Part shown: piece after piece, positions 1 to 64,000 of the stretch | How positions within the stretch are numbered: the stretch's first letter is position 1 | How the letters are laid out: every line of letters begins with the position of its first letter | Source of the DNA: Branchiostoma floridae | Taxonomy: Eukaryota; Chordata; Leptocardii; Amphioxiformes; Branchiostomatidae | DNA length: 64,000 nt | Assembly (NCBI RefSeq): GCF_000003815.2 | Contig: NC_049980.1 | Location: forward strand, 15,805,576 to 15,869,575 | Reading direction: 5' to 3' | Made by a program: the position numbers and the translations under genes | The notes under the pieces: model-generated | What the model saw: the letters and a program-made list of their open reading frames with translations, nothing else | What the model was told of the DNA's origin: nothing | The model's database searches: none

Positions 1-100
1 TATGCTAGACTTAAAATGGGAGTAGAATCACTTTCATGAGGATTAGTTGTTTTTTTCCAATGAGATGTGTCTGTTATAACAAACCTCTTTATTTTGCTAG

Positions 101-564
101 GATATGGTAGCTCTGGAGAAATTCTCCCCTCCACTCCAACCTGCAGACTTCTATGTCCAGGCCTGTAAATGTTTCCAGCAAGCCAAGAACATCTACGAAA
201 GTTTCCCCAACCAAACCAAGGAGGTACAAACGCTCTGTAAAGTTGCCAAGACCAACTTCGTAGTCGTCAAGCTTCTGCTGGGAGGTCACAAAAGAGAATC
301 TAAGGTATGTTTCCACTTGTGTTGAAAGTTGATTGAATATGATTCAATGTACAAATTTGTACAATGCATACTTGTATTTAATATATTGTGCATGTCACTA
401 TTGATAATTCCATTTTTGCTTTTGCTGAAGTCTTGTAATTGTATTGACTGTGTATTGAATTTCATACAAGTTGAACTCATGGCTTGACATGTTAACTGTT
501 GCAGTCACCACCTGAGTGGGATTTCACAGAACACAACACTTTCCCCATCATAAGACTGACCTGA
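101..564 (+). CDS. 3' end of an unrecognised gene (last two coding exons)
   Basis: Two in-frame exons are visible, 101-304 and 505-564. The first follows a pyrimidine-rich acceptor ending in TAG and stops at a GTATGT donor; the second follows GTTGCAG and ends at a TGA (562-564). Both junctions are phase 0, so the last 87 residues read through cleanly. The exon-1 peptide (AxFYVQACKCFQQAKNIYESF then a helix ending in VVKLLLGG) looks like a helical-repeat (TPR or alpha-solenoid) segment; the C-terminus is PPEWDFTEHNTFPIIRLT. A polyadenylation signal AATAAA lies at 886-891. The remainder of the gene is left of the window. I do not recognise the family; the helical-repeat reading is inferred from residue pattern only. 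Confidence 0.7.
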
Positions 565-2562
565 GGCTTGTCCTGACATCTGGGGTCTGCTGAAACTTTC
601 AATCATCAGCCTTGGGAAATGCTGGCTAGACACCAACATACTTTGCTCAGCAGGGTATAGGATATGTGACAGATACAGTGTACTTGCCATTAACCCCCAA
701 AACTTGTCGATACTCAGAGAAAGACTGCAGTGTTCATTTAGGTTGTCATGTTAGCACATCAGTCTATCAACATCATGTTGAGCTGAAGCTGGGGGATCTG
801 ATAGCTAAGTGAAGACATAAACTCCTGTTGTATGTCAGAGTTCACACTGTTGTAACAACAATGTACATGTATGACCAATGATCCAAATAAAAAGATGTTG
901 ATATATGTTAAATTGCTGCATTGGCTGTTTTGAAAATGTGTGAACACTCGATATGCTTAATTGTAATATTAGCTGTACAAGTTTGACCACAAGGATACTA
1001 AAATGTTGACATTGAATGAAAAAGCTGCTCAGGAAAGAAATGCAAAGACAAAAATTCCAAGCAAATAATCCTGTGTCCACTACTGTTTATTACTACCATT
1101 AGTCAAAGTTGCAAAAAATTGCTGTACGTTTCTTGTTGAATCCTCCATAGTGTATGTAGGTGCAATACAATGTTCATAAACAATATGCAACAGGTGCAAC
1201 ATTTCATCACAGCACATCACAGCATTGCTACATTGAGTGCATACAAGAAGGCAACAATAAACACAACTTAATTGTGCGTACAAAGACCTTAGTAGATTTT
1301 GTCTTCAGTAAATCAAAATATGTAAAAAATCAAATAAAAATTGCGATGCTTGGCACAAAGTCAGCTCTGCAGAATAACACATCACATAAAATCACATAAA
1401 TAATAGGGGTCTACACTACAAGCTGGTAAACAGAATTCTGTACCAGTCCTATAGTATAGGTCCAACTAAACAATGGCTTCATTACCTTGTTTTCTTAGTA
1501 ATCCTCCAGGTTTTATATAGCTTATACAAAAATGTTGGCAGGATCGAAAGTCTAAATTGGTTAGTTTTCAATAATCTCCAAGCAGATCTAGCCACCTGCC
1601 TAGCCACCAATAGGTCTGCTTGGAGACTTTTTTTTTAAACCTAAGGCCACAGTAAGTAAATGTTATGGATGATATCTGCACGATCATTACTCTTCACCTA
1701 ATTTCAGAAAAAATTCTTCTTCAGGGTAGGCCTAAGCACTACATGTGCAAAATTGCAATGATGAATTTGATGAGTGGAAAAGGCCTCTTTTTTTAAACCA
1801 GTGCAACAACATTTTAAATCATTGCAAAATAGCTACATGTAAGTCACATAAATATCTGCCTTTTTACATCTTGTACAAAGTTTCTTATTTTATGTCCTAT
1901 CATGGTTATGTGTTATATCTACTCCCATGAATGTACAGTTAACCATATTGTCATGTACCTCATATAACTTCCTTACTCACACACACCTCTTTACTGCTGA
2001 CAATCATAGTCACACACATATATGGGTAAGTATGTCACATACCAACAATCATCAATTCCAGTATACTTCCAACTTTACAGATACTGGTACAAAATTTATA
2101 CCAAAAGTACCATGTTTTATCAGACATGTATGTGTGCTAATGTCAATCCAAAACCTTATCACAGTTAAATCCTATGGTAGTAGATCACTTTTTTTAGAAA
2201 GCAAGATGCAAAGCTTCTCGGAATAGGAGATTTTGAAACCTCATTACTATTATTGCAGACTTCATCTGTATCTGTATCACCAGTATAACCAACCTTCAGC
2301 ATAACACACCAGCTTCACAGGTACACGGCAAAGCAGCAGCTGGTTATATTATACATTTGTACTGAACCCACTGTCACACCTACATGTAACTGCCTCAGAT
2401 TTAAGTCATACTCTATTACACATCTACTGGTTGTATTCAGTACTTGAGAAATGTAACTTCTATTTGACTTTATCATCTAAGATTAGATTAGATTATGGAA
2501 AGAACTGGCTTCTAGTATTAATTCTATTTTTCTATGGCTGCCTTAGTTTAGCAACTGGGCTA
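565..2562. other. Non-coding stretch
   Basis: This holds the 3' UTR of the first gene (to about 905) and AT-rich sequence. The only structure I see is an inverted pair TCTCCAAGCAGA (1575-1586) and TCTGCTTGGAGA (1615-1626), which recurs elsewhere in the left third of the window. No exon with convincing splice sites was found. Confidence 0.5.
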
Positions 2563-2850
2563 TCAGTAATTACCTGACAGGACCCTGTTGTACAGCACTG
2601 GGCTGGGACCAAATACTACCTGACGAGGCTGAATCACAAGGGTCTGCCATTCAACCAAGCCAACCTCAATACGACAATTACGCACGGTTCGGCCATTGAG
2701 CTGTATGGCTATCAAACACTCACACCGAGAAGAACCCCTACTCTTTTTGTGTGTGGTAAGTCGTGTTAACTCCCTTTCCTTAGGGCACAAAGGCAGTGAC
2801 ATGACAGGGTTAGAACCCAGGACCTCTTGGCCACATGATCCCATTGCTCA
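2563..2850 (-). mobile_element. tRNA-derived SINE (degenerate)
   Basis: On the minus strand the 5' end reads like a Pol III promoter: an A-box-like GTGGCCAAGAGGT closely followed by a B-box-like GGGTTCTAACCC, then a body containing GTGCCCTAAGGAAAGGGAG, a type of segment common in tRNA-derived SINEs. The A to B spacing is shorter than in a real tRNA, so this is a diverged SINE and not a tRNA gene. Confidence 0.5.
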
Positions 2851-3742
2851 TCATGAAATATGTTGACAATTCACCACAATTTACATAAACATTAAGATAT
2901 AATTCTTTAAACGACAAAAGCAGAAAAGGGAATACCACCAGATGTCCAAAAGCTTGAATACTTGAGGTATAATTCCATGGCATACAGCCAGACTATGTTT
3001 TCAAACCATTGCAAACAGCCAGATCATACTTAAAATCCATGAAGAATTTTTATACAACTTCAACTAACTGAGGATAGTTATATTTAAGTTAGTATCAAAC
3101 TATAAGATATCATAAGAATGGCAGTATTTGTTATTCATTCATGATAACACTGATTCCATAATGACTACAGTGAAATTAATAAACTGGATCTTTACCGGTT
3201 GTGTTGGTAACTGACAACATAAGGCATAAGCTAACTTGACAGGGTTAATTCTATTCAACTGTGATTGGCCCCAGTTCTCACAAGGTAGTGACAACATCTT
3301 TGACTTGTATGAAATCTGTCTTACTCTGACATTGGTGAAGATCAGTAGAGCATTTTCTCTACGTAGCACAACATCAGACAATCTTATAATTGTACCTTAC
3401 AATTGATCAATAAATACCCTTGTTGGACCTACCTGTATGTTTGATCACATTGCAACTCAAAGGACATCTGTATTCATCAATACAATTTTTTCTCGTAAGT
3501 TAGATTAAACAACTACCAGTATGATTTTCTACTTACTATATATAGTTATTTCACAATGGAAATATTGTGTTCCATATTGACAACTAAGTCATACAACATA
3601 AAAACTGAGAAGCTACCAGATGTCCACTTATGACACCCTGTTCTCAATGCTGTTTCCTTGTTTTATGTATGCTCATACTTATGTGTAGCTTAGCTATAAG
3701 CAGTAATGTGAATCTTGCGGGTTGTTTTGGGCTACAGACCAT

Positions 3743-6700
3743 CTAGCGCGGATCAAGCTTGAACAAGAACTTCATGTTGTAGAGGGTGTTCAGCGTGCGC
3801 CAGATGACTGTAGTGAATGGGGAGGAGTCGTAGGGAACGTTGTGCTTGCGGCATATCTCCTGAATCATGTCTCCCACCTGTAGAGAATGGGTACAAATAT
3901 CTTTAGACAATAGCAGATTACATTTTGTACATTTTGAGTATAGTTGCCGCACAATCCACAGAAGACATTTCATTCATTCCAGTCTACAGAATACATTTCA
4001 CTTTGAAATGTGTAACTCTGGGAGGGTAGCAGCTAAGTCTAAGTATCACGGGAATACAACTGTATATTAGGTAATGTTTTCATAGTAAGTGGCCAGGCTT
4101 TTATGAAAGAGCTAGTACAGTCAAACCTGTATTAGGGGTTTCCACAGAGGGGCCACCTGTCCATAGTGGCCACTTTTTGTCGGTCCCTTAAGTATTTTAT
4201 CTACAAGTTACCACCTCTATACAGAGGCCACCTGTCTATAGTGGCCAAATTTGTCCGGTCCCTTGAGTGGCCGCTATAGACAGGTTTGACTGTATGTTTT
4301 TCAGGGGAGTGGGCGGTGCCTTTGGGCAGTAAAACTATCAAACCCGTCCTCGACCTCAGCTTAGTACCTTAACACAAAAAGGTGTGTGTAGAGGCCCTCA
4401 ATCATTTGATCTTAAGCTTAGCTATTCTCCATGCAGTTTTTGGGCCCCGGCTTGTTTTGGATGTACCGGGTACTGCTAGGAGATGGTTGCTGGAATTTCT
4501 AATTTGTCTGTTTTTCTTTGTGTAATATCATAAGGCCTATATCTTTCTAGGAAACTTACAAAATGGAAGGCCATCACAAATTGGCTAAAAAGACTCAAAC
4601 AAATCTCTGCTTGGAGAATATAGGTTTACCTGGCTGATGGCACAAGGGCTGAGCTGAAATAACTTTCTAGGCCAAACAACTCATCGTTGTGTATCATGTA
4701 TTCTGCTGTTGTATTGTACTGAAACAATCCGAGTGAACAGACACGGACCATTTCCCATCTTTCATATTGATGTGCATTTTGTGATACAATATGTGATTTA
4801 CTATGTACAGTATATTCATAAATTTATTAGGACTAAAGTCATGTAATAAGTTCATTCATTTGGACCCTTGTGTTAGGGGACATGTAGCGATGCAAGTTTC
4901 AGTAGCAGGGTATAATAAAAAAAGCCCTTCCACTTTTTATGTGCCTAAGGGACGTCCTCTAATATGGGACCCCAATTTTCAACAAACATGTGCAGCCCTG
5001 ACAGAGATGCTCTATCCAGGATTCAATGGCTTCAACCAGTTACCAACTGCTTGGAACCAAAAACTATGTGGCGGCTACCAGTTCTGATAAAACCGCCTCT
5101 GTCTGGCCCTTCCCATTTCTCTCATTACTGATAGTAAAATGAAAAGTGGCCGGCAGGCTATTTTTTCATAACTTAACTTTTACATGAATTCTTGATAGGC
5201 TTAAACAAAGAAAACAAACCTTGCGCAGGTTGTGGCGAGGAACACGTGGGAAGCAGTGGTGCTCGATGTGGAAGTTAAGACCTCCGTGGAACCAGTCCAT
5301 CCACCAAGGGTTGGAGATGTTGATGTTCTGCTCCGTCTGAGGGGTGGAAAGAAATGAGTACTGACTAAACTACATTTTTTTTCAGCTTTCCTATACTATA
5401 ATAACATGTATCCTTGTATTTGGCACAAATTTCTTTCATTCACCTTGTGGCAGCCTGTACTAGTGAAACACAGCATTATAGAAAGGCTTCAAGAAAAATA
5501 AAAAATAACCCTGACTGAAACCTCTGTTTAGAGAGTAAGTTACGCGTAGAAAGGAAGGCAATGGTGGTAATAACTTGAATAAGACAGCCAGCAGTCTTGA
5601 CAGGACATTTCCCCACCTGGTATCTGTAGAACTCCATCTGATGGAGCTCATCCTTCAGGAAGATGTCCTTGGCATAATGGTTGATGAGGATCTGGATGTG
5701 CAGGAGACCCTCTCCAAATGCAGCAATGGTATAGAACATTGCTCGCTCCTGAGATGAGGATAACTGTTCATTAATGTCCCTTATCGTAAGCTCCATTTGT
5801 CCATATATTTAACAGAAGAAGCGGAACCTATAATTTGTTACAAGTATACTTTCTTTTTTGGTCATTGTCAATGTGCAAAAGTTAGGTGTAATGGGTCATT
5901 CAGTATAATAAAACCAGCTGCTGCCGCATCGCTACCTGAGAAGCTGGTGTGTTGCGCCAAAGGGCGGTTATACTGGCTAAATTGATACAGATACAGATGT
6001 AATATAATCAATACTAGTACCACATGTTTATGAAGGTTGGACATCCAGGTTAACAATATTCAAATACAATTCAATCATTACAACTGGATACAAATGGAAA
6101 TTTACTCTAGATTTACATTTCTAGTGACATCCATCACTCTTCTTCAGTTCAATTCATTTTTAATCATATCCGCTAATTCATTCTAGTGATGCTGAAGGAG
6201 TCCATAAGTCAATCTCTGTATTTATCTATACTAGTAACAAATTTATTACACACATATCACACATGTATGGTAAGTTGTCTTCAAATATTTCATACACTGG
6301 ACAGAACTAGGTTAATTTTGACCTTCCAAATCCTGATCAGGTTATGTCCATTCTGTTAGTCACTACCAAATATGGGAATCTACAGCAAGGCAGTCAGTTT
6401 GGCTGCTTCTTGCCAGAAATGAAGGAGCAAAAAATGTCACTCTGTATCTCCATACTGACCTGCCAGTTGGGTAGGAGGGACAGCAGTGCACACATCCACA
6501 TCCAGTGGAGGCCAAAGGCAATGTACTGCCGAAACTCCTTCTCATCTTTGTAGCTGCCGATGATGGCATCAAGACGGCCACCGATCATGCAGGCTGGGAT
6601 GAAAATGATGTGCTGAATCTGCCGACAACAGAATTTTGCAAACATGTTACACTTTTCAAAGTTCATTTGCAAGTTCATGCTCAAAGGCTAATTGCAAGAG

Positions 6701-8120
6701 AAACATAGCAGACATACAAATACATGTGGCAATGGACAGTGAATGACAATATTGTGGAAACAAAATACTAAAATGCTGGTGATGACTACTAGTTGTATGT
6801 CTAAACAATTTGGGTTTGGCAATAACATATTCACACTTCAAAACAAAAATGACATGTGGGGGCAGCATGGTTTAATCAGAAGTCCCAAAATAACCAAGGT
6901 TGTCGGGCAAAAGTTAGTGCAAATCTTTAACTGAGTTGATCAGACTTTCAGTAATACTGACTCCAAAACAAGGCTGGAGGACATGTTCCATGTTCTTCCA
7001 TGTTCTTTCTTACCTAGTCCTTACCTGAACAAGGAAGGCCTGAAAGTTGGTCTTCATTAGCGGAAACAGCATGACATTCTGGGCCCAGGTGGGCTCAAAC
7101 ACCTGTGGGTCTTGGAAGTCTGTCTTGTAGCATATCGTGTTGGTCAACATGTGGTGCACCCAGTGTTCGTCACGCCACCAGTTGGCACTCACACCGAAAC
7201 AGACGGACCCAACAAATGTGCCCACAAGGTTGGTCACCTGTGGAGGAAGAAATGCAGTTTATTACGAATCATTGGTGTTTTTAACTCCCATTCATCTGGT
7301 GACTGTTTTAACTATTCCAGCATAGGAGACACCACATACAATAACATAGATAACAAAAATCTACTGTCTATGTACATCTTATGCAAATGACCTCAAAAAG
7401 AAAAAAAATCTGAACAATAATGAAAATCTTGTCCTCATAGCTTTTGTCATCAATCTTTTGCTGTGATATCACCAAACAAGGTCCTATAAGGGCACTAGTT
7501 TTCCTATCTTTAGGGATAAAGATCATTCAGACAGGTACAAACCACTAGACAGGTGCGTCAAGTCTTACCTTTTGGGTTTCAAATATCTGGTGGTGCATGA
7601 GATCATGCATCATGAAGCCGATCTGCTGCCAGAAGATGGCGAGCAGTACCCCCGCCAGACAGTGGACCCAGGTCTGCTGGAACCCCACCACCAGCCACAC
7701 CATGGCGGCGAAGATGAGCCCACACACAGCCGCTTTCCGTGCGTACCACCAAAGGTTGGTCTTGTAGTAGCCCTCCTTCAGCAGCCGCTCGTACAGGCCC
7801 CGCATATCCTGGTTGAAGGGGTCCGCGGTGAAGTCGTACTTGTACGTGCCCACGACCTTCAGCGATTTGAGGAACTTCTCGGACACGCCGCTGACGGGGT
7901 GCGAGCTGCGGAACACATCGGTGGCGTCCTTGTTCAGGAAGTATTTCAGAACGTCACCGCCCGGGTGCCGGTCCACGAACGTGGTCACGTCGTACCACTT
8001 GCCGGCGACGCCGACGACCTTCCTGTCCGCGGCCAGACCGTTGGGCGTGGGTCCGGAGCTATCAGCCGCCTTCTGTCGCTGCGTTAAAACCGTCTCCATG
8101 TGCTCTTTGTAGGCCCCCAT
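3743..8120 (-). CDS. Cytochrome-b5 fusion front-end desaturase (delta-8 sphingolipid type)
   Basis: Six exons, all joined in phase 0: 8120-7569, 7237-7025, 6618-6460, 5748-5617, 5336-5220, 3877-3743; 435 aa. The N-terminus is a cytochrome b5 domain (heme motif HPGG, about residues 50-60; second heme His in SSHP). Three iron-binding histidine boxes follow: HDLMHH, HWVHH and HIEHH. Membrane helices lie between them. The C-terminal part (WWMDWFHGGLNF, FPRVPRHNLRK, then CRKHNVPY) matches the arrangement of plant and fungal delta-8 sphingolipid long-chain-base desaturases better than vertebrate FADS1/2, so the likely reaction is an ER desaturation of a sphingoid base or fatty acyl chain using cytochrome b5 electrons. 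Odd point: the third box has His where front-end desaturases usually have Gln. An acceptor-like CCCGCAG 14-15 bases upstream of the ATG suggests a non-coding first exon, possibly inside the N gap. Confidence 0.88.
4116..4294. mobile_element. Palindromic MITE with TA duplication, CAGTCAAACCTGT termini
   Basis: Perfect inverted termini CAGTCAAACCTGT (4118-4130) and ACAGGTTTGACTG (4280-4292), each flanked by TA, as in Tc1/mariner-type elements. The interior is also inverted-repetitive (CCACCTGTC and TATAGTGGCCA type segments in both orientations). No coding capacity. It sits in the last intron of the desaturase gene. Confidence 0.8.
6080..6165 (-). repeat. Hammerhead-like fragment, probable Penelope-type retroelement remnant
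   Basis: Minus strand: CTGAAGA (6147-6141) matches the hammerhead core CUGANGA; then a perfect 5-bp stem AGTGA/TCACT (6138-6134 with 6127-6123) and GAAA (about 6121-6118). Related copies occur near 34377 and 61726. Hammerhead motifs are known at the ends of Penelope-like elements; the assignment here is inference from the core and stem II alone. Confidence 0.4.
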
Positions 8121-8235
8121 GTTTCAGTCAATCTGCGGGAAAAGCGTTAAAGTCAGTAACAAAGGCGAAGAGTAACGTGTACCGTGTACATACAAATATT
8201 GATGGGGGGGGGGGGGGGTGTCTAACGTTAGTTTA

Positions 8236-8485
8236 NNNNNNNNNNNNNNNNNNNNNNNNNNNNNNNNNNNNNNNNNNNNNNNNNNNNNNNNNNNNNNNNN
8301 NNNNNNNNNNNNNNNNNNNNNNNNNNNNNNNNNNNNNNNNNNNNNNNNNNNNNNNNNNNNNNNNNNNNNNNNNNNNNNNNNNNNNNNNNNNNNNNNNNNN
8401 NNNNNNNNNNNNNNNNNNNNNNNNNNNNNNNNNNNNNNNNNNNNNNNNNNNNNNNNNNNNNNNNNNNNNNNNNNNNNNNNNNNNN
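8236..8485. other. Assembly gap (N)
   Basis: 250 undetermined bases upstream of the desaturase start, immediately after a long G run (about 8204-8218). The desaturase 5' UTR exon or promoter may lie here. Confidence 1.
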
Positions 8486-8602
8486 ACTGATCAAATCAAT
8501 AATACAAAAATCAAACCATGTTAGAAAGCCTTGTTCTGAACTGGACGAAATATTACAAACTTGCATCAAACCAGGTCTCGTCTTTATATTACTCTACCAT
8601 TA

Positions 8603-8636
8603 ATATAACCAACCTATATAACCTCCTTGATATAAC
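8603..8636. mobile_element. Micro-copy of CAAGGAGGTT-family element (damaged left arm)
   Basis: A 20-base insert CAACCTATATAACCTCCTTG (8610-8629) lies between two identical 7-mers ATATAAC (8603-8609 and 8630-8636). The right half is the family terminus AACCTCCTTG; the left half appears shortened by a small deletion. The local sequence is TATAACC-rich, so this is the weakest member of the group. Confidence 0.5.
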
Positions 8637-8639
8637 CAC

Positions 8640-10200
8640 ACAGGTGACCGCCTGAAGTGCTAATTACTGTGCTGAATGCCGGGTACCGGTGGCGTGACCA
8701 TTCAGGTGCTCCAGACTGAAGTCGTCGGGTCACACTGTATCGTCGGGTATGAGAAAGCGCAACAGGATTTTTGGGGACATTAACATCGCCCTCCAGAGAC
8801 TGAAAATACGCACTAGAGACGGCTATCGTCAAAAATAATGTATGCCATGCAATGGCTGTCATTTCCTTTTACTCATGCTGCTTTTACTAATCTTATTCGC
8901 TGACATATCAAGACGAGACACCCCCGTACATTATGTAGTTTCGGCCATACTCGTACCGGCACCCGGCAACACGGATGATTAATGACGTCAGTATGTGCCT
9001 ATTGTAAATACCCCGAACAATGGTGGGGTGGGGAACGTTACTTATCTTGGTTACTACGGATAAACAACAACCCGGGTCACCTCATATAGAAAGGAGGTTG
9101 TCAACATGAAACCACGTGAAGGCTGGTGTGATCTCAAAGCAGATGCAAGGGCCTGACTTGGGATTTATGCACCAGGATCTACGCGTGTAATTTAATATAG
9201 TAATAGTAATATTTATTGCATGATATTTATAGATGAACGGGAAATAACATCTATATCTACTTCTACTTAATAATGCTATCTTCTTCTGATAAAGCACCTT
9301 CGAGATTAGGGGGGCACACACCAGTTTATTTGGGGGTTCAAATGGAGGCGGCACACCCTCAAGTCTAGCGACCATCTCTTCCAGGGAATTATCCTGAAGG
9401 AAAATAACTGTATATGGGGTGAGAGGATACACCTTCAGCTTCAAGACCAACTGAGTTTCGATCCTTCAACTTCTCTAATTTTGAAAAATTATAGGGAAAA
9501 AACATTATTTTCATGTCAAAAATGATGCACAAAATCGGGCATTTTCGCATTGGATAAAACAGATGAAGAAGATTTTTCCGGCAAGCACGGCTGATACTGC
9601 CAGAAAGAGGAAAATCTAAAGACTAATCCAGCCAATTATAAAGAAAATTCTAGTACTACAGTTTTTTTAATCATCCACGGCGCGCGGCATTGCAACTTTG
9701 CTTGACACAGCGCTTCAGAGGTAAATCTAGGTCACCGGCCTCTTTACATTCAGGCGTAGGGATATCGCGGAAGCAACGCGCGGACCAAAACACAATTTGC
9801 ACCAAAAACACACCATTTCCTACGCTTTTCAGCCATGTAACCGTTTAATGTCATTTCGCAGGAAATAATGAGAAATGTCAACTCAAACATGGGCCCTCGG
9901 AAGCCTTTCGTCACTTTTTGGTCGCGGACTACGGAAGAACTGGGGTGTGCACCGTTAGGCTGTGTGACAGAGAAATAAAACATTCGTTGCCGTCAAATTT
10001 TAATGAGTAGGTTCAGTTTAATACCACCATATTCTCATGTAATATTCTCACGACCAAAAACAAGAAATATTGAAGTTGAACTGTACTATTATCCTCTATC
10101 ACAAGAGGAATATCAACAAAGAGTGTTTTTCATCGTTCGCCAGTTTTCGGTAATTTTACCCCAATATTCTCCCAAATAGTGGTCTAAACAAGTCGAAACG
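8640..10200. other. Gene-poor stretch
   Basis: No exon with supportable splice sites or family similarity. A single CRE palindrome TGACGTCA occurs at 8983-8990. Open frames here look random. Confidence 0.45.
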
Positions 10201-10888
10201 ATGGTTGGGAAGGGAAACAAAAGACTGTACATGTTAAGAACACTGTCCAAGTATGGCCTAACTACTGGTGACCTTGTACTTGTCTATATTGGTTTTGTAC
10301 GCCTGGTATTGGAATACGCATGCCAAGTGTGGCATCCAGGATTGACTGTTGCTGAATGTAAGTCAATTGAAAGAGTGCAGAAGAGAGCTTGTAGGATAAT
10401 CCTCGGACAGAACTATACCTGCTACAGCTCGACACTGACTGAACTCTCCCTCACATCACTGTCTCAGAGACGTCATGACCTATGCAGTTCTTATGCTCGT
10501 TCACTGTATAGATCCCCGACCTACAGGGACTGGTTCCCTCCCTGTCGTAAGGAGATTACTGGCAGAAATACACGTTCAGCCAACAAACTGCAGGTCCCCA
10601 GAGCCAACACCTCTCGTTTAAGGAAAAGTCCAATATACTATATGGTCTCACTACTCAATGACGACATTGTATGAACTATGTGTTTCTACCTTCCCAGTTT
10701 GTAAATAAGTCTGCGTAATGAGGTGATTATTGATGTACATATGTATATAGTTGGAACAGTTTTTAAGCCATTTTTAACTGTTAACAAGCCCACCAATTCA
10801 GCCCTTGGGCTGCTATCAGAAGCTTGTACTTTTTTATTGTTCTGAACGAATAAACCTGTCATTCATTCATTCATTCATTCATTCATTC
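10201..10888 (+). mobile_element. 5'-truncated CR1-group LINE, 3' end
   Basis: The open frame 10201-10674 encodes the C-terminal part of a reverse transcriptase ORF (GFVRLVLEYACQVWHPGLT, IERVQKRACRIILG, RDWFPP, TGRNTRSANKL). The same order of motifs occurs in the intact LINE at 56.4-59.6 kb, so the two belong to one group, though only moderately similar. A 3' UTR follows and the copy ends in seven ATTC repeats (10861-10888), the short tandem tail typical of CR1-group elements in place of poly(A). The catalytic domains are missing. Confidence 0.85.
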
Positions 10889-11141
10889 AAATACTTTAGG
10901 TTATTACATTTTATCTGGCCGTTTATATTGTGATTTTTAAAATATTTTTAATTTCACATGTTGCGTCTTTGCTCTTGATAATGCTATATGGTAAGGGTTT
11001 GACTGTCACATCGCCAAGACTAAATCATCGCTTTGTAGCTTCGTAAAATTCTGGAACAGGCTCATAACTGAACACACGCCCCCTGTTCCCTGTCAATCTT
11101 GGTTATCCTGTCGGCACGCGAGTACAAGTACCACAAAAATG

Positions 11142-11404
11142 TCGCCGCGCTAGCCTGGGTACCATTCTCCGCGGTCGGCTTTGGGGAGCTTTACCCGGCA
11201 CCGGCCTGCTTCTGTCAGCCTGTCTGATTAGCTGCCCTTTGAGATTTCGCCTATAGAGCTTGTAGCCGGCCTTTTGAGTCGGGGCGCGACTAAATTAATC
11301 TAACCCCGTAAGAACTCCCCCGGCCTGTACCAATCAACTGTACGGGCGGTCACCTCTACACCGCCGAGCGCCTCGATGGTATGGTTCCCAGGCTATCGCC
11401 GCGC
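11142..11404. mobile_element. MITE with 9-bp target duplication
   Basis: Inverted termini TAGCCTGGGTACCAT (from 11151) and ATGGTTCCCAGGCTA (to 11395) match at 14 of 15 positions. They are flanked by perfect 9-bp direct repeats TCGCCGCGC (11142-11150, 11396-11404). The 245-bp interior is GC-rich with no coding frame. A 9-bp duplication fits Mutator-like or Merlin elements; superfamily is not certain. Confidence 0.8.
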
Positions 11405-12544
11405 CAGACTGATGGAACATGAGACATCTGGCCCGCTGATAGCTGGCATACCATCCTGTCAAGTCACTGTCATTGTACAACAGCTGTTGTTACAGGTACA
11501 TCATGGCGGATGCAATGTGCTTAGATTTACTACTGCAAAGAGATGTAGCAACTCAACGAGATATCAAACATGTACAGTACAAGATCCTAGATTGACGTAC
11601 ATAGTATCATTGTTACATCAATGATCTATGATCTCCAGTTGAATCGATGTAATGCCGAAGCAAATGCTACCAAATGCGCCGAGATCTGCAGCCAAACGAT
11701 ATTTCTGTATAATGTGTTGATCGATGCATGCAGTGCCAAGAGCCGCTTCAAGTTCAAGTGGTCATGATGCTTTCTTCAAGACGTCGTCCCTCTGGGCCCT
11801 CCAGAAGGTACTGGCTGCTGTCAGACTATGATGGGATACTGATAAAAAGACTGAACCGATGAAATGGCAGCGATATCAAAACATGAGACGGTGCATGGTG
11901 CTTTTGTACAACCATGTAAATTGTGTTCTGGGAATTCTGTCCGCTCGAACATGTCTACTACTACATGTACCATTGGTACTGTACAAGGTTTGTCATACAG
12001 ACAGAATGCTTATTCAGTCGTAAATTGTTCAAAACGCGACAATCGAACGGATGTTATTGTTTGTACAAATGGAAGTATTGCAAAATTTGCTTGTAAGATG
12101 TTCCATGTACAGTATACATGACCTTGAAAAACATTCGACGTCTCCAGACAGATGAGTGGTGACATCACCATATGGGAGATCGCCAATATATACCTGATGC
12201 GTGACAAGAGGCTCGGCACGAGATTGGCACGAGATCTTGTCCGATATGCATGTAGATATTGTATCAGTCAGCAGAACTGCTTGCATAATATCCATAACGT
12301 TACTATGATCGCAGAGTACACATTTCATATTGGCCCCCATTTCACTAGACGCGATCGCGCTACGACCTCACTGCGACCTTACTGTGACTTGGCATTTGTG
12401 ACTTAATGATCTTGAGATCGACATTTAGGATATCATATGATAAATGTAAAGGAATGACTGAAAATGCGCCCCGTCAAATGTCAAATTTCAGGTTGCAATT
12501 GACTTGCCGCCCTAGCGGAATGGGGGTGTTATTCCCAGCCTTTG
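11405..12544. other. No gene recognised
   Basis: I see no exon-like segment or family similarity here; open frames are short and lack splice context. Confidence 0.4.
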
Positions 12545-12591
12545 CAACAACCAAGGAGCTTTTATCACTGATAAAAGCTCCTTGCAACAAC
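12545..12591. mobile_element. Micro-palindrome with 7-bp target duplication
   Basis: A 33-base palindrome (12552-12584) has 16-base arms CAAGGAGCTTTTATCA and TGATAAAAGCTCCTTG around a single C. Perfect 7-bp repeats CAACAAC flank it (12545-12551, 12585-12591). It begins and ends like the CAAGGAG family but differs symmetrically inside both arms. Confidence 0.75.
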
Positions 12592-13285
12592 GGACATGAG
12601 TGATGAGAACAAAAGCTCGGGTGATTTTGTCGGCGCGTACTCCAGACTAGCGTACGTATATGAATATTTGGTGCAGGATCGGCACGGGCGCTATTATCGG
12701 CCCATCTGTCTGTCTGATGGCGTGAGATGTCTGAGCGCAGGTGGTTTTGTGGCGCTTGGCAAACCGCAAAATGATTGGGAGGCTTCAAACAATCTATCTG
12801 CTGGCGAAAAACAATAACCGGCTCTGTTACAATCTGAGACAATAGAATGCATATAAACACCAACACGCAACCTACCAATCTGAGACGACAGGCCGGTGGA
12901 GCAGTGACTTTATAGGACACCTCTCCAATCGTTCATACGCTGTGTAGTCTCCCCGCCTGCCTGCTGCAAATATTACATGCGACACACGAATTTCTTTAAT
13001 ATGGACGTGTACAGAAACTCCTTCTCCAGGACCGTAGACTGCGACAGGACACAGGCTATGCTCTGAGGCCCATGTTGGGTCGGGTTCTGAACGTGCGTGG
13101 GATGAGTGATGAGAAGGGCGGTCACAGGGGAGTCTGACTCGCATCGAATAGCGGAGAGCACCGTGAAATCTGGTCTGACTTGTCTCCAGCTCCACACAAA
13201 ACCCAGACCGTAACGTTTGTCAGGGTAGAGAGTTCCGCTGTTCCACCGGGAGCCGCCAAGAAATGTCATGGATTGCCACTCTACA

Positions 13286-14762
13286 TCTGCGTAGAGATTA
13301 ACGTTTATTTTACTATTTACTGACGCCCAACGCCTACATCTTCCCATCCAACCATTTAGATACTTGGACACTGGACATTAATTTCGACTAGCGCAAATGA
13401 GGGTCTGCATGGGGGGGTCTTGGTAACGCTTAACGGTGAATTCAGGAGGCCCGGTAACGCTTAACGGTGAATTCAGGAGGCCCGGTAACGCTTAACGGTA
13501 AATTCAGAATTAGTTACAAAGCATAACAGTAACATTGACGTGCATTCCTATTCATACAACGCTAGAGTAGTTATATCAATAGGTGAAAATACATTGTGAG
13601 AAGCAAAAGGTTCCCAGAAACCCGGAGGAATGACAGGGACAATGTCCATGACATTAGTAAATTGACGGAGGCAGAGTTCCGGGTCCGCCACAGAGACAGC
13701 GGCAGCAAATTTCTTATGGGGCGATTGAACTATTTTTTCAGCACATCGAGCGCCGAAGGCGCCACCCATTCCAGGGGGGTCCGGGGGATGCTTCCCCGGA
13801 AAAATTTAAAAATCAAGACCCTCTTAAATGCTATTTCCTGCATTTTCGGCAAATTTTGCCGACCGACTAAGCTAGGTTGATTTTGACATTTTCATCAAAT
13901 TACACATGATTATACTCGTAGCTTTGGCCTCCACCCCCAGAGCCCCGACATATTTTTACCATTTTGATCACGAGACGTTGCAATATAAGTCCGGGAAAAT
14001 TTTAAAATCTGGACCGTCTGAAACGCCATTTACTGAATTTTGAAGGACAGATTTTGCCGTAAGACGAAGCTAAATTAAATGACATTTTATTAGAGAGAAA
14101 AGTTTTTTTTGTGCGAAAACCCACGCCCCTAACATATTTTCGCCATGTCGTCGTGAGCGCCAAAGGCGCAAGCCGTCGCAATGGAGGTCCGGAGAAACCT
14201 CATTTTCTGCATTCTAAGAGAACTTTTTGCCTGAAACTAAGCTATGTTTGACACTGAAATCTGCATGAGTGATAAAGTTTTGAGGGCGACGCTTCCGCAA
14301 CATATTTTACTATGTTCAGAGCCGAAGGCCGGGAGGCTTGGAGAAATTTTGAAATCTGGACCCTTTGAAACGCCATTTCCTGCAATTTCAGGGGCTCTAT
14401 CTGGCATTTGACTTCGTGTGTATAGTATAACGGGTGCATAACGGGTTACGAAGAATTTCTTGGTAACGTTTAACGGTGAATTCGGGATAACAAATAACGA
14501 TTAACGTTGAATTAAAACGACCAATAACGCCTCACGAAGAATATACTGATAACGGTTAACGTTGAATTAGAGCGGGTCAGTAACGATTAACGGTGAATTA
14601 AAATGGCTCGTAACGCTTAACGGAAAAAGGCATGCAGACCCTCGCAAATGTCTGCGTAGAGATTAACGTTTATTTTACTATTTACTGACGCCCAACGCCT
14701 ACATCTTCCCATCCAACCATTTAGATACTTGGACACTGGACATTAATTTCGACTAGCGCAAA
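13286..14762. repeat. 112-bp direct repeat bracketing a DNA transposon
   Basis: Positions 13286-13397 and 14651-14762 are identical over 112 bases and in the same orientation. They bracket the MITE at 13400-14642. The right copy starts exactly where the right 8-bp target duplication ends. The simplest history is a tandem duplication followed by insertion at its junction. Confidence 0.85.
13392..14650. mobile_element. Non-autonomous DNA transposon, AGGGTCTGCATG termini, copy 1
   Basis: The element 13400-14642 (1243 bp) has perfect 12-bp inverted termini AGGGTCTGCATG/CATGCAGACCCT and identical 8-bp flanks CGCAAATG (13392-13399, 14643-14650). An 8-bp duplication suggests hAT. If the terminus is taken as GAGGG, the duplication reads 6 bp. 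Both ends carry arrays of TAACGsTTAACGGTGAATT-type units and the interior has several GCCGAAGGCGC segments. No transposase frame. A second copy is at 18110-19345. Confidence 0.85.
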
Positions 14763-15020
14763 AGTTGACTCTCAAGGATTCAGTTTTACACTGCAGCACT
14801 CTTCATAAAACCGATACACAGTTTACCCTAAACGAGAGGCTCTTGTATTCACATAAATGTGTTATGCAACTTCATCTTTTGCAATAAGTTGTTAGCTGAT
14901 CAGAGAATGCCCAATTGGCCGAATTAAATACGAAATGGGTTCCTTGAGAACCACCCAATTAGTGTTATGATTTACGAGTTCTTGTGGGCAAACTGGACGC
15001 TCTTTAGTTTAGACAACTAC

Positions 15021-15053
15021 CAGGAACCAAGGAGGTTACCTCCTTGCAGGAAC
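15021..15053. mobile_element. Micro-palindrome with 7-bp target duplication (19 bp)
   Basis: CAAGGAGGTTACCTCCTTG (15028-15046) is a palindrome with 9-base arms and one central T. It is flanked by perfect 7-bp direct repeats CAGGAAC (15021-15027, 15047-15053). It is simply the two termini of the CAAGGAGGTT family fused. Confidence 0.85.
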
Positions 15054-17506
15054 TCATTTGACCTAGTTTTAAATGACCTCATTTTGACCTACTCTCCAAA
15101 AGGGAGGTTCGGCTGTGGTGACCGTCGGACTTCTTTCATTTCCCTCTAAATAAAAGAAATCACGGTCACACCTAATGGTGATACATGTAACGTTATATCC
15201 CCGACTGAAACCTCTGCTTGGAGAGTAATACTAATACTGAGAGTTGAACCGTTCTTTCAGTCGCACTGAAGAGGTGACGTCACATAAAAACATCATACGA
15301 TCATACGTCACGCTACGCGAGATCCCAACACAGTATGACCACGAATCCACTACGCTCCAAGCAGAGGTTTGGCTCTGACTGTTTTTGATGTGGTTTAGAC
15401 GTTTTTGTCGGGCTGACCAGCGGACATGACGGTACAGAATGAAAGCCCGACAAAACGCCTAAAAAACGTAAGAGTAAGAATTGCCCGGGCTTGACAAATG
15501 GTAACAATAATCTGTCATTCTGTATATGTTTTTACTATGTATCTTTCCACAGACGTATATATAAGAAAAGGTCATAATAGTAAAACAAGTTGTCCTACGT
15601 GTCAAGGGATTAGTGAATACTGAGGATGCATGCCCCCCTTTTTACTGATATGAACTTGTTAAAGAAAACAGTACAAAGTAGACAGCCCGACGTGGTAAAA
15701 AACGCCTAAAACACGTCAAAAACAGCAGGAGCTGAACCTTTGCTTGGAGTTGGAGAGCATACACGATATACATTTTTGTTTACGATGTTGTGCAATATAA
15801 TTTGATACCATTTTGCTTCTTTTCATGTTAGCCCAACAATAACAAGAAGAACCGGAAGAGCGCCGGTGTAACTTTTCCGACTAACGTTTATACCAGGATA
15901 CTATATCTGCGCGATTCAACCTCCACCTCTGATCACCTCTGCTTAGAGAGTAAATAATAGCCTCTTCATCTTGTTGGCCGATTACGCTTGATTTGATGTA
16001 AAAATAAAATCATTTAGCAAGGAAAGACGAGTGTGCATTTGGATCACGCATTGACTACCTGATGATGTGATCATGTCATTGGTTAGGGACCATTATTCGC
16101 AAGGATGGAACAAGGGATAACATCTAGATTAATGAATGGGAATGATCAAATAGTGTGCATTCTGGTGACCTCTGACCCCGACATGTCAATTATTGCCGAC
16201 GACTCGGCAGCTGGACATCACGGGAAGAAGAAGAATTATCCTGCCTTTATCTTTGACAAGTTCGTCATCGATCTGGAATAACAGGCATAGGAGCTAGGGG
16301 TGGGTACCGGTACAGAAAATTCAGGTCCAGGTCCGGTTCAGGTCCAGAGGAATCAGGTCCAGGTCCGGACCTGAACCTGGACCTGATTCAGTATGTGAAC
16401 GTTGTGATTGGGCTATACTCAAAATGATGCACCATTTTGCTACAGAGAAATCTGTTTTGTGTAGTATTCTACTCCCACTGGCGTTTTAAAAATCCTACAA
16501 GGCTACCTTCCTCAGTACGATAGACTGCAAAAGTTGGTAAATTAACTATAGAATCTATTCTGCTTCGCTCTTGTACAGTGCGCAGGAAGGAAATTCTGTC
16601 GATTCTTTTTTATACCTCCTTTTGCAAAACGACGACTGACGCAACACAAGCGCTCGTTTAATATTCAGTCAATGTTCCGGAAATAGTCGCGAAAATTGCT
16701 GTTCTGTTCCGTCTGGGGGAGACAAGCTCTGCATCGGGCAGCTGTTTGGTATGGCCCAACCTGGTTACATCATCGCAGCATAACCTACATTTGAGCCAGC
16801 GCGTGGCCGTGGGTTATGGAGGGGCCAGAGCGAGGAAACACACATGATCGATCTGACACTCACAGTAAAACTCGTGCAAGGACAATTGCCAAAATCGTGA
16901 AGGGCAAAAAGTATAACATAACAAACCTTGTTGATGCCAAGATCAATCTGTCTGATCACTGTAAGTTCAGAGAAAAGACACCACTTGGACCATTCGTTCG
17001 TCTGCACCGCTCTGGACTACAGTCTGAAGACCGGCTTTTGTATGCAGCATGTAGGACGCCGGTTCGCTGCAAATGGCATGACGGTATCACGGTGGGCCGG
17101 TATCACGCTCGGGGGGCGTGCGGTCAATCCCGACATGCCTGGCAGGCGGGAAACTACGAAAAATTCCAAGATCTTCCAGCAGTGCACACATGAGATCTGA
17201 ATACTGATATCGTTCACCTTTCTAGTCGGTACTAACACTGAGTCAAAAGATGCAAGAGTTTATGGAAATGCTAAACATTATTGGATGTAAAAATAGTGAG
17301 TGGCCGTGGATGAATGTGTTACTGAATTATGCCAATGAAAATCTAACGTTAACAGTGCAAAGAAAGAAACTTTAAGGTAAGTCTGGTGCATTTATAGAAT
17401 AGCGGAACTGGAGATAAGGCTCATCTTTATTGTACAATAATGCAGCTGGCACTGTGGCTGCTCTTTTCCACACGATGGAAGCGGTAATATGACATTGAAC
17501 ACATGA
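15054..17506. other. Gene-poor stretch with scattered short repeats
   Basis: No supportable exon. The motif CCTCTGCTTGGAGAG appears at about 15211 and, inverted, at 15355-15367, with variants near 15737 and 15940. A hairpin lies at 16350-16389. Confidence 0.45.
16350..16389. repeat. Short hairpin in an AGGTCCAGGTCC tandem repeat
   Basis: Arms GAATCAGGTCCAGGT (16350-16364) and ACCTGGACCTGATTC (16375-16389) are perfectly complementary, with a 10-base loop. The preceding 40 bases consist of further CAGGTCC units, so this is a short tandem repeat that inverted. No role is evident. Confidence 0.75.
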
Positions 17507-17541
17507 TCATGTGACATCCCCTCACACCTGAAGCACATGAC
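17507..17541. promoter_or_regulatory. Two E-box/M-box-like sites in the hexosaminidase promoter
   Basis: TCATGTGAC (17507-17515) and GCACATGAC (17533-17541; GTCATGTGC on the other strand) lie 10-45 bases before the start codon. These resemble MITF/TFE-type sites related to the CLEAR element of lysosomal genes. Function is inferred. Confidence 0.4.
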
Positions 17542-17550
17542 CCAAACAAG

Positions 17551-20500
17551 ATGGCGGTCCTCAGTACGATACAATGCGTGTTCAGCGTGGTGTTGGTGTT
17601 GTTCGCCTCACCACTGCCTTGCCTCAATGTCCGAGCGTACCAAAGGCCCGTCATGGTACAACAGACGGGCAAAGTCTTGCCTAAGCCGCAAATGATGACG
17701 GTGTCTGCTGAAGCCTACACTCTGGCGATGTCCAGCTTTAAATTTACATACGGCTCTTCCTCCGAGATGTGCGACATCGTGGACCAGGCGTTTAGGCGGT
17801 ACTATGATCTTATATTCGACGTCGATGGACCGAAGAAAGCTCCAAAGGTACCTGAAAGCATGGCCGAGCTGACTGTACTACAGGTCATGGTGAAAGAGCC
17901 ATGCAAGGGAGCCTATCCCAGCTTGGAGTCCTCAGAAAACTGTAAGTACAGAAAATCTAAAATACAAAAATGTTACTGTAAAAAGGAAAATATTCGCGGT
18001 GGTTTCATGGTCGCGGTTTTAGCGAGGACCTCTTAAGAAGTTCAGTGCGAACTTAGAACCACGGTGAACACTTCCATCCTTTTACGTGTCAGTTTCAACC
18101 AATTTACAGAGGGTCTGCATGGGGGGGGGGGGGTCTTGGTAACGCTTAACGGTGAATTCAGGAGGCCCGGTAACGGTTAACGGTAAATTCAGGAGGCCCG
18201 GTAACGCTTAACGGTAAATTCAGAAGGAGTTACAAAACATAACACCGTTGAAAGTAACATTGTCGTGCATTCCTATATATACAGGTTTGACTGTAGTTAT
18301 ATCGATGGGGGAAATATCCGACTAATGACAAAGCAAAAGGTGCCCAGAACTCGGAGGAATGACAGGGACATTGTCCATGACATCTGTAAATTGACGGAGG
18401 TAGAGTTCCCGGCCCGCCACAGTGACGGCAGAAGTAAATTTCTTATGGGGGGATTGAACTATTGTTTCAGCACATGGAGCGCCGAAGGCGCGAAGCATCT
18501 ATTGGGGGTGTTCCGGGGGTGTGCTCCCCCGGGAAAATTTTAAAATCAAGACCCTCTTAAATGCTGTTTCCTGCATTTTCGGCAAATTTTGCCGACTGAC
18601 TAAGCTAGGTTGATTTTGACGTTTTCATCAAATTACACAATGATTATAGCTCCACCGCTGACATATTTTACCATTTCAAGCTCAGAAGGCACGAGACGTT
18701 GCAATATAACTAAGTCCGGGAAAATTAAAATCTGGACCGTCTGAAACGCCATTTACTGCATTCTGAAGGACACATTTTCCTGTAAGACGAAGCTGAATTA
18801 AATGACATTTTATTTGAGAGAAAAGTTTTTTGTGCCTACCCACGCCCCTAAATATTTTCACCATGTCAGCGTGAGCGCCAAAGGCGCCAGCCGTCGCAAG
18901 GAAGGTCTGGAGAAACCTCATTGTCTGCATTCTAGGAGTACTTTTTGCCCGAAACTAAGTCAAGTTTACACTGAAATCTGTATGAGTGATAAAGTTTTTG
19001 AGTGCGACGCTTCCGCAACATATTTTACCCTGTCCCGAGCCGAAGGCCGGGAGGCTCGGAGAAAATTTTGAAATCTGGACCCTTTGAAACGCCATTTCCT
19101 GCATTTTCCGGGGTTCTATCTGGCATTTGACTTCGTGTGTACAACGGGTTACGAAGAATTTCTTGGTAACGCTTAACGGTGAATTCAGGATAGCAAATAA
19201 CGGTTAACGTTGAATTAAAACGACCAATAACGCTTCACGAAGAATATACCGATAACGATTAACGTTAAATTAGAGAGGGTCGGTAACGATTAACGGTGAA
19301 TTAAAATGGCTCGTAACGTTTAACGGAAAAAGGCATGCAGACCCTCTTTACAGGTGCTTGATTTTCGCCCTACAAGTCCCCCTAAACATTAATCCGCGGT
19401 GGCAAATTTTACCCCTCTGCCGGCTGAAGTCCTTCCCCAGCTTATTGAAATAATCCAGAATAGATTCTGTAAAAATATTCTAGGAGTACAAAGAAGTTCT
19501 AGTAACAGTCCGTATAGTCAAATATTGGCTTCGACTCAGACAATTAAATATGTCTTCACATCCGTTACAAGTAGATGCACTTCAGTCACAACATTATTTA
19601 CCAGAGAACAGCCGCAGGAAAAACTGGATACATCATGTAAAGGAAGTACTTGATAACAGCGGCTATTCATACATCTGGAATACCGACATCATAGACAGCA
19701 GTTATTCATGTACATTGTTAAGGAGAAGGTTGAATGACATGTATACTCAAACTTTCTTTTACAAGTTATCTGTAGACGAAGGAAAACTTAGATTTTACAA
19801 AAACTTAAAAACAACATATGACATGGAAAACTACTTGTACCATAATAATTATGATTACCGCTCAGCAATATGTAAGTTACGAATTAGTTCGCACCCGTTA
19901 GAAATAGAGAAAGGAAGATACAAAAAGCTACCTNNNNNNNNNNNNNNNNNNNNNNNNNNNNNNNNNNNNNNNNNNNNNNNNNNNNNNNNNNNNNNNNNNN
20001 NNNNNNNNNNNNNNNNNNNNNNNNNNNNNNNNNNNNNNNNNNNNNNNNNNNNNNNNNNNNNNNNNNNNNNNNNNNNNNNNNNNNNNNNNNNNNNNNNNNN
20101 NNNNNNNNNNNNNNNNNNNNNNNNNNNNNNNNNNNNNNNNNNNNNNNNNNNNNNNNNNNNNNNNNNNNNNNNNNNNNNNNNNNNNNNNNNNNNNNNNNNN
20201 NNNNNNNNNNNNNNNNNNNNNNNNNNNNNNNNNNNNNNNNNNNNNNNNNNNNNNNNNNNNNNNNNNNNNNNNNNNNNNNNNNNNNNNNNNNNNNNNNNNN
20301 NNNNNNNNNNNNNNNNNNNNNNNNNNNNNNNNNNNNATGGGCATGAATTTGCAATAAACTTATTAAACTATGTACTGTTTTATGCCACCGAGGAATCTGC
20401 TTGGAGATTACCTAAACATTTCTCCTTTGTCAATATTTTTGTTGTAATGTTTAACATTTTCATGTTTTTATAATCATTTTACACGTCACATATTTTTCCA

Positions 20501-23500
20501 AGACAGCATCTATGTAACGTTAGCTTCTTTACGGGCAATTTAGTCCTGGACAGCGCAGTTTGCATTGCATAGACTGGGAACAAGTTTTCTGCGCGGGGAA
20601 AATTTGATCAAGCATTTTCTTTCACATGCAAATTTAAAAGTTTCAAACTTTTTTGCGCATGAAATTTGGAAGTCACTTAAAATTGAAAATCACTTGAAAG
20701 AAAAAGGTTTTGTTGTGTAGAATGTAACGTTAACTAATAGGATTGAAACGTACAAGAGGGGTGAGTAGAACAGAAACAAATAATATATACAAATATCCTG
20801 ACTCCCGGGAATCGAACCTGTGTAACTGACCAATTATGCCAAAAGCCTGACAGGCGTTTGGCATTGTCAGTTGTGTTAGCGCTACTTGAACCCCCACTGT
20901 TACAGGATACTTGTACTTAATTCCATTTTGTGCCATCTTTATCTTATTTAAACTTTTAAGTTTAAAACTCCCTTTACGTTTTTGAATCCCTTGGGAGCCA
21001 GCTTGTCTATTCCCAAGGAACCAGAAATTCAACCCAAAATTTAAGGCAACAGATATAGAGTAGAGTAGTACAGTAGAGTTCTTCAGGCACAAGTAGGAAC
21101 TCTAGTTCCAGTTTAGGCCGCTCTCTCGTTTCTCAGACACTGACATCCCAGGTAATTGCGGATCATCCAGGGCTCTAATAGTCTAAAGTTGTAGTACACA
21201 CTGTGTTTCTTCATGTGGTTGTCTAGTCTTTCTTTAAAGCAGTTTACAATAGAGATGTCACCACCGGTTCAGGTAGATTGTTCCACCATGAGGCAACCCT
21301 GATGCAGAAGAAATGTGACCTTCTGTTACTTTTCGTTGCTTTTTTCTTGATCCGGAGGCAGTGACCCCTTGTTTGTGTGCTCGTGTTTAACTCAAATGGA
21401 CATGAAGTGTCGTATATCCCATGTAACAACCTGTAGACCTGTGTTTATCAGATCCCCCCTAAGTCTCCTATAGACCAGTGTAGGTAAATTCAGAGCCTTC
21501 AGTCTCTCTTCATAGGGTAGACTTCTAAAATCATACATTTTATGAACATTACTTTTTCCCGCACAAATATATCCCTCACAAATTTTCCTGCACAAATTTA
21601 GATAGACAGTTTATGGTAATGATGATCTTTTTTGTCCATTCTTGTTCCCAGACACTCTGACAGTTACTGCTCCGATGGGAATGCTGGTTGCTGATTCAGC
21701 ATGGGGAGTGTTGAGAGGTACAATCTAAGCTATGAACCTTCTGTCATTGACAGTTTGGACAGTGGCAGGGAATAGGTAAACTTTGCCAAAGTTCTGTCCC
21801 ATGAATGACTCTCTGCAGTCAAAGTAAGGACATGTATCCTGTTGCTTTCCTAATATAACTTCCTGCTGGAATACAGCTTGTCCTTGTTATGTTATGTTGT
21901 AACATGTATGTTTCTTACTTCAGGTTTGGAGACATTTTCTCAGCTGATATACAGAACAGATGATGGCACGGTAAGTATGGAGACAAACTTACTCAAAGGT
22001 ATAACTATTTCAATGGAAAACAAGAGTGCAAAGATGCCATGCCATGATTTTTTTGTCCAATTGTAGGTCATTAATTATGCAAATAAGTTTTTGATTAACA
22101 TCACTTACTTTCATGATGATCACTTCCTGTCACTGTACAGTGAAGTTGACTATAATATGGAAAATGTATAACTGAGAACTCTGACAAGGAGACCATTTTA
22201 ACCTCCAATTGAATTTCACTTCCTGTGCATGCCAGTCTGCGGTAACACTATTCAGAGCCTCATTTCTTGTCACTCTAATGTATTCAAGTAACGATATAAA
22301 CGCAAGAGAACAAACATACAAAACACCCTGAAAACAAAACCTCTGTACATTGGTGTCGACTGTTATAGACCAGAACATAATATAGCCAACATCAGAAAAT
22401 TGCTTTGTAGGATGTCATTACATTTTGCTTTGTTACAACAGATGATCATCAACAAGACTACAGTAGATGACTTTCCCAGGTTTGCCCACAGAGGAATCCT
22501 ATTGGACACTTCCCGCCATTTTATTCCCCTCAAGTACATCAAGCAGAATTTGGTAAGAGTTTCATCTGTCTACAGCTGATTGGCTTCCCTTGTAATAATT
22601 CCTGGGGATAAATGGAGACTTGTTACACTGCAGCTAATTTTGGGCCCCTTCTTCATACATATCTTTAACTCTTATCCACTATTGATTTTGTTTGAAGAAA
22701 AGTAAAATGAAGAACATTTATAGGATCCTCTTGTTGTTAAATTGTAGGATGCAATGGCTTACAACAAGTTCAATGTGTTCCATTGGCACATTGTGGATGA
22801 CCAGTCCTTCCCATATCAGAGTGTTGTCTTCCCTGATCTCAGTGCTAAGGTAAGAAGATATTTGAATTACAATTATGTTTCTTACAAATTTTAGATTCAC
22901 AGTATCTATTGTAGTAGTGCTAATATGAAATTGTCGTAATATAAGAATGCATGGTAAGAGTTGTTATCAATACTAAGCAGTTTATCCAATAAGAGAATGG
23001 CTGCATGAAACTGCTGCTAGGTACATCTGCAATATTTCAGAATTTTGACCAAGATGTTTTTTTAACTCCTAAAAGTGTAGGCTGCTTGTTTAAAAACTGA
23101 ACAATGCAAATGTGATTAGGAGTATCTGACATAAACTTTACCATTGTTTCGACATTCAGATGGTGGGGTTATTAAAATTTTTATGTTGTGTTGATGACTT
23201 GATATTTGTACTCCAGGGAGCCTTTAATCCTTACACCCACCTGTACACGCAAGAGGATGTTAAGGATGTTATAGAGTACTCACGGCTGAGGGGCATCAGG
23301 GTTGTGCCAGAGTTTGACACCCCTGGTAGGCGCATTATGATTTACATGTGATCAGCAGGACTTGATGTTATTAGCTGTAAACTGTTTGCAGTGGTATATT
23401 TGTATGATGTTATTTTTATCCAGATACTTCCGTTATGTAGAATTTGAATGATCAAAACATTAAAACTAAAAGGGGGATTTCTAGTGGCCTAGGCCTGCTT

Positions 23501-26500
23501 ACACGTTGTTTACAAGTAGCAGTACTGAAAGTGTGAAAAATGACAAGTATATCTGAATGGAGATTTTAAGGTTCAAAATGTTTTCAGTTTTGATATCAAA
23601 ATTCTACAATGTGTACCCTTAGATTGGGGACCTGACCAATACTTAATGCCTACATGTTACCTTTGCAGGCCATACAGCCTCCTGGGGTGCAGGTCTCCCA
23701 GGGTTCCTCACACCATGTTACGATGGGTCCACACCCAATGGAAAGTACTACGCTGCTAACCCCATGCTGAACACCACGTATGACTACATGACTAAACTGC
23801 TGCAGGAAGTGAAGGATGTGTTTCCTGATAAGCATGTCCACCTGGGTGGGGATGAGGTGAACTTCAACTGCTGGTAAGTCCCAAAGTCCACTGCCTAAGC
23901 ATGTAATAAATACATGTACATGTCTGAGTCAATGTGAACACGTTTTGGTGGTCCCTTAGATAATTTTTCATGCTGATGTCAGTGTTAAAAATCCAGTGTC
24001 TATAGTGACCACCTGTCTACAAATACCAGATTTTCTCTATTTTTCTTGGGTACTTTTGACTGGTGAAGGTATTCCTTATGTCTATCATAAGCAGTAATTA
24101 GTTACATATTTCTTTGGAGTTATATATTTTTTTGTTTAATTATTGTTTTTGTTTAATTGATACGTAGTTCCCTGTGTTGTTCTTATCCAAACTAGTGACA
24201 ATTTGTTTGTTTATAGGAAGAGTAATCCAGACATCACCAAATTTATGGAGAAAATGGGCTTTGGAACAGACTATTCCAAACTGGAGCAATACTACATCAA
24301 AAAGTAAGATTCAAGAAATACTTTACAATGTATGTTTGGCAGTGCAAGGTATACTAAGTTGTTATGCTTACTTAATTTCATTGGTAAAATGATCTCATTG
24401 ATAAATTCTGGTCCAGTTTAGCTCACTGAACAGCTATTCATCCATTGGTTGTAAAAAGAGAAGACAGAGGCTATACACTATATTTACTGGTGTATTGGTC
24501 TAGTCTACATGTTGCTCTCTGTGACAAAAACAATAGATAGAGTGGAGAAGGTTTAACATCTTTTGCAGACTTCTGAGACCCTTTCCAATAGAGTGCATGT
24601 CAGGTGAGCAACGACAGCTGAGACTTGAACCCCCAAATTGTAGATGTAGAGGCAGATTTGATTACAACTGGACTATGCATGCTGCCAGCAGTGGTGAAAG
24701 ATACCAGGGATGATGGAATGATATATCAAGGAATTTCGGTTATCTTCAACGGAATTACTTTTTGTTGTGTTTGTGTTTGCATGCTTCTGTAAAATAATTC
24801 CGGCTGTCAAAATCCTGTAAATCTAAGAGTCCTACATGTGTGCCTGCAGTATCCTGGATATCTCCACATCCATCGGGAGAGACTATATTGTGTGGCAGGA
24901 GGTGCTGGATAATGGTGTGCAGGTAGGACAGTTTACTGTAGCAGCAGCTGGCTCTGACCCCACCTGATTGCTTACTGCTTTGCTAACTGCACTTTCATGA
25001 TGGCATGTCTAATTTCTAAACATCTATTTGCCATGTCTGGATAGCTATTTCAGCAAATAGCTGTTCCTGTTTTTTTCACGTTGCAAGAAGCACAATATAT
25101 TAACTCAAGACACAATTTGTAAGCAGTAGAGACTTGTACAGTGCACTTAATAATGCAAAATGTTCTAATAATTTTAGTTGTATATGTTGCTACTTACAAG
25201 TGGTATAAGTTGCATCAACAAAGTGACTCTGGCAACCATAATCATTGTGGGAAATATTCAGAAGCATTTCTGTGACAATGAACACCAGGAGCTTGTTAAA
25301 GCATCTTTTCTGATTATAAAAATAAACAAACAAAGGATTACCAAGGAGGTTGAAAAATTACCAATGCTGGCTATTGCTACAAATTTGTTCTGCACAATCA
25401 AGTACATTTCATCTCAATGTCTGTCCTTTATCAGCTGTCATGGTGACAAAGAAAGTTACAAATATAAACAAAAGGCAATAAAGTGACAGAAGAGGCCAAA
25501 GCATGGTGCATGTTGATACCACCATGTCATTTTTACTACTGATGACACATGTAAAACATTGCATTTGCTGTATTATTATCACCTTTATAGTCTGCACTCA
25601 TGGGAGTTACCTTGATTCTGTTTCTGGATGTAAAAAAAAATGCATGAGTAAAAATTTGAGTGCTAGTTGCCCATATTCCCCTCTAAAGTAGTTGTTGTTT
25701 TAGGTGGCCAAGGACACAGTAGTGGAAGTGTGGAAGAGCAATCCTCCAGTGCCCACTGAAATGGCTACAGTAACAGCCAAGGGCTTGCGGGCCATCCTTT
25801 CCTCATGCTGGTACCTCAATTACATCAGCTATGGAGATGACTGGGGCAAATATTACAGCTGTGAACCACAGGACTTCACTGGTTAGTAGACGTTGCTGCA
25901 AACTGCAGGTGGATGTTTCAAGTCCTGGAGACAATCATACCAATTTTTGATGCTCCCATTGTAGGTGTCAGTCCAATTGCAACAAGTGGTATACATGTAT
26001 GCTGCTTGATTAGTATTTACCGAGAGATGAAAAAGTGACTGTCATGACAACCATTTCAGAACAGTTCTCCTCTCTGGTATTGCTCACATTTCACCTTCCA
26101 TACTCCCGGCATGATATGCTATGTGTTCATCACATCTTCATTCAGAACATCACTACATTTACATGGTACATTTCCGTGTACTAACTTACATAACATAAAA
26201 ATGCCAACAAAACACAAACTGATCCCTACCTCCAATGAAGCAATGTTAGCTCTGCTGAATTCCACATTGTAATGTAGCCTCAGTTTTAACTGAGTTTATA
26301 ACACTTACATTTCTTAGTTCATAGTAAGCTGCAATAAAGATCTCAGATGTTAAAGAATTCTTAAACCCCTAAAGTTTAAAACATTCCAGCCAGTTTATCC
26401 AGCCTTTTTTGATATAGCAGTATACAGTGACAATGGAAACATTTCCTGTCAACCAACCAGAAAGGGGCCCTACAATCTTTGTAGCACTAAATGCTTTCAT

Positions 26501-29500
26501 TGCATAAAAGGAATACTTTTAATTTCACTGTTGACACTGCTGAAATCTCATTCAGTTAGGTTCAATAGAATGTCTCATCCATGTGCGGTCCATGAGAACT
26601 TTGTTGATGTAACATATACGTACTAGAAGTAGGGCAGTAAGGAAAAGTCAAGCCTTTGTTCTAAGCAATGTGCCAGGCTTTAGCTTCTTCATGTAACACA
26701 GTGCGTTCACTGTGTATTGTTGTTGCCAGGACAAATCAACTGTAGGGGAAGTATGGTTTGAAAACCCGACCATCCAGGCTGTACTAGAGAGGCTGACAGC
26801 CAAGGGTTATCGTGTGTTACTGGCAGCTGGCTGGTATCTGAACCATGATGTATACAACCCTGGAACTGACTGGGCTGATTTCTACAAATTAGATCCTCAA
26901 GTGTTCAATGGTTTGTTATTGATCGGGTTGCCCCTCTTATTTACTTTCCTATTTTGTACATTCATTCCACAATTGGAACATGTGAACATAACAAAATACA
27001 AAAGTATAGACTAGTCACACTGACCCACCATTTGGAAAACATCAGTGATTCTTTTTTTTTTTTTTTCAATCTTTATTCAAGATTCAAAAATACAGTACTG
27101 TAAATGCAGAAATGTTCGCGGTGGATTAATATTCGCGGTTTTCGCGGTGACCACTTCACCGCGAACTTAAATCCACCGCGAACATTTTTCTATTAAGGTA
27201 NNNNNNNNNNNNNNNNNNNNNNNNNNNNNNNNNNNNNNNNNNNNNNNNNNNNNNNNNNNNNNNNNNNNNNNNNNNNNNNNNNNNNNNNNNNNNNNNNNNN
27301 NNNNNNNNNNNNNNNNNNNNNNNNNNNNNNNNNNNNNNNNNNNNNNNNNNNNNNNNNNNNNNNNNNNNNNNNNNNNNNNNNNNNNNNNNNNNNNNNNNNN
27401 NNNNNNNNNNNNNNNNNNNNNNNNNNNNNNNNNNNNNNNNNNNNNNNNNNNNNNNNNNNNNNNNNNNNNNNNNNNNNNNNNNNNNNNNNNNNNNNNNNNN
27501 NNNNNNNNNNNNNNNNNNNNNNNNNNNNNNNNNNNNNNNNNNNNNNNNNNNNNNNNNNNNNNNNNNNNNNNNNNNNNNNNNNNNNNNNNNNNNNNNNNNN
27601 NNNNNNNNNNNNNNNNNNNNNNNNNNNNNNNNNNNNNNNNNNNNNNNNNNNNNNNNNNNNNNNNNNNNNNNNNNNNNNNNNNNNNNNNNNNNNNNNNNNN
27701 NNNNNNNNNNNNNNNNNNNNNNNNNNNNNNNNNNNNNNNNNNNNNNNNNNNNNNNNNNNNNNNNNNNNNNNNNNNNNNNNNNNNNNNNNNNNNNNNNNNN
27801 NNNNNNNNNNNNNNNNNNNNNNNNNNNNNNNNNNNNNNNNNNNNNNNNNNNNNNNNNNNNNNNNNNNNNNNNNNNNNNNNNNNNNNNNNNNNNNNNNNNN
27901 NNNNNNNNNNNNNNNNNNNNNNNNNNNNNNNNNNNNNNNNNNNNNNNNNNNNNNNNNNNNNNNNNNNNNNNNNNNNNNNNNNNNNNNNNNNNNNNNNNNN
28001 NNNNNNNNNNNNNNNNNNNNNNNNNNNNNNNNNNNNNNNNNNNNNNNNNNNNNNNNNNNNNNNNNNNNNNNNNNNNTCATTAATTACATTGCTGTATTCT
28101 GATTTGCAGAACTGTGAAACTACTGATATCAATCCATTGTAAACAAATTCTGAAGTAATTACATTAAATTTCAAACCTAATTCTTTATATGACAACATTT
28201 TTTTATCACCATCTAACACATCATGAACAAACAAAATACAGTGGTCTAGCATATCCTGCCATAAGAAAGGTTTATGGTTTATCTTAAAATTCGAGTTATA
28301 CCACAGGACATGTGATTGTGATTCAGTCTCGGGGGGGTTAAACTGGAATGCCAGCCAAGCTGATAGTACATCTCTGAAAAATACACTAACACAATGGAAC
28401 TCTAGCTTAAGAAACATGTCAATTTTCATTACGTCATTATCTATTTGAATAAATGGAAATAACCCTTTTTCAAAGACAACATGTGTGTTTGACAGAAGCT
28501 TAGAGCAAAACCAATGAGTATTATGATATAGTTTTGGTACCCATGATGCCTTCAATGAAGCGTTAAATGCACATAAATTAATAAGTCCTAATACTCCACA
28601 ATCACGTGACTTATGTAATACCTTTCTCTTCAGCCTCTCCGGACCATTGTTCCAAATGAATTTAAATATTCTTCTTTCGTACTGTTGAAAAAATGTATGG
28701 TCTGGTGAGGGTAGAACAAGGAACATGTGAGCAAAAAGGGACACTACCAAAGAGTTAATTATTGCAATTTTTCCGTACAATGATAACAATCTACCCCTCC
28801 ATGGCTGTAATGAGGAGTCAAGCTTCATAAGACATTTAGTACAATTAATAGAAACTATTTCATTCATTCTTATTGGAACATGTGTTCCTAGCATATCAAA
28901 TGGTCCATCAGTCCAATCCACTGGGTATTGACATGGAAATCTAAAATCAGTGCCTTTAAGGGACCCGATTCTAATTATATTACACTTTCCATAATTGGGT
29001 GTAAGGCCCGAGAGTTTACTGAAGTGATTTAGATCACTGGTTAATGCGTTCAGTGAGACAGGTGTAGGTTCTAATGCAAAATTTGTGTCATCAGCATACT
29101 GGGCCAATTTTGTTTCTATCTCATTTGTTACGAGACCTTTGATGTTTGTGTTACTCCTGATTCTAATAGCTAGTAATTCGACAGTCACAATAAAAAGATA
29201 GGGTGAAAGAGGGCATCCTTGTCTTACCCCTCTCTGGGGCTGGAAAGGTTCTGACAAATTTCCATAATTGACAATCCTACTAGAGATATTGCTATAAAGA
29301 ACTTGCACCCATTTGACAAAGGAGTTTCCAAAGTTGAAGAACTGCAATGCCCTTAAGATAAAGTCCCACCTAATGCGGTCAAATGCCTTTTCATAGTCGG
29401 TTACAAAAATTATTCCTGGTAAATTCTCTTCTTCATATTTTTCAATGATCTCCAAGATTCTGCGAATGCCATCTCCAATGTATCGTTTCTGCATAAAACC

Positions 29501-32500
29501 GGTCTGGTCACTTTCTATAATGTTATGTAGCACTTTACACATTCTCTTCGCTAAACATTTGGACAGAATCCGAACATCACATGTTAATAAAGTTAAGGGG
29601 CGCCAGTTCGTTAATATGGATGGGTCTTTATCTTTACCGTTCGAATCTTTCTTTAAAAGTAATGATATTACTCCCTCTCTCTGAGTTCCTGAAAGCTGAC
29701 CTTGTTTGTATGCATGATTTAAGCAATCTAACATAGGAGATTTTATGTGCTCAAAAAATACATCGTAGAATTCTACAGGGATGCCATCTTGTCCTGGTGT
29801 TTTTCCTTTTTTAAAAGACTTAATCGCATTTTTTAATTCAACTTCTGAAATAAGGCCCTCACATTCTTGACTCTGAACATCAGACAGACGTTTAGGATAG
29901 TCACCAGGGAAGAAGTCTTCACACAATTCCTCCGTAAGAGGATCAGGAGTTTCTTGGAACGAATAGAGCGCATAGAAATACTCAGTTTCTATTTTAACAA
30001 TATCGGCAGGATCGGTGTAAATATGTCCATCAGTATTTCTTAACTTCAAGATATTTTTCCTTGCATAATTTCTATGTTCCAAGTTTAGGAAATATTTCGA
30101 GCAACGTTCCCCTGATTCCATCCATTTACACCTTGATAAGAATCTTAGTCTCCCCGTCTTTTCACAATAAATCCTTTCCAATTCTTTTTGCTTACACTCG
30201 TAATTTTCAAGAATTTGGGGAGATGGGGAAGTGTCCTGGTCTAGTTGGGTTTTTAATTTGTCTATCTCTGCTATAATTTCTTGTTCTTTCGCAATGTATT
30301 GCCTTTTTTTCCATGACGAATATTTAATTGTATGACCCCGCACACAGCATTTAAACGTATCCCACACCACCTGAGGATCTGCCGAACCTGTATTGTGACT
30401 TAAAAAATCATCAATAAAGTTTTCGGTTTCTTTAAGATACTTAGGGTTTGACAATAATGATGTGTTTAGTTTCCAATAACCTTTTCCCCGAGGATAATTA
30501 GATATAACCAGTGACAAAGCTATGAGGTTGTGATCTGATCTTAGACGATCAGCTATTATTGTTTTAGATACTTTGGACAACAGAGAGAAGGAAATCAAGA
30601 AGTAGTCTATTCTGCTTGCTTGTTTTTTGCGTCGCCAAGAATAGCGGGTAGAATTTTGATTTCGAAATCTCCAAATATCTAACAGGTTGAACGTACTCAT
30701 TATGTCATGAATCTTCTCTCGTGCGTAGGGGTGGTAATCGAACACCCTCTGCCCTGCTCGATCCATTTTGGGATCAAGAGCTGTATTAAAGTCACCGACT
30801 ATTACAAGGTTCTCATAGGAGACATCTACTGCTTCGATACTTCTCTCCATTTCCTCAAAAAAATCAGGATCGTCCGAATTGGGACCATAAGCATTAACTA
30901 TGCAGAATCTGAATTCTTCTATCGTTATATCAAGCACCATCCATCGGCCCATTTCATCGAGTTTTTTATCGTTGATTGTGTAGTCTAAACCTTTCTTAAA
31001 TAGTATCATGACACCTTTACTATTGCTTGTTCCGTGGCAGAAAACAATGGAGCCTCCCCATTCGGAGGCCCATACATATTCATCGTTAGTCTTATTGTGT
31101 GTTTTCTGTAGGCAAATGATTTCATAAGGTTTGTCGGACAGCCATGTAAAAACTTCGTTTCTTTTTCGCTTGTCTCCAATTCCGTTACAATTAAAACAAG
31201 CTATTTGTAATTCGAATTTGGCCATTGGAAGTGTACGGCAGCAGAAAATTCCAGAAATGATTTGCCTGCAATAACAGAGAGAAAGGAGAAGTAATCGCTA
31301 TTTACATACCATTCAGATTCCATGCACAGATGCTGGGTGGCCAGGTGTCTGACTCTGATCAAGGCATTCCGGGCATCTGTCATCGGGACATCAGTGATTC
31401 TTATCATTTTCAAAATTAGTCCACTATTACTTATACCTTTAATTTTCTGCAATGAAGTAAGGTCACTTAATTTTGATTATAATGCCTCAGACGACTTAAA
31501 TGTGTGGAAAAACAAGGTCAGCCCCATAAAAAAAGAACCCCAAAATGGACGGATTTTAGAAGACAAATGTGGTTAGAAGGATTGAATAGATTAAATCTAA
31601 TACTCTTTTGTTTTGGGAACTTTAAACGAATAGTTAATGCCCACCTCACCGATATTCGCCAGCGTGATGCATTGTAAATGTCAATGTAAATGTCTCTTTT
31701 GTTTTGGGCTGAGGAAAAACAAACGCCATCTGTTAAATCAAGAATTTTGTTAGTAGTTTTTATGTCATCATATCCCTTTTGTCATCTGTTCAGATTAATG
31801 ACCTGCATTAAGTCCAGCTCTCCGAGAACTGAGAAGCAAAAAAACAAAATTGTTCAAATGTGCACAAAGATCTTAAAGGCATACTACGCAGTTTTTTGCG
31901 CTCAAATTTGAAATATTCTAGAATTAAGAAACATCAGATTTACTACTACTTTTTGTCACTTTTTGACACTTTTGTGTGATTATTTCACGTTTGCAACGTA
32001 AAGGATTAGCCTACAAACATTCCGCTCTAGGCACCCTGTAACCTTGTGTCCCCCCAAGTTAGACCCTCCAGGTCTTGCTTGCCACCGGTAGGTCCCCCGG
32101 GGTGGGGTAATCAGTTAGCACATGCATGGCAGACTGCAGATAAAGAACACAATGGAGATCTTCTTTGGAAACACCTATATCTAATCATTCTAAAATAGCA
32201 TATAATCATGAACTTATTAGTCTATTTTGTAGGATATCAACAAGCTAAGGTCATATTCCCTTCAAAACTGCAAGAAACCTTGTACAGAAAGCTAGTCTAC
32301 TGTACTCAGAGGAACTGTCAACTGGCCCCCCACTGGGAAGCCAGGCTGATAAGCAAGAAACAACAACACACAGAGGCAGTAACCAGCCTGTGCCCATCTG
32401 TTTCTTGGAAGATCACAATTTTTATACATCATAATGTGGTGCATTGATGTCGCAGCATCTCTCCATGAATATTGGTATGCAATGCTATAGGGTTGATTGA

Positions 32501-33875
32501 GCTAACAATGTAAAGAAAAAGTAGGAAAAGCTACTTTTTGTTTTGTTCAAAAATCCCGTAGTATGCCTTTAAGCAACACATGTGTAAATAGACTGGATTC
32601 ATTCCTCAGCTAACACCATCTTTTGTACTGCAGTTATCCCTCAGTAACACATCTGGGGCTTCATAGCTCTTGAGTGTTACAAACTTTCCTTCAGTCTGTC
32701 ACCCAGACCAATGTAGCCCATGTCACTTCTTCAGTGACTGGATGCTTGAATGACACAAGTAGATAAAGCTCTCAATTATATGCTGACTTGATATCTTTTT
32801 TTTTTTTATACAGGTACACAAGCCCAGAAAGACTTGGTGATTGGTGGAGAGGCCTGCATGTGGGGAGAGTATGTGGATGGCACAAACCTGATTGCCAGGC
32901 TCTGGTCAGTGCACACTTCATGTCAACCTGTTCTTGCAGTTAATTTGACTTTGTCCTGTCAAGTTCTTGAACTAGAATGTAAGATTGAGACAGAACTAAA
33001 GTCCAATTGCTGTGACATAGAATGTACATATAACTAAGTACAAAAATGTATATCTCTTTGTACTATGCTGTCAGGGTAGATCTAGTTGGGAGTTTCTGTT
33101 GACAGACTCTGATCGGAATGTTTCTGTTGACAGACACACCGTTTGTGATTTCTACCGGTAGGTTCGGCAATTTTGCTGGTAGTTATCCCGATCAGAGTCT
33201 CCCTCAACTGAAACTCCAATCAGCATCTCTACCGTCAGAATTGCCGATTCAACCAGATTGGAGTCTCTACCCTAATATATAGCATAACATGTAGCTGGTG
33301 TTATGATTTGGGCTTAATGTTGTCCTTCATAGTTAGTTTTACAATGTAACATGACGTTCATCCATATGAGTTTAGTTCATACTCAAATGACATGATAAAT
33401 ACTTATAGTACCCCCTATCTCCCTCCCAGGCCTAGGGCCAGTGCTGTCGCTGAGCGGCTGTGGAGCAACAAGGATGTGAAAAACATGGCAGATGCAACCG
33501 TAAGGATGGACGAGCAGAGATGTCGGATGGTCAGGTGGGTGTCCCTGCTTTGATAGCCTTTTGGCATCAAATCTTTCCTTGTTACAAAGATACAGATTAA
33601 GACAGTACCAAAAAGCTCACCAGAGGCAGAGTTTCTAGCTCTGGTCCAACAGAAGTACATTATACCTACCCTACAGATGTCTTCTTTACACAAAGGCATG
33701 ATAATAATAATGATACAATGATCACTGCTGATTCTCAGTACATGTCTTTTCAACTTATGCTGGAAGGTACATGTTCAACATAATTCACTTCCTTGATTGC
33801 TTTCTTTTTTATTGCAGGAGAGGACTGAATGCTGAACCCCTCCATCCAGGATTCTGCCAGTTTGAATATGACTGA
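17551..33875 (+). CDS. HEXA/HEXB: Lysosomal beta-hexosaminidase (HEXA/HEXB family)
   Basis: Thirteen coding exons give 540 aa: 17551-17941, 21652-21717, 21924-21970, 22442-22552, 22748-22849, 23217-23325, 23669-23873, 24217-24303, 24850-24922, 25704-25881 (or its alternative 26730-26910), 32814-32904, 33430-33534, 33818-33875. All junctions keep frame. It removes terminal beta-N-acetylhexosamine from glycolipids and glycans in lysosomes (GH20). Visible: hydrophobic signal peptide, hexosaminidase N-terminal domain, [22 protein letters not shown], catalytic Asp-Glu in [39 protein letters not shown]. Length matches human HEXA and HEXB. Start context CAAGATGGCGGT resembles a TISU element. AATAAA is at 33885-33890. 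A single gene where vertebrates have two. Intron 10 holds a 4-kb LINE, two MITEs and a gap. Confidence 0.95.
17973..18075. mobile_element. Diverged TACTGTAAA / TTCGCGGTGG MITE
   Basis: TTACTGTAAAAAGG then ATATTCGCGGTGG and, inverted, CCACGGTGAACA match the palindromic MITE seen intact at 46864-47454. It lies in intron 1 of the hexosaminidase gene, directly before the 18110 element. Termini are too worn to set exact ends. Confidence 0.6.
18102..19353. mobile_element. Non-autonomous DNA transposon, AGGGTCTGCATG termini, copy 2
   Basis: The element 18110-19345 (1236 bp) has the same termini and interior as copy 1, with scattered substitutions and small indels, and a longer G run after the left end. 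Flanks ATTTACAG and CTTTACAG agree at 7 of 8 bases (or 6 of 6 with the alternative boundary). Same orientation as copy 1, within intron 1 of the hexosaminidase gene. Confidence 0.85.
19399..20370 (+). mobile_element. LINE fragment, reverse-transcriptase C-terminal region (broken)
   Basis: Frame 1 gives [20 protein letters not shown] and then, after a frameshift near 19540-19560, frame 2 gives [19 protein letters not shown] and [20 protein letters not shown], the arrangement seen C-terminal to the polymerase of many invertebrate LINEs. An N gap (19934-20336) removes the end; GCAATAAACTT after the gap looks like its 3' UTR. Located in intron 1 of the hexosaminidase gene. Confidence 0.65.
19934..20336. 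other. Assembly gap (N)
   Basis: 403 undetermined bases inside the LINE fragment. Confidence 1.
20786..20910 (-). repeat. tRNA-like SINE fragment (tentative)
   Basis: Minus strand shows two B-box-like sequences, GGGGGTTCAAGTAGCG and AGGTTCGATTCCCGG, about 65 bases apart. No tRNA cloverleaf forms. Probably a worn SINE. Confidence 0.3.
21129..21550 (-). mobile_element. CR1/L2-type LINE fragment, 3' end (frameshifted)
   Basis: Minus-strand frames give [20 protein letters not shown], then after a shift [24 protein letters not shown] and [18 protein letters not shown], then after a second shift [10 protein letters not shown]. This is the standard C-terminal order of CR1/L2 ORF2 proteins. At least two frameshifts show it is dead. 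Located in intron 1 of the hexosaminidase gene. Confidence 0.75.
23935..24060. repeat. Diverged CAGTCAAACCTGT-family MITE fragment
   Basis: Segments CGTTTTGGTGGTCCCTTAGA and CTATAGTGACCACCTGTCTA resemble the interior of the MITEs at 4116-4294 and 36664. No clear termini. Confidence 0.35.
24600..24705 (-). repeat. tRNA-derived SINE head (tentative)
   Basis: Minus strand carries an A-box-like ATAGTCCAGTTGTAA and, about 35 bases on, GGGGGTTCAAGTCTC resembling a T-arm B box. Arms are too diverged for a working tRNA. Intron 8 of the hexosaminidase gene. Confidence 0.35.
25704..25881 (+). CDS. HEXA/HEXB: Hexosaminidase exon 10, canonical version
   Basis: 178 bases, phase 0 to 1, between TTTTAG and GTTAGT. 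It encodes [29 protein letters not shown] and CEPQDFTG, matching the vertebrate order (VW, then SAPWYL, then ISYG, DW). This supplies part of the active-site pocket after the catalytic Asp-Glu exon. See the paired exon at 26730-26910. Confidence 0.9.
26730..26910 (+). CDS. HEXA/HEXB: Hexosaminidase exon 10 duplicate (alternative exon)
   Basis: 181 bases, phase 0 to 1, between TTGCCAG and GTTTGT, no stop in frame. It encodes [34 protein letters not shown], a diverged homologue of the exon at 25704-25881. Splicing it after exon 10 would put it one base out of frame and reach TGA within eleven codons, so it is usable only in place of exon 10. The position after WYLN is His here and Tyr in exon 10. 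Confidence 0.85.
27096..27200. mobile_element. TACTGTAAATGC / TTCGCGGTGG MITE inside the LINE 3' region
   Basis: Begins TA-CTGTAAATGCAG at 27096, then GTTCGCGGTGGATTAATATT and the inverted partner AAATCCACCGCGAAC, and runs into the N gap. Same family as 46864-47454. It lies between the poly(A) of the LINE and the ORF, so it probably inserted into that LINE. Confidence 0.75.
27201..28076. other. Assembly gap (N)
   Basis: 876 undetermined bases covering the end of the LINE ORF and the rest of the nested MITE. Confidence 1.
31873..32572. mobile_element. MITE with TTAA target site (Kolobok/T2-like)
   Basis: The element 31877-32568 (692 bp) has inverted termini AGGCATACTACG and CGTAGTATGCCT, with further partial match inward, and TTAA on both sides (31873-31876, 32569-32572). 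The outer sequence TTAAAGG matches the signature of T2-type MITEs assigned to Kolobok. No coding frame. Hexosaminidase intron 10. Confidence 0.8.
33072..33275. repeat. Fold-back repeat, AGGGTAGA termini
   Basis: AGGGTAGATCTAGTTGGGAG near 33073 is matched, inverted, by a segment ending TCTACCCT near 33273, and GACTCTGATCGG (about 33105) by CCCGATCAGAGTCTC (33187-33201). No target duplication is obvious, so this is a worn palindromic element. Hexosaminidase intron 11. Confidence 0.5.
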
Positions 33876-34376
33876 ATACAACTCAATAAAGAGAGCGAGC
33901 ATCTTTGCTGCAGATTGCAGAAACAAGAATTGAAAAATGATAGACTCAATATTTCACTATATGATCAGATACATTATAAATCTAATGTTTTAGTAGGATC
34001 AGAAGAATATGTATATGAACAATCACATTTTGTGCCCACTGCAATATTTGATAAATTTAAAGTCATTACTTTCATGGCAGACAAATTTGAAGTCTTGAAT
34101 GTTGAAATTTTTGTATGATGGAGCAGCTAGTATTTAATCGTGTGGATATTGAGAAACATCACAGACAGTCAATAGACAGTCAGTACAATTTTATGTCTTT
34201 AATGATGCAATCATTGTACAAATGTCTCTGCAACACACTGTAATGAATGTGTCATAAGTATTTCTTTGTGCATGTCAGTAAATTACCAATGAAAGCTGTG
34301 CTTAATGATGATGGTGTAATTGATTATATGATAATTGTTTTGTATAATTATGGTTCAATGTCAAATAGCAATTACT

Positions 34377-34452
34377 CAAGCAACTGGATATGATTTTGGA
34401 AATGGTCAGACGTGTCAGATGACATCCATTATCCTTCGTCAGTGACTCCAAC
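34377..34452 (-). repeat. Hammerhead-like fragment, Penelope-type remnant (copy 2)
   Basis: Minus strand: GTCA then CTGACGA (34443-34437), stem-loop GATAATGGATGTCATC, then GACACGTC and TGACC. The GTCA/TGAC pair could form stem I. The GAAA core is changed to GACA, so this copy is probably inactive. Confidence 0.4.
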
Positions 34453-34734
34453 TTAGTACATGTAGATCTTGTTGGAGACCAGATTTTATATCATAACTAA
34501 GAATTGATATGCAAAAGAGATGAGATTACACTCTTCAATTCCACTTTTTGTATGGTAAAATCTTTGCAGAATCATCTAATTTACTCACTATGTGTGGTCT
34601 ACAACAAGCAGTCCACATGGCAATAAAATTAATTTCAGGATAATGTCCATTCCTTTGTTCAGACCCTTGTAGTGCCAAGTGGTATATGTACGTACGGCAG
34701 CAAGTTTCTTTGCTGTTTAGTGGAAGGGTATATC

Positions 34735-34905
34735 TTTACAGGGAAGGCAGAACCGCCATTTTATATCCCTTCTAAAAGACAGGTACAGCTGCACCTGGGA
34801 TGCCCTTCCCAGGATTGAGTGGCAGTCGCCCAGTCATCCACTAATTAGAACCAGAAGTTCAGCTGTGAGGCTGCTACTAGTTGAGCTACAGGGACATCCC
34901 CCTTC
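34735..34905 (-). mobile_element. tRNA-derived SINE in the GFM2 3' UTR
   Basis: Minus strand starts TGTCCCTGTAGCTCAACTAG, an A box in tRNA context, followed by TTCTGGTTCTAATTAGTGG as a diverged B box, then a body with CATCCCAGGTGCAGCTGTAC. It begins about 20 bases after the GFM2 stop in the same orientation as the gene. Confidence 0.65.
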
Positions 34906-34921
34906 AGGAAAATGACTTTTG

Positions 34922-37900
34922 TCAAGATCCTTCAACATTGAAAGTTGTCATTTTCTTGAGGAGTCTGTTCTGGTCCAGTGAGGTCATCTCCTCATAGCTG
35001 AACAGCTCCATGGTGAATGTCGCCTGTCCAGAGGTCACAGTTCGTATTGCTGTGGAGTAGCCCTGCATTGTAAAGGATACAGCATTAATATTTTCAACAA
35101 TCAGCTCATCACATCTACCAGACTGTTGAGGAGAATTTCTCTTTCAATGGCCAAAAAATGGCAACTTATTTTCGGCTTACATAGCTTCCAGCTGAGAATT
35201 ACTCTGATCAAAGCCAGCAGAACTTTCCCAACTTTACTTTTTCTAATTGAAAAGATGGTTAGTGGAGACTAGCAGGCAAACTCCCAATCACAGATGACTA
35301 TGCACACAGATGGGGAGGCAATGGTTGGCACGTGATAGACCTTACCATGAGTTCTGCTAGCGGTGCCTCTGCCTTTACCACCCTGGTCTCTGCCCGACTC
35401 TGAACCTCTGTCACACGACCACGCCTCTGGGAAAGGTCGGCCAGAACGGACCGCATGTGGCTTTCATCTGTGGTGATCTGATAGTAGAATATTCACACGT
35501 AGTTGGATATCGAGTTTGCAAATGACAGCAGAATTATACTAGTATTCTGTTATAATTGAAAGGGAAAGTCCAAGGGAACAGGGAAATCGAATGAAACAAT
35601 CATTACTAAGTCTTGTAAAAGGGAAGTGCATTGCATTATGTCTTGTAAACTATGGGAAGGGCACGACATCATGTCAGGGACTTCAACTACAGTAGTATAG
35701 ATATGAATGGTATCATTCAGAATGCCAGAAGTTTCATTTAAATCTATATGAACCATTGTCCAATACATGTATGCTTCTAATAGTGTATAATTTTAATATA
35801 TATTTTATGGTAAATACATTTTATACATAAAATTGCTTGGAATTTTGTAATACAAGACAGCTTTACCTCCAGCACCATCATTGGTTCTAATATTTTCCCA
35901 CCACTCTTCTTTAAAACCTGAAATGATAGAAGGTTCATCCATGAAAGTTCCTCCTTTTTCAGAAAGTCTGAAAGCAGTAGGCATGCAAGTAATACAAAGC
36001 ACACAATTGTAAAGATCCTATAACAGCATGGCCTGAACATGGCAAATGACAATGCAAGACTGGAGTACACTAGGAACTGTAGAATGCCCTACCTTCTGTG
36101 TTGCCTGTGCTGCACATGCTGACACCATTGCCAGAGATGTCCCTGGGCCAACCTCGATGGACTCTACAGTCACCTTTGCACCCACCACAGGATAGCCTAA
36201 CAAGGGACCTACAGGCACATACAGATAGAAGCATCACCATATTTTTGTATGTTATCATACATCTGTTAGAACAAGTATCAGTAGGTATTAGTACCAATTA
36301 CATTCTATTCCTGGAGAATGGATAAGAGATTACATTTAGCTGATATGCCCTTCTAAAAAAAACATCACGCTCCTTACCTTGGGTACAAGATGATGCAATG
36401 CCAGTTTTCACTGCTGTTAGAACATCCTTGTTCACTTTCCTTCTGTCTAGTCCAAAGTATACTGCAACATCCCTTGTCGGGCCATCTGCCTCCTCTGGCT
36501 GTACGGAGACAGTCACTACAGCATGGTGCTTCTGGGCACCAAGAACCCGGTCCACAGTCACTGGGGAGGAAACCAAGGCTATTTGTGGACAATCTACAAT
36601 GGGTAGATCTGTTCTTGAGTAGGTGTGAGATTCTGTCCTTGATACGGCCTCACTGTACATATACAGTTAAACCTGTACAAGTCACCACCTTGACATAAGG
36701 ACCACCTGAGCAATGTCATCACGTTTTGGTGGGTCCTCTGATAATTCATCCCATTGAAACAAGCATTGAGAGTTTTATGTAATGTGACCAACTGCCCACA
36801 TATACCAAACTCTATCAGTCCCCTAGATGGTCTTCTTTGTCATGTTTGACTCCTTGTTGCACATTGCCAAACACCACACAGAGTGGAGAGAGTTTGCAGC
36901 CAAAGATGCAAGCACATGCAGAAGGAAGTAAACCCAAGTTTACGTACATGCACTATGAATAACAGTTTTCAGTGGTATGCAAACTGATCCCTATCAGGGC
37001 CCACTTGATTGCGATTGCTGAGTGACTGTACGACAACCAAAATTGAATTTGTGTAACACTTGATTTCATATTTGGAATATGATGCAAGATGTTAAAGTGT
37101 GACTCAAAAGAAAATTCACAAAGGGTAAACTATTTAGTTATATCTATGAGATTTGTTGAGCACTCCTTGGTCACTCTCCTGTTGCAGCAGCATCTAGTGG
37201 AAAGGGTGTGTAACAGAGCAGGAGTACACACCTGTTTCCTGAGCCGTGCCACCCACTGTCTCCCTGTAGGCTACCTGTAGAGGCCCCAGGTGAGTCTCCA
37301 GGTTGTACTCCTTTAAGATCCTGTCATGTATGATCTCCAGGTGCAGTTCACCCATCCCTGATAAAACAGTCTACGCACAAATATAACATAAATCACTAAC
37401 ACATCTTCTGAGGGAGCTGCTTCAAGGAAATGACTTGGACATTCAGTTACTGCAATTACAAAACACATGCATATTTACCTCAGCCATATATATTTCATAA
37501 TTGACCATAGATGAAGTTCCCCAAGAGATGAAAATACCTGGGTGTTGACAATCAAAGTGGTGGTTTCTATAAACAAATTTTACCAATGCCATTTCAAATC
37601 ATCAAAGTTTTCACTAATGCAAGTGACCTAGCTAGACAGATTAAAACGGGCATGATGTCTTCAAGACACCACTATTTACCTGTCCAGTTTCAGGATCTAT
37701 TTTGACATGTAGACTTGGATCCTCTTTCTGAAGATTGACCAAAGCAGCATCCAGCTCTAGACAGTGTATATGATATTACAGCATCCACAATAATCAGTGT
37801 GCATTTTACACTATCGTGGAAAGGCTATTGCAATAGAAAAAACAAGAAAGGTTTTCATGCTAATTTGATTATCAATATGACAATACAATTATTGATATAA

Positions 37901-40900
37901 TACATAGTGGTAACTGTCATTTTGCACCAAGGACAGAGAAAGAGCAGCAATGAGATATAGATCTGTACCAAGGACAGCAAAAGAGCAACAATGAGACACA
38001 GGTCAGCACCAAGGACAGAGAAAGAGCAGCAATTAGAACAAAAGTCAGCACCAAGGACAGAGAAAGAGTAGTATTGGAAATAGAGGTCAGCACCAAGGAC
38101 AGAGAAGGAGTAGTATTGGAAATAGAGGTCAGCACCAAGGACAGAGAAGGAGTAGTATTGGAAATAGAGGTCAGCACCAAGGACAGAGAAAGAGCAGTAA
38201 TGAGACACAGTTACAGGTTGTAAGGTGTTGAGATTATGAATGAAATCCAGCTATGTTCAACTGGTATGGAACAGGTGAATCCTGTAAACCAGTTTCATAT
38301 ATTCAGGGATTGGCAATCTCTCCTGATTGGTCATACCCTGTTGTTTTGACATTGATGGTGCTTCTATTGTGCAGAAGAAGACAGGTTCAGGAACATCCAA
38401 TCCTGCAAGCACTGGGGCATCCTCGTCCCCCATAACAGATATGGACTGTCCTTCCTCCTGCAGCCGACCTCTTACTTTCTTGGCTGATACCACTGCAGAT
38501 GGGGAGGACACAAGCGTGTCTCCTGTGTATGTCTGAAAAAGCAACAAACAGCACGTAATAAGGCAATATTTTGAAAGCTACAGATATACCAATAATAAAA
38601 TATGAGTAAGAGAAGAAAGTATACTAACTGTACTGTTAACAATCAATATCATAGTTCTCTACTGTGATAACAGAGATGGTAATCCAGTGACTTGGTATAT
38701 GTACATTCATTCTTGTTTCTGTAACTTTATCTAGGATTTTGCATTACTCTACATGACAGAGTGAAACTGGTATCAAGGAAAGAATTGCATACAAACCTGT
38801 TTTAGCCCCACCACCATGGCTATGTTGCCAGCAGACATGGAGGACATTTCTCTGTACTCATCAGCAAACACCAGCAGTAGTCTGTTCACACGTTCTCTGT
38901 AGGACATCAGGTAGGAGGCAAAGTGTTACATGTTCCTACTTGAGACCTACTAAAAGTAGCAACAGAACACAGTAGCTTCTCTTCAGACCCAACCAGCGCG
39001 GGAATAAATTTCGTCTGAGTTTGTTAGATACCTGGACTTTGATTTTACATCGCTATGATAATTGTAAAAAGGACAGTAGACCTACAGTACAACATAAGAC
39101 AATATGAGGGGTTATCAATAAGTTCAAGGCCCTAACCTAGAAATATGGTCCACCAAAAAAATTATATTTGAACAGTCACTGCAGATTCATCTTTCTTAAA
39201 TATTCTGCTCATAGACTCGAATTTTGGGGCATAATTACTAAATATCAAGTCTATGAACAACCCAGACAGCTCTGAAAAAAAAGTCTGATAACAGTTCACC
39301 TTGTTTTTCTCACTGCACTAAAATGGACATGGAATGGACTGGAAAGTAATGGCCATGATGATTTAAAATTTGGTACATATTGGTAAAAGACTTAATGCTA
39401 TGATTATGTTTTATCTTCTTTACCTATGTCGATTTGGGAGGGTGTATAAATCTGATGGCTTTACATGTATCTTTCCCCCAGCAAACAAGGGGTGATCAAT
39501 AGGTTCACAGTCTCACACAAAAATAAGGTGCACAACTCAAATTTTGGGGCATAATTACATAATATAGCATGTAGTACACTGAAGATAAGAACTGAGTTTT
39601 GTCTTACGTGCAGTCTCTGCTGACATTGTAGATGGTGGACTGTGGTGTGATGGTGCCTGAGTAGATCCTTAGGAAGGTCAGGGGTCCCCGCTGCTTATGA
39701 TGAGTAATCTTGAATGCATACGCACACAGGCTATCTTCATACAGCTGCCTAGTAGACAGAAAGATACCAAACTCAATATCCATACAGCATGAGTTTGCCT
39801 CTTTGTTTTTGTTTAGTCATTTAAAACTCAAATCGGCTTACTCACCACTTGTATTGAGGTCATGAGGAAAAAGGTACAATGTACATGTAAGGGTCAGACA
39901 AAATATTACAAATGCATGTAACACTAGCTGATTAGTTCCCATCGATGTAAAGGACTTCTGCAGCAGTAAGATAAAATACTTGTTACCACTACTACTACTA
40001 CTACTTGTACTACTACTATTACAGTTACTGTTAGTGGTACTACAGATTACATGATTGTTGTGATAGATCCATAATTATATGGTGCGAATCAATATATAAA
40101 CATAAGGTAAAATATGACCCATGATGTAAAATATAAAACACATAACAAATTAAAAGTTGGCATATGGACCTTGTCCAGCCATTTGGGTCATTTCAGAGTC
40201 TTGTACAACTAAAATCTAAACAGCATCATTTACTAGAATAAAAGATGGGATTTGTTCTGACTACTTACTCCAGCTCCTTCCCCTTGTCCTGTGGGTCAGG
40301 CAGGTACCTGATGATGGCATCCAGCAGGGGCTGGACACCTTTGTTCTTTAGGGAACTGCCACACAACACAGGCACACCAGTCTGGGCTTGGGTAACTCTC
40401 TGCAAGGCCATATGGACCTGCAGAGATGTAGATGGAGAAAATCTTTTAGCTATCTTGCACAAATGGTTACTTCACTGTTACAGTAGCATTTGCCAAACTT
40501 TGTTGTATGAGTTTGGCTGTGACAGAACTGCTGGCAAGGATCACAGACTATCTTGACATATGAAAATATCCATGACTTTTTTTTAATGAAGATGCATTAA
40601 GATTTAAGACAGAATATGTACTTCATGTAAATGAATAACTCTCTCACTTCTTCAGCAGGAATGGACCCCAGGTCACATGTGCCATCTCCACTGAGTAACA
40701 AATCTGCCATCTTGTCATCCAGTTCAGCCAACTGGGAGAAAACAAGTACTGTCAATACAGCTCTTCATCTGGGTTGGAAAACTCCTTAAAGTAAACTTGT
40801 ATCAGATACTAAAATGGCAAAAGGTGCTCACAAAATTAGTAAGGAGATTTTCTGTGAGGAGAAGAGAAAAAGCAGAATAGTTCTTTTATTTATATGACCA

Positions 40901-43900
40901 TGACCAGCAGAAAAGCTAACACAAATGCACCTGCTCTATCAGGATAGCCCTCTCCTCCAATGCTCTCTCCTGGAGTTGTGCATCATCCACGTCCTGCAGC
41001 AGTGTAGTCTGGTACACTGACCCATCATTCCCTGGCCCAAGGGTCCATGCTAACTTCTCCATGGACACCAAGTCCACCATTCCATTGAAAGTCTTCTCTA
41101 TGCCAATGGGTAGCTGAACACAACATCATTCATATCAAAGTTGTGCAATTGAAATTATTGTTAATATCTGTAGTTTAAAAATACCAGTCTTCATATACAT
41201 AATCAATTTACTAGAAATTATTACAACACATACGTGGAGCACTAGAGGAACAGTCTTCAACTTGTCTCTGATTGAGTTGATGGAATACTCCAAGCTGCAT
41301 CAAGGAACAACATAGAAGAAACAAAAGAGTGTTAAAATATTGAAGCACCATATTTTCTTGAACAATCACTAACCTCTGCATAACAAAAACAGATCCTAGA
41401 TGGCAATACTTACTAGTATTCTATTGGCAGCATTAAGATAGGTACTTTTTGGTTAAGAGCAACTTATCATATGAAGTGAGTGTGAGATGAAGCCTTTTAA
41501 AGAACACAGGTCAGCACCAAGGACAGCAAAAGAGCAACAATGAGACACAGGTCAGCATCAAGCACAGAGAAAGAGCAGTAATGAGACACAGCGACAGCTA
41601 CACTTTTGAAAATAATTTGGATGAGATCGAGCCTATCATCAAATATTAATGTGAGTCTTCCATTTAATCATTTTCAAATTATATACCATGTCTCCCTGTG
41701 AATAGAACCTAGTACCTTGCTCCAGTCTTGTCCATTTTGTTGAGGAAAGCAATCCTTGGGATAGAGTATCTGTCTGCCTGTCTCCACACTGTCAGCGTTT
41801 GTGCCTGCGGCAACAAGTAACAATCAAATACACAATGTCACCAAAGTTATGGCATGACAGAACTTTCACCAAATAAAAAGGGTTTGCAGGTTTATCCTGA
41901 TTTTAGATCTTGATTCCTTAGCAAGACAAGTATAGCATAGGAGCCATTCTCTGTATAGCTACCACTGGCTCTTAGTGTTTTTGCTTCATTACCACAAGAA
42001 ATCAGCCAAATGGGGACAGCCAGTGGTAAGTATAATGGGATCCCAGTCTAAGACAAGTAAAACAGTAACTAGACTAATTGTTACTGACTTCCACACCAGC
42101 TGATGCATCAAAGACAGCCACTGCTCCATCTAGAACCCTGAGAGAGCGTTCCACCTCCACTGTGAAGTCAACATGGCCTAACAAAGAAAACACACATACA
42201 CAAACAACAATGAATGGAGTTAGGTGAGGGCTATACTGTGTCTACAATTCTATGTTCAGAGTTATCATTTTTTTCATGACTTTCCTTTTTCTGCCAGTCA
42301 TCCAAAGTAACAGGAATCTTGACTTCACTCTACATTTGTTTCTTTTGCATAATTGGTAAACTGCCTTCATGTTTAACGTACCAGCTTTTGCATAGTAGGT
42401 ACAAGCTGAATAATACCTAACTGTAAGGTTTGATCCACTTACACAGGGATGGATCTCTCCTCTTGTCAATAAGTGTAGCGGGATCTTTAACATTGTCTGG
42501 GTACAGTTCTCCTCAAACACTGAGGCTACAGCTTTATGCCCAATCTAAGAGGCCATCCTTAAGCAAAACTTGGTAGTTGTTTTTACCTGAGTCAATTGAG
42601 GAATAGGATTAAAGAGCCGTTCTCAATGGCACAACAATGTGGCCTGCTATGTATTTAAAACAAGAACATTTAGAATAAGATAGAAAGTTGATAACAGCCC
42701 TAACAACAAGACCACCATGCCACCTGTGTTCAAACATCCACTCCATGTAGCCTCACCAGGTGTATCAATGAGGTTGATCCTGTGGTTCTTCCAGTTGAAG
42801 GAGATGGCAGCAGACTGGATAGTGATACCCCGCTGTCTCTCCTGACTCATGTAATCCATCACTGTGTCACCATCATCAACATCTGCGTGTCAACAGCAAA
42901 TCAAAGTTTTCATTCTAGTCATGTTCAGCTATCCTAAAGAAAATTCCTGCAGGCTGACTTTTTTCTGAAAGTCGAAACCAAATATGCTGCTTCAAATGTG
43001 TGTCAGATGAATACTTTTGTTTTCAAATTATAAACTAGCCTTATAGCATTTCCATTAAGTAATACTGTACTAATAATATGAAATAATTCTAGAACTTTGA
43101 GACAGGTGATAGTTGATGTCTCCTTGTCTTAAAGCTCTTATAAATACATCTCAACCTTACCTCCCAAAGCTCTGGTAAAGCCTGTATAATACAGCATTCT
43201 CTCTGTGGTGGTGGTTTTCCCTGCATCTATATGTGCCATGATGCCTATATTCCGTATTCTGTGGCAGAAACAAATGAAAGTGTATAGAACAGGAGTGTTT
43301 AAGTGTATATCTAATGGAAATTTAATTTCTTCCTTTACATCTTTTCTTCCCAGTTGACATATCAACAAATCAACAATTTACATTATCCATATTTCTCACC
43401 TGGTCATCTCAGCCTCGACGATCTCTGTTCTAGACTTCCCTGAGACAAAAAAAAAAGATAAGATGTCTATGATGGATGTGACCTACAACATAGGTTAAGT
43501 TAATGATGTGATATAAGTACAATATCAGTGAACTAGACAGCAGGTGAGTTTTAACGATTTTGTTACATAACTTACCTGAGTACCATCTGTAGTGGTAAAC
43601 ATGTCTCCCTCCTCTCAGGCAGGGATGAGCAAACCGCATTAGCTGGAGGTGACAGGCAAAACATAATTTGTGATATTCTTTATTGCCCTGCACAAATGCT
43701 CATTTTATTATATAACGTTAATAATAATCAAGGAGGTTAAAAATCACCTTTTTAACCTCCTTGTAATAATAAAACAGAGGAAGAATGAATCCAACACTCC
43801 CCACCCCCACCCCGGGAAAAGGACCTTTACTCTTCTTCTTCTTTTCTAAGACCTCTAGCTGCAGTTCTACTGCGTCAGATCCCAACATGTCACTCAAATC

Positions 43901-44024
43901 ATATACAAATCATATGAGAAAATCATCACATAATCGCCCCCCTCCCCCTTAATTTGTCGTCTGCAAAACCAACTTGTTCCGTTCTCACCTTGCGGATACA
44001 GTCGATTCCGGCAACACCTATCAT
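34922..44024 (-). CDS. GFM2: Mitochondrial elongation factor G2 / ribosome-releasing factor 2
   Basis: Twenty-one exons, 765 aa (human about 779): 44024-43989, 43642-43576, 43439-43400, 43258-43161, 42882-42757, 42177-42089, 41804-41716, 41294-41234, 41113-40931, 40731-40648, 40417-40269, 39748-39608, 38896-38797, 38532-38337, 37756-37680, 37370-37232, 36560-36378, 36208-36093, 35917-35867, 35477-35346, 35062-34922. All phases agree. GTPase motifs: G1 [13 protein letters not shown], switch RQRGITI, DTPGHVDF (split by an intron), NKMDKTG. Then domain II ([14 protein letters not shown]), domain III ([14 protein letters not shown]), domains IV and V ([35 protein letters not shown]). It works with the mitochondrial ribosome recycling factor to split ribosomes after termination. 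The first exons encode a short Arg-containing leader consistent with mitochondrial import. Shares a 182-base promoter with HAUS1. Confidence 0.95.
36655..36860. repeat. Diverged CAGTTAAACCTGT-type MITE
   Basis: Starts TACAGTTAAACCTGTACAAG and ends near CATGTTTGACTCC, with GTGGGTCCTC and AGTCCCCTAGATGG inside, like the MITE at 4116-4294. Termini are only partly conserved. GFM2 intron 16. Confidence 0.5.
37916..38212. repeat. 42-bp minisatellite in GFM2 intron 14
   Basis: About seven tandem units of a 42-base sequence with core GTCAGCACCAAGGACAGAGA; the last three units are nearly identical. The period is a multiple of three, so long minus frames ([14 protein letters not shown] repeats) appear, but they lie inside the intron and are not coding. 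Confidence 0.85.
39985..40020. repeat. (ACT)n microsatellite
   Basis: Interrupted ACT trinucleotide repeats in a GFM2 intron. Confidence 0.7.
41505..41592. repeat. Second array of the GFM2 intronic minisatellite
   Basis: Two units (core GTCAGCACCAAGGACAGC and GTCAGCATCAAGCACAGA, with GAGCAACAATGAGACACAG) match the 37.9-38.2 kb array some 3.3 kb away, in intron 7 of the same gene. Confidence 0.75.
43722..43770. mobile_element. Micro-palindrome with 7-bp target duplication (35 bp)
   Basis: Arms CAAGGAGGTTAAAAA (43729-43743) and TTTTTAACCTCCTTG (43749-43763) are perfectly complementary with a 5-base loop TCACC. Flanked by TAATAAT on both sides (43722-43728, 43764-43770). GFM2 intron 1. Confidence 0.85.
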
Positions 44025-44206
44025 ATCTTTCAGCTAACTAGCTCTTTTACGTTGGTACAGATATGAAATCTAAGACAAGAACAGCTGGTATCACGTATCT
44101 AAGACCGATATTTCACCAGAACCCAACCAGCACGCCATCCGTAACGTCGTCTGCCCTTGCACTCTAACCCTTGACCTTTTGGCGCCAATTTCAAGTAGGA
44201 ACCAAG
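44025..44206. promoter_or_regulatory. Bidirectional promoter of GFM2 and HAUS1
   Basis: Only 182 bases separate the two divergent start codons, so both genes must initiate within or very near this interval. HAUS1 begins in CAAGATGGCGTC, a YY1/TISU-like context. No TATA box is evident. Confidence 0.75.
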
Positions 44207-47200
44207 ATGGCGTCGCTTCAGGACAAACATCGTAAGGTCGGTTTTCGCTGGGTATCTCTCTCTGTTTTGTTAAATAAATCATGAATATACGTTTTTCTAT
44301 AACGAAATATATTTATGTGGTGTAAAAGTGTGTATAAATGTAGCACAATAACGTTATTTCATGCAGGAGAGAGTGGTCTTTTGGCAAATCATTTTCGACC
44401 AGATGGGCGGTACGGTGCGGTGTAACTGCCTAAAATCATTTTTTAGCTGCTCTGTAAAATTTAAGGTGTTTAATAGACTCTTTTGTGTTTTGTTGTTGTT
44501 CCCGCTTCATATAAATGTTTGTCTGATCAAGGAAGTCTCTTTTTCAACCTCCTCGGTCTGATATTGTAGATATTTGTTTGATCCTTTGTTTCTTCCTGAA
44601 AAATTGAAATCGGCCTGCTGACCACCTTTCATCGAGGTCATAAATATAATATATATCATAAAATATATATGACTAAGAGAGTCAGAAACATATATAACAA
44701 AGATACAGATTATATCATTGTTGACAATAAATCCATAAACATGTTCTTGATAATAATAAATGTTGATTAATGTTAACTGTTATATCCCAATCACAACTGT
44801 GGAATATATGCCTGATGTTGCAGGTACGATACTGGTTGGAGCAGATGTTTGAAGGAGAGACAGTTCCTCAGTATGAGGTGAATGAAACCACCATCACCGT
44901 CCTGTACGACCTGGCCTGTAAGAATGAGGCTGTTAACAAGGACACCAGACTTCTGCTGGAGGACCTGGGGCAGAAGGCTGAGGAGTACAATGCAGAAGGT
45001 AATGATGGGCGATGATTCGAAATTCCATTTTTTAGCAGAAGTGTTTTTGGACTGGTCTATTTTACCTCTCTACATGTGGTGCACAAGTATCAAGTAGTAA
45101 GTACATGTGGTGCACTGGAAGAGTTCAGTCTTGCATGTTAAGATTTTTTAAGATTCTTTTTTTGGGGGATTAAGTGTGTCATTTTAAGGAGAAGTGTTCC
45201 ATTTTTGCACATGGGCAATTTTGGAACAGTCTACTAGTATTGTTGGAGAGAGATGGCTGAGATATGCTGTATTTGCTCTCATTTGTTTTTACTTAAGGCC
45301 ACACCAATTCAAAATAATATTAACTTTGAAGCCAAGATAAGTGCTTAGATAACATCAAGAAAACTACATTTTCACCTTGGAATAAACAAACAAGCATTCT
45401 ATTGCAGACCATCAGGACCTTCAGGAAAAAAAACGCAAACATTAGAATTGGCAAACAAAATCTATACAATTTTAAATTTCCCACTTTTTGTAGTTACAGA
45501 AAAGAAATCAAAATACGTACTTTCAAGTGACTGAAGCTAGGATACCAAAAAGGTCTCATTATGCAACACGGCAGCTACTGACCAGCACCTAATGTGAATA
45601 TTCTTCTTCACTTCTCTTTCAGCAAGAAGACTTTCCAGAACCCTTCGGTCAGTAGGCTTAACACCAGAGAGCCTGACCAAAACTGGGACTACAGCTCTTA
45701 GCACACTGGTCGGCACAGCCCAAACACTAGAACTCAAAAACACATCAACAACAAGGTATGAAATGTTATAACAGACTTTGGTTCACAGCAAAGCACTTGC
45801 AAACATGTAATGGATAATGGTGGAGATGTGTGAATAAGGTGTGCTTTTAATGAGAATGTATTACTGCAAGTGTTTTGAAGTTTTCCCTTGTTCTCTTTTA
45901 CTGAGTGCAGACAACAGCATTCCTGTTCTTTCACATTCATATTTTTGCAAAATGATGAAGGTTAGACATTCAGATAATGAGATACTCAATACAAAACGTA
46001 TTCAAGCAATTTTGTAGATTTCAAAACTCACACAGTTGCTTCAGAATATTTTGTTTATAGTATCTTTTTCATGTTGTAACAGATTTTGTCATTCATTTCC
46101 AGCTATCTGTTGGCCATGAAGGACATTTCCCAAACAGCATTAGATGTGGAAGACTCTCGTAGGGAAGAGCAGCACCTTAGTAAGGAGCTTCTTAGGAAAA
46201 CTACAACTGCCATGGCACATCTCAATGCTATTCAAAGGTGAGGGAGGTGTGGAGAGGGCAAAGAAAGCTGACTTAAATATGCATAATTATGAACATGGCT
46301 GTAAGTGTAAGACTAAGAGAAGTAAAAGTAGCAAAATGCAAACAGATGTCAACTAGGAAAAAAGCAGAAAACATTCCTTGTATATGTACATAAAGCATTG
46401 AATTTGAAGATTTGTACTCAATATATTAAGAAACCTGGCTGGTATGGTGATGTAGTTTGACCTGACTGAAGAACAGCTACCAGGTTAAGAAACTAAAACA
46501 GATACAGTATGATATACAGTATGCTGCATTCCTCCCAATGTACTCTACAGAGATGAAGAATCACTGGATCAGAGAGAGAAGATGAATGGTCCAGACCTGG
46601 AAAAGAAGGCCCAGACTGCTGTCTTCTTACAGAACAAGGCAGCAGAGTACAGGAACTCACTTCGACAACTTAGGGTGAGCAGCAAACTATGACTTAGTTA
46701 TCTAGTTGGTAACAAGTGCTGTGAGTCTTCTGGGATAGAACTGGCCAGTGTAATGGCCTGGTGGGAAGGGTGTTTGCCTTGCATGCAGTAGGCATATCAT
46801 CGGCTGAGTTTAACCAAAGACCTTTAGAATGGTACATACTGCTTTCTCTACACTTGCTGAAGTTACTGTAAATGCAGAAATATTCGCGGTGGATTAATAT
46901 TCGCGGTTTTCGCGGCGGCCGCTTCACCGCGAAATTAAATCCACCGCGAATATTTCGTCTGCTGGCGCCGCCTAAGGTGCCCCTTTCCCGCTCCATGTAC
47001 ATACTACTACTGTCTTTGTCACTGTATAATGAAATGTTTGACATACTTACTACGGTGAAGTCTTGACTGAAGACACACATGTAATTTTTTCATACGACCA
47101 ACTGTATTACAGTACTGTACAGTATGTTCACCATGATACAAAGGTCGTACTACTGTATACTATTACGTATTGAGAGGGTAGATACGATTAGATCAGTAAC

Positions 47201-48035
47201 AGTGGCTCACGCAAGAACAAGTCAAAAGCATGGAAACTGTTCTATCCGTCTGTATAGGACCCTTTAATACCGGGTAACCAGCAAGTGTTTTCCGACTGGC
47301 GGTTTGTAGAGGCGCCGGGTTTTACACGGCAGTTCGTGACTACAGTGCAGTGCTGAAAATGCATTGAATTTCGCGGGATGGCGCTACCGCGAAATTAAAT
47401 CCACCGCGAAATGTCCATTTTGCCGCTACCGCGAAATTAAATGCATTTACAGTATTGCACAAAGTTGTGTGACCTGGAGGAGTTGGGGATGGGTGCTGCC
47501 ATAGTCACTGTCAATGTATGGTCGGAAGGACTTTGTAGCTTTTTGCTGGGACTAACTCATTTTGCTCCTCGCTGCAACCATACTGAGAAAACTCTTATAG
47601 AAGAATTGTAAAAAATGATACATTGAAGTTTTCCCATATAGGGGCAGCTGGAAGATTCAGGAGTGGATTCTTCCTTGTATCACCATAAGTTGGTCAATCA
47701 GGCTGAGGAACTGGACAAGAAAAGGGAGAAAATAGCTGACCTCAAGGCACAACTGGACTCATACCACAGTCTGCCACCTGTAAGTATCTGCATATGATTC
47801 GTCACTTAGCAAAGGAAAATGATGACAAAAAGCGTGAAGGTTTATTGGTCATGCAGACCAATAAGCACATTGATTATTGTTGTCAATATGTTTTCTAAAG
47901 GTGACTTTGTCAAAGTTGAAAACATCTCTTTTACAGGACATTTCCCTGGCCAGGGTCAAAATAGAGGAGGCCAAGAGGGAACTGGCTGGACTTGAAGAAG
48001 AAATCAACAGAAAACTTGAAATGATGACTTTGTGA
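44207..48035 (+). CDS. HAUS1: HAUS augmin-like complex subunit 1
   Basis: Seven exons, 277 aa (human 278): 44207-44236, 44824-44998, 45623-45755, 46103-46237, 46551-46674, 47642-47779, 47937-48035; frame is kept throughout. HAUS1 is a coiled-coil subunit of the augmin complex, which recruits gamma-tubulin to spindle microtubules for branching nucleation. Matching segments: WLEQMFEGETVPQYEVN at the N-terminus, LEDLGQKAEEYNAE, the long heptad-rich middle (exons 4-6), and the C-terminus SLARVKIEEAKRELAGLE. Exon 1 is only ten codons; its donor is GTCGGT, chosen over a stronger GTAAGG three to four bases upstream because only the former keeps frame. Polyadenylation signal ATTAAA at 48134-48139. 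A 587-bp MITE sits in intron 5. Confidence 0.93.
44521..44562. mobile_element. Diverged micro-copy of CAAGGAGGTT family (28 bp)
   Basis: The insert 44528-44555 begins CAAGGAAGT and ends AACCTCCTCG, i.e. worn family termini. Perfect 7-bp flanks GTCTGAT (44521-44527, 44556-44562). HAUS1 intron 1. Confidence 0.7.
46864..47454. mobile_element. Palindromic MITE, CTGTAAATGCA termini, TA duplication
   Basis: The element 46866-47452 (587 bp) has inverted termini CTGTAAATGCA/TGCATTTACAG bounded by TA on each side. Near both ends are TTCGCGGTGG and ACCGCGAAATTAAAT repeats, giving strong fold-back potential. No ORF. TA duplication suggests the Tc1/mariner group. HAUS1 intron 5. Confidence 0.85.
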
Positions 48036-48608
48036 GATCGCTAAACAAAAATGTACATGTACTGCAGGGTACTACCAGTGTCATGACAAACATCAGCTGT
48101 TACAAATGTGTATAAGGAAAAAAAGTATTATTGATTAAAGTCTTTCTTGATTGTAACCTTTGTTGACACTTTTTATTAGCATTTATATAAATGATTAAAT
48201 ATGTGATGGCTTTGTGGCATCTGACATGAAGTATTTCCTCAATGAAAATAACAAAGATCGGCAAAAGATGTACTCGTATATGACATTGTTATGGCACTTC
48301 ACTAACCAGTTAGTCTGGTATAGACCGTATAGTATCACTTACATGAAAAGGAACGTCTAAATAATTGCCACAAAATGCCAAATACTATCTGCTCATTGAC
48401 ATATTCAAAATGGTAAGGTAGGAACCAAGAAATATTGTAAAGCTCTGTATTCTTGGAAGTATTTGGTACATACATAACAAAGTTTCCTTAACATTTGACA
48501 ACTTTGTCTTTTTATTAACTGGAAGGGCAAAAAATTCTAGGTCGCACAAATAGACATTGATGGAAAAGATTGAAATTCTTCAAAAATAGACAAAGTTACT
48601 ACCCTCTT

Positions 48609-49643
48609 TCATATAGAAAGTTGTTCACATTTTTCCACAGCATTGTCAATGCCTGCTGCCATATCTTCTCTATCTGCCAAGTTGCCCTGCTGACCTGTAT
48701 CTCCAGAGTTTTCAGTACTTTTCCCATCTTTAGCAACCAAATCCCCATCTGAAACACTGTCTGGGTTTTGAAGAACCTTTTCCTCTTCTAAATCATCACT
48801 GCTGTCATCTTCACTATCCTCTGTGTTATCCCCAGCTGAGGGTTTTCTGTCTACATCCCCTCCCTTCTCCACACAGCGCATGAAGGTCCTACGCTGCCTC
48901 TCAGACATGAACTTCAACTCCTGCTGGAGCTCAGCATCCCTGGCAGCCTCCTCTGCTGGAGACAGGGTGGCTGGTGTCACCACCTCCTCACTCTTACCAC
49001 ACTTAGCACACACACCAGCAGTCCCTGGAGGTGATAGAAAATCATGACCATTAGCATGATTCAGTTAACTTCAACAAAGGATGTCAAGCATATCGCATAT
49101 CAAAATCATCCACTTATATTATTATGAGTGGCTTTTGTAAATGAAAAAAAAATGATTTGGGTATTTCATATATCTTGTTAACTTTCAGCAATGATGACAA
49201 CCATTGTTTCCTCAGCTAACGTAAAAGCACTAAGAAATCCAGTTGGGCCGAGACCATTATTTCTTTTAGTTCTATGCTTACAATCTACATCTGTGGTGGT
49301 GAACATGTATTAACTAATAAGTTTAACTTTTACAAAGGAAGGGGCAAGCAACTTGCATATACTTCTACCTACTTGCACATGGCATACACATGATGGTGTA
49401 GGCCTGTTTGACAGTCTTCTGTTCACACCTGACACATTTCTTGGGTTGAGACAGTGGTTTGTACTTCTTGTATTTAATCTTCCAGTCGATGACGGATTTG
49501 CAGTGTGGGCACAGTCCTCCCACCACCATGGCGTTCAGCTTCTTCGTCTTCTGACTCTGATCGTGCAAGTTGTTCTTGAAAGCCTTTGAATTCTTGTACT
49601 TCTGCGGGCGTGAACGCGCAACATTTCCTCTCTGTGAACTCAT
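48609..49643 (-). CDS. C9orf85: C9orf85 homologue (DUF2039 zinc-binding protein)
   Basis: Two exons, 49643-49373 and 49024-48609, joined in phase 1; 228 aa. The N-terminus MSSQRGNVARSRPQKYKN and the block KYKPLSQPKKCVRC followed by KxYxIMCxPCA match vertebrate C9orf85. Four CxxC pairs (CPHC, CVRC, CMPC, CAKC) suggest two zinc sites. After the last one the protein becomes acidic and Ser-rich (DNTEDSEDDSSDDLEEE), longer than in human. Function is not established. The intron-spanning residue was set by phase: A plus GG gives Arg in CARTAGVCAKC. Polyadenylation signal AATAAA on the minus strand at 48516-48511. Divergent with COMMD1. Confidence 0.9.
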
Positions 49644-49953
49644 TTTGACAAACCGTAACTTAACCGTTCAAGTCAGAAAAGGGAACTGAAAAGCAATCCA
49701 GCTACATGGGGGCAGCCATCTTGGTTTAGGACGTACCACCCCATTATAGGTAAGCTAAGCTACAAGATGGTAGCCTAGTTTTGTTACCGTATTCGCGTGT
49801 AGTACACCGTTAATATAGTTTACACTCTCTATATATAGTATCTATACATAAGAATATGAAATCAAAGTCTAAAGCGTACAAAATTCAAAGTATAAGGCAT
49901 CGCCAAAACCACACCGCCCCTTCATCAAACATGGATCAGTCCCGCGGGTCAAG
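49644..49953. promoter_or_regulatory. Bidirectional promoter of C9orf85 and COMMD1
   Basis: 310 bases separate the divergent start codons. The interval contains CCAAGATGGCTGCC on the minus strand (about 49711-49724), a YY1-like site. COMMD1 starts in CAAGATGGCTGA. Confidence 0.7.
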
Positions 49954-52245
49954 ATGGCTGACTCAAGCAAAAGTTTTCTCGGTCTGTTGAACGGCCTGGC
50001 TAGACGGACGTATTATGGGGATGAGAACATCACAGACGGCTTTCTGAAGGAAGAGTTGTACCCGGAGATGCCAGAGGGTGACTTTGAAGCATTGTTGTCT
50101 AAATGCAATGGCTTGATAAAGGTAGATATTCTGACGGTTACCCGGGTGGGGTGGGGGGCGTCACAAAAATTTTATGATTATGATAAGATCTAGAGTAGAG
50201 TTCTGGCGCAGGTAAGATATGATGTAAATAGATGACGTAAAATATTTTGTACAGCACGGCTATTAACATTACTAGGTAAAAAGTTGCGATACTGAACATG
50301 GCCTATGTCACATTTTTAATGATTTTTCATGAAAACTCATGATTTAATAATCATCTGGTGTATTATAATCATAATCATCTGGTGTATTTTGCCAGCCAGT
50401 AGGTACCCAAAGTATGAGTAATGAGGCTGTTTAACGTGGTCGAGGCACCTCCTCGAGCACGGGACCCCCGTTTTACGTCCCTCCCGGAAGACGATTTCGT
50501 GGAAAACTTCGTGAGGCTACAGCAATCCGGACGGCTATTAACATTACTAGGTAAAAAGTTGCGATACTGAACATGGCCTATGTCACATTTTTAATGATTT
50601 TTCATGAAAACTCATGATTTAGTTTTGATAGTTGGGAGAAGATCTTTTAAAACACCTCTCAGTAATCTGTAATTTGACAAATTAGAGCATGGTGTCAGCA
50701 GACATGGACTTCAAGCAGTTGGAGGCATTTGCCACCTCGCAGACCAAGCGTAAGCAAGGTGGAATCACGGAGGAGGAGGCTCAGATGCTGACCAAGTTTT
50801 GGAAAACCCACAAGTCGAAGATCCATCAGGTTGTTGTCAGCAGGTATGTCAGGCTATCTTAATCTTATATCTATTTCTGGGGACCTGCATGCCCTTTTCA
50901 GTTTGGCATACTCAGAGTTTAAATTCTAAATGTAGGGCTCTAATTCTGCAAGTAGTGCAATGGCCCTTTAATTCTACATTATCATTATGGATAGTAGCTA
51001 CCCTGATCTTACCATAAAATGTACATACAGTAATTGTCAAGTGTAATATTTCAAAGTTAAGGCCTGTACTTCTCAAACACAAAACATCATCAATTGCAGA
51101 TGTGCTTGGAACAACAAACTGAAGGATGTGAGCTGGAGGATTGATCTGAAGATGCAGGCTAAACATGTGGATCAGATCAACCAGCCCACAGCTATTGTAG
51201 AGCTGCAGGTACAGAATGGGGACCAACAGGTAAACACACTTAGTGTCACTACCTGTATATCATTCTCATATAGTAAAATTCTCTTAAACGCAACCAGGCT
51301 AGTACTCATTCTGTTCATATGTGCACTTTACCTTCTACAGCAGAATTTATGGAAAGATTTCATCAGAACATGTGGTATTAAACTATTATATGGCATAATG
51401 GCTATCTAAAGGCATTTGACCCTCTGAAATGCCCTGATGTTGTTTTCTTGGAAAAGACACTTTACTGAGTTTACACAGCTTTCCTCACTTTAGTGACGTC
51501 CATTGGGCATTTTGTTTGGTCCATTGTCTAATACTGATGAAGATGAAGAAGCTAAGTCACCCACTGATTTTATGTGCCAACATGCCTATTTGGCTGTAAG
51601 AAAAGTAGGAAATAAAGTTAACAGCAACCAATGTATTTATCAAAGTAGCAAAATTAAGCCAACAGAAGGTGAAGACTATAGTTGATGAAGAGAACAGTTT
51701 AAGATGTCTCACTCAAGTTCAGAATCTAAAGGTCAGAGCAGCTCAGGCACAATTTAGCCACCCAGCATATCTGTACACCTTTAGCTAGGTAATTAAACAA
51801 CTATTATCACTATTACAGATGCAGGTGACAATGATAGGTGTAGATAGATTGAAGGTACCTTAATATCTCTATGTGTATCTTGTTACTGGTATATTGGTAC
51901 TCCATACAATGCCATCAGCGTCACACACACACATTGTCTTAAAACATTTTCTACTCAATAAAATACATGTAATAGTAGTTTAGAGCAAAGTAAATTGGTT
52001 ACCACGAGGTTGGTAATTTGCTGTTTGTAAATATTTTGGACCTTGTGAACTCTGCAGTCTTAGCAGTAGCTAAAGCCATTTGTACACAAAAATGTATGTA
52101 AACGGAGATGATTGAGACTTGCTTATGGTTTCTTTTTCAGGAGTCTAATGTTGTCAGGTTTGAGATGGACGAAGAGAGGTTATCCAAGGTCGTCAAAGAC
52201 ATAGAGAAGATTGAGGAACAGATCAGTGCTCACTGTCAAAAATGA
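49954..52245 (+). CDS. COMMD1: COMM domain-containing protein 1
   Basis: Four exons, 186 aa (human 190): 49954-50121, 50686-50843, 51100-51229, 52141-52245. COMMD1 is a subunit of the COMMD/CCDC22/CCDC93 complex in endosomal sorting and copper homeostasis, and affects NF-kB turnover. Matching segments: SFLGLLNGLARRTYYG, SADMDFKQLEAFATSQTK, GGITEEEAQMLTKFWKTHK, and the COMM domain from LKDVSWRIDLKMQ through VVRFEMDEERL to the C-terminal helix KVVKDIEKIEEQIS. The ATG at 49954 was chosen because the upstream ATG at about 49931 is in another frame. A 91-bp direct repeat lies in intron 1. A candidate ATTAAA signal is at 52864-52869. Confidence 0.95.
50256..50621. repeat. Perfect 91-bp direct repeat in COMMD1 intron 1
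   Basis: 50256-50346 and 50531-50621 are identical over 91 bases in the same orientation, starting ACGGCTATTAACATTACTAG. The 184-base spacer contains a GC-rich segment (CGAGCACGGGACCCCCGTTT) unlike the surroundings. A recent segmental duplication or recombination product is likely. Confidence 0.85.
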
Positions 52246-53053
52246 TACACAAGAAAGGAACTTTTCCTAGTAGATCCTCTGTAATTTTGGACATCAACTC
52301 TAGTTATGGATGAATAATTTTTTTGTCAATTGATATAAGTTTTTAAAATCATCTGCGGGGTAAACAGATAATGTATTTGTAATTGATTTAACATGTATTA
52401 AGAATATTTATCTCAGTTGATAACTATGTCATACCTCACAAGATTCTGAAAAAACTGCATTTTGAATGTAATAGGAGATAAGAATACATGTCGCATGCAA
52501 AAAATATTTTTAGCATATTCACATGTATTGATTGAAGGTATATATGTTCTATGACAGTAGATGACTCTGTGATTTGAGGAAATCCAAATTTGTACACTCT
52601 TAGAAGGAAACTGGATATGTTACATTGGGATCAGATTTTTTTGTCTGCATACATTGTGAAATGTATGAGCCAATTCTACAAATCCAACCATTAAATCATT
52701 CACTGTATATCATATTTCTGTTGCAACCAGTATAATGTAGATGTAATGTAATGTAACAAACATTGAATTTAAATAATTAATCTTTGTAACAGCAAAGGTA
52801 ATGAAAATTGTAACATAGATTTCAACTTAACCTTTGAATGTTTCGTACAAATACGAAGTTCAAATTAAAGAAATGTTTATTTTTCTTTTTCAAAACCACA
52901 TCAGGCTTTATTGATTCTTTCTGCACAGAAAGAGGCAAAGTACTGATGAACAGTACAACATTTTTTTTACGTCATCCCTGCTACTGGTAGCCTTTGGCAT
53001 CAACCGCATCAACCATTAGTTATGACATAAAGCTGAACGTTAACTGGAATATG

Positions 53054-55842
53054 TCACTCCTCTGTGTACAAATTCATGAATCTCTGGAAGACTTCGGGCC
53101 CTCGCTGACGCATTGTGGCCAAGATACCAAGTGGGTCAGGATTGATGATGCAAGCAGAAGACTCAACATCTTGTGAAGGCAGAGAGGACACTAGTGGAGT
53201 TTTCTGTGCAGTCTCCACAGAGTTTGGGAAGTGGTGCTGTCCTTCAGGGATTGTCAGGCTAGCTTCTGTGGTAAAGTATGATACAGTTGGAGTTGGATTG
53301 CACCAGAAGAAAAATCCATTGAATTCTTAAGTAGTCTCTAACACAAACATACCCATTCCAATAATGATCCTTGTAGTTTGAAATGTGCTGTTTAATGTGA
53401 TAAATGTCCTACCTGAGGAATACTGCTGGTGATAGGTTTGTTGGGGCTCCATAGCTTGTGTTGCCCGAGTCCAGTATGATGCCTTTGAAAAAGAGATCCA
53501 GTAATGAATGTCTGCTTTGTGGATTGATCTTCATGTTTACAAAATACCATGGAGACTAACAAAACGTAATGAAAATTACTACAAGTTACATGAAACAAAA
53601 TGTAGCGATACTCACCCGGCAGCAGTGTGATGATGTCTTTCTGGAGTGCTGTCTAAAGCAATTACACAAAAGGTACATTAACTCCATTTATATCAGCTGG
53701 GTAACCATGTACCTGATCAAAGCAAGGATTTCCAGCATTGCCGCCATCCAGACCTGTGCTGTACTGCAGGAAGCTGAGCTCTAATGGAGACATTGATGGA
53801 ACCTGAGTACAAAGAGAGGTATGTCAGGTATACTATGCAAGCTTTTCACCCATTTCACTTTTTAATACTTTATCAAGCATTGATTTATTCCCCTAAATTT
53901 CAGATAGATATTCCATACAGGCCAAAACTAGCCTGAGTCAGGGGTGAGTGTCATCTGATTTACTACTTTTAATAGTTGCTCGCCTTAAAATGAATTGAAG
54001 AACCTGGAAGTAAATTAGATGGCACCAAGGCTAGGACAACACACACTTCATCATGCTTTGCCAATGATATTGCTAATCAGTCACAGTTAGAAAAACTTTG
54101 TGTTAGGAAGTTTGTGGCATCATTTTAAATTTGTTCTTTAGATTGCTATAATTATTATTGTGTACAGGCAATTGGTGGCAAGTACCATTATTCTTTAAAA
54201 GATAGTACAAAGAAGGACATCAATACCTGCTGCACCCCAGGTGTCATATTGTGGCCAGAGATATCCCATGCAGATGATGGTGACCCAGGACTTCCATAAC
54301 TCTCCCTATTCCTAGTGGACTTCACACTGTATGTATGTGGTTGAAAATTCTCTTCTTCTTGAACTGAGTCATCACTATCTCTTTTGGCCCTTGCCCTTAC
54401 GTCAGTAGCATTTGTTGAAGCCAACCTGAAACTGAACAAAGAAGATGTACAGTAAAAAGCACCAGTAGTCAAATTGAAAGGTGCTTTGCATGGCTCTTTT
54501 ATTATATATTAATGCAAATGTGTCCTTGGTATAGTTAATTCGTAATTTGATATCAATATTCAGGTTCTTAAACCAGTTCCCTGCCAAGTCAGCCTCTTGA
54601 CACCAAATGTGTATTATATCACAGTTAGGCAGTGGAGAAAAGGGTAAGCTTGTTCACCATATATGGTAATTCTTTATTATGTTAACTTTTACACTCACCA
54701 GTCAAAGTCTGTCCGCTTCTTTTTTAGTTGAGCAACATGATGGTTGACATGATTGTCATCTCTCCTCCTCCTCTTCTTGTCTCTCCCTGATGATCGCAAC
54801 TTGCTGGGATGAGGCAGGTCCTTTCTATCCAACCAGTATCTTGCTTTTGATGATGAGGATGCAGAAGAGACCTCTCTGTTCACCCTTTGACTTGACTTCT
54901 AAAATACACATGGACTCATTTCAGATCAATGTGACAATAATAACTTTGGTGTTGATGCAGTATTGTTTAGGGTAAGTTACAAGGTGTGAAGTTGCATGGA
55001 AAGAAAAGCAAAAATTAAGTAAAATATAACCCCAACTAAATGGTCTTACTTGCAGGCATTAGCAAAACTCACCACTCCAAGTAGATCATCAAGAGTTGAG
55101 GAATTGTCGAAGAATGACCTGTTTTTAACAAAGATCAAAGGTTGTGTTAAGCTTAGCCATTGCAGGTTATGTAACACCTATTTGTTTCTTGAGTTCATTT
55201 TTAATGTTCATGGTAATGTTATCTAATATGATCAAACTAAGAGTATAGTGCATTTATCAATTTAGCATGTGATACAAATACTAAAGCAGCAACGTTAATG
55301 CGACTTTTCATAGTCCTGATCCAATGTTGCCTACAAATGTTTGGTTAGAAAAACTTTGTTCAAAAAGCAACACAAAATACAGATAAAGTTAAACCACTGA
55401 CGATGATTCATCACATCCAATGGCATCCCAGTCAAAGGTCTCATTACTTGGGTGGACCTCAGCATCCTCCTCCTTTCTGTACCGCTTTACAGTCTTGGAC
55501 ACCCTGACATCGATGACAATGGACAATTGTATGGGTCATGTATTCTTAGAAGACAACACTTACTAGTATTATTATTGTCTTAAATAGACCCTCGTTTTGT
55601 ACAATCAACGTGCAATTTCCACAAGTTAAGTGACGTCAGTCTAATAACCCCAAAACTTTTTTATAAAGATAAAGAAGAAATGCTTACCTTGCAAACGGAA
55701 GTTCATAGACACCTTGTGGTCTCCTTTTGACCTCAGTTTGAACAGGATCATCAGTCAAATTTGAAAGTTCGTTGCTCTGGACACCACTTTCGTCGTATCT
55801 TCTGCCGATTTTACTCGGCGGTTTAATTGTTGGAGTTTGCAT
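53054..55842 (-). CDS. Unrecognised basic, Ser-rich protein (nine exons)
   Basis: Exons 55842-55688, 55503-55402, 55118-55073, 54898-54699, 54425-54227, 53802-53713, 53648-53616, 53482-53413, 53265-53054; 368 aa, all phases consistent. The 33-base exon 7 uses acceptor GACAG because the alternative four bases upstream breaks frame. Visible features: two short FDW motifs (ETFDWDAIG near residue 80; TDFDWLAS near residue 168), an LDDLLG motif, a strongly basic RDKKRRRRDD plus KKKR segment likely to be a nuclear localisation signal, Ser-rich linkers, and a C-terminal helix-like ILATMRQRGPEVFQRFMN. No globular domain or family recognised. Minus-strand AATAAA at 52912-52907. Divergent from the exon at 56178, with twin CRE sites between. 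Confidence 0.75.
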
Positions 55843-56177
55843 GTTAATTATATACGTGTGCTAGATATGATCCGTCGTCCTCTGGCACTAAAAATCTCAT
55901 CATTTGTGAAAAAGTGCTTTCACCCAAAGCTTGCAGGAAGAAGAAAAGGCCATTAGAGCCATAGTGTCTGGTTACGTCTGGGTATTAAACATGCTCCAGT
56001 CGTTGTGAAATATTTAGCGAAATCAAGAAGTTAAACTCTCGATAAAGAGAAAATTTCCTCAGCGACAGACGACAAAACAGACTTCTGTCGTCTGCAACTT
56101 TCGTAATCCCGCGCCATTTTGGTGACGTCACATTGACGTCATCGCATTAATTGCTTGGAGACACAAAAGCTACTAAG
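55843..56177. promoter_or_regulatory. Divergent promoter with two perfect CRE palindromes
   Basis: TGACGTCA occurs at 56123-56130 and again at 56134-56141, in a CpG-containing segment between the minus-strand gene start (55842) and the plus-strand exon ending 56221. Spacing of 11 bases places both sites on about the same helix face. ATF/CREB-type control is inferred. Confidence 0.55.
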
Positions 56178-56221
56178 ATGGCGGAAAGTTGGTGCTGAAG
56201 TTCGTGACTAAAACGTCAAAT
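56165..56221 (+). other. Probable 5' exon of a plus-strand gene
   Basis: TAAGATGGCGGA (ATG at 56178) followed by a good donor GTGAGT at 56222. The ATG opens only six codons before TGA, so the exon is likely untranslated or holds a short upstream ORF. It may belong to the gene whose coding begins at 61967; the LINE and DNA transposon would then be in its first intron. Not proven. Confidence 0.4.
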
Positions 56222-56430
56222 GTGAGTATTTCCCTGTCAGATTCTTGCCCATGAATGCGACTTGTTTACATGGAGAGTTTGAGGATTGTTTGATTAAGAA
56301 AATGTTGCAAGGGACCTTGGGGTGGTCATCAATAGCGTTACTTTTTGGGAAACAGAAGGTGGGAGGGGGAAATAGTTTCCATGGGCCATAATTAAGTTGG
56401 CGTTGTCAGTTGTGATGGAAACATGCCCAC

Positions 56431-59400
56431 GAAATCTTTGAAATCTTTGAAATCTTTATTAACATACCACGTTGCAGACATTTAGTTATGTCTGAATTGT
56501 GTTGGCATTTACATGTGCTCCTCCAGGGAGAAATACACTATAAGTTAAGTACATCAATCTAAAAGGACACCATTGTTCAAAGTCTTAAATGCTACCAATA
56601 CGACTTTTATCACCGATAAGGGACCATTGGTCTTAGACTACATATCACAATCAAGACAAGTATTCTGTTATTATGGACAGACATGCACAATATAATAGTC
56701 GATATAATTTGTTCAAAAGATGTGTTCAAAAGTCACTCAATTCTTTCAAAAGTCACTCAGTGATCAGGCCATACTTGTTAATCAGTTGGCACATGTACGG
56801 TATTGGCGAGTTTCTATATCTGTTGGTTCGTGCTGCTGGGCAATCTACCTTATCACTGTTTCTGGTAGTGCGGCCAGTTATCTGAAATCTTTGCGGAGGT
56901 AGCCAGTCTCTGTACTCAGATTTCAAGAGTGACTTAGCAAACTTTACACATAACAGTTCCCTTCTCTCGGATAGCCATGACAGTCCTAGCCGTTGGAGTG
57001 CAAGGTCGTATCCTACGTAGGAGTCACCAAGAATAATGCGGCATGCCCGTCTTTGGATCCGCTCAAGGTTTCGTTCTTGGGTTTTAGTGAGACCGGGGGA
57101 CCAGGCAGGGGCTGCATACTCCAGGATAGGTCTAATGTATCCTGTGTAGATGGTGGTGAGGTCACTATGGGAGAGGTTAAACCTTTTGAGTCGTTTAAGG
57201 AAGTACAGCTTCTTAGCTGCTCTCCCCTCCATGTAGTTCACTTGTTTGTCCCAGCGTAGGTTGTTTTGGACAAACACACCAAGTAGTTTCAAGCTGGGGA
57301 CTTCGGGCAGTGACACATCACCTATTTGTAGCGATGGCAGCAATGGGGGATTCCGGCTAAAGTAGACATGCATGACCATACACTTACCACTGTTCAAAAG
57401 CATATGGTTAGTTTCAGACCAGGAGTTTAACTCATCCAGATCACTTTGTAGAGTAGATGCCTGGTTGAGGGTTCTAGTTTCTAACATGTTCATATCATCG
57501 ACATACTTCCACACAGAACTGTCGGCGTTATTGCAGGCATCATCAATTAAGACTAGGAAAAGTATGGGCCCTAGCAGGGTGCCTTGTGCAACCCCGCACG
57601 ACAGATACTCCCATCCGGACAGAGACCCTCGGTAGCGTACAACTTGCCGCCTGTTGGTGATAAAGTCACATATCCAGGGCACAAGTTCCGGTCTTAGGCC
57701 CTTATCTATCAGTTTTGTGATCACTGTGTTATGGTGCAGCCTATCGAAGGCCTTTGAGAAGTCAGTGGCCAAGATTGAGCAAGTCGTAGATGGTTTGTCT
57801 GTAGCTTTGCATATACTGTCGACTAGGCTGACAATAGCGTGTACAGTCGAGCGCCCTTTCAGGCTTCCAAACTGACGCCTGTCAAAGTCAATGTCGTTCA
57901 AGATCCAATTCAGAGCGAAGTATTCAGCAATCTTGGAAAACTGAGATGTAAGGGAAATTGGTCTTAGTTGGTCAAGTGTGGGTGGCTGAGATTTTGGAAT
58001 GGGGACTACCACAGCTTCTTTCCACTGACTCGGCACGAGACCTTCCGCAAAGGAGGTGTTGAGGATATGACAAAAGGGATCGGCAAATTCACAAGCGAAC
58101 TCCCGTAGTAGCTTCAAAGGTATATTATCAGGGCCGGGTGCCTTGCTTGACTTGGTTGCTAAGAGGCGCTTGTACACGTCCCAAACCTGAAGGGGAGGTA
58201 ACTGTTTGGAGGCAGGTAGAAAGCTTGGTAGTGTGGTGAAGTCAAGCGGAGGGAGGGTCTGGGATATTCCGGCAAACTTGGAATTGATGGCTTTAGCTAT
58301 AGCGGCATTATCCTCAGTGTCTAGGCCCGGGACCTTGATCTCGGTCTCACCCTTTCTAGCGTTGGCCATGTTCATCACTTCCTGGTGCCATTTACGTGGG
58401 TTGGCAGTTTTGAGGGAGGCGACTCTGTCTGTGAAGTGGTTCTTCTTGGCACGGGTTATAGCCCTGTGTGTCATGTTTCTGTATAGTTTCCAAACTGCTG
58501 GGATCTGCTTGTGGAACGCCTTCTGCCTCAGGGCGATTAGACGTTTGATGTGGGGTGTCATCCACGGTTTGTCGGAAATGTGCGTCTTGATGGTTTTGAT
58601 TGGGAAACAGGTAGCAATGGCATCCACGAGTGTTGCATGAAAGGCATTTGCCTTTGCGATCGTGCCAGATGCGTTGTACACCTCTGACCAGTCGTGGGTC
58701 GTGGCCCACCGGCCAAACTCAAAAAGATTTTGTTCACTCAGGTGTCTGATTTGTTTTACTGTAGGTTTAATGCGAACATGTTCCTCCTTGGGGGTCCAGA
58801 GAACTGACAAGTGGTCACTCAGACCCACGGGAGGCAAGACTGTAGGGGGGTGATACTCGTTTTTCATATTCGTTACAATCAGATCCAGCATGGCGTTCCC
58901 TCTGGTGTTGTTTCGTACGACTTGAGACATAACAGTACCTCTGCACAGTCCCGATATGTCGAGTCTGTTGAAATCACCAAGAATGGCAATTCCACAGTCT
59001 GGGTGTTTACTGCGAATCTTGTCAGAAACAGTCAACAGATGATCAATAAGGACGTCTCCGTTAGGTGAGCTGGGGGGGAAGTATACTCCACAGACAATGA
59101 TTGCCGACAGGGGACGCGGTAGCCGCCGTGGTCTCGTCCAGACCCACACGCATTCAAGGCCGTCCGGTACGTCGTATTCTGTCAGCTGCCTTGACATTAT
59201 CTGTTGTTTGACATATACTGCCACACCACCTCCTCTCTTGTCAGTTCTGTGTGTTGAGAAGACATTAAAATCACTAACCGCAATGGCAGTCTCGGGGTGG
59301 GTGTTTGATTCCCAAGTCTCAGACACAATGGCGATCTCTACATTGTTGTAGGCCAGCGTCGCTTGGAATTCGTCTATTTTGTTTATTATAGATCTCGGGT

Positions 59401-59551
59401 TGCATAGGAACATTCGAGGGATAGAAGCACGGCCAGAAGACTTGGTTTGGGGGGCACAGTCAACGGGTACGTTACGCAATACTCTGTCCCTCTTGACCAC
59501 CGATGACGCACTGACTGATTTGCATCTGAATCGGTCAAGCAGAGAGGGCAA
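56431..59551 (-). mobile_element. CR1-group LINE with intact 932-aa ORF2
   Basis: Minus strand, uninterrupted ORF 59551-56753. Endonuclease residues present: LCNPRS, SETWES, GDFN, LSDH. Reverse transcriptase: SSKAPGPDNIP, RPISLTSQFSKIAE, ATDFSKAFDR, GVAQGTLLGPILF and catalytic YVDD. C-terminal TGYIRPILEYAAPAWSPGL and RIQRRACRIILG. The 3' UTR ends in AATAAA and three exact copies of a 9-mer (GAAATCTTT on the plus strand, 56431-56457), the microsatellite-type tail of this group. No frameshift or stop, so this copy is young or possibly active. An ORF1 was not identified upstream. Confidence 0.9.
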
Positions 59552-60178
59552 ATAAGTGATTATTCGCAGGTTCGTGTGTAGGATAAGATAGCTTATACAT
59601 GTTTTTGCTTCTGATCATACCACCTACGCGCACCACGTACAGTTTGGGGCGAGACTACCTGGAAATCAAGAGTCCAAAATGTAATGCAAAATTGTCCCAT
59701 TTGGGAATGCCGCCGGCCATGGGTGCTAAATCGTAAATGTTACTTTTTTGTAGTACCAAGAAGGTTGTTAGATCCAAGAATATTCGTCTTATCAAAGAAA
59801 CCATGGTAGGAAAAATATTTTTATGGACCACATAGACATGAATACGGAATATTAATTTAATTAAAGTACTAGTTAGTTTTCGGTTAGACCAAGAAAGTTT
59901 TTTAAATCTCCTTGGCTAGACAGAAGTACATGGGTCAGAATACCAGTGCATAGTGGTGTTCAGAACCAGTCCATACTCTACAGTATGGCCCAGGCTTTGA
60001 AGTTGTATTGCACTGGCAGCTTTATTGATTTAAACCCACTTCGCATGCACTGCTGTCAAAAGTTTGACTACCATGTTTGGAATTCAATACAATGTTACAA
60101 TATTTTGTTCGCGAACACCACATTGTCTCAACTTCTGCTGCATTCCACATTGGAATGTTCAATGCTTTTTCCTGGTAC
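59552..60178. other. Unassigned, possibly LINE 5' region
   Basis: No ORF1-like frame or exon seen between the LINE ORF2 start and the next transposon. AT-rich. Confidence 0.35.
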
Positions 60179-61343
60179 GTGTGACCAAGGAGGTTAAAAA
60201 AAGAGAGGAGAGAGTTCCTATTGTTCCGATCTTTGCCGCGAGTGTGAATCACATCGAAGTGCTAATTACCCCAATCTGCATCTCGCCAGGCTAGTGTGGG
60301 CCTTTGTTTACGAATCAGTTTCAACATCACTTGTCCAGGAACATCGATTTGGGGCCGGGATTTCAGTGATTTTGAGGATGATTCTCATTAAATACAGCAC
60401 TACTTTTACTAAAGAAACAGATATCAATAGTGACGATACTTCGCCGGAAGCAAGTGCGAGCAGAGTTCCCCACGGGCCACAGAAATGTGTGTAACAACAA
60501 GTCACGCGGTGTAGAAGAACGCTGGGTCGGCTTTCATATCCTGGACACACGGCAAAAAAAAAAGTTTGGAGCTATTTGTAAGAAGCTTGAGAAACGCTAT
60601 GCAACTTTATTTTCAAGTCTGTCAAATTTAGATATCAAGCCATCTGTGTAAAAAAAAATTGCGTTCCTCGTGAGGCGAAAATTCCCTCAATACCAACAAG
60701 ATAAATTTCCTCGGAAATATTATCTTGCTTCCCATCATTGCCATGAACATCCACGGAGCCCTCATAGTACAAAATTCATGCATCACGAACAGCAAAAATC
60801 GATCGCGAACAGCAACAACAAATACTTATTTGCCACACCCAAGCCCTCTACTTTCGTGGAAAAAAAGTCTCTTTTGCGGGGCAAACGTAATAATGTTTTA
60901 ATAGACACATGAAGTAGAGAATATTGTTCATAATTCTGAGACAAAAAATCGGGGATACAGGGACAAAAATGCCTGTAAATTCACTCAACTTGGTCGCACA
61001 GCGCCTATCTTCATGATCGCCATCTTGGTCTCTCCACAACAGTACTGTTTGCACACGTCACCTTCGTTTCCCAAATAAGGAAATTCGCGGAAACTGCGCT
61101 CATCTCGCTCTCAGTTCGGCAACCCTCGGTCGTCCTCGGCCGGGATCGCGGCGCATGACGTCATGGCTGGGCTCATGTGATTGGCTGACACAGAAATGGC
61201 GGGAAACCCCGCGGCCATCATGGTCATCAAAGACGCACCGCCGGAGGGCGGAAACAATGGGCCCGGAGGGTCTGAACAATAGCGCGCAGCGGGGTATTAA
61301 TGGTTGAGCTCTCTCCTGTGATTTTTAACCTCCTTGGTGTGAC
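60179..61343. mobile_element. Long copy of CAAGGAGGTT-family DNA transposon
   Basis: The element 60186-61336 (1151 bp) has inverted termini CAAGGAGGTTAAAAA/TTTTTAACCTCCTTG, with similarity continuing inward (GGAGAGAG on both sides), and perfect 7-bp flanks GTGTGAC (60179-60185, 61337-61343). No transposase frame recognised; open frames inside are short. The right 300 bases are GC-rich with a CRE palindrome (about 61155), GATTGGCT and GGCGGGAAA. Superfamily uncertain: 7-bp duplications are reported for Dada and P-type elements. Confidence 0.85.
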
Positions 61344-61725
61344 ATGAATAAAGCACAACATATAGGTGTTCCGCATCACCCTCAGTCCTAGGCCTTTCAT
61401 GGGTCAGATCAAGATTCTTATTCTACCCACGTTACATCTATTGTTACGTTATTAGTTTATTCATGTTAAAAAGCTAGTTGTCTGATACAATATACCTAAG
61501 CTTGCCTTACATTATGCCCGTTTTACAAAATGTTAATTGCAATAAACTTTGACTTGACTTGACTTGACTTTGGGCTGGTGCCTTGGCTGATATGGAATAC
61601 ACCATGTCGTATTGAATATATTCTATAATATGAAAACCTATCTTTATCATGCAGGTCATCAAAGTTCATATTAATTTTCAACTGTACAGTTTTTTCAACT
61701 ACAAAATACAATTTCTCTCAAGCAA

Positions 61726-61800
61726 CTTGATCACTTTTGCAAATGGTCAGACATTTCAGATGGCATCCATTGTCACTGTCAAAAGATAGCACAATGCTAC
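61726..61800 (-). repeat. Penelope-type hammerhead-like remnant (copy 3)
   Basis: Minus strand GGATGCCATCTGAAATGTC and TGACCATTTGC match the copy at 34.4 kb; the CUGANGA core is lost. Inactive by inspection. Confidence 0.35.
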
Positions 61801-61966
61801 AATCAGAATTGTCTGGCTGTTTACAAATCTTATCCAATTGTTTGAGCAACTTGACCTGATGTGATTTTTCTTTTAGTTTTACTGTTTAAGAACAGTTAAT
61901 GACTTCAAGCCCTTTCCTTTCACATAGAGGATCCTGCTGGTCAGGTCTGATCAATAGACTGAAGTG

Positions 61967-64000
61967 ATGGCGACTGTACAGAAAACTCGTCCAGCCAAGA
62001 AGCGCACACAGGTGGAACCAGCTGCAGAGGACAGCCCTCCCCCTGCAGAACAAGGTACTGTCACCTGCAATACATCTTTACTTTAGGGCATTATTAATAT
62101 CATATTTCCATAACACATGCTTCAGCATCTTTTCTGAAGATGTGGTATAAGAACTTGAGGTTGGCTTGAGGTTGTCCTTCCCCACATACTCTACAGGGTA
62201 TAGGAATGTTGTTTTCCGCTACATTTTTTCTTTGTCTCTTTCTTCCATTTGTCATTTTTCAGCCAAATAAAGTGAAATTTTGCATGAAAGTTCCACCAGG
62301 CATTCTTTTCTTTATTCCTACCTGTTCCAGAAAAACTCTACTCTACTCTATATAGGCCTTTAGATTTATTTTATGGTTTTTCCTCATCAGTTTCAGACCA
62401 GAAATGTACAATAGGCCTGCTGTGCCTATGTTGAATGTTCCTTTGTTTTCTCCCATACTTTAGGTGTCTGGGAAGATGAGAAGGAGAAGACAGACTCAGC
62501 CTCTCGGGGAAGTCTGATATCTGTCAAGGCTGCTGAAAATGGCAACATGGCTGACACTGTGGGTGAGGAAGGTGGCCAGCCAGCTCAGGTAGGTACAAAT
62601 TCCTCCTTACTATTTGTAGGGACATCAATGTAGGGGAGAAAAAGTCACAGAAGTTACAGGACCACACTGAATACTGAGTTTGAACACTTCCATTCACCAT
62701 TTGAATATTGAGCTAGATGATCCATTTCCTCAACTCAGTCCTTCTTTTTGGTGGTAACATTGATATTGATTGATGTTTTTGTTATATACGGTAAAAAGAG
62801 GAATGTTTATGATGGTTTAAAGTTCACCATTTTTGTAGTGACGTCTTCACCAAGGATTTTAAACCACCGCAAAAATTTTGTCTCATTTTGTCTCCACAGG
62901 CTGAAGGTAGACCCACAAGTCCTGCAGGCAGGTCTCAGTCCTCCAGACCTGGCACTCCTTCCAATGACCTGGATGGAGAGAAGAAAGGAGGGAAGAAAAG
63001 GAAGAAGACCAATGCTGTCGAGCCCACTGACAGACCTGTATCAGCAACTCCCTCTGGTGGGGATGCGGCAAAAGACAAGGACCATAAAGGTATGCTAAAT
63101 CCTGGGTTGTCCATGCCCTAAAGCTTGTTCAAAATATTTGCAGTGATGTGCACAGTATTGTATCTCTATCAAATATTAATGATAATGTTGTAAAGAAAGG
63201 AAAGCTTTAGTTTGCTAATGGGACCTTGTCTTTAACCTCACTCATTATTCTTCAACAGAAGCATGGGATGAGAGCAGCATGACTTCAAGTACAGCTGACA
63301 TGACAGAAGCTAAAGGCAAAGTAAAAGAACCAGCCACAGAGATAGATGCAGACCAACCCGGGACGACACCAGTCCAGAACGGTCAGACAGACATCCCAGG
63401 CAGTGTGTCTGATCTCAAGACAACTTCAGAAGGAAGGCAGACCCCCACTCCCAAAATGACTGAAATAGACATGTCTGATGATGGAGACACGCAGAAGAAC
63501 AAGCGTAAGGCTGTGAAAGTTGACGGTACAGAGAGGCCAGGAAGTGCTGCATCCACTAAGTCTGGACAGCTGAAGAGGCCGTCCACTGCACCGATGTCCA
63601 GGCCTTCAACCTCAGACCAAGCCCAGATGAAACGGCCGAAGACTGCAGGGTCTACCCGCCCATCAACCGGTGAGCCCTGTCTATTCCAACAAAGTTCTAA
63701 GGTGACTGACATAAGAAATTGCACTTAAAAGCAAGATGCTGTGGTGAAAAGAAGATAACTAAAGCCAAGCTTATAAAATGTACTTAAGTAAGATTTGTTC
63801 CTGCTTTTCTCCTTTTGTCCATTGCCTTTTTGATGAGCTACCTACAGTTGTTATTTGGCTTTTGCTTACAGCCACTTTCCTGGATATTCCTGTCTGTTTA
63901 ATGATTTGAGTGCTTTTTGTGCTCAGATTATTATGCAATGACAAGAAAGGCTAGATTACGAGATTGATATTTGTTTACTTCTGTTGAATAGCTGGCACCA
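61967..64000 (+). CDS. Unrecognised Lys/Ser/Thr/Pro-rich protein, 5' part
   Basis: Exons 61967-62054, 62464-62588, 62900-63089, 63259-63669 and the start of a further exon at 63992, phases 1, 0, 1, 1; the gene runs off the window. The protein starts MATVQKTRPAKKRTQVEP and is low in hydrophobic residues, with repeats of RPxS/T type: GRPTSPAGRS, SRPGTPS, ERPGSAAST, KRPSTAPMSRPSTS, KRPKTAGSTRPST, and a basic KKGGKKRKK. Such RPSTA/RPKTAG repeats suggest a disordered, microtubule- or chromatin-associated protein, but I cannot name a family. An acceptor-like CACATAG at 61921-61927 upstream indicates a spliced 5' UTR. Confidence 0.7.
62783..62892. repeat. Worn CTGTAAATGC / CGCGGTGG-type MITE
   Basis: ACGGTAAAAAGAGGAATGTT, GATGGTTTAAAGTTCACC and the inverted partner GGATTTTAAACCACCGCAAA follow the plan of the MITE at 27096 and 46864, with CpG decay. 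It lies directly before exon 3 of the last gene. Confidence 0.5.

Follow-up and report, generated by a model that had tools for sequence, protein, structure and literature searches.

The 64-kb stretch of amphioxus DNA analysed here (the window) carries seven loci at which a pair of inverted ends, beginning with CAAGGAG or a variant of it, lies between 7-bp direct repeats (Table 1). At six of them, which had been picked out by a reading of the letters without database searches (the sequence-only reading), both copies of the repeat are indeed exact, and only one has an interior, the inserts measuring 20, 33, 19, 35, 28 and 1151 bp in order of position. The ends CAAGGAG...CTCCTTG proposed as common to the six are literal at 12552, 15028, 43729 and 60186, while at 44528 they read CAAGGAA and CTCCTCG, with one mismatch per end, and at 8610 the right end is intact and the left end is reduced to CAA. 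The seventh locus, at 59883, is a weaker, decayed candidate, in which the duplications differ by one base and the ends (CAAGAAAG and CTCCTTG) by three. The window also encodes a host protein of the C9orf85/DUF2039 type (49371-49649, strand -), whose 105 matches all belong to the same Pfam family; the best identity is 69%, and arthropods, annelids and a rotifer relative, but no lancelet, are among the named matches listed, which marks the DNA as animal.

Table 1. Coordinates in the window of the putative footprints and of the resident element with its repeats
Feature	Position	Strand	Description
Putative footprint 1	8603..8636	.	ATATAAC duplication (8603-8609, 8630-8636), 20-bp insert 8610-8629
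Putative footprint 2	12545..12591	.	CAACAAC duplication, 33-bp palindrome 12552-12584
Putative footprint 3	15021..15053	.	CAGGAAC duplication, 19-bp palindrome 15028-15046
Putative footprint 4	43722..43770	.	TAATAAT duplication, 35-bp insert 43729-43763
Putative footprint 5	44521..44562	.	GTCTGAT duplication, 28-bp insert 44528-44555, tips diverged
Putative footprint 6 (weaker, absent from the sequence-only reading)	59883..59921	.	GTTAGAC / GCTAGAC, 25-bp insert 59890-59914
Resident element	60179..61343	.	GTGTGAC duplication (60179-60185, 61337-61343), 1151 bp at 60186-61336
Resident element, left terminal inverted repeat	60186..60217	+	84% identical to right repeat
Resident element, right terminal inverted repeat	61306..61336	-	pairs with left repeat
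Resident element, possible left subterminal inverted repeat	60218..60229	+	11/12 bases match right copy
Resident element, possible right subterminal inverted repeat	61271..61282	-	pairs with left copy

The resident element and the short inserts

The terminal inverted repeats of the 1151-bp element are 84% identical over 32 aligned columns. The candidate subterminal repeat was equalled near the ends by 2 of 200 shuffles and has an E-value of 6.9 when position is ignored. A reading-frame stretch inside the element (60198-60491) gave no Pfam match, and no second copy of the element was found in the window apart from a 19-nt tip match. The exact 19-nt tip was absent from viral_contigs and genome_contigs, collections that do not extend to animals.

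At five of the six loci of the sequence-only reading, both duplications surround pieces of both tips with no interior between them, and the same duplication-tip-tip-duplication layout is seen at 59883. The six short inserts, of 19, 20, 25, 28, 33 and 35 bp, were compared within the window and no two are alike; the subterminal inverted repeat seen in the 1151-bp element is missing from all of them. In footprint 1, the right tip consists of 11 nt resembling that element and only 3 nt are retained of the other tip. This insert also contains ATATAACC, which repeats 8 nt of the flank; shuffles of the insert did as well or better in 1% of 2000 cases, a value left uncorrected although six inserts were tested. 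The arms of footprint 2 are perfect, with 16 nt each around a single central base; its agreement with the ends of the 1151-bp element extends over 7 nt only, so that more than one subfamily is present, the tip CAAGGAGCTTTTATCA representing the other one. Footprint 3 is composed of an 11-nt tip and a 9-nt tip with one base common to both. Over its first 19 nt, the top-strand tip of footprint 4 equals the resident element's right end, and its second tip is identical over 15 nt that are common to both ends of the element. Altogether, four of the six short inserts are not derivable from the exact tips of the single known element, and their parents are for this reason regarded as unseen.

Flanking duplications in the window and in shuffled sequence

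Screen A, which looked for inserts of 15-60 bp and tolerated no more than 2 mismatches to CAAGGAGG over both ends together, returned six rows, one of which (15028, 57 bp) shares its left end with another. Exact 7-bp flanks were present in four of the five non-overlapping rows, the remaining one (18897) being mismatched at 5 of 7 positions. Screen B was confined to CA...TG inserts of 12-37 bp that lie between exact flanks and whose ends agree, when inverted, at 5 or more of the 7 terminal bases, with 60 dinucleotide shuffles as control. For 7-bp flanks it gave 4 real loci (12545, 15021, 43722 and a weak extra one at 45077) against 0.15 on average, and never more than 1, in the shuffles, whereas flanks of 5, 6, 8 and 9 bp gave 1, 0, 0 and 0 against 0.95, 0.33, 0.05 and 0.03 in the shuffles. 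The flank signal is specific to 7 bp, the other lengths being at background; the filter of this screen passes over 8603 and 44521.

Looser searches brought in more background. With at most 2 terminal mismatches and inserts of 15-45 bp (screen C), 17 real matches were obtained against 0-6 in 15 shuffles; four of the 17 were loci of the sequence-only reading, and the other 13 were mostly background as judged by eye. Matches of the loose screens at 3965, 18772, 47382 and elsewhere were rejected, as they do not resemble the family; 45077 and 63255 are additional loose-screen matches. Screen D admitted inserts of up to 8000 bp with exact flanks and at most 4 end mismatches, and for 7-bp flanks it yielded six rows, that is, five of the loci of the sequence-only reading (8603 was missed) and a 7685-bp pair (22178/29876) that we take as chance. 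Flanks of 6, 8 and 9 bp gave 3, 1 and 0 rows, respectively. Allowing one flank mismatch added 59883 with its 25-bp insert, and also rows of 1735 and 1157 bp that both reuse the right end at 8636. Among exact 7-bp-flanked pairs in the window, a sample of seven loci, no family insert of 36-1150 bp was found.

Chance palindromes that happen to lie next to chance repeats would be one way to account for these loci, given that background rows do appear in the loosest and wide-range screens, and single weak loci such as 59883 and 45077 could have arisen so. For the whole group, chance is rejected by the shuffles and by the other flank lengths, the excess in screen B being confined to 7 bp, and exact 7-bp flanks at four of five non-overlapping end pairs speak against it as well; we give this explanation practically no weight.

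Excision and end joining as the probable origin of the short inserts

The short palindromes are very probably footprints that a P-like family of DNA transposons left on excision, with 60186-61336 as a resident, non-autonomous copy. The pattern itself is real, and the event that most likely underlies it is of a kind already known, encountered here in a natural setting. One of the two strands is described as being cut by P transposase at the element's 3' end, and the other 17 bp into the terminal repeat (PMC7776569, PMC10983969), an internal cut called unusual among cut-and-paste elements (PMC7776569). In the model proposed, a full element inserted and duplicated 7 bp, as the exact flanking 7-mers show. 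A transposase acting in trans would then, as we infer from the P mechanism, cut one strand at the border of the element and its partner some 17 nt into the terminal repeat, leaving each chromosome end with the 7-bp duplication and a single-stranded tip tail of about 17 nt. Because the element ends are inverted, the two tails would have nearly the same sequence. Once trimmed, they would presumably be joined, with microhomology or a few added bases, into the duplication-tip-tip-duplication structure observed, a near-palindrome that should not exceed some 34 bp, filler aside.

That the six short inserts all differ fits separate repair events, and the 8-nt flank copy in footprint 1 looks like templated filler. 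The model is also favoured by the 19 nt that footprint 4 shares with the resident element and by the lack of family inserts of 36-1150 bp above the largest short one (35 bp), in a sample of seven. Against it, those 19 nt are two more than a 17-nt tail, an excess that may reflect chance, filler or a slightly longer stagger; the parents of four short inserts are unseen; and no transposase was found in the 10 of 98 reading-frame stretches of the window that were scanned.

A yardstick for such products is provided by Drosophila, in which the P excision junctions of Table 1 in PMC2895639 consist of a duplication, pieces of two 17-nt tails and a second duplication, and show microhomology or templated filler. 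That table holds 66 isolates (68 were sequenced according to the text), and by our count both duplications survive in 44 of them, together with some of each tip. These 44 junctions measure 7-44 bp, with a median of 30, and 35 of them fall within 15-36 bp; the window inserts, of 19-35 bp, lie inside the full range. The tabulated flies are Rad51 mutants, unable to copy from a template (PMC2895639), and the table is a guide to junction shape and not to frequency, because in flies with normal Rad51 template copying competes with end joining.

Two routes had been considered in the sequence-only reading, namely mobility of the tips as such and precise internal loss after insertion, and it is the latter that is favoured here. 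The former would imply palindromes of 19-35 bp mobilised by a CAAGGAG-recognising transposase, each locus being a fresh insertion, as might be read from the fact that every short insert sits in its own duplication and that the flanks are all different. However, each of the six inserts has a sequence of its own, they offer no space for internal binding sites such as the 10-bp sites that P transposase binds inside its 31-bp repeats (PMC7776569), and a length ceiling near 2 x 17 would be left unexplained. Mobile tips have no support because the six short inserts all differ and have no subterminal repeat, and we consider them highly improbable. Nor does the route need to be seen as unusual, as had been claimed, since transposase excision with a cut within the terminal repeats, followed by end joining, is a known and ordinary one that yields this very structure, its junctions being variable and imperfect (PMC2895639).

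Excision could also have been followed by sister-chromatid copying from both ends that halted early, with the shortest products resembling tips. Gap repair is held to produce defective P copies (PMC4168063), and the resident element has the length of a non-autonomous copy; aborted copying should nevertheless leave tips of every length, and the sample of seven contains none of 36-1150 bp, so that this course of events appears quite improbable. Mutator-type excision was likewise considered unlikely; Muta1 seems to cut outside its own ends (PMC5225508).

If the short inserts are P-type excision footprints, the genome might hold a dense natural archive of such events, in which the donor breaks of the germline were often end-joined and not copied back, a proposal that we make tentatively and with somewhat more doubt than confidence. 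The 64 kb contain six putative footprints and a single resident copy, but this window was selected because it is odd, and its seven loci give nothing firm on genome-wide density. Were the archive real, each scar would stand for the repair of one germline break, with its tail length, microhomology and templated filler, and one genome would be enough to reconstruct both the history of transposition and the choice of repair pathway. P excision scars are already known from laboratory flies (PMC2895639). Natural scars of this frequency would easily be taken for tiny MITEs or overlooked, cut-and-paste losses could outnumber resident copies, and the junctions would directly record germline double-strand break repair in a non-model animal. 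In the literature searched on P excision footprints, amphioxus and genome-wide scars, no survey of P-type scars in an animal genome was found, which does not prove that none exists.

Target sites and comparison with known elements

The exact 7-bp duplication at six loci lies within the 7 or 8 bp by which the P superfamily is recognised. In 1360, an element of this superfamily, a 7-bp duplication with the motif GTTNAAC was reported at 98% of 279 sites (PMC3276498), and Galileo, another P-superfamily element, has 7-bp duplications as well (PMC4168063). The seven sites of the window agree with GTTNAAC at 24 of 42 positions (random mean 11.1), a fit that none of 20,000 random sets attained in one run and 1 of 20,000 in another, and among offsets of -15 to +15 the score peaks exactly at the duplication; the six sites of the sequence-only reading alone give 19/36 (P 0.0007). 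With the Galileo core GTANTAC, 22 of 42 positions agree (random mean 11.1-11.2), again best at the exact offset.

The outer target bases are not enriched, neither ANA..TNT of the P group (4/28) nor AAN..NTT of Galileo (6/28), against a mean of 8.3 in both cases, a failure that counts against P even though these bases are a within-group preference and not a strict criterion. The whole 13-bp motifs score 23/56 (attained by 371 of 20,000 random sets) and 25/56 (by 88 of 20,000), values that are carried by the core, the outer bases alone failing. Moreover, target palindromy of the duplications is not significant (7/21 pairs, mean 5.4, P 0.28), and a GT...AC core is also found in the hAT element hobo (GTNCGNAC; PMC3276498). 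For these reasons, and because no transposase was seen in the stretches scanned, it is better supported that the family works like a P element than that it is one.

The same footprint mechanism could have been driven by a transposase from outside the P superfamily, such as that of Dada, with a long stagger of its own. Dada elements have duplications of 6-7 bp. The outer target bases that misfit the P group and the lack of a transposase in the stretches scanned would agree with such a source. Against it, the 7-bp core agrees with those of 1360 and Galileo, and published accounts present the long internal cut as an atypical feature that is specific to P (PMC7776569, PMC10983969); an origin outside the superfamily is thus held to be unlikely, and a P-like family is still preferred.

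Regarding known systems, MITEs such as LanceletTn-2 of amphioxus (cited here by name only, from PMC5802833) are, like the family in the window, non-autonomous, with inverted ends and a target duplication. Unlike them, the short inserts are devoid of any interior or repeated sequence, and the many copies of one homogeneous short sequence that define MITEs were not found within the window. The Drosophila elements 1360 and Galileo share the 7-bp duplications and have core motifs that fit the window sites, but their flanking target bases do not fit, the comparison being one of target sites, and the terminal repeats of Galileo are very long. Zebrafish Pdre2, of the THAP9 type, is described with ends starting in CA, with non-autonomous deleted copies and with a short terminal repeat followed by a 12-bp subterminal inverted repeat, all of which recall the window with its possible subterminal repeat, and differs in its 8-bp duplication, its 13-bp ends (CATACCTGTCAAC) and in encoding a transposase (PMC10983969). 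The Drosophila P{w-a} junctions resemble those of the window in their intact duplications, in two fused tips of mostly 15-36 bp and in the microhomology or short filler at the joint (PMC2895639). They were induced in the laboratory in Rad51 mutants, with an 8-bp duplication and ends of CATGATG..., whereas the junctions of the window are natural, with a 7-bp duplication and ends of CAAGGAG... (PMC2895639 for the fly data).

Repeated palindrome and neighbouring stretches

The 17-bp palindrome TCGGCAAATTTTGCCGA occurs in two identical copies within the window (13846-13862 and 18579-18595), and the stretches found near them, at 14180 and 18898, are also similar to each other. The presence of the palindrome twice, together with the likeness of these nearby stretches, suggests a duplicated segment or repeat.

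Additional footprint-like loci

At 45077-45114, a 24-bp insert with CA...TG ends lies between exact TGGTGCA copies, with 5 of the 7 terminal bases matching in inverted orientation. It is possibly a footprint (the proposed excision scar of a P-like transposon) of another subfamily, and possibly a chance arrangement. A 41-bp insert between ACAGAAG copies (63255-63309) presents CATG at both start and end, and nothing beyond these features supports it.

Other coding features

The first LINE-type frame listed runs on into an N stretch. At 37858-38250, a reading-frame segment lies in tandem repeats, its translation showing a short repeat array.

LINE-type reading frames and host gene pieces
Feature	Position	Strand	Domain or protein
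Long LINE-type reading frame	28079-31297	minus	endonuclease and reverse transcriptase domains
Long LINE-type reading frame	56756-59614	minus	endonuclease and reverse transcriptase domains
Host gene piece	7548-8123	minus	cytochrome b5 domain
Host gene piece	49371-49649	minus	C9orf85/DUF2039-type protein
Host gene piece	49873-50190	plus	COMMD1 N-terminal domain
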